A stretch of 34,528 bases of DNA, taken from positions 1-34,528 of the forward strand of contig NW_003117699.1 in assembly GCF_000003605.2 (NCBI RefSeq), in the 5' to 3' direction. Every line of letters starts with the position of its first letter. The first letter of the stretch is position 1. Positions 1 to 34,528 of the stretch are shown one piece after another. Below the pieces are notes generated by a model. The model worked only from the letters and a program-made list of their open reading frames with translations. It ran no database searches and had not been told where the DNA came from. The translations under genes were made by a program, and so were the position numbers. The stretch is from Saccoglossus kowalevskii. Taxonomy: Eukaryota > Hemichordata > Enteropneusta > Harrimaniidae.

Positions 1-799
1 TTTAGTAGAAAGACATGGAAATTAGGCTGTTTCAAATCATGAACATTTTCAATTTCTTATTATTTCGGAGAACAAGTTGGTGACGCTGTCGGTACATAGT
101 AGAGTTTGACCAGTTAACTTACCGTGAAAAGTCGTACAAAGTGAACGCAAGGTTGTGCAAAGTGATTGCAAAGTTTGTAGATGTATTTGTATGGTTGACC
201 TAAGTTGTTGGCATATAGAAACCCGCAATTGTAAAGTCAAACAAATGAATAAAAGCGAGATGAAAACAGCCTATATTAGCAGAGTATCACATGAGCTGAC
301 TGACCATAAAGATGATAGAAACAGCATGCAAAGTTGATAAAAGCGTTCAAAACGTTGGCGGAGTTGCATGTATATATAACCTAAGTCATTGGAATGCCAA
401 CCCCGCAGTTAAATTTCGAAAACATTAAGTATATGTCTAGAAAATTCCCGATATGTAAGCAGATTATCGCAACTGCGAACCGAAAATCGAAGACAAAATG
501 CTTACAAAGTTATGAAAAGCGATTGCAAAGTTTGTAGATTCGTTTGGCAATGTTACATATGATATTATATTGACGGCTTCCATAGTCAGAAGTTCGAAAA
601 CGTAAATACATATTTCGCACGTTGTCGTTAAAGTAGCGTACTATCACTCGGAGCATGTAGAGCTCATAGGTCAATTCAAGAAGTTACTTGTACAAAAGCT
701 ATCAAGTTTAAAACAGTTTCAAAAATGAAATAGTCGCTAATTCGAATATATTTCAAATTAAGTAAGCAGTAGTGTAGGTAGGTGAAGAGACAAAGTTTA
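1..799 (+). repeat. Satellite unit U0, partial (left edge)
   Basis: The first 148 bp, including the 5S-like part, lie outside the window. Bases 1-70 lack seven single bases that all other units have, each in a homopolymer. The variant TATGGTTGAC near 191 is otherwise seen only in U31. Confidence 0.95.
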
Positions 800-861
800 A
801 AGTTAAGCTCAATCGGGCATGGTTAGTTCTTGCATGGGAGACTGCCTGAGAAAACCAGCTG
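800..861 (+). pseudogene. 5S rRNA-derived segment, U1
   Basis: T-tract 866-873 (8 T). Has AGCTGCGGA where U2 has AGCTGGGGA. Full description under U2. Confidence 0.85.
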
Positions 862-1753
862 CGGATTTTTTTTGGTTTCATCACATACATATCAAAGATA
901 TGAGACAACGTTCGTGCATCTTTTTTTTCACTGTGATGTTAATCATTTTTAGTAGAAAGACATGGAAATTTAGGCTTGTTTTCAAATTCATGAACATTTG
1001 TCAATTTCCTTATTATTTTCGGAGAACAAGTTGGTGACGCTGTCGGTACATAGTGGAGTTTGACCAGTTAACTTACCGTGAAAAGTCGTACAAAATGAAC
1101 GCAAAGTTGTGCAAAGTGATTACAAAGTTTGTAGATGTATTTGTATGTTTGACCTAAGTTGTTGGCATATAGAAACGCGCAATTGTAAAGTCAAACAAAT
1201 GAATAAAAGCGAGATGAAAACAGCCTATATTAGCAGAGTATCACATGAGCTGACTGACCATAAAGATGATAGAAACAGCATGCAAAGTTGATAAAAGCGT
1301 TCAAAACGTTGGCGGAGTTGCATGTATATATAACCTAAGTCATTGGAATGCCAACCCCGCAGTTAAATTTCGAAAACATTAAGTATATGTCTAGAAAATT
1401 CCCGATATGTAAGCAGATTATCGCAACTGCGAACCGAAAATTGAAGACAAACTGCTTACAAAGTTATGAAAAGCGATTGCAAAGTTTGTAGATTCGTTTG
1501 GCAATGTTACATATGATATTATATTGACGGGTTCCATAGTCAAAAGTTCGAAAACGTAAATACATATTTCGCACATTGCCGTTAAAGTAGCGTACTATCA
1601 CTCGGAGCATGTAGAGGTCATAGGTCGTTTCAAGAAGTTACTTGTACAAAAGCTATTAAGTTTAAAACAGTTTCAAAAATGAAATAGTCGCTAATTCGAG
1701 TATATTTCAAATTACGTAAGCAGTAGTGTGGGTAGGTGAAGAGACAAAGTTTA
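800..1753 (+). repeat. Satellite unit U1 (954 bp)
   Basis: Shares ACAAAATGAACG and GAAACGCGC with U2. The pair GGTCGTTTCAAG (near 1623) plus GCTATTAAG (near 1652) recurs together in U31, about 28 kb away. Confidence 0.97.
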
Positions 1754-1815
1754 AAGTTAAGCTCAATCGGGCATGGTTAGTTCTTGCATGGGAGACTGCC
1801 TGAGAAAACCAGCTG
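1754..1815 (+). pseudogene. 5S rRNA-derived segment with Pol III internal promoter boxes, U2 (reference)
   Basis: Aligns gap-free to human 5S rRNA positions 49-110 with 49 of 62 bases identical. Box A (50-64) keeps 10 of 15 bases (AGTTAAGCTCAATCG), the intermediate element 5 of 6 (GCATGG), box C (80-97) 16 of 18 (TGCATGGGAGACTGCCTG). GGTTAGT and the GAGAAAACC stretch also match. A T-tract at 1820-1827 follows, where Pol III would stop. The 5' half of 5S (1-48) cannot be recognised upstream and the 3' strand of helix I is absent, so this cannot fold as a working 5S rRNA. It is a remnant; in 5S genes this region binds TFIIIA, and whether it still does is unknown. A 5S-derived SINE head is an alternative origin, but the T-tract directly after it fits a decayed gene better. 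Confidence 0.88.
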
Positions 1816-2707
1816 GGGATTTTTTTTGGTTTCATCACATACATATCAAAGATATGAGACAACGTTCGTGCATCTTTTTTTTCACTGTGATGTTAATCAT
1901 TTTTAGTAGAAAGACATGGAAATTTAGGCTTGTTTTCAAATTCATGAACATTTTTCAATTTCCTTATTATTTTCGGAGAACAAGTTGGTGACGCTGTCGG
2001 TACATAGTGGAGTTTGACCAGTTAACTTACCGTGAAAAGTCGTACAAAATGAACGCAAAGTTGTGCAAAGTGATTACAAAGTTTGTAGATGTATTTGTAT
2101 GTTTGACCTAAGTTGTTGGCATATAGAAACGCGCAATTGTAAAGTCAAACAAATGAATAAAAGCGAGATGAAAACAGCCTATATTAGCAGAGTATCACAT
2201 GAGCTGACTGACCATAAAGATGATAGAAACAGCATGCAAAGTTGATAAAAGCGTTCAAAACGTTGGCGGAGTTGCATGTATATATAACCTAAGTCATTGG
2301 AATGCCAACCCCGCAGTTAAATTTCGAAAACATTAAGTATATGTCTAGAAAATTCCCGATATGTAAGCAGATTATCGCAACTGCGAACCGAAAATCGAAG
2401 ACAAACTGCTTACAAAGTTATGAAAAGCGATTGCAAAGTTTGTAGAATCGTTTGGCAATGTTACATATGATATTATATTGACGGGTTCCATAGTCAAAAG
2501 TTCGAAAACGTAAATACATATTTCGCACATTGCCGTTAAAGTAGCGTACTATCACTCGGAGCATGTAGAGGTCATAGGTCAATTCAAGAAGTTACTTGTA
2601 CAAAAGCTATCAAGTTTAAAACAGTTTCAAAAATGAAATAGTCGCTAATTCGAGTATATTTCAATTTACGTAAGCAGTAGTGTGGGTAGGTGAAGAGACA
2701 AAGTTTA
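1754..2707 (+). repeat. Satellite unit U2 (954 bp), reference-like
   Basis: A nearly consensus unit. Landmarks: 5S-like 1754-1815, first T-tract 1820-1827, hairpin 1842-1856, module A 2056, module B 2237, module C 2413. It has the GTAGAATCG variant (near 2442) shared with U3, U23-U27 and U35. Confidence 0.97.
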
Positions 2708-2769
2708 AAGTTAAGCTCAATCGGGCATGGTTAGTTCTTGCATGGGAGACTGCCTGAAAAAACCAGCTG
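2708..2769 (+). pseudogene. 5S rRNA-derived segment, U3
   Basis: T-tract 2774-2782 (9 T). GCCTGAAAAAACC replaces GCCTGAGAAAACC. Confidence 0.85.
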
Positions 2770-2796
2770 GGGATTTTTTTTTGGTTTCATCACATA

Positions 2797-2811
2797 CATA
2801 TCAAAGATATG
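2797..2811 (+). other. Perfect 6-bp hairpin after the 5S-like T-tract (example in U3)
   Basis: CATATC and GATATG are exact inverted repeats around an AAA loop, 14 bp after the first T-tract. Nearly every unit keeps it; in U9 and U35 the loop is AA. Its function is unknown and it may be only a by-product of homogenisation. Confidence 0.6.
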
Positions 2812-2829
2812 AGACAACGTTCGTGCATC

Positions 2830-2837
2830 TTTTTTTT
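2830..2837 (+). other. Second T-tract of the unit (example in U3)
   Basis: A run of eight T about 48 bp after the end of the first one; in other units it ranges from about 5 to 9 T. It could stop RNA polymerase III that reads through the first tract, but no transcription is shown. Confidence 0.4.
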
Positions 2838-2989
2838 CACTGTGATGTTAATCATTTTTAGTAGAAAGACATGGAAATCTAGGCTTGTTTTCAAATTCAT
2901 GAACATTTTTCAATTTCCCAATTTTTTTCGGAGAACAAGTTGGTGACGCTGTCGGCACATAGTGGAGTTTGACCAGTTAACTTACCGTG

Positions 2990-3036
2990 AAAAGTCGTAC
3001 AAAGTGAACGCAAAGTTGTGCAAAGTGATTACAAAG
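2990..3036 (+). other. Phased A-tract cluster (example in U3)
   Basis: AAAG occurs at 2991, 3001, 3012, 3022 and 3033, with steps of 10, 11, 10 and 11 bp. This is the helical repeat of B-DNA, so the short A-tracts face the same side. Shorter series with the same spacing open module B (3193, 3203, then AAAA at 3212) and module C (3369, 3379, 3390). Curvature itself is inferred; tracts of three to four A bend weakly. Confidence 0.6.
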
Positions 3037-3191
3037 TTTGTAGATGTATTTGTATGTTTGACCTAAGTTGTTGGCATATAGAAACCCGCAATTGTAAAGT
3101 CACACAAATGAATAAAAGCGAGATGAAAACAGCCTATATTAGCAGAGTATCACATGAGCTGACTGACCGTAAAGATGATAGAAACAGCATG
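3011..3191 (+). repeat. Internal module A of the satellite unit (about 181 bp, example in U3)
   Basis: The first of three diverged direct repeats inside each unit. It begins CAAAGTTGTGCAAAG and holds ACCTAAGT at 3061, AGCAGA at 3141 and TATCAC at 3148. Over its first 60 bp it matches module B at about 39 columns and module C at about 43, without gaps. Equivalent modules start at about the same offset in every unit (for example 2056 in U2). Confidence 0.75.
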
Positions 3192-3367
3192 CAAAGTTGA
3201 TAAAAGCGTTCAAAACGTTGGCGGAGTTGCATGTATATATAACCTAAGTCATTGGAATGCCAACCCCGCAGTTAAATTTAGAAAACATTAAGTATATGTC
3301 TAGAAAATTCCCGATATGTAAGCAGATTATCGCAACTGCGAACCGAAAATCGAAGACAAAATGCTTA
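3192..3367 (+). repeat. Internal module B (about 176 bp, example in U3)
   Basis: Begins CAAAGTTGATAAAAGCG. ACCTAAGT lies at 3242, the same offset (51) as in module A, followed in both by TTGG and a CCCGCA element one base apart in offset. AGCAGATTATC at 3321 matches AGCAGAGTATC of module A within one base of offset. Confidence 0.75.
3217..3264 (+). other. TATA-like stretch framed by a short inverted repeat (example in U3)
   Basis: GTTGGC at 3217 and GCCAAC at 3259 are exact inverted repeats; between them lies TATATATA at 3234-3241. The arrangement is in almost all full-length units, and in U28 and U29 the deletion removes the right arm. It looks like a core promoter but lies about 430 bp before the next 5S-like segment, so a role there is unlikely. 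Confidence 0.35.
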
Positions 3368-3541
3368 CAAAGTTATGAAAAGCGATTGCAAAGTTTGTAG
3401 AATCGTTTGGCAATGTTACATATGATATTATATTGACGGGTTCCATAGTGAAAAGTTCGAAAATGTAAATACATATTTCGCACATTGCCGTTAAAGTAGC
3501 GTACTATCACTCGGAGCATGTAGAGGTCATAGGTCAATTCA
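3368..3541 (+). repeat. Internal module C (about 174 bp, example in U3)
   Basis: Begins CAAAGTTATGAAAAGCG and runs into GATTGCAAAGTTTGTAGA, which closely matches the head of module A. TATCAC at 3505 lies at offset 138, exactly as in module A. TTCGAAAA, followed by TAA and TAT motifs, also recalls module B. Confidence 0.75.
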
Positions 3542-3600
3542 AGAAGTTACTTGTACAAAAGCTATCAAGTTTGAACAGTTTCAAAAATGAATAGTCGCTA
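3542..3600 (+). repeat. Partial internal module D (example in U3)
   Basis: GAAGTTACTTGTACAAAAGC followed by TATCAAGTTT resembles the head of module C (AAGTTATGAAAAGCGATT then GCAAAGTTT) with about a 4-bp insertion. The likeness fades after about 50 bp. The spacing from module C (174 bp between the AAGTT motifs) fits the series, but short length makes this the least certain module. Confidence 0.45.
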
Positions 3601-3660
3601 ATTCGAGAGTATTTGAAATTACGTAAGCAGTAGTGTGGGTAGGTGAAGAGACCAAGTTTA

Positions 3661-3722
3661 AAGTTAAACTCAATCGGGCATGGTTAGTTCTTGCATGGGA
3701 GACTGCCTGAGAAAACCACCTG
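3661..3722 (+). pseudogene. 5S rRNA-derived segment, U4
   Basis: T-tract broken by an A (3727-3731, then ATTT). Box A reads TTAAACTC; CCACCTGG is private. Confidence 0.85.
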
Positions 3723-4615
3723 GGGATTTTTATTTGGTTTCATCACATACATATCAAAGATATGAGACAACGTTCGTGCATCTTTTTTTTCACTGTGGTG
3801 TTAATCATTTTTAGTAGAAAGACATGGAAATCTAGGCTTGTTTTCAAATTCATGAACATTTTTCAATTTCCTTATTATTTTCGGAGAACAAGTTGGTGAC
3901 GCTGTCGGTACATAGTGGAGTTTGACCAGTTAACTTACCGTGAAAAGTCGTACAAAGTGAACGCAAAGTTGTGCAAAGTGATTACAAAGTTCGTAGATGT
4001 ATTTGTATGTTTGATCTAAGTTGTTGGCATATAGAAACCCGCAATTGTAAAGTCAAACAAATGAATAACAGCGAGATGAAAACAGCCTATATTAGCAGAG
4101 TATCACATGAGCTGACTGACCATAAAGATGATAGAAACAGCATGCAAAGTTGATAAAAGCGTTCAAAACGTTGGCGGAGTTTCATGTATATATAACCTAA
4201 GTCATTGGAATGCCAACCCCGCAGTTAAATTTCGAAAACATTAAGTATATGTCTAGAAAATTCCCGATATGTAAGCAGATTATCGCAACTGCGAACCGAA
4301 AATCGAAGACAAACTGCTTACAAAGTTATGAAAAGCGATTGCAAAGTTTGTAGATTCGTTTGGCAATGTTACATATGATATTATATTGACGGGTTCCATA
4401 GTCAAAAGTTCGAAAACGTAAATACATATTTCGCACATTGCCGTTAAAGTAGCGTACTATCACTCGGAGCATGTAGAGGTCATAGGTCAATTCAAGAAGT
4501 TACTTGTACAAAAGCTATCAAGTTTAAAACAGTTTCAAAAATGAAAAAGTCGCTAATTCGAGGATATTTCAAATTACGTAAGCAGTAGTGTGGGTAGGTG
4601 AAGAGACCAAGTTTA
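3661..4615 (+). repeat. Satellite unit U4 (955 bp)
   Basis: The T-tract after the 5S-like segment is interrupted (five T, an A, three T), unlike all other units. GATCTAAG near 4013 is shared only with U33. GAGACCAAG near its right end belongs to the variant block found at the right ends of U3-U8. Confidence 0.97.
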
Positions 4616-4677
4616 AAGTTAAACTCAATCGGGCATGGTTAGTTCTTGCATGGGAGACTGCCTGAGAAAACCAGCTG
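4616..4677 (+). pseudogene. 5S rRNA-derived segment, U5
   Basis: T-tract 4682-4691 (10 T). TTAAACTC form of box A. Confidence 0.85.
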
Positions 4678-5570
4678 GGGATTTTTTTTTTGGTTTCATC
4701 ACATACATATCAAAGATATGAGACAACGTTCGTGCATCTTTTTTTTCACTGTGATGTTAATCATTTTTAGTAGAAAGACATGGAAATCTAGGCTTGTTTT
4801 CAAATTCATGAACATTTTTCAATTTCCTTATTATTTTCGGAGAACAAGTTGGTGACGCTGTCGGCACATAGTGGAGTTTGACCAGTTAACTTACCGTGAA
4901 AAGTCGTACAAAGTGAACGCAAAGTTGTGCAAAGTGATTACAAAGTTTGTAGATGTATTTGTATGTTTGACCTAAGTTGTTGGCATATAGAAACCCGCAA
5001 TTGTAAAGTCACCCAAATGAATAAAAGCGAGATGAAAACAGCCTATATTAGCAGAGTATCACATGAGCTGACTGACCATAAAGATGAGAGAAACAGCATG
5101 CAAAGTTGATAAAAGCGTTCAAAACGTTGGCGGAGTTGCATGTATATATAACCTAAGTCATTGGAATGCCAACCCCGCAGTTAAATTTCGAAAACATTAA
5201 GTATATGTCTAGAAAATTCCCGATATGTAAGCAGATTATCGCAACTGCGAACCGAAAATCGAAGACAAACTGCTTACAAAGTTATGAAAAGCGATTGCAA
5301 AGTTTGTAGATTCGTTTGGCAATGTTACATATGATATTATATGACGGGTTCCATAGTCAAAAGTTCGAAAACGTAAATACATATTTCGCACATTGCCGTT
5401 AAAGTAGCGTACTATCACTCGGAGCATGTAGAGGTCATAGGTCAATTCAAGAAGTTACTTGTACAAAAGCTATCAAGTTTAAAACAGATTCAAAAATGAA
5501 ATAGTCGCTAATTCGAGTATATTTCAAATTACGTAAGCAGTAGTGTGGGTAGGTGAAGAGACCAAGTTTA
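4616..5570 (+). repeat. Satellite unit U5 (955 bp)
   Basis: Has a 10-T tract after the 5S-like segment, TCACCCAAATG near 5009 shared with U6, GATGAGAG near 5085, and a 2-bp loss in the TATATTGACGG stretch near 5341. Confidence 0.97.
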
Positions 5571-5632
5571 AAGTTAAACTCAATCGGGCATGGTTAGTTC
5601 TTGCATGGGAGACTGCCTGCGAAAACCAGCTC
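5571..5632 (+). pseudogene. 5S rRNA-derived segment, U6
   Basis: T-tract 5637-5644 (8 T). TTAAACTC; CTGCGAAAACC and AGCTCGGG. Confidence 0.85.
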
Positions 5633-6522
5633 GGGATTTTTTTTGGTTTCATCACATACATATCAAAGATATGAGACAACGTTCGTGCATCTTTTTTCAC
5701 TGTGATGTTAATCATTTTTAGTAGAAAGACATGGAAATTTAGGCTTGTTTTCAAATTCATGAACATTTTTCAATTTCCTTATTATTTTCGGAGAACAAGT
5801 TGGTAACGCTGTCGGTACATAGTGGAGTTTGACCAGTTAACTTACCGTGAAAAGTCGTACAAAGTGAACGCAAAGTTGTGCAAAGTGATTACAAAGTTTG
5901 TAGATGTATTTGTATGTTTGACCTAAGTTGTTGGCATATAGAAACCCTCAATTGTAAAGTCACCCAAATGAATAAAAGCGAGATGAAAACAGCCTATATT
6001 AGCAGAGTATCACATGAGCTGACTGACCATAAAGATGATAGAAACAGCATGCAAAGTTGATAAAAGCGTTCAAAACGTTGGCGGAGTTGCATGTATATAT
6101 AACCTAAGTCATTGGAATGCCAACCCCGCAGTTAAATTTCGAAAACATTAAGTATATGTCTAGAAAATTCCCGATATGTAAGCAGATTATCGCAACTGCG
6201 AACCGAAAATCGAAGACAAACTGCTTACAAAGTTATGAAAAGCGATTGCAAAGTTTGTAGATTCGTTTGGCAATGTTACATATGATATTATATTGACGGG
6301 TTCCATAGTCAAAAGTTCGAAAACGTAAATACATATTTCGCACATTGCCGTTAAAGTAGCGTACTATCACTCGGAGCATGTAGAGGTCATAGGTCAATTC
6401 AAGAAGTTGCTTGTACAAAAGCTATCAAGTTTAAAACAGATTCAAAAATGAAATAGTCGCTAATTCGAGTATATTTCAAATTACGTAAGGAGTACTGTGG
6501 GTAGGTGAAGAGTCCAAGTTTA
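5571..6522 (+). repeat. Satellite unit U6 (952 bp)
   Basis: First of four units (U6-U9) with CTGCGAAAACC and AGCTCGGGA in the 5S-like region. TTGGTAACGC near 5801 replaces the usual TTGGTGACGC. AAACCCTCAATT near 5943 is private. Confidence 0.97.
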
Positions 6523-6584
6523 AAGTTAAACTCAATCGGGCATGGTTAGTTCTTGCATGGGAGACTGCCTGCGAAAACCAGCTC
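6523..6584 (+). pseudogene. 5S rRNA-derived segment, U7
   Basis: T-tract 6589-6596 (8 T). Same alleles as U6. Confidence 0.85.
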
Positions 6585-7475
6585 GGGATTTTTTTTGGTT
6601 TCATCACATACATATCAAAGATATGAGACAACGTTCGTGCATCTTTTTTTCACTGTGATGTTAATCATTTTTAGTAGAAAGACATGGAAATTTAGGCTTG
6701 TTTTCAAATTCATGAACATTTTTCAATTTCCTTATTATTTTCGGAGAACAAGTTGGTAACTCTGTCGGTACATAGTGGAGTTTGACCAGTTAACTTACCG
6801 TGAAAAGTCGTACAAAGTGAACGCAAAGTTGTGCAAAGTGATTACAAAGTTTGTAGATGTATTTGTATGTTTGACCTAAGTTGCTGGCATATAGAAACCC
6901 GCAATTGTAAAGTCACACAAATGAATAAAAGCGAGATGAAAACAGCCTATATTAGCAGAGTATCACATGAGCTAACTGACCATAAAGATGATAGAAACAG
7001 CATGCAAAGTTGATAAAAGCGTTCAAAACGTTGGCGGAGTTGCATGTATATATAACCTAAGTCATTGGAATGCCAACCCCGCAGTTAAATTTCGAAAACA
7101 TTAAGTATATGTCTAGAAAATTCCCGATATGTAAGCAGATTATCGCAACTGCGAACCGAAAATCGAAGACAAACTGCTTACAAAGTTATGAAAAACGATT
7201 GCAAAGTTTGTAGATTCGTTTGGCAATGTTACATATGATATTATATTGACGGGTTCCATAGTCAAAAGTTCGAAAACGTAAATACATATTTCGCACATTG
7301 CCGTTAAAGTAGCGTACTATCACTCGGAGCATGTAGAGGTCATAGGTCAATTCAAGAAGTTACTTGTACAAAAGCTATCAAGTTTAAAACAGTTTCAAAA
7401 ATGAAATAGTCGCTAATTCGAGTATATTTCAAATTACGTAAGCAGTAGTGTGGGTAGGTGAAGAGACCAAGTTTA
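6523..7475 (+). repeat. Satellite unit U7 (953 bp)
   Basis: Shares TTGCTGGCAT, GAGCTAACTG and GAAAAACGA with U8 only, so U7 and U8 are near sisters. TTGGTAACTC near 6753 is private. Confidence 0.97.
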
Positions 7476-7537
7476 AAGTTAAACTCAATCGGGCATGGTT
7501 AGTTCTTGCATGGGAGACTGCCTGCGAAAACCAGCTC
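7476..7537 (+). pseudogene. 5S rRNA-derived segment, U8
   Basis: T-tract 7542-7549 (8 T). Same alleles as U6. Confidence 0.85.
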
Positions 7538-8428
7538 GGGATTTTTTTTGGTTTCATCACATACATATCAAAGATATGAGACAACGTTCGTGCATCTTTT
7601 TTTCACTGTGATGTTAATCATTTTTAGTAGAAAGACATGGAAATTTAGGCTTGTTTTCAAATTCATGAACATTTTTCAATTTCCTTATTATTTTCGGAGA
7701 ACAAGTTTGTAACGCTGTCGGTACATAGTGGAGTTTGACCAGTTAACTTACCGTGAAAAGTCGTACAAAGTGAACGCAAAGTTGTGCAAAGTGATTACAA
7801 AGTTTGTAGATGTATTTGTATGTTTGACCTAAGTTGCTGGCATATAGAAACCCGCAATTGTAAAGTCACACAAATGAATAAAAGCGAGATGAAAACAGCC
7901 TATATTAGCAGAGTATCACATGAGCTAACTGACCATAAAGATGATAGAAACAGCATGCAAAGTTGATAAAAGCGTTCAAAACGTTGGCGGAGTTGCATGT
8001 ATATATAACCTAAGTCATTGGAATGCCAACCCCGCAGTTAAATTTCGAAAACATTAAGTATATGTCTAGAAAATTCCCGATATGTAAGCAGATTATCGCA
8101 ACTGCGAACCGAAAATCGAAGACAAACTGCTTACAAAGTTATGAAAAACGAATGCAAAGTTTGTAGATTCGTTTGGCAATGTTACATATGATATTATATT
8201 GACGGGTTCCATAGTCAAAAGTTCGAAAACGTAAATACATATTTCGCACATTGCCGTTAAAGTAGCGTACTATCACTCGGAGCATGTAGAGGTCATAGGT
8301 CAATTCAAGAAGTTACTTGTACAAAAGCTATCAAGTTTAAAACAGTTTCAAAAATGAAATAGTCGCTAATTCGAGTATATTTCAAATTACGTAAGCAGTA
8401 GTGTGGGTAGGTGAAGAGACCAAGTTTA
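7476..8428 (+). repeat. Satellite unit U8 (953 bp)
   Basis: Sister of U7 by the shared variants named there. GTTTGTAACGC near 7705 and GAAAAACGAATGC near 8142 are private changes. Confidence 0.97.
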
Positions 8429-8490
8429 AAGTTAAACTCAATCGGGCATGGTTAGTTCTTGCATGGGAGACTGCCTGCGAAAACCAGCTC
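8429..8490 (+). pseudogene. 5S rRNA-derived segment, U9
   Basis: T-tract 8495-8502 (8 T). Same alleles as U6; last of the AGCTCGGG group. Confidence 0.85.
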
Positions 8491-9379
8491 GGGATTTTTT
8501 TTGGTTTCATCACATACATATCAAGATATGAGACAACGTTCGTGCATCTTTTTTTTCACTGTGATGTTAATCATTTTTAGTAGAAAGACATGGAAATCTA
8601 GGCTTGTTTTCAAATCATGAACATTTTTCAATTCCCAATTATTTTCGGAGAACAAGTTGGTGACGCTGTCGGCACATAGTGGAGTTTGACCAGTTAACTT
8701 ACCGTGAAAAGTCGTACAAAGTGAACGCAAAGTTGTGTAAAGTGATTACAAAGTTTGTAGATGTATTTGTATGTTTGACCTAAGTTGTTGGCATATAGAA
8801 ACCCGCAATTGTAAAGTCACTCAAATGAATAAAAGGGAGATGAAAACAGCCTATATTAGCAGAGTATCACATGAGCTGACTGACCATAAAGATGAGAGAA
8901 ACAGCATGCAAAGTTGATAAAAGCGTTCAAAACGTTGGCGGAGTTGCATGTATATATAACCTAAGTCATTGGAATGCCAACCCCGCAGTTAAATTTCGAA
9001 AACATTAAGTATATGTCTAGAAAATTCCCGATATGTAAGCAGATTATCGTAACTGCGAACCGAAAATCGAAGACAAACTGCTTACAAAGTTATGAAAAGC
9101 GATTGCAAAGTTTGTAGATTCGTTTGGCAATGTTACATATGATATTATATTGACGGGTTCCATAGTCAAAAGTTCGAAAACGTAAATACATATTTCGCAC
9201 ATTGCCGTTAAAGTAGCGTACTATCACTCGGAGCATGTAGAGGTCATAGGTCAATTCAAGAAGTTACTTGTACAAAAGCTATCAAGTTTAAAACAGTTTC
9301 AAAAATGAAATAGTCGCTAATTCAAGTATATTTCAAATTACGTAAGCAGTAGTGTGGGTAGGTAAAGAAACAAAGTTTA
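8429..9379 (+). repeat. Satellite unit U9 (951 bp)
   Basis: Three one-base losses between 8521 and 8635. GTGTAAAG near 8736 puts a stop at the head of the common short open frame. AAAAGGGAG near 8830 is private; ATCGTAACTG near 9046 is shared with U11. Confidence 0.97.
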
Positions 9380-9441
9380 AAGTTAAACTCAATCGGGCAT
9401 GGTTAGTTCTTGCATGTTAGACTGCCTGAGAAAACCAGCTG
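9380..9441 (+). pseudogene. 5S rRNA-derived segment, U10
   Basis: T-tract 9446-9453 (8 T). Box C changed to GCATGTTAGACTG. Confidence 0.85.
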
Positions 9442-10331
9442 GGGATTTTTTTTGGTTTCATCACATACATATCAAAGATATGAGACAACGTTCATGCATC
9501 TTTTTTCACTGTGATGTTAATCATTTTTAGTAGAAAGACATGGAAATTTAGGCTTGTTTTCAAATTCATGAACATTTTTCAATTTCCTTATTATTTTCGG
9601 AGAACAAGTTGGTGACGCTGTCGGTACATAGTGGAGTTTGACCAGTTAACTTACCGTGAAAAGTCGTACAAAGTGAACGCAAAGTTGTGCAAAGTGATTA
9701 CAAAGTTTGTAGATGTATTTGTATGTATGACCTAAGTTGTTGGCATATAGAAACCCGCAATTGTAAAGTCAAACAAATGAATAAAAGCGAGATGAAAACA
9801 GCCTATATTAGCAGAGTATCACATGAGCTGACTGACCATAAAGATGATAGAAACAGCATGCAAAGTTGATAAAAGCGTTCAAAACGTTGGCGGAGTTGCA
9901 TGTATATATAATATAAGTCATTGGAATGCCAACCCCGCAGTTAAATTTCGAAAACATTAAGTATATGTTTAGAAAATCTCCGATATGTAAGCAGATTATC
10001 GCAACTGCGAACCGAAAATCGAAGACAAACTGCTTACAAAGTTATGAAAAGCGATTGCAAAGTTTGTAGATTCGTTTGGCAATGTTACATATGATATTAT
10101 ATTGACGGGTTCCATAGTCAAAAGTTCGAAAACGTAAATACATATTTCGCACATTGCCGTTAAAGTAGCGTACTATCACTCGGAGCATGTAGAGGTCATA
10201 GGTCAATTCAAGAAGTTACTTGTACAAAAGCTATCAAGTTTAAAACAGTTTCAAATATGAAATAGTCGCTAATTCGAGTATATTTCCAATTACGTAAGCA
10301 GTAGTGTGGGTAGGTGAAGAGACAAAGTTTA
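9380..10331 (+). repeat. Satellite unit U10 (952 bp)
   Basis: Box C of the 5S-like segment carries two changes (GCATGTTAGAC near 9412). TTCATGCATC near 9491 is shared with U31 and U33. TATGTATGACC near 9722 is shared only with U11. Confidence 0.97.
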
Positions 10332-10393
10332 AAGTTAAACTCAATCGGGCATGGTTAGTTCTTGCATGGGAGACTGCCTGAGAAAACCAGCTG
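10332..10393 (+). pseudogene. 5S rRNA-derived segment, U11
   Basis: T-tract 10398-10404 (7 T), then AGG. AGCTGAGGA form. Confidence 0.85.
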
Positions 10394-11284
10394 AGGATTT
10401 TTTTAGGTTTCATCACATACATATCAAAGATATGAGACAACGTTCGTGCATCTTTTTTTCACTGTGATGTTAATCATTTTTAGTAGAAAGACATGGAAAT
10501 TTAGGCTTGTTTTCAAATTCATGAGTATTTTTCAATTTCCTTATTATTTTCGGAGAACAAGTTGGTGACGCTGTCGGTACATAGTGGAGTTTGACCAGTT
10601 AACTTACCGTGAAAAGTCGTACAAAGTGAACGCAAAGTAGTGCAAAGTGATTACAAAGTTTGTAGATGTATTTGTATGTATGACCTAAGTTGTTGGCATA
10701 TAGAAACCCGCAATTGTAAAGTCAAACAAATGAATAAAAGCGAGATGAAAACAGCCTATATTAGCAGAGTATCACATGAGCTGACTGACCATAAAGATGA
10801 TAGAAACAGCATGCAAAGTTGATAAAAGCGTTCAAAACGTTGGCGGAGTTGCATGTATATATAACCTAAGTCATTGGAATGCCAACCCCGCAGTTAAATT
10901 TCGAAAACATTAAGTATATGTCTAGAAAATTCCCGATATGTAAGCAGATTATCGTAACTGCGAACCGAAAATCGAAGACAAACTGCTTACAAAGTTATGA
11001 AAAGCGATTGCAAAGTTTGTAGATTCGTTTGGCAATGTTACATATGATATTATATTGACGGGTTCCATAGTCAAAAGTTCGAAAACGTAAATACATATTT
11101 CGCACATTGCCGTTAAAGTAGCGTACTATCACTCGGAGCATGTAGAGGTCATAGGTCAATTCAAGAAGTTACTTGTACAAAAGCTATCAAGTTTAAAACA
11201 GTTTCAAATATGAAATAGTCGTTAATTCGAGTATATTTCCAATTACATAAGCAGTAGTGTGGGTAGGTGAAGAGACAAAGTTTA
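10332..11284 (+). repeat. Satellite unit U11 (953 bp)
   Basis: First T-tract is 7 T followed by AGG. The end of the unit has CAAATATGAAATAG plus GTCGTTAATTCG near 11205-11229, a pair that recurs at the end of U34, about 21 kb away. Confidence 0.97.
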
Positions 11285-11346
11285 AAGTTAAACTCAATCG
11301 GGCATGGTTAGTTCTTGCATGGCAGACTGCCTGAGAAAACCAGCTG
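11285..11346 (+). pseudogene. 5S rRNA-derived segment, U12
   Basis: T-tract 11351-11358 (8 T). Box C has ATGGCAGACTG; AGCTGAAGA is private. Confidence 0.85.
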
Positions 11347-12227
11347 AAGATTTTTTTTAGGTTTCATCACATACATATCAAAGATATGAGACAACGTTTG
11401 TGCATCTTTTTTCACTGTGATGTTAATCATTTTTAGTAGAAAGACATGGAAATTTAGGCTTGTTTTCAAATTCATGAACATTTTTCAATTTCCTTATTAT
11501 TTTCGGAGAACAAGTTGGTGACGCTGTCGGTACATAGTGGAGTTTGACCAGTTAACTTACCGTGAAAAGTCGTACAAAGTGAACGCAAAGTTGTGCAAAG
11601 TGATTACAAAGTTTGTAGATGTATTTGTATGTTTGACCTAAGTTGTTGGCATATAGAAACCCGCAATTGTAAAGTCAAACAAATGAATAAAAGCGAGATG
11701 AAAACAGCCTATATTAGCAGAGTATCATATGAGCTGACTGACCATAAAGATGATAGAAACAGCATGCAAAGTTGATAAAAGCGTTCAAAACGTTGGCGGA
11801 GTTGCATGTATATATAACATAAGTCATTGGAATGCCAACCCCGCAGTTGAATTTCGAAAACATTAAGTATATGTCTAGAAAATTCCCGATATGTAAGCAG
11901 ATTATCGCAACTGCGAACCGAAAATCGAAGACAAACTGCTTACAAAGTTATGAAAAGCGATTGCAAAGTTTGTAGATTCGTTTGGCAATGTTACATATGA
12001 TATTATATTGACGGGTTCCATAGTCAAAAGTTCGAAAACGTAAATACATATTTCGCACATTGCCGTTAAAGTAGCGTAGAGCATGTAGAGGTCATAGGTC
12101 AATTCAAGAAGTTACTTGTACAAAAGCTATCAAGTTTAAAACAGTTTCAAAAATGAAATAGTCGCTAATTCGTGTATATTTCAAATTACGTAAGCAGTAG
12201 TGTGGGTAGCTGAAGAGACAAAGTTTA
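11285..12227 (+). repeat. Satellite unit U12 (943 bp, small deletion)
   Basis: Lacks 10 bp (CTATCACTCG) between GCGTA and GAGCATG near 12078, inside the tail of internal module C. GTATCATATGAGC and ATAACATAAG are private changes. Box C has GGCAGACTGCC. Confidence 0.97.
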
Positions 12228-12289
12228 AAGTTAAGCTCAATCGGGCATGGTTAGTTCTTGCATGGGAGACTGCCTGAGAAAACCAGCTG
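12228..12289 (+). pseudogene. 5S rRNA-derived segment, U13
   Basis: T-tract 12294-12301 (8 T). TTAAGCTC form of box A, as U2. Confidence 0.85.
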
Positions 12290-13181
12290 GGGATTTTTTT
12301 TGGATTCATCACATACATATCAAAGATATGAGACAACGTTCGTGCATCTTTTTTTCACTGTGATGTTAATCATTTTTAGTAGAAAGACATGGAAATTTAG
12401 GCTTGTTTTCAAATTCATGAACATTTTTTCAATTTCCTTATTATTTTCGGAGAACAAGTTGGTGACGCTGTCGGTACATAGTGGAGTTTGACCAGTTAAC
12501 TTACCGTGAAAAGTCGTACAAAGTGAACGCAAAGTTGTGCAAAGTGATTACAAAGTTTGTAGATGTATTTGTATGTTTGACCTAAGTTGTTGGCATATAG
12601 AAACCCGCAATTGTAAAGTCAAACAAATGAATAAAAGCGAGATGCAAACAGCCTATATTAGCAGAGTATCACATGAGCTGACTGACCATAAAGATGATAG
12701 AAACAGCATGCAAAGTTGATAAAAGCATTCAAAACGTTGGCGGAGTTGCATGTATATATAACCTAAGTCATTGGAATGCCAACCCCGCAGTTAAATTTCG
12801 AAAACATTAAGTATATGTCTAGAAAATTCCCGATATGTAAGCAGATTATCGCAACTGCGAACCGAAAATCGAAGACAAACTGCTTACAAAGTTATGAAAA
12901 GCGATTGCAAAGTTTGTAGATTCGTTTGGCAATGTTACATATGATATTATATTGACGGGTTCCATAGTCAAAAGTTCGAAAACGTAAATACATATTACGC
13001 ACATTGCCGTTAAAGTAGCGTACTATCACTCGGAGCATGTAGAGGTCATAGGTCAATTCAAGAAGTTACTTGTACAAAAGCTATCAAGTTTAAAACAGTT
13101 TCAAAAATGAAATAGTCGCTAATTCGAGTATATTTCCAATTACGTAAGCAGTAGTGTGGGTAGGTGAAGAGACAAAGTTTA
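12228..13181 (+). repeat. Satellite unit U13 (954 bp)
   Basis: Close to consensus. Private changes include TGGATTCATC near 12301, GATGCAAACAG near 12642, AAAGCATTC near 12722 and CATATTACGC near 12991. Confidence 0.97.
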
Positions 13182-13243
13182 AAGTTAAATTCAATCGGGC
13201 ATGGTTAGTTCTTGCATGGGAGACTGCCTGAGAAAACCAGCTG
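13182..13243 (+). pseudogene. 5S rRNA-derived segment, U14
   Basis: T-tract 13248-13256 (9 T). TTAAATTC in box A is private. Confidence 0.85.
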
Positions 13244-14135
13244 GGGATTTTTTTTTGGTTTCATCACATACATATCAAAGATATGAGACAACGTTCGTGC
13301 ATCTTTTTTTCACTGTGATGTTAATCATTTTTAGTAGAAAGACATGGAAATTTAGGCTTGTTTTCAAATTCATGAACATTTTTCAATTTCCTTATTATTT
13401 TCGGAGAACATGTTGGTGACGCTGTCGGTACATAGTGGAGTTTGACCAGTTAACTTACAGTGAAAATTCGTACAAAGTGAACGCAAAGTTGTGCAAAGTG
13501 ATTACAAAGTTTGTAGATGTATTTGTATGTTTGACCTAAGTTGTTGGTATATAGAAACCCGCAATTGTAAAGTCAAACAAATGAATAAAAGCGAGATGAA
13601 AACAGCCTATATTAGCAGAGTATCACATGAGCTGACTGACCATAAAGATGATAGAAACAGCATGCAAAGTTGATAAAAGCGTTCAAAACGTTGGCGGAGT
13701 TGCATGTATATATAACCTAAGTCATTGGAATGCCAACCCCGCAGTTAAATTTCGAAAACATTAAGTATATGTCTAGAAAATTCCCGATATGTAAGCAGAT
13801 TATCGCAACTGCGAACCGAAAATCGAAGACAAACTGCTTACAAAGTTATGAAAAGCGATTGCAAAGTTTGTAGATTCGTTTGGCAATGTTACATATGATA
13901 TTATATTGACGGGTTCCATAGTCAAAAGTTCGAAAACGTAAATACATATTTCGCGCATTGCCGTTAAAGTTGCGTACTATCACTCGGAGCATGTATAGGT
14001 CATAGGTCAATTCAAGAAGTTACTTGTACTAAAGCTATTAAGTTTAAAACAGTTTCAAAAATGAAATAGTCGCTAATTCGAGTATATTTCAAATTACGTA
14101 AGCAGTAGTGTGGGTAGGTGAATAGACAAAGTTTA
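13182..14135 (+). repeat. Satellite unit U14 (954 bp)
   Basis: Shares many variants with U15 only: AACATGTTGG, CTTACAGTGAAAATTCG, TTGGTATATAG, GTTGCGTAC, GTATAGGTC and GTACTAAAGC. The pair reads as a recent duplication. Confidence 0.97.
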
Positions 14136-14197
14136 AAGTTAAGCTCAATCGGGCATGGTTAGTTCTTGCATGGGAGACTGCCTGAGAAAACCAGCTG
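14136..14197 (+). pseudogene. 5S rRNA-derived segment, U15
   Basis: T-tract 14202-14210 (9 T). Identical to U2 over the 62 columns as far as read. Confidence 0.85.
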
Positions 14198-15089
14198 GGG
14201 ATTTTTTTTTGGTTTCATCACATACATATCAAAGATATGAGACAACGTTCGTGCATCTTTTTTTCACTGTGATGTTAATCATTTTTAGTAGAAAGATATG
14301 GAAATTTAGGCTTGTTTTCAAATTCATGAACATTTTTCAATTTCCTTATTATTTTCGGAGAACATGTTGGTGACGCTGTCGGTACATAGTGGAGTTTGAC
14401 CAGTTAACTTACAGTGAAAATTCGTACAAAGTGAACGCAAAGTTGTGCAAAGTGATTACTAAGTTTGTAGATGTATTTGTATGTTTGACCTAAGTTGTTG
14501 GTATATAGAAACCCGCAATTGTAAAGTCAAACAAATGAATAAAAGCGAGATGAAAACAGCCTATATTAGCAGAGTATCACATGAGCTGACTGACCATAAA
14601 AATGATAGAAACAGCATGCAAAGTTGATAAAAGCGTTCAAAACGTTTGTGGAGTTGCATGTATATATAACTTAAGTCATTGGAATGCCAAGCCCGCAGTT
14701 AAATTTCGAAAACATTAAGTATATGTCTAGAAAATTCCCGATATGTAAGCAGATTATCGCAACTGCGAACCGAAAATCGAAGACAAACTGCTTACAAAGT
14801 TATGAAAAGCGATTGCAAAGTTTGTAGATTCGTTTGGCAATGTTACATATGATATTATATTGACGGGTTCCATAGTCAAAAGTTCGAAAACGTAAATACA
14901 TATTTCGCACATTGCCGTTAAAGTTGCGTACTATCACTCGGAGCATGTATAGGTCATAGGTCAATTCAAGAAGTTACTTGTACTAAAGCTATTAAGTTTA
15001 AAACAGTTTCAAAAATGAAATAGTCGCTAATTCGAGTATATTTCAAATTACGTAAGCAGTAGTGTGGGTAGGTGAATAGACAAAGTTTA
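14136..15089 (+). repeat. Satellite unit U15 (954 bp)
   Basis: Near copy of U14. GATTACTAAG near 14454 places a stop in the common short frame. Private changes include ACGTTTGTGG near 14643 and CAAGCCCGC near 14689. Confidence 0.97.
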
Positions 15090-15151
15090 AAGTTAAGCTC
15101 AATCGGGCATGGTTAGTTCTTGCATGGGAGACTGCCTGAGAAAACCAGCTG
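15090..15151 (+). pseudogene. 5S rRNA-derived segment, U16
   Basis: T-tract 15156-15164 (9 T). Same as U2. Confidence 0.85.
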
Positions 15152-16043
15152 GGGATTTTTTTTTGGTTTCATCACATACATATCAAAGATATGAGACAAC
15201 GTTCGTGCATCTTTTTTTCACTGTGATGTTAATCATTTTTAGTAGAAAGACATGGAAATTTAGGCTTGTTTTCAAATTCATGAACATTTTTCAATTTCCT
15301 TATTATTTTCGGAGAACAAGTTGGTGACGCTGTCGGTTCATTGTGGAGTTTGACCAGTTAACTTACCGTGAAAAGTCGTACAAAGTGAACGCAAAGTTGT
15401 GCAAAGTGATTACAAAGTTTGTAGATGTATTTGTATGTTTGACCTAAGTTGTTGGCATATAGAAACCCGCAATTGTAAAGTCAAACAAATGAATAAAAGC
15501 GAGATGAAAACAGCCTATATTAGCAGAGTATCACATGAGCTGACTGACCATAAAGATGATAGAAACAGCATGCAAAGTTGATAAAAGCGTTCAAAACGTT
15601 GGCGGAGTTGCATGTATATATAACCTACGTCATTGGAATGCCAACCCCGCAGTTAAATTTCGAAAACATTAAGTATATGTCTAGAAAATTCCCGATATGT
15701 AAGCAGATTATCGCAACTGCGAACCGAAAATCGAAGACAAACTGCTTACAAAGTTATGAAAAGCGATTGCAAAGTTTGTAGATTCGTTTGGCAATGTTAC
15801 ATATGATATTATATTGACGGGTTCCATAGTCAAAAGTTCGAAAACGTAAATACATATTTCGCACATTGCCGTTAAAGTAGCGTACTATCACTCGGAGCAT
15901 GTAGAGGTCAAAGGTCAATTCAAGAAGTTACTTGTACAAAAGCTATCAAGTTTAAAACAGTTTCAAAAATGAAATAGTCGCTAATTCGAGTATATTTCAA
16001 ATTACGTAAGCAGTAGTGTGGGTAGGTGAAGAGACAAAGTTTA
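15090..16043 (+). repeat. Satellite unit U16 (954 bp)
   Basis: GTCGGTTCATTGTGG near 15331 and AACCTACGTC near 15622 are private. GGTCAAAGGTC near 15906 recurs only in U33. Confidence 0.97.
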
Positions 16044-16105
16044 AAGTTAAGCTCAATCGGGCATGGTTAGTTCTTGCATGGGAGACTGCCTGAGAAAACC
16101 AGCTG
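16044..16105 (+). pseudogene. 5S rRNA-derived segment, U17
   Basis: T-tract 16110-16117 (8 T). Same as U2. Confidence 0.85.
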
Positions 16106-16997
16106 GGGATTTTTTTTGGTTTCATCACATACATATCAAAGATATGAGACAACGTTCGTGCATCTTTTTTTTCACTGTGATGTTAATCATTTTTAGTAGA
16201 AAGACATGGAAATCTAGGCTTGTTTTCAAATTCATGAACATTTTTCAATTTCCCTATTATTTTCGGAGAACAAGATGGTGACGCTGTCGGCACATAGTGG
16301 AGTTTGACCAGTTAACTTACCGTGAAAAGTCGTACAAAGTGAACGCAAAGTTGTGCAAAGTGATTACAAAGTTTGTAGATGTATTTGTATGTTTGACCTA
16401 AGTTGTTGGCATATAGAAACCCGCAATTGTAAAGTCAAACAAATGAATAAAAGCGAGATGAAAACAGCCTATATTAGCAGTGTATCACATGAGCTGACTG
16501 ACCGTAAAGACGATAGAAACAGCATGCAAAGTTGATAAAAGCGTTCAAAACGTTGGCGGAGTTGCATGTATATATAACCTAAGTCATTGGAATGCCAACC
16601 CCGCAGTTAAATTTCGAAAACATTAAGTATATGTCTAGAAAATTCCCGATATGTAAGCAGATTATCGCAACTGCGAACCGAAAATCGAAGACAAACTGCT
16701 TACAAAGTTATGAAAAGCGATTGCAAAGTTTGTAGATTCGTTTGGCAATGTTACATATGATATTATATTGACGGGTTCCATAGTCAAAAGTTCGAAAACG
16801 TAAATACATATTTCGCACATTGCCGTTAAAGTAGCGTACTATCACTCGGAGCATGTAGAGGTCATAGGTCAATTCAAGAAGTTACTTGTACAAAAGCTAT
16901 CAAGTTTAAAACAGTTTCAAAAATGAAATAGTCGCTAATTCGAGTATATTTCCAATTACGTAAGCAGTAGTGTGGGTAGGTGAAGAGACAAAGTTTA
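16044..16997 (+). repeat. Satellite unit U17 (954 bp)
   Basis: ACAAGATGGTG near 16270 is shared with U34 only and AGCAGTGTATC near 16477 with U33 only. With U16/U33 this ties U16-U17 to U33-U34. Confidence 0.97.
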
Positions 16998-17059
16998 AAG
17001 TTAAACTCAATCGGGCATGGTTAGTTCTTGCATGGGAGACTGCCTGAGAAAACCAGCTG
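16998..17059 (+). pseudogene. 5S rRNA-derived segment, U18
   Basis: T-tract 17064-17071 (8 T). TTAAACTC and AGCTGAGGA alleles. Confidence 0.85.
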
Positions 17060-17952
17060 AGGATTTTTTTTGGTTTCATCACATACATATCAAAGATATG
17101 AGACAACGTTCGTGCATCTTTTTTTTCACTGTGATGTTAATCATTTTTAGTAGAAAGACATGGGAATCTAGGCTTGTTTTCAAATTCATGAACATTTTTC
17201 AATTTCCTTATTATTTTCGGAGAACAAGTTGGTGACGCTGTCGGCACATAGTGGAGTTTGACCAGTTAACTTACCGTGAAAAGTCGTACAAAGTGAACGC
17301 AAAGTTGTGCAATGTGATTACAAAGTTTGTAGATGTATTTGTATGTTTGACCTAAGTTGTTGGCATATAGAAACCCGCAATTGTAAAGTCAAACAAATGA
17401 ATAAAAGCGAGATGAAAACAGCCTATATTAGCAGAGTATCACATGAGCTGACTGACCATAAAGATGATAGAAACAGCATGCAAAGTTGATAAAAGCGTTC
17501 AAAACGTTGGCGGAGTTGCATGACATATATAACCTAAGTCATTGGAATGCCAGCCCCGCAGTTAAATTTCGAAAACATTAAGTATATGTCTGGAAAGTTC
17601 CCGATATGTAAGCTGATTATCGCAACTGCGAACCGAAAATCGAAGACAAACTGCTTACAAAGTTATGAAAAGCGATTGCAAAGTTTGTAGATTCGTTTGG
17701 CAATGTTACATATGATATTATATTGACGGGTTCCATAGTCAAAAGTTCGAAAACGTAAATACATATTTCGCACATTGCCGTTAAAGTAGCGTACTATCAC
17801 TCGGAGCATGTAGAGGTCATAGGTCAATTCAAGAAGTTACTTGTACAAAAGCTATCAAGTTTAAAACAGTTTCAAAAATGAAATAGTCGCTAATTCGAGT
17901 ATATTTCAAATTACGTAAGCAGTAGTGTGGGTAGGTGAATAGACAAAGTTTG
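16998..17952 (+). repeat. Satellite unit U18 (955 bp)
   Basis: TGCAATGTGATT near 17308 is shared only with U30. CATGACATATAT near 17519 alters the TATA-like stretch. GTCTGGAAAGTTC near 17588 is private. Confidence 0.97.
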
Positions 17953-18014
17953 AAGTTAAGCTCAATCGGGCATGGTTAGTTCTTGCATGGGAGACTGCCT
18001 GAGAAAACCAGCTG
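17953..18014 (+). pseudogene. 5S rRNA-derived segment, U19
   Basis: T-tract 18019-18027 (9 T). Preceded by TTTGAAGTTAAGC, whose G restores the GAAG found in canonical 5S at 48-51. Confidence 0.85.
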
Positions 18015-18908
18015 GGGATTTTTTTTTGGTTTCATCACATACATATCAAAGATATGGGACAACGTTCGTGCATCTTTTTTTTGCACTGTGATGTTAATCA
18101 TTTTTAGTAGAAAGACATGGAAATCTAGGCTTGTTTTCAAATTCATGAACATTTTTCAATTTCCCTATTATTTTCGGAGAACAAGTTGGTGACGCTGTCG
18201 GCACATAGTGGAGTTTGACCAGTTAACTTACCGTGAAAAGTCGTACAAAGTGAACGCAAAGTTGTGCAAAGTGATTACAAAGTTTGTAGATGTATTTGTA
18301 TGTTTAACCTAAGTTGTTGGCATATAGAAACCCGCAATTGTAAAGTCAAACAAATGAATAAAAGCGAGATGAAAACAGCCTATAATAGCAGAGTATCACA
18401 TGAGCTGACTGACCATAAAGATGATAGAAACAGCATGCAAAGTTGATAAAAGCGTTCAAAACGTTGGTGGAGTTGCATGTATATATAACTTAAGTCATTG
18501 GAATGCCAACCCCGCAGTTAAATTTCGAAAACATTAAGTATATGTCTAGAAAATTCCCGATATGTAAGCAGATTATCGCAACTGCGAACCGAAAATCGAA
18601 GACAAACTGCTTACAAAGTTATGAAAAGCGATTGCAAAGTTTGTAGATTCGTTTGGCAATGCTACATATGATATTATATTGACGGGTTCCATAGTCAAAA
18701 GTTCGAAAACGTAAATACATATTTCGCACATTGCCGTTAAAGTAGCGTACTATCACTCCGAGCATGTAGAAGTCATAGGTCAATTCAAGAAGTTACTTGT
18801 ACAAAAGCTTTCAAGTTTAAAACAGTTTCAAAAATGAAATAGTCGCTAATTCGAGTATATTTCAAATTACGTAAGCAGTAGTGTGGGTAGGTGAAGAGAC
18901 AAAGTTTA
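17953..18908 (+). repeat. Satellite unit U19 (956 bp)
   Basis: Starts the U19-U22 block marked by TATAATAG, GTTGGTGGAG and AACTTAAG. CAATGCTACAT near 18657 and CACTCCGAGC near 18753 recur in U21; AAAGCTTTCAAG near 18804 recurs in U22. Confidence 0.97.
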
Positions 18909-18969
18909 AAGTTAAGCTCAATCGGGCATGGTTAGTTCTAGCATGGGAGACTGCCTGAGAAAACCACTG
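18909..18969 (+). pseudogene. 5S rRNA-derived segment, U20
   Basis: T-tract 18974-18980 (7 T). One G lost (CCACTGAGG); GTTCTAGCATGG changes the base before box C. Confidence 0.83.
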
Positions 18970-19861
18970 AGGATTTTTTTAGGTTTCATCACATACATAT
19001 CAAAGATATGAGACAACGTTCGTGCATCTTTTTTTTCACTGTGATGTTAATCATTTTTAGTAGAAAGACATGGAAATCTAGGCTTGTTTTCAAATTCATG
19101 AACATTTTTCAATTTCCCTATTATTTTCGGAGAACAAGTTGGTGACGCTGTCGGCATATAGAGGAGTTTGACCAGTTAACTTAACGTGAAAAGTCGTACA
19201 AAGTGAACGCAAAGTTGTGCAAAGTGATTACAAAGTTTGTAGATGTATTTGTATGTTTGACCTAAGTTGTTGGCATATAGAAACCCGCAATTGTAAAGTC
19301 AAACAAATGAATAAAAGCGAGATGAAAACAGCCTATAATAGAAGAGTATCACATGAGCTGACTGACCATAAAGATGATAGAAACAGCATGCAAAGTTGAT
19401 AAAAGCGTTCAAAACGTTGGTGGAGTTGCATGTATATATAACTTAAGTCATTGGAATGCCAACCCCGCAGTTAAATTTCGAAAACATTAAGTATATGTCT
19501 AGAAAATTCCCGATATGTAAGCAGATTATCGCAACTGCGAACCGAAAATCGAAGACAAACTGCTTACAAAGTTATGAAAATCGATTGCAAAGTTTGTAGA
19601 TTCGTTTGGCAATGTTACATATGATATTACATTGACGGGTTCCATAGTCAAAAGTTCGAAAACGTAAATACATATTTCGCACATTGCCGTTAAAGTAGCG
19701 TACTATCACTCGGAGCATGTAGAGGTCATAGGTCAATTCAAGAAGTTACTTGTACAAAAGCTATCAAGTTTAAAACAGTTTCAAAAATGAAATAGTCGCT
19801 AATTCGAGTATATTTCCAGTTACGGAGGCAGTAGTGTGGGTAGTTGAAGAGACAAAGTTTA
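18909..19861 (+). repeat. Satellite unit U20 (953 bp)
   Basis: The 5S-like segment has lost one G (CCACTGAGG), as in U22, and GGCATATAGAGG near 19153 is likewise shared with U22. TTACGGAGGC near 19820 and AAAATCGATT near 19577 are private. Confidence 0.97.
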
Positions 19862-19923
19862 AAGTTAAGCTCAATCGGGCATGGTTAGTTCTTGCATGGG
19901 AGACTGCCTGAGAAAACCAGCTG
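19862..19923 (+). pseudogene. 5S rRNA-derived segment, U21
   Basis: T-tract 19928-19936 (9 T), then CTTTC instead of GGTTTC. AGCTGGAGA allele. Confidence 0.85.
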
Positions 19924-20815
19924 GAGATTTTTTTTTCTTTCATCATATACATATCAAAGATATGAGAAAACGTTCGTGCATCTTTTTCTTCACTGTGATG
20001 TTAATCATTTTTAGTAGAAAGACATAGAAATTTAGGCTTGTTTTCAAATTCATGAACATTTTTCAATTTCCCTATTATTTTCGGAGAACAAGTTGGTGAC
20101 GCTGTCGGCACATAGTGGAGTTTGACCAGTTAACTTACCGTGAAAAGTCGTACAAAGTGAACGCAAAGTTGTGCAAAGTGATTACAAAGTTTGTAGATGT
20201 ATTTGTATGTTTGACCTAAGTTGTTGGCATATAGAAACCCGCAATTGTAAAGTCAAACAAATGAATAAAAGCGAGATGAAAACAGCCTATAATAGCAGAG
20301 TATCACATGAGCTGACTGACCATAAAGATGATAGAAACAGCATGCAAAGTTGATAAAAGCGTTCAAAACGTTGGTGGAGTTGCATGTATATATAACTTAA
20401 GTCATTGGAATGCCAACCCCGCAGTTAAATTTCGAAAACATTAAGTATATGTCTAGAAAATTCCCGATATGTAAGCAGATTATCGCAACTGCGAACCGAA
20501 AATCGAAGACAAACTGCTTACAAAGTTATGAAAAGCGATTGCAAAGTTTGTAGATTCGTTTGGCAATGCTACATATGATATTATATTGGCGGGTTCCATA
20601 GTCAAAAGTTCGAAAACGTAAATACATATTTCGCACATTGCCGTTAAAGTAGCGTACTATCACTCCGAGCATGTAGAAGTCATAGGTCAATTCAAGAAGT
20701 TACTTGTACAAAAGCTATCAAGTTTAAAACAGTTTCAAAAATGAAATAGTCGCTAATTCGAGTATATTTCCAATTACGTAAGCAGTAGTGTGGGTAGGTG
20801 AAGAGACAAAGTTTA
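19862..20815 (+). repeat. Satellite unit U21 (954 bp)
   Basis: Echoes U19 at the CAATGCTACAT and CACTCCGAGC sites. Its left part (GAGAAAACG and CTTTTTCTTCAC, near 19964-19991) resembles U28 instead, so the unit is a mosaic. Confidence 0.97.
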
Positions 20816-20876
20816 AAGTTAAACTCAATCGGGCATGGTTAGTTCTTGCATGGGAGACTGCCTGAGAAAACCACTG
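20816..20876 (+). pseudogene. 5S rRNA-derived segment, U22
   Basis: T-tract 20882-20887 (6 T, the shortest). Same one-base loss as U20; TTAAACTC allele. Confidence 0.83.
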
Positions 20877-21768
20877 AGGAATTTTTTAGGTTTCATCACA
20901 TACATATCAAAGATATAAGACAACGTTCGTGCATCTTTTTTTTCACTGTGATGTTAATCATTTTTAGTAGAAAGACATGGAAATCTAGGCTTGTTTTCAA
21001 ATTCATGAACATTTTTCAATTTCCCTATTATTTTCGGAGAACAAGTTGGTGACGCTGTCGGCATATAGAGGAGTTTGACCAGTTAACTTACCGTGAAAAG
21101 TCGTACAAAGTGAACGCAAAGTTGTGCAAAGTGATTACAAAGTTTGTAGATGTATTTGTATGTTTGACCTAAGTTGTTGGCATATAGAAACCCGCAATTG
21201 TAAAGTCAAACAAATGAATAAAAGCGAGATGAAAACAGCCTATAATAGCAGAGTATCACATGAGCTGACTGACCATAAAGATGATAGAAACAGCATGCAA
21301 AGTTGATAAAAGCGTTCAAAACGTTGGTGGAGTTGCATGTATATATAACTTAAGTCATTGGAATGCCAACCCCGCAGTTAAATTTCGAAAACATTAAGTA
21401 TATGTCTAGAAAATTCCCGATATGTAAGCAGATTATCGCAACTGCGAACCGAAAATCGAAGACAAACTGCTTACAAAGTTATGAAAAGCGATTGCAAAGT
21501 TTGTAGATTCGTTTGGCAATGTTACATATGATATTATATTGACGGGTTCCATAGTCAAAAGTTCGAAAACGTAAATACATATTTCGCACATTGCCGTTAA
21601 AGTAGCGTACTATCACTCCGAGCATGTAGAAGTCATAGGTCAATTCAAGAAGTTACTTGTACAAAAGCTTTCAAGTTTAAAACAGTTTCAAAAATGAAAT
21701 AGTCGCTAATTCGAGTATATTTCAAATTACGTAAGCAGTAGTGTGGGTAGTTGAAGAGTCAAAGTTTA
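20816..21768 (+). repeat. Satellite unit U22 (953 bp)
   Basis: Echoes U20 in its left part (CCACTGAGG, GGCATATAGAGG) and U19 further right (CTCCGAGC plus AAAGCTTTCAAG). It has the shortest first T-tract of the array (6 T). Confidence 0.97.
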
Positions 21769-21830
21769 AAGTTAAGCTCAATCGGGCATGGTTAGTACTT
21801 GCATGGGAGACTGCCTGAGAAAACCAGCTG
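21769..21830 (+). pseudogene. 5S rRNA-derived segment, U23
   Basis: T-tract 21835-21843 (9 T). TTAGTACTTG matches canonical 5S where other units have TTAGTTCTTG. Confidence 0.85.
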
Positions 21831-22722
21831 GAGATTTTTTTTTGGTTTCATCACATACATATCAAAGATATGAGACAATGTTCGTGCATCTTTTTTTCTC
21901 TGTGATGTTAATCATTTTTAGTAGAAAGACATGGAAATTTAGGCTTGTTTTCAAATTCATGAACATTTTTCAATTTCCCTATTATTTTCGGAGAACAAGT
22001 TGGTGACGCTGTCGGCACATAGTGGAGTTTGACCTGTTAACTTACCGTGAAAAGTCGTACAAAGTGAACGCAAAGTTGTGCAAAGTGATTACAAAGTTTG
22101 TAGATGTATTTGTATGTTTGACCTAAGTTGTTGGCATATAGAAACCCGCAATTGTAAAGTCAAACAAATGAATAAAAGCGAGATGAAAACAGCCTATATT
22201 AGCAGAGTATCACATGAGCTGACTGACCGTAAAGATGATAGAAGCAGCATGCAAAGTTGATAAAAGCGTTCAAAACGTTGGCGGAGTTGCATGTATATAT
22301 AACCTAAGTCATTGGAATGCCAACCCCGCAGTTAAATTTCGAAAACATTGAGTATATGTCTAGAAAATTCCCGATATGTAAGCAGATTATCGCAACTGCG
22401 AACCGAAAATCGAAGACAAAATGCTTACAAAGTTATGAAAAGCGATTGCAAAGTTTGTAGAATCGTTTGGCAATGTTACATATGATATTATATTGACGGA
22501 TTCCATAGTCAAAAGTTCGAAAACGTAAATACACATTTCGCACATTGCCGTTAAAGTAGCGTACTATCACTCGAAGCATGTAGAGGTCATAGCTCAATTC
22601 AAGAAGTTACTTGTACAAAAGCTATCAAGTTTAAAACAGTTTCAAAAATGAAATAGACGCTAATTCGAGTATATTTCAAATTACGTAAGCAGTAGTGTGG
22701 GTAGTTGAAGAGTCAAAGTTTA
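21769..22722 (+). repeat. Satellite unit U23 (954 bp)
   Basis: First of a very uniform five-unit block (U23-U27) marked by GACAATGTTC, TCTCTGTGAT, GACCTGTTAAC, GATAGAAGCAGC, CATTGAGTAT, GACGGATTCC and CACTCGAAGC. Its 5S-like segment alone has GTTAGTACTTGC, matching canonical 5S at that base. Confidence 0.97.
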
Positions 22723-22784
22723 AAGTTAAGCTCAATCGGGCATGGTTAGTTCTTGCATGGGAGACTGCCTGAGAAAACCAGCTG
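22723..22784 (+). pseudogene. 5S rRNA-derived segment, U24
   Basis: T-tract 22789-22797 (9 T). AGCTGGAGA allele of the U23-U27 block. Confidence 0.85.
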
Positions 22785-23676
22785 GAGATTTTTTTTTGGT
22801 TTCATCACATACATATCAAAGATATGAGACAATGTTCGTGCATCTTTTTTTCTCTGTGATGTTAATCATTGTTAGTAGAAAGACATGGAAATTTAGGCTT
22901 GTTTTCAAATTCATGAACATTTTTCAATTTCCCTATTATTTTCGGAGAACAAGTTGGTGACGCTGTCGGCACATAGTGGAGTTTGACCTGTTAACTTACC
23001 GTGAAAAGTCGTACAAAGTGAACGCAAAGTTGTGCAAAGTGACTACAAAGTTTGTAGATGTATTTGTATGTTTGACCTAAGTTGTTGGCATATAGAAACC
23101 CGCAATTGTAAAGTCAAACAAATGAATAAAAGCGAGATGAAAACAGCCTATATTAGCAGAGTATCACATGAGCTGACTGACCGTAAAGATGATAGAAGCA
23201 GCATGCAAAGTTGATAAAAGCGTTCAAAACGTTGGCGGAGTTGCATGTATATATAACCTAAGTCATTGGAATGCCAACCCCGCAGTTAAATTTCGAAAAC
23301 ATTGAGTATATGTCTAGAAAATTCCCGATATGTAAGCAGATTATCGCAACTGCGAACCGAAAATCGAAGACAAAATGCTTACAAAGTTATGAAAAGCGAT
23401 TGCAAAGTTTGTAGAATCGTTTGGCAATGTTACATATGATATTATATTGATGGATTCCATAGTCAAAAGTTCGAAAACGTAAATACACATTTCGCACATT
23501 GCCGTTAAAGTAGCGTACTATCACTCGAAGCATGTAGAGGTCATAGCTCAATTCAAGAAGTTACTTGTACAAAAGCTATCAAGTTTAAAACAGTTTCAAA
23601 AATGAAATAGACGCTAATTCGAGTATATTTCAAATTACTTAAGCAGTAGTGTGGGTAGTTGAAGAGTCAAAGTTTA
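22723..23676 (+). repeat. Satellite unit U24 (954 bp)
   Basis: U23-U27 block. Private changes: ATCATTGTTAG near 22865, TTGATGGATTCC near 23447 and AATTACTTAAGC near 23633. ATAGCTCAATTC is shared with U23. Confidence 0.97.
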
Positions 23677-23738
23677 AAGTTAAGCTCAATCGGGCATGGT
23701 TAGTTCTTGCATGGGAGACTGCCTGAGAAAACCAGCTG
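23677..23738 (+). pseudogene. 5S rRNA-derived segment, U25
   Basis: T-tract 23743-23751 (9 T). As U24. Confidence 0.85.
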
Positions 23739-24630
23739 GAGATTTTTTTTTGGTTTCATCACATACATATCAAAGATATGAGACAATGTTCGTGCATCTT
23801 TTTTTCTCTGTGATGTTAATCATTTTTAGTAGAAAGACATGGAAATTTAGGCTTGTTTTCAAATTCATGAACATTTTTCAATTTCCCTATTATTTTCGGA
23901 GAACAAGTTGGTGACGCTGTCGGCACATAGTGGAGTTTGACCTGTTAACTTACCGTGAAAAGTCGTACAAAGTGAACGCAAAGTTGTGCAAAGTGATTAC
24001 AAAGTTTGTAGATGTATTTGTTTGTTTGACCTAAGTTGTTGGCATATAGAAACCCGCAATTGTAAAGTCAAACAAATGAATAAAAGCGAGATGAAAACAG
24101 CCTATATTAGCAGAGTATCACATGAGCTGACTGACCGTAAAGATGATAGAAGCAGCATGCAAAGTTGATAAAAGCGTTCAAAACGTTGGCGGAGTTGCAT
24201 GTATATATAACCTAAGTCATTGGAATGCCAACCCCGCAGTTAAATTTCGAAAACATTGAGTATATGTCTAGAAAATTCCCGATATGTAAGCAGATTATCG
24301 CAACTGCGAACCGAAAATCGAAGACAAAATGCTTACAAAGTTATGAAAAGCGATTGCAAAGTTTGTAGAATCGTTTGGCAATGTTACATATGATATTATA
24401 TTGACGGATTCCATAGTCAAAAGTTCGAAAACGTAAATACACATTCCGCACATTGCCGTTAAAGTAACGTACTATCACTCGAAGCATGTAGAGGTCATAG
24501 GTCAATTCAAGAAGTTACTTGTACAAAAGCTATCAAGTTTATAACAGTTTCAAAGATGAAATAGTCGCTAATTCGAGTATATTTCAAATTACGTAAGCAG
24601 TAGTGTGGGTAGTTGAAGAGACAAAGTTTA
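23677..24630 (+). repeat. Satellite unit U25 (954 bp)
   Basis: U23-U27 block. TTGTTTGTTTG near 24018 and CACATTCCGC near 24441 are private; GTAACGTAC and TTTCAAAGATG are shared with U26 and U27. Confidence 0.97.
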
Positions 24631-24692
24631 AAGTTAAGCTCAATCGGGCATGGTTAGTTCTTGCATGGGAGACTGCCTGAGAAAACCAGCTG
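24631..24692 (+). pseudogene. 5S rRNA-derived segment, U26
   Basis: T-tract 24697-24705 (9 T). As U24. Confidence 0.85.
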
Positions 24693-25582
24693 GAGATTTT
24701 TTTTTGGTTTCATCACATACATATCAAAGATATGAGACAATGTTCGTGCATCTTTTTTTCTCTGTGATATTAATCATTTTTAGTAGAAGACATGGAAATT
24801 TAGGCTTGTTTTCAAATTCATGAACATTTTTCAATTTCCCTATTATTTTCGGAGAACAAGTTGGTGACGCTGTCGGCACATAGTGGAGTTTGACCTGTTA
24901 ACTTACCGTGAAAAGTCGTACAAAGTGAACGCAAAGTTGTGCAGAGTGACTACAAAGTTTGTAGATGTATTTGTATGTTTGACTAAGTTGTTGGCATATA
25001 GAAACCCGCAATTGTAAAGTCAAACAAATGAATAAAAGCGAGATGAAAACAGCCTATATAAGCAGAGTATCACATGAGCTGACTGACCGTAAAGATGATA
25101 GAAGCAGCATGCAAAGTTGATAAAAGCGTTCAAAACGTTGGCGGAGTTGCATGTATATATAACCTAAGTCATTGGAATGCCAACCCCGCATTTAAATTTC
25201 GAAAACGTTGAGTATATGTCTAGAAAATTCCCGATATGTAAGCAGATTATCGCAACTGCGAACCGAAAATCGAAGACAAAATGCTTACAAAGTTATGAAA
25301 AGCGATTGCAAAGTTTGTAGAATCGTTTGGCAATGTTAGATATGATATTATATTGACGGATTCCATAGTCAAAAGTTCGAAAACGTAAATACACATTTCG
25401 CACATTGCCGTTAAAGTAACGTACTATCACTCGAAGCATGTAGAGGTCATAGGTCAATTCAAGAAGTTACTTGTACAAAAGCTATCAAGTTTAAAACAGT
25501 TTCAAAGATGAAATAGTGGCTAATTCGAGTATATTTCCAATTACGTAAGCAGTAGTGTGGGTAGTTGAAGAGACAAAGTTTA
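24631..25582 (+). repeat. Satellite unit U26 (952 bp)
   Basis: U23-U27 block, closest to U27 (GTGATATTAATC, GCAGAGTGAC, TATATAAGCAG). One-base losses at GTAGAAGAC near 24783 and TTTGACTAAG near 24979 break the common short frame. Confidence 0.97.
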
Positions 25583-25644
25583 AAGTTAAGCTCAATCGGG
25601 CATGGTTAGTTCTTGCATGGGAGACTGCCTGAGAAAACCAGCTG
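25583..25644 (+). pseudogene. 5S rRNA-derived segment, U27
   Basis: T-tract 25649-25657 (9 T). As U24. Confidence 0.85.
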
Positions 25645-26536
25645 GAGATTTTTTTTTGGTTTCATCACATACATATCAAAGATATGAGACAATGTTCGTG
25701 CATCTTTTTTTCTCTGTGATATTAATCATTTTTAGTAGAAAGACATGGAAATTTAGGCTTGTTTTCAAATTCATGAACATTTTTCAATTTCCCTATTATT
25801 TTCGGAGAACAAGTTGGTGACGCTGTCGGCACATAGTGGAGTTTGACCTGTTAACTTACCTTGAAAAGTCGAACAAAGTGAACGCAAAGTTGTGCAGAGT
25901 GACTACAAAGTTTGTAGATGTATTTGTATGTTTGACCTAAGTTGTTGGCATATAGAAACCCGCAATTGTAAAGTCAAACAAATGAATAAAAGCGAGATGA
26001 AAACAGCCTATATAAGCAGAGTATCACATGAGCTGACTGACCGTAAAGATGATAGAAGCAGCATGCAAAGTTGATAAAAGCGTTCAAAACGTTGGCGGAG
26101 TTGCATGTATATATAACCTAAGTCATTGGAATGCCAACCCCGCAGTTAAATTTCGAAAACATTGAGTATATGTGTAGAAAATTCCCGATATGTAAGCAGA
26201 TTATCGCAACTGCGAACCGAAAATCGAAGACAAAATGCTTACAAAGTTATGAAAAGCGATTGCAAAGTTTGTAGAATCGTTTGGCAATGTTACATATGAT
26301 ATTATTTTGACGGATTCCATAGTCAAAAGTTCGAAAACGTAAATACACATTTCGCACATTGCCGTTAAAGTAACGTACTATCACTCGAAGCATGTAGAGG
26401 ACATAGGTCAATTCAAGAAGTTACTTGTACAAAAGCTATCAAGTTTAAAACAGTTTCAAAGATGAAATAGTCGCTAATTCGAGTATATTTCCAATTACGT
26501 AAGCTGTAGTGTGGGTAGTTGAAGAGACAAAGTTTA
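25583..26536 (+). repeat. Satellite unit U27 (954 bp)
   Basis: Last of the U23-U27 block. Private changes: ACCTTGAAAAGTCGAAC near 25858, ATGTGTAGAAA near 26170, GAGGACATAGG near 26397 and AAGCTGTAG near 26502. Confidence 0.97.
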
Positions 26537-26598
26537 AAGTTAAGCTCAATCGGGCATGGTTAGTTCTTGCATGGGAGACTGCCTGAGAAAACCAGCTG
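26537..26598 (+). pseudogene. 5S rRNA-derived segment, U28
   Basis: T-tract 26603-26609 (7 T). Returns to the AGCTGGGGA allele of U2. Confidence 0.85.
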
Positions 26599-27200
26599 GG
26601 GATTTTTTTGGTTTCATCACATACATATCAAAGATATGAGAAAACGTTCGTGCATCTTTTTCTTCACTGTGATGATAATCATTTTTAGTAGAAAGACATG
26701 GAAATTTAGGCTTGTTTTCAAATTCTTGAACATTTTTCAATTTCCCTATTATTTTCGGAGAACAAGTTGGTGACGCTGTCGGCACATATTGGAGTTTGAC
26801 TGTTAACTTACCGTGAAAACTCGTACAAAGTGAACGCAAAGTTGTGCAAAGTGATTACAAAGTTTGTAGATGTATTTGTAAGTTTGACCTAAGTTGTTGG
26901 CATATAGAAACCCGCAAATGTAAAGTCAAACAAATGAATAAAAGCGAAATGAAAACAGCCTATATTAGCAGAGTATCACATGAGCTGACTGACCATAAAG
27001 ATGATAGAAACAGCATGCAAAGTTGATAAAAGCGTTCAAAACGTTGGCGGAGTTGCATGTATATATAACCTAAGTCATTGGAAGTTACTTGTACAAAAGC
27101 TATTAAGTTTAAAACAGTTTCAAAAATGAAATAGTCGCTAATTCGAGTATATTTCAAATTACGTAAGCAGTAGTGTGGGTAGGTGAAGAGACAAAGTTTA
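26537..27200 (+). repeat. Satellite unit U28, deletion form (664 bp)
   Basis: A 288-bp internal deletion joins CATTGGAA of module B to GTTACTTG at the start of partial module D, at about 27081-27083. GAA is present on both sides of the lost segment in full units, so a 3-bp microhomology marks the join. The left part has private changes (GTAAGTTTG, CGCAAATG, GCGAAATG) not in U29. Confidence 0.97.
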
Positions 27201-27262
27201 AAGTTAAGCTCAATCGAGCATGGTTAGTTCTTGCATGGGAGACTGCCTGAGAAAACCAGCTG
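27201..27262 (+). pseudogene. 5S rRNA-derived segment, U29
   Basis: T-tract 27267-27274 (8 T). AATCGAGCATGG changes the base triplet between box A and the intermediate element. Confidence 0.85.
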
Positions 27263-27865
27263 AGGATTTTTTTTAGGTTTCATCACATACATATCAAAGA
27301 TATGAGACAACGTTCGTGCATCTTTTTTCACTGTGATGTTAATCATTTTTAGTAGAAAGACATGGAAATTTAGGCTTGTTTTCAAATTCATGAACATTTT
27401 TCAATTTCCTTATTATTTTCGGAGAACAAGTTGGTGACGCTGTCGGTACATAGTGGAGTTTGACCAGTTAACTTACCGTGAAAAGTCGTACAAAGTGAAC
27501 GCAAAGTTGTGCAAAGTGATTACAAAGTTTGTAGATGTATTTGTATGTTTGACCTAAGTTGTTGGCATATAGAAACCCGCAATTGTAAAGTCAAACAAAT
27601 GAATAAAAGCGAGATGAAAACAGCCTATATTAGCAGAGTATCACATGAGCTGACTGACCATAAAGATGATAGAAACAGCATGCAAAGTTGATAAAAGCGT
27701 TCAAAACGTTGGCGGAGTTGCATGTATATATAACCTAAGTCATTGGAAGTTACTTGTACAAAAGCTATTAAGTTTAAAACAGTTTCAAAAATGAAATAGT
27801 CGCTAATTCGAGTATATTTCAAATTACGTAAGCAGTAGTGTGGGTAGGTGAAGAGACAAAGTTTA
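27201..27865 (+). repeat. Satellite unit U29, deletion form (665 bp)
   Basis: Same 288-bp deletion and same join as U28, at about 27746-27748. The first about 140 bp right of the join differs from U28 by one base (AATCGAGC against AATCGGGC), yet the left parts differ at several sites. Confidence 0.97.
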
Positions 27866-27927
27866 AAGTTAAGCTCAATCGGGCATGGTTAGTTCTTGCA
27901 TGGGAGACTGCCTGAGAAAACCAGCTG
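27866..27927 (+). pseudogene. 5S rRNA-derived segment, U30
   Basis: T-tract 27932-27939 (8 T). Same as U2. Confidence 0.85.
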
Positions 27928-28816
27928 GGGATTTTTTTTGGTTTCATCACATACATATCAAAGATATGAGACAACGTTCGTGCATCTTTTTTTTCACTGT
28001 GATGTTAATCATTTTTAGTAGAAAGACATGGAAATCTAGGCTTGTTTTCAAATTCATGAACATTTTTCAATTTCCCTATTATTTTCGGAGAACAAGTTGG
28101 TGACGCTGTCGGCACATAGTGGAGTTTGACCAGTTAACTTACCGTGAAAAGTCGTACAAAGTGAACGCAAAGTTGTGCAATGTGATTACAAAGTTTGTAG
28201 ATGTATTTGTATGTTTGACCTAAGTTGTTGGCATATAGAAACCCGCAATTGTAAAGTCAAACAAATGAATAAAAGCGAGATGAAAACAGCCTATATTAGA
28301 AGAGTATCACATGAGCTGACTGACCATAAAGATGATAGAAACAGCATGCAAAGTTGATAAAAGCGTTCAAAACGTTGGCGGAGTTGCATGTATATATAAC
28401 CTAAGTCATTGGAATGCCAACCCCGCAGTTAAATTTCGAAAACATTAAGTATATGTCTAGAAAATTCCCGATATGTAAGCAGATTATCGCAACCGCGAAC
28501 CGAAAATCGAGACAAACTGCTTACAAGTTATGAAAGCGATTGCAAAGTTTGTAGATTCGTTTGGCAATGTTACATATGATATTATATTGACGGGTTCCAT
28601 AGTCAAAAGTTCGATAACGTAAATACATATTTCGCACATTGCCGTTAAAGTAGCGTACTATCACTCGGAGAATGTAGAGGTCATAGGTCAATTCAAGAAG
28701 TTACTTGTACAAAAGCTATCAAGTTTAAAACAGTTTCAAAAATGAAATAGTCGCTAATTCGAGTATATTTCAAATTACGTAAGCAGTAGTGTGGGTAGGT
28801 AAAGAGACAAAGTTTA
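27866..28816 (+). repeat. Satellite unit U30 (951 bp)
   Basis: Full-length form resumes. Three one-base losses between 28508 and 28536. TGCAATGTGATT is shared with U18; GAGAATGTAG near 28668 is private. Confidence 0.97.
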
Positions 28817-28878
28817 AAGTTAAACTCAATCGGACATGGTTAGTTCTTGCATGGGAGACTGCCTGAGAAAACCAGCTG
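28817..28878 (+). pseudogene. 5S rRNA-derived segment, U31
   Basis: T-tract 28883-28890 (8 T). TTAAACTC allele; ATCGGACATGG is private. Confidence 0.85.
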
Positions 28879-29759
28879 GGGATTTTTTTTGGTTTCATCA
28901 CATACATATCAAAGATATGAGACAACGTTCATGCATTTTTTTTCACTGTGATGTTAATCATTTTTAGTAGAAAGACATGGAAATTTAGGCTTGTTTTCAA
29001 ATTCATGAACATTATTCAATTTCCTTATTATTTTCGGAGAACAAGTTGGTGACGCTGTAGTGGAGTTTGACCAGTTAACTTACCGTGAAAAGTCGTACAA
29101 AGTGAACGCAAAGTTGTGCAAAGTGATTACAAAGTTTGTAGATGTATTTGTATGGTTGACCTAAGTTGTTGGCATATAGATACCCGCAATTGCAAAGTCA
29201 AACAAATGAATAAAAGCGAGATGAAAACAGCCTATATTAGCAGAGTATCACATGAGCTGACTGACCATAAAGATGATAGAAACAGCATGCAAAGTTGATA
29301 AAAGCGTTCAAAACGTTGGCGGAGTTGCATGTATATATAACCTAAGTCATTGGAATGCCAATCCCGCAGTTAAATTTCGAAAACATTAAGTATATTTATA
29401 GAAAATTCCCGATATGTAAGCAGATTATCGCAACCGCGAACCGAAAATGGAAGACAAACTGCTTACAAAGTTATGAAAAGCGATTGCAAAGTTTGTAGAT
29501 TCGTTTGGCAATGTTACATATGATATTATATTGGCGGGTTCCATAGTCAAAAGTTCGAAAACGTAAATACATATTTCGCACATTGCCGTTAAGTAGCGTA
29601 CTATCACTCGGAGCATGTAGAGGTCATAGGTCGTTTCAAGAAGTTACTTGTACAAAAGCTATTAAGTTTAAAACAGTTTCAAAAATGAAATAGTCGCTAA
29701 TTCGAGTATATTTCAAATTACGTAAGCAGTAGTGTGGGTAGGTGAAGAGACAAAGTTTA
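28817..29759 (+). repeat. Satellite unit U31 (943 bp, small deletion)
   Basis: Lacks 8 bp (CGGTACAT) in the GACGCTGT-AGTGGAG stretch near 29058. Carries TATGGTTGAC (as U0) and GGTCGTTTCAAG (as U1). TTGGCGGGTTCC is shared with U21. Confidence 0.97.
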
Positions 29760-29821
29760 AAGTTAAGCTCAATCGTGCATGGTTAGTTCTTGCATGGGAG
29801 ACTGCCTGAGAAAACCAGCTG
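29760..29821 (+). pseudogene. 5S rRNA-derived segment, U32
   Basis: T-tract 29826-29833 (8 T), then AGG. ATCGTGCATGG is private. Confidence 0.85.
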
Positions 29822-30714
29822 GGGATTTTTTTTAGGTTTCATCACATACATATCAAAGATATGAGACAACGTTCGTGCATCTTTTTTTTCACTGTGATGT
29901 TAATCATTTTTAGTAGAAAGACATGGAAATCTAGGCTTGTTTTCAAATTCATGAACATTTTTCAATTTCCCTATTATTTTCGGAGAACAAGTTGGTGACG
30001 CTGTCGGTACATAGTGGAGTTTGACCAGTTAACTTACCGTGAAAAGTCGTACAAAGTGAACGCAAAGTTGTGCAAAGTGATTACAAAGTTTGTAGATGTA
30101 TTTGTATGTTTGACCTAAGTTGTTGGCATATAGAAACCCGCAATTGTAAAGTCAAACAAATGAATAAAAGCGAGATGAAAACAGCCTATATTAGCAGAGT
30201 ATCACATGAGCTGACTGACCATAAAGATGAGGGAAACAGCATGCAAAGTTGATAAAAGCGTTCAAAACGTTGGCGGAGTTGCATGTATATATAACCTAAG
30301 TCATTGGAATGCCAACCCCGCAGTTAAATTTCAAAAACATTAAGTATATGTCTAGAAAATTCCCGATATGTAAGCAAATTATCGCAACTGCGAACCGAAA
30401 ATCGAAGACAAACTGCTTACAAAGTTATGAAAAGCGATTGCAAAGTTTGTAGATTCGTTTGGCAATGTTACATATGATATTATATTGACGGGTTCCATAG
30501 TCAAAAGTTCGAAAACGTAAATACATATTTCGCACATTGCCGTTAAAGTAGCGTACTATCACTCGGAGCATGTAGAGGTCATAGGTCAATTCAAGAAGTT
30601 ACTTGTACAAAAGCTATCAAGTTTAAAACAGTTTCAAAAATGAAATAGTCGCTAATTCGAGTATATTTCAAATTACGTAAGCAGTAGTGTGGGTAGGTAA
30701 AGAGACAAAGTTTA
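29760..30714 (+). repeat. Satellite unit U32 (955 bp)
   Basis: Close to consensus. Private changes: AATCGTGCATGG near 29771 in the 5S-like segment, GATGAGGGAAAC near 30227 and GCAAATTATCG near 30375. Confidence 0.97.
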
Positions 30715-30776
30715 AAGTTAAACTCAATCGGGCATGGTTAGTTCTTGCATTGGAGACTGCCTGAGAAAACCAGCTG
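30715..30776 (+). pseudogene. 5S rRNA-derived segment, U33
   Basis: T-tract 30781-30790 (10 T). Box C has GCATTGGAGAC. Confidence 0.85.
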
Positions 30777-31670
30777 GGGATTTTTTTTTTGGTTTCATCA
30801 CATACATATCAAAGATATGAGACAACGTTCATGCATCTTTTTTTTCACTGTGATGTTAATCATTTTTAGTAGAAAGACATGGAAATTTAGGCTTGTTTTC
30901 AAATTCATGAACATTTTTCAATTTCCTTATTATTTTCGGAGAACAAGTTGGTGACGCTGTCGGTACATAGTGGAGTTTGACCAGTTAACTTACCGTGAAA
31001 AGTCGTACAAAGTGAACGCAAAGTTGTGCAAAGTGATTACAAAGTTTGTAGATGTATTTGTATGTTTGATCTAAGTTGTTGGCATATAGAAACCCGCAAT
31101 TGTAAAGTCAAACAAATGAATAAAAGCGAGACGACAACAGCCTATATTAGCAGTGTATCACATGAGCTGACTGACCATGAAGATCATAGAAACAGCATGC
31201 AAAGTTGATAAAAGCGTTCAAAACGTTGGCGGAGTTGCATGTATATATAACCTAAGTCATTGGAATGCCAACCCCGCAGTTAAATTTCGAAAACATTAAG
31301 TATATGTCTAGAAAATTCCCGATATGTAAGCAGATTATCGCAACTGCGAACCGAAAATCGAAGACAAACTGCTCACAAAGTTATGAAAAGCGATTGCAAA
31401 GTTTGTAGATTCGTTTGGCAATGTTACATATGATATTATATTGACGGGTTCCATAGTCAAAAGTTCGAAAACGTAAATACATATTTCGCACATTGCCGTT
31501 AAAGTAGCGTACTATCACTCGGAGCATGTAGAGGTCAAAGGTCAATTCAAGAAGTTACTTGTACAAAAGCTATCAAGTTTAAAACAGTTTCAAAAATGAA
31601 ATAGTCGCTAATTCGAGTATATTTCAAATTACGTAAGCAGTAGTGTGGGTAGGTGAAGAGACAAAGTTTA
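30715..31670 (+). repeat. Satellite unit U33 (956 bp)
   Basis: 10-T tract. Box C has GCATTGGAGAC. GAGACGACAAC, CATGAAGATCATAG and GCTCACAAAG are private; AGCAGTGTATC and GGTCAAAGGTC tie it to U17 and U16. Confidence 0.97.
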
Positions 31671-31732
31671 AAGTTAAGCTCAATCGGGCATGGTTAGTTC
31701 TTGCATGGGAGACTGCCTGAGAAAACCAGCTG
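31671..31732 (+). pseudogene. 5S rRNA-derived segment, U34
   Basis: T-tract 31737-31744 (8 T). Same as U2. Confidence 0.85.
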
Positions 31733-32624
31733 GGGATTTTTTTTGGTTTCATCACATACATATCAAAGATATGAGACAACGTTCGTGCATCTTTTTTTTC
31801 ACTGTGATGTTAATCATTTTTAGTAGAAAGACATGGAAATCTAGACTTGTTTTCAAATTCATGAACATTTTTCAATTTCCCTATTATTTTCGGAGGACAA
31901 GATGGTGACGCTGTCGGCACATAGTGGAGTTTGACCAGTTAACTTACCGTGAAAAGTCGTACAAAGTGAACGCAAAGTTGTGCAAAGTGATTACAAAGTT
32001 TGTAGATGTATTTGTATGTTTGACCTAAGTTGTTGGCATATAGAAACCCGCAATTGTAAAGTCAAACAAATGAATAAAAGCGAGATGAAAACAGCCTATA
32101 TTAGCAGAGTATCACATGAGCTGACTGACCATAAAGATGATAGAAATAGCATGCAAAGTTGATAAAAGCGTTCAAAACGTTGGCGGAGTTGCATGTATAT
32201 ATAACCTAAGTCATTGGAATGCCAACCCCGCAGTTAAATTTCGAAAACATTAAGTATATGTCTAGAAAATTCCCGATATGTAAGCAGATTATCGCAACTG
32301 CGAACCGAAAATCGAAGACAAACTGCTTACAAAGTTATGAAAAGCGATTGCAAAGTTTGTAGATTCGTTTGGCAATGTTACATATGATATTATATTGACG
32401 GGTTCCATAGTCAAAAGTTCGAAAACGTAAATACATATTTCGCACATTGCCGTTAAAGTAGCGTACTATCACTCGGAGCATGTAGAGGTCATAGGTCAAT
32501 TCAAGAATTTACTTGTACAAAAGCTATCAAGTTTAAAACAGTTTCAAATATGAAATAGTCGTTAATTCGAGTATATTTCCAATTACGTAAGCAGTAGTGT
32601 GGGTAGGTGAAGAGACAAAGTTTA
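31671..32624 (+). repeat. Satellite unit U34 (954 bp)
   Basis: GGAGGACAAGATGG near 31892 ties it to U17. CTAGACTTG near 31851 is private. The right end has CAAATATG and GTCGTTAATTCG, as at the end of U11. Confidence 0.97.
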
Positions 32625-32686
32625 AAGTTAAACTCAATCGGGCATGGTTAGTTCTTGCATGGGAGACTGCCTGAGAAAACCAGCTG
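32625..32686 (+). pseudogene. 5S rRNA-derived segment, U35
   Basis: T-tract 32691-32697 (7 T), then AGG. TTAAACTC and AGCTGAGGA alleles, as U11. Confidence 0.85.
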
Positions 32687-33575
32687 AGGATTTTTTTAGG
32701 TTTCATCACATACATATCAAGATATGAGACACGTTCGTGCATCTATTTTTCACTGTGATGTAATCATTTTAGTAGAAAGACATGGAAATTTAGGCTCGTT
32801 TTCAAATTCATGAACATTTTTCAATTTCCCTATTATTTTCGGAGAACAAGGTGGTGACGCTGTCGGCACATAGTGGAGTTTGACCAGTTAACTTACCGTG
32901 AAAAGTCGTACAAAGTGAACGCAAAGTTGTGCAAAGTGATTACAAAGTTTGTAGATGTATTTGTATGTTTGACCTAAGTTGTTGGCATATAGAAACCCGC
33001 AATTGTAAAGTCAAACAAATGAATAAAAGCGAGATGAAAACAGCATATATTAGCAGAGTATCACATGAGCTGACTGACCGTTAAGATGATAGAAGCAGCA
33101 TGCAAAGTTGATAAAAGCGTTCAAAACGTTGGCGGAGTTGCATGTATATATAACCTAAGTCATTGGAATGCCAACCCCGCAGTTAAATTTCGAAAACATT
33201 GAGTATATGTCTAGAAAATTCCCGATATGTAAGCAGATTATCGCAACTGCGAACCGAAAATCGAAGACAAAATGCTTACAAAGTTATGAAAAGCGATTGC
33301 AAAGTTTGTAGAATCGTTTGGAAATGTTACATATGATATTATATTGGCGGGTTACATAGTCAAAAGTTCGAAAACGTAAATACATATTTCGCACATTGCC
33401 GATGAAGTAGCGTACTATCACTCGGAGCATGTGGAGGTCATAGGTCAATGCAAGAAGTTACTTTTACAAAAGCTATCAAGTTTAAAACAGTTTCAAAGAT
33501 GAAATAGTCGCTAATTCGAGAATATATTTCCAATTACGTAAGCAGTAGTGTGGGTAGTTGAAGAGACAAAGTTTA
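32625..33575 (+). repeat. Satellite unit U35 (951 bp)
   Basis: Four one-base losses between 32715 and 32772. From module A rightwards it carries the U23-U27 variants (GATAGAAGCAGC, CATTGAGTAT, AAAATGCTTAC, GTAGAATCG, TTTCAAAGATG, GTAGTTGAAG) with further private changes. GACCGTTAAG gives a stop in the common short frame. Confidence 0.97.
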
Positions 33576-33638
33576 AAGTTAAGCTCAATCGGGCATGGTT
33601 AGTTCTTGCATGGGGAGACTGCCTGAAAAAAACAGCCG
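33576..33638 (+). pseudogene. 5S rRNA-derived segment, U36
   Basis: T-tract 33643-33652 (10 T). One G inserted in box C (ATGGGGAGAC), and the stretch after it has drifted to AACAGCCGGGTA. The most decayed copy. Confidence 0.8.
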
Positions 33639-34528
33639 GGTATTTTTTTTTTGATTTCATCACTTACATATCAAAGATATGAGACAACGTTCGTGCATCT
33701 TTTTTTCACTGTGATGTAAATTATTTTTAGTAGAAAGAAAATGGAAATTTAGGCTTGTTTCCAAATTCATGAACATTTTTCCAATTTCCCTATTATTTTC
33801 GGAGATCAAGTTGGTGACGCTGTCGGCACATAGTGGGGTTTGACCTGTTAAGTTACCGTGAAAAGTCGTACAAAGTGAACGCAAAGTTGTGCAAAGTGAT
33901 CACAAAGTTTGTAGATGTATTTGTATGTTTGCCCTAAGTTGTTGGCATATAGAAACCCGCAATTGTAAAGTCAAACAAATGAATAAAAGCGAGATGAAAA
34001 CAGCCTATATTAACAGAGTATCACATGAGCTGACTGACCGTAAAGATGATAGAAACAGCATACAAAGTTGATAAAAGCGTTCAAAACGTTGGCGGAGTTG
34101 CATGTATATATAACCTAAGTCATTGCAATGCCAACCCCGCAGTTAAATTTCGAAAACATTAAGCATATGTCTAGAAAATTCCCGATATGTAAGCAGATTA
34201 TCGCCACTGCGAACCGAAAATCGAAGACAAACTGCTTACAAAGTTATAAAAAGCGATTGCAAAGTTTTTAGATTCGTTTGGCAATGTTACATATGATATT
34301 ATATTGACGGGTTCCATAGTCAAAAGTTCGAAAACGAAAGTACATATTTCGCACATTGCCGTTAAAGTAGCGTACTATCAGTCGGAGCATGTATAGGTCA
34401 TAGGTCAATTCAAGAAGTCACTTGTACAAACGCTATCAAGTTTAAAACAGTTTCAAAAATGAAATAGCCGCCAGTTCGAGTATATTTCAAATTACGTAAG
34501 CAAGAGTGTGGGTAGTTGAAGAGACAAA
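33576..34528 (+). repeat. Satellite unit U36, most diverged, cut by the right edge
   Basis: Has the most private changes of any unit, more than 20 seen by eye, for example CATGGGGAGAC, AACAGCCGGGTA, GATTTCATCACTTAC, GTGGGGTTTG, TTTGCCCTAAG, CATACAAAG, CATTGCAATGCC and TAGCCGCCAG. The window stops about 5 bp before the next unit would start. Confidence 0.95.

Follow-up and report, generated by a model that had tools for sequence, protein, structure and literature searches.

A 953-bp tandem satellite of Saccoglossus kowalevskii carries a 5S rRNA promoter fragment in almost every unit

RESULTS

A satellite array with a 5S-like segment in its units

The window, that is, the whole stretch of DNA analysed (34,528 nucleotides), is a single head-to-tail satellite array of 37 units with a 953-bp consensus, in which 36 units carry a 62-bp segment resembling 5S rRNA followed by a T tract of 5–10 bases, and the 37th ends before the segment. 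The segment descends from this genome's own kind of 5S, and the satellite forms tandem arrays on several contigs. The explanation we hold, with modest confidence, to be the probable one is a long-lived satellite that captured a 5S promoter fragment, which would have been spread by satellite turnover and would be mostly a passenger.

When a single unit was aligned to the window with BLASTN, its + strand matches tiled the whole length (1–34528), leaving no gap longer than 2 bases. The 36 unit anchors (818, 1772, 2726 ... 33594) are spaced 943–956 bp apart, with the exception of two shorter units. A differently set regular expression had earlier returned 27 cores only; the later count gave 36. 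The features of the array and of one unit are as follows.

1–34528, + strand: the tandem array of 37 units (about 953 bp each), which takes up contig C1108 completely (BLASTN tiling, unit cuts, alignment)
26555–27883, + strand: two adjoining units, 664 and 666 bp long, both lacking the same 285 bp (BLASTN tiling, alignment)
1754–1815, + strand: 5S-like segment, example copy (5S 49–110); the remaining 35 are found some 18 bases ahead of their unit anchors
2044–2224, + strand: monomer M1, about 178 bp (consensus 148–328)
2225–2400, + strand: monomer M2 (consensus 329–504; contains 412–443)
2401–2578, + strand: monomer M3 (consensus 505–682)
2579–2996, + strand: 418-bp block with 5S-like segment and T tract, without detected M1–M3 homology
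2708–2769, + strand: 5S-like segment one unit further on (consensus 812–873)
2774–2782, + strand: T tract lying 3' of that segment, a candidate Pol III terminator

Much of the unit consists of three diverged monomers of about 178 bp. We also considered the 5S segment as a ~62-bp insertion into a fourth monomer but abandoned this, the 418-bp block having shown no monomer homology. The T run most often measures eight (16 units) or nine bases (11 units), and its distance from the core is 17 bases in 35 units and 16 in one.

C1108 is a whole contig of an assembly of 572,110,611 bases in 4830 contigs. The satellite also makes up all of C3509, all of C1579 except a 207-bp insert, both 3-kb ends of C3309 and those parts of C275, C859, C869 and C880 that were read, and no array flanks were found in any of these. 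No tRNA was found in the window, which holds two open reading frames of at least 80 aa (bacterial code). The unit has an observed/expected CpG ratio of 1.09, and 2 kb of C203 that is mostly satellite relic gave 1.00; such values near 1 are unlike those of vertebrates.

The segment matches the species' own 5S gene

The family consensus aligned without gaps to human 5S rRNA 49–110 at 49 of 62 bases. The Smith-Waterman score of 59 compares with a highest score of 25 after shuffling the unit 1000 times and of 26 after shuffling the 5S as often. These results reproduce the earlier note's description of 36 segments, one per unit, each with this ungapped match and then a T tract. That note made its 5S assignment depend on a match to a covariance model or to the species' own gene. 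With the model the outcome was weak: Rfam gave no matches at gathering in the whole window, RF00001 did not match a 3-kb piece of it at E ≤ 10, and only an 82-bp trim (window 1754–1835) scored, at 24.3 bits (E 0.0016; 5'-truncated, model 50–120), below the gathering score of 38. The genome's own 5S genes score 105–113 bits (47 genes scored). The comparison with the species' own gene was clear: the search covered two 5S loci, and the unit matched the gene at 49 of 58 bases (E 2.4e-13). Both also have TTGCATGGGAGAC (C82) in common, which is absent from seven reference 5S sequences.

A functional 5S gene in the unit was ruled out, since there is no full-length 5S above the gathering score and the predicted RNA folds like shuffled sequence (z 0.12). 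Weak Rfam matches to snoZ196 and RAGATH-35 (E 5–7) were regarded as chance.

Copies and families across the genome

Copies collected from the genome with a 111-bp probe form families and copies of graded identity (93%, 76% and 73–75%), families A and C being 76% alike. Allowing up to three mismatches, the 5S core pattern occurs 5438 times, including 1226 exact gene-type cores, and a conserved non-5S stretch of the unit (the M2 pattern) 3878 times, with 0 matches for the backwards controls. Judged by these counts, the genome of 572 Mb would contain some 3,900 units. From the similar totals we infer that the fragment goes together with the unit throughout the genome. A rough subtraction of the totals leaves about 334 of the 5438 cores beyond satellite units and exact gene cores. 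With a first M2 pattern (1564 matches versus 5438 cores) thousands of cores had seemed to lie outside the satellite, a view given up once the better-conserved M2 pattern gave 3878.

Ten bases are common to families A, B and C and absent from the gene (C59, A60, A61, T77, T92, C94, A98, A102, G107 and C108), although C94 and G107 are human 5S bases and may be old states. Given these shared altered bases, the fragment was probably captured once, long ago.

Segment edges and 5S spacers favour capture over decay

The homology has sharp edges. Flanks beyond 5S 49–106 are at the level of shuffled sequence (5S 1–48, p 0.98; 107 to the end, p 0.59), so that only 49–106/110 of the ~120-bp 5S span is present. 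The spacers of the 1139-bp 5S repeat of C3485 and of the first repeat of C2212 (1333 bp), the ~1579-bp repeat being left out, showed no homology to the unit (best match 23 bp, E 0.21). A second satellite in the genome consists of whole 5S genes in ~216-bp units, and its spacer gave chance matches only (best non-5S match E 0.22).

The earlier note had left open decay of a 5S rDNA repeat or capture of a fragment. The match to the genome's own 5S, the sharp edges and the lack of homology to the spacers compared (1139- and 1333-bp repeats) together favour capture over decay; under the rule that the note had set, the spacer result points the same way. If decay were the origin, a whole 5S gene would have come first and would have eroded at the 3' end and over the 5' half, with the promoter part outlasting both. 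We give this a small chance, for which the 216-bp satellite of whole 5S genes provides some grounds: A61 is its majority base (28/29) and so in common with the unit, with T77 in 4/29 and T92 in 3/29. The spacer comparison, covering the 1139- and 1333-bp repeats and not the ~1579-bp type, also leaves room for it. Against it stand those spacers, the chance-level matches of the 216-bp spacer and the abrupt edges. The note's further claim, loss of the 5' half, found no upstream 5S trace in the consensus of families A, B and C or in copies D and E2 (p 0.81–0.98), but a slight hint in one old relic copy, C594:169001–169110, which aligns with gaps to 5S 24–106 and may retain 5S 24–45 (p 0.042, 1 of 6 copies tested).

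Conservation of the promoter elements

We take box A to lie at consensus 813–827, the IE at 830–835 and box C at 843–860 (boundaries as in the 5S literature). The retained part of 5S covers all three, and the earlier note's term 'internal-promoter remnant' is apt. Order and spacing are those of a Pol III type 1 promoter. Ungapped comparison of family A with the own gene gave 12/15 bases in box A, 5/6 in the IE and 16/18 in box C; box A is weak in family C (8/15).

In one reading the unit is a working cassette, in which TFIIIA would bind the IE and box C of each unit and Pol III would start upstream and stop at the T tract; a short RNA or the bound factor would then sustain the satellite through transcription, heterochromatin or centromere function. 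We consider this unlikely. It is consistent with retention of the promoter part while the remainder of 5S is gone, and with the T run of 5–10 bases after 36 of 36 cores. Among 160 units with the full segment, the stretch from IE to box C (5S 66–97) has 0.7% non-majority bases versus 2.4% overall, a value at the 3rd percentile among windows (by pi, the 6th); on its own, box C lies at the 12th–17th percentile and box A at the 70th–75th. Identity over the same stretch is 100% between families A and B and 94% (30/32) between A and C, and windows as conserved make up 2.2% for B and C jointly and 2–12% for the B, C and D comparisons. The 5S-like satellite PcP190 has RNA-seq evidence of transcription in the part of PMC11675491 drawn on here.

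Other comparisons stand against a working cassette. For E alone, 34% of windows are as conserved as 5S 66–97, and in C, D and E together the stretch ranks in the top 10%, with four non-5S windows (starts 412, 513, 371 and 208) more conserved; the best of these 32-bp windows, 412–443, lies inside M2. Within the window the segment varies at least as much as the remainder (pi 0.038 versus 0.027 elsewhere; 36 units), and the 33-bp core is ordinary, 33% of windows having as few variable sites. Box A is weak in family C, the 418-bp block consensus contains six runs of at least four T, and two relic copies on C594 have a box C with a lost base or an insertion (by-eye reading). Conservation of IE to box C is above average yet exceeded by other stretches, with damaged box C in relics, and selection for the fragment is not established. 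That the ~3,900 units are minimal TFIIIA/Pol III cassettes (IE, box C, terminator), kept while other captured 5S was lost, seems to us distinctly unlikely. Were it so, the satellite as a whole would offer TFIIIA a field of binding sites or would yield non-coding RNAs of ~115 nt, coexisting with a second satellite of whole 5S genes.

A mobile-element origin, with the fragment as the head of a 5S-derived SINE (SINE3) or of a TRIM such as Ajax that later became tandem, is very unlikely. Precedents exist in the sections of PMC10886601 cited, where the LTR of nemertean Ajax carries box A, IE and box C only and the heads of SINE3 in Lepidoptera are divergent 5' of the promoter. However, the leftover cores are few (the ~334 of the rough subtraction) and could be explained by variants of the 216-bp satellite, and a T8 directly after the segment would stop a SINE transcript early. 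A phage, plasmid or prokaryotic origin was ruled out: core patterns were unmatched in collections of viral and genome contigs (which possibly omit records of this genome), phages and plasmids gave only short chance matches, and the DNA belongs to a 572-Mb assembly and has no tRNA and two open reading frames of at least 80 aa.

DISCUSSION

The fragment is most likely an old passenger promoter piece. According to the preferred explanation, a long-lived satellite of three diverged ~178-bp monomers and a 418-bp block would have captured the promoter-bearing fragment (5S 49–106/110) within the latter, in what was probably a single event that preceded the split of families A–C. The donor would be a 5S gene or the 216-bp 5S satellite. 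The fragment would then have been copied along with the unit by satellite turnover (unequal exchange or similar), reaching ~3,900 units mostly as a passenger. With IE and box C fairly well kept and a T run behind them, the fragment might weakly bind TFIIIA or be transcribed by Pol III. Several observations count against passenger capture, namely the coincidence of the kept segment with the promoter, the near-constant distance of the T tract, the low variability of IE to box C and the hint in one relic of 5S further 5'.

Satellites derived from 5S rDNA are already known, and a centromeric satellite of Hoplias and a B-chromosome satellite of Plantago lagopus are both said to have arisen in this way. 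In the portions of PMC11675491 and PMC4201667 available, PcP190 of hyloid frogs is a tandem satellite of ~190 bp with a 120-bp 5S-like region. The satellite described here is likewise a long tandem array and shares with PcP190 a 5S-like region (~70% alike to 5S) and a place on contigs apart from the 5S genes. It differs in holding 62 bp of 5S in a 953-bp unit with other monomers: on these accounts PcP190 holds a whole 5S-like region, and here a promoter-only piece sits inside a higher-order satellite unit. The closer parallel to PcP190, as so described, is the 216-bp family of the same genome. The families and copies of graded age, together with that whole-5S satellite, make it directly testable whether a Pol III promoter, once captured, aids satellite persistence.

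Other known elements share the promoter segment. The Ajax TRIM retrotransposon similarly keeps only the part of 5S from box A to box C, and its folded RNA is unlike 5S, as the extract of PMC10886601 has it; Ajax is a dispersed LTR element and the present repeat is a satellite. The SINE3 elements HaSE3 and PxSE4/5 have a 5S-derived promoter segment with boxes A, IE and C and, unlike the satellite, are interspersed and have LINE-related 3' ends in the parts of PMC3272025 and PMC8010984 used; the latter tabulates four 5S SINEs of 294–389 bp. The 5S arrays of Tribolium freemani with satellite spacers also combine 5S and satellite DNA in one array; in the excerpt of PMC11202950 their 5S genes are mostly whole, whereas here the array carries a promoter fragment only.

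Organization of the array and of its unit

The window, one whole contig (C1108; here C denotes contigs of the assembly and L loci fetched from them), comprises 34,528 bases of an assembly of 572.1 Mb in 4830 contigs and is a single tandem array on the + strand, with 37 units, a 953-bp consensus and an average pairwise difference of 3.0% with indels included. The 5S-like segment is present in 36 of the 37 units, the last ending before its position, and is followed by a run of 5–10 T in 36/36 copies. The earlier note had reported 36 such copies, each with a T tract behind it, and 49/62 identity to human 5S rRNA positions 49–110 for one unit; the unit consensus gives the same identity to the human sequence. 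Part of the unit consists of three monomers, mutually homologous at z 12.6–14.0 relative to shuffles:

Consensus 148–328, monomer M1, about 178 bp
Consensus 329–504, monomer M2, about 178 bp
Consensus 505–682, monomer M3, about 178 bp

No homology to M1–M3 was detectable in the remaining 418 bp, which include the 5S segment. Two adjoining units share a 285-bp deletion (window 26555–27883), and one unit of contig C3509, near 60144, lacks the same ~285 bp (consensus about 407–692).

Relationship of the segment to 5S genes

TFIIIA binds box A, IE and box C of 5S, and Pol III halts at runs of T; by the 5S box boundaries, the segment spans all three boxes. Aligned to 5S it scored 59, where shuffles of the unit and of 5S reached at most 25 and 26. 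In the covariance-model check proposed in the earlier note, Rfam searches of the whole window and of a 3-kb piece did not detect 5S, and RF00001 matched the trimmed segment only, at 24.3 bits (E 0.0016), below the gathering score. With RF00001, true 5S genes of the genome score 105–113 bits, each over model positions 1–120 (47 of 18,217 first-look candidates scored), and lie in long repeats:

C3485 (L001), true 5S repeats of ~1126–1139 bp
C2212 (L003) and C3801, true 5S repeats of mostly ~1579 bp, C2212 beginning with a 1333-bp repeat

Past the array on C3485, 18,302 of 20,000 bases read N (C3485:28001–48000, L057–L058), as either a gap or withheld sequence.

The BLASTN comparison with the species' own 5S bore out the relationship, the unit matching the gene without gaps at 49/58 positions over 49–106 (51/62 over 49–110). 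Both carry TTGCATGGGAGAC, which is absent from a panel of seven other 5S sequences. Ungapped identity to the gene is 13/16 at 49–64, 14/16 at 65–80, 15/17 at 81–97 and 7/9 at 98–106, and 16/48 at 1–48, 2/4 at 107–110 and 2/9 at 111–119. The earlier note had left a choice between a decayed 5S rDNA repeat and a satellite with a captured fragment. Capture is most likely, judged from sequence: the flanks 1–48 and 107–end gave p 0.98 and 0.59 in gapped tests against shuffles, and the best match of the unit to the spacers in L001 and L003 (C2212:1–1960, covering the initial 1333-bp repeat rather than one of 1579 bp) was 23 bp (E 0.21). Decay is disfavoured save for one of six copies tested, C594:169001–169110 (L066:1–110), where a possible 5S match extends out to position 24 (p 0.042). 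If this extension is real, the captured piece would originally have been longer and later decayed. This relic copy lies about 80 bases past a run of N.

Extent and families of the satellite

A 111-bp probe found copies of 98–100% identity on C1108, C3309, C3509 and C1579 (40 of 1787 candidates scored). C3509 is satellite along its full length, as is C1579 apart from a 207-bp insert, and the 3 kb examined at either end of C3309 is satellite. The insert (C1579:31269–31475, L054) lies within one unit, shows no match to it, contains repeated CACTGGGTTT-like words and may be a small mobile element.

Genome pattern counts, allowing ≤3 mismatches, gave 3488+1950 matches for the 5S core, 1164+400 for a first M2 pattern and 2615+1263 for a better conserved one; backwards controls gave 0 for four patterns. 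The exact gene-type 5S core, with 710+516 matches, falls inside the 5S core total because three mismatches separate gene-type and satellite cores. The totals for fragment (5438−1226 = 4212) and unit (3878) are thus alike, and the two are adjacent in the contigs read. The satellite therefore comprises roughly 3,900 units, or about 3.7 Mb and 0.65% of the assembly.

The window's family, A, has two subgroups with 30 differing consensus sites (114 units). Family B (consensus of 5 units, C880 and C275; C859 partly read) is 93% identical to A, family C (5 units, C869) 76%, and diverged copies D (C203) and E (C594) 75% and 73.5%. Ten segment bases are common to A, B and C and absent from the own gene, two of which, C94 and G107, match human 5S; this sharing points to a single capture predating the split of the three families. 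At 5S position 77, families A–C have T and, as read by eye, the D and E copies retain the gene's A.

A second, 216-bp satellite of 5S genes

C576 (L063, C576:4001–7000) and C111 (L064, C111:1–2500) carry tandem units of ~216 bp, also 118 and ~334 bp, the ~216-bp unit being a 5S gene plus a ~97-bp spacer. Its genes are 84.0–93.5% identical to the true gene (29 matched stretches). Among the matches listed for C576, none links its spacer to the long-repeat spacers, except that one of them runs on for 12 bases beyond the gene. The spacing among the first 100 exact gene-type cores suggests the same satellite on C404, C588 and C627. The segment of the 953-bp unit matches the 216-bp satellite consensus at 52/62 positions versus 51/62 for the true gene, and shares A61 with the former, values by which the 216-bp satellite as donor and as sister are indistinguishable.

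Conservation of the promoter fragment

The fragment is a real, old 5S promoter piece within a higher-order satellite, and is probably a passenger in it; the interesting reading is a putative promoter activity. The parts of the open literature consulted describe 5S-derived satellites (PcP190 and others) and SINEs and TRIMs with 5S heads; a satellite with a promoter-only 5S fragment was not found in those parts, and prior publication is possible. Predicted transcript folding was no better than that of shuffles (z 0.12), whereas human 5S does fold better (z −2.15).

Among the 36 window units, the 62-bp segment lies at the 88th percentile of variability and its 33-bp core is unremarkable, with as few variable sites in 33% of windows; in 114 units a 33-bp core lies at the 4th percentile. 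In a wider set that adds C3509, C1579 and the two ends of C3309 to the window units (165 matches, 160 with the full segment), 49–110 lies at the 77th percentile and 66–97, from IE to box C, at the 3rd by non-majority bases and at the 6th by pi. Between families, the proportion of 32-bp windows conserved at least as well as 66–97 is 12% for A–B, 7.6% for A–C, 2.9% for B–C, 2.2% for B and C jointly, 10% for C+D+E and 7.6% for all four, and 11% for D and 34% for E alone. For C+D+E, the top windows start at 412, 513, 371 and 208, none within 5S, and the 5S window (824) ranks fifth. In the wider sets the 5S core is therefore better conserved than average, but not uniquely. Of the 32-bp windows compared for C+D+E, the best conserved, ahead of the 5S core, is an M2 stretch at consensus 412–443 (for example, window 2308–2339).
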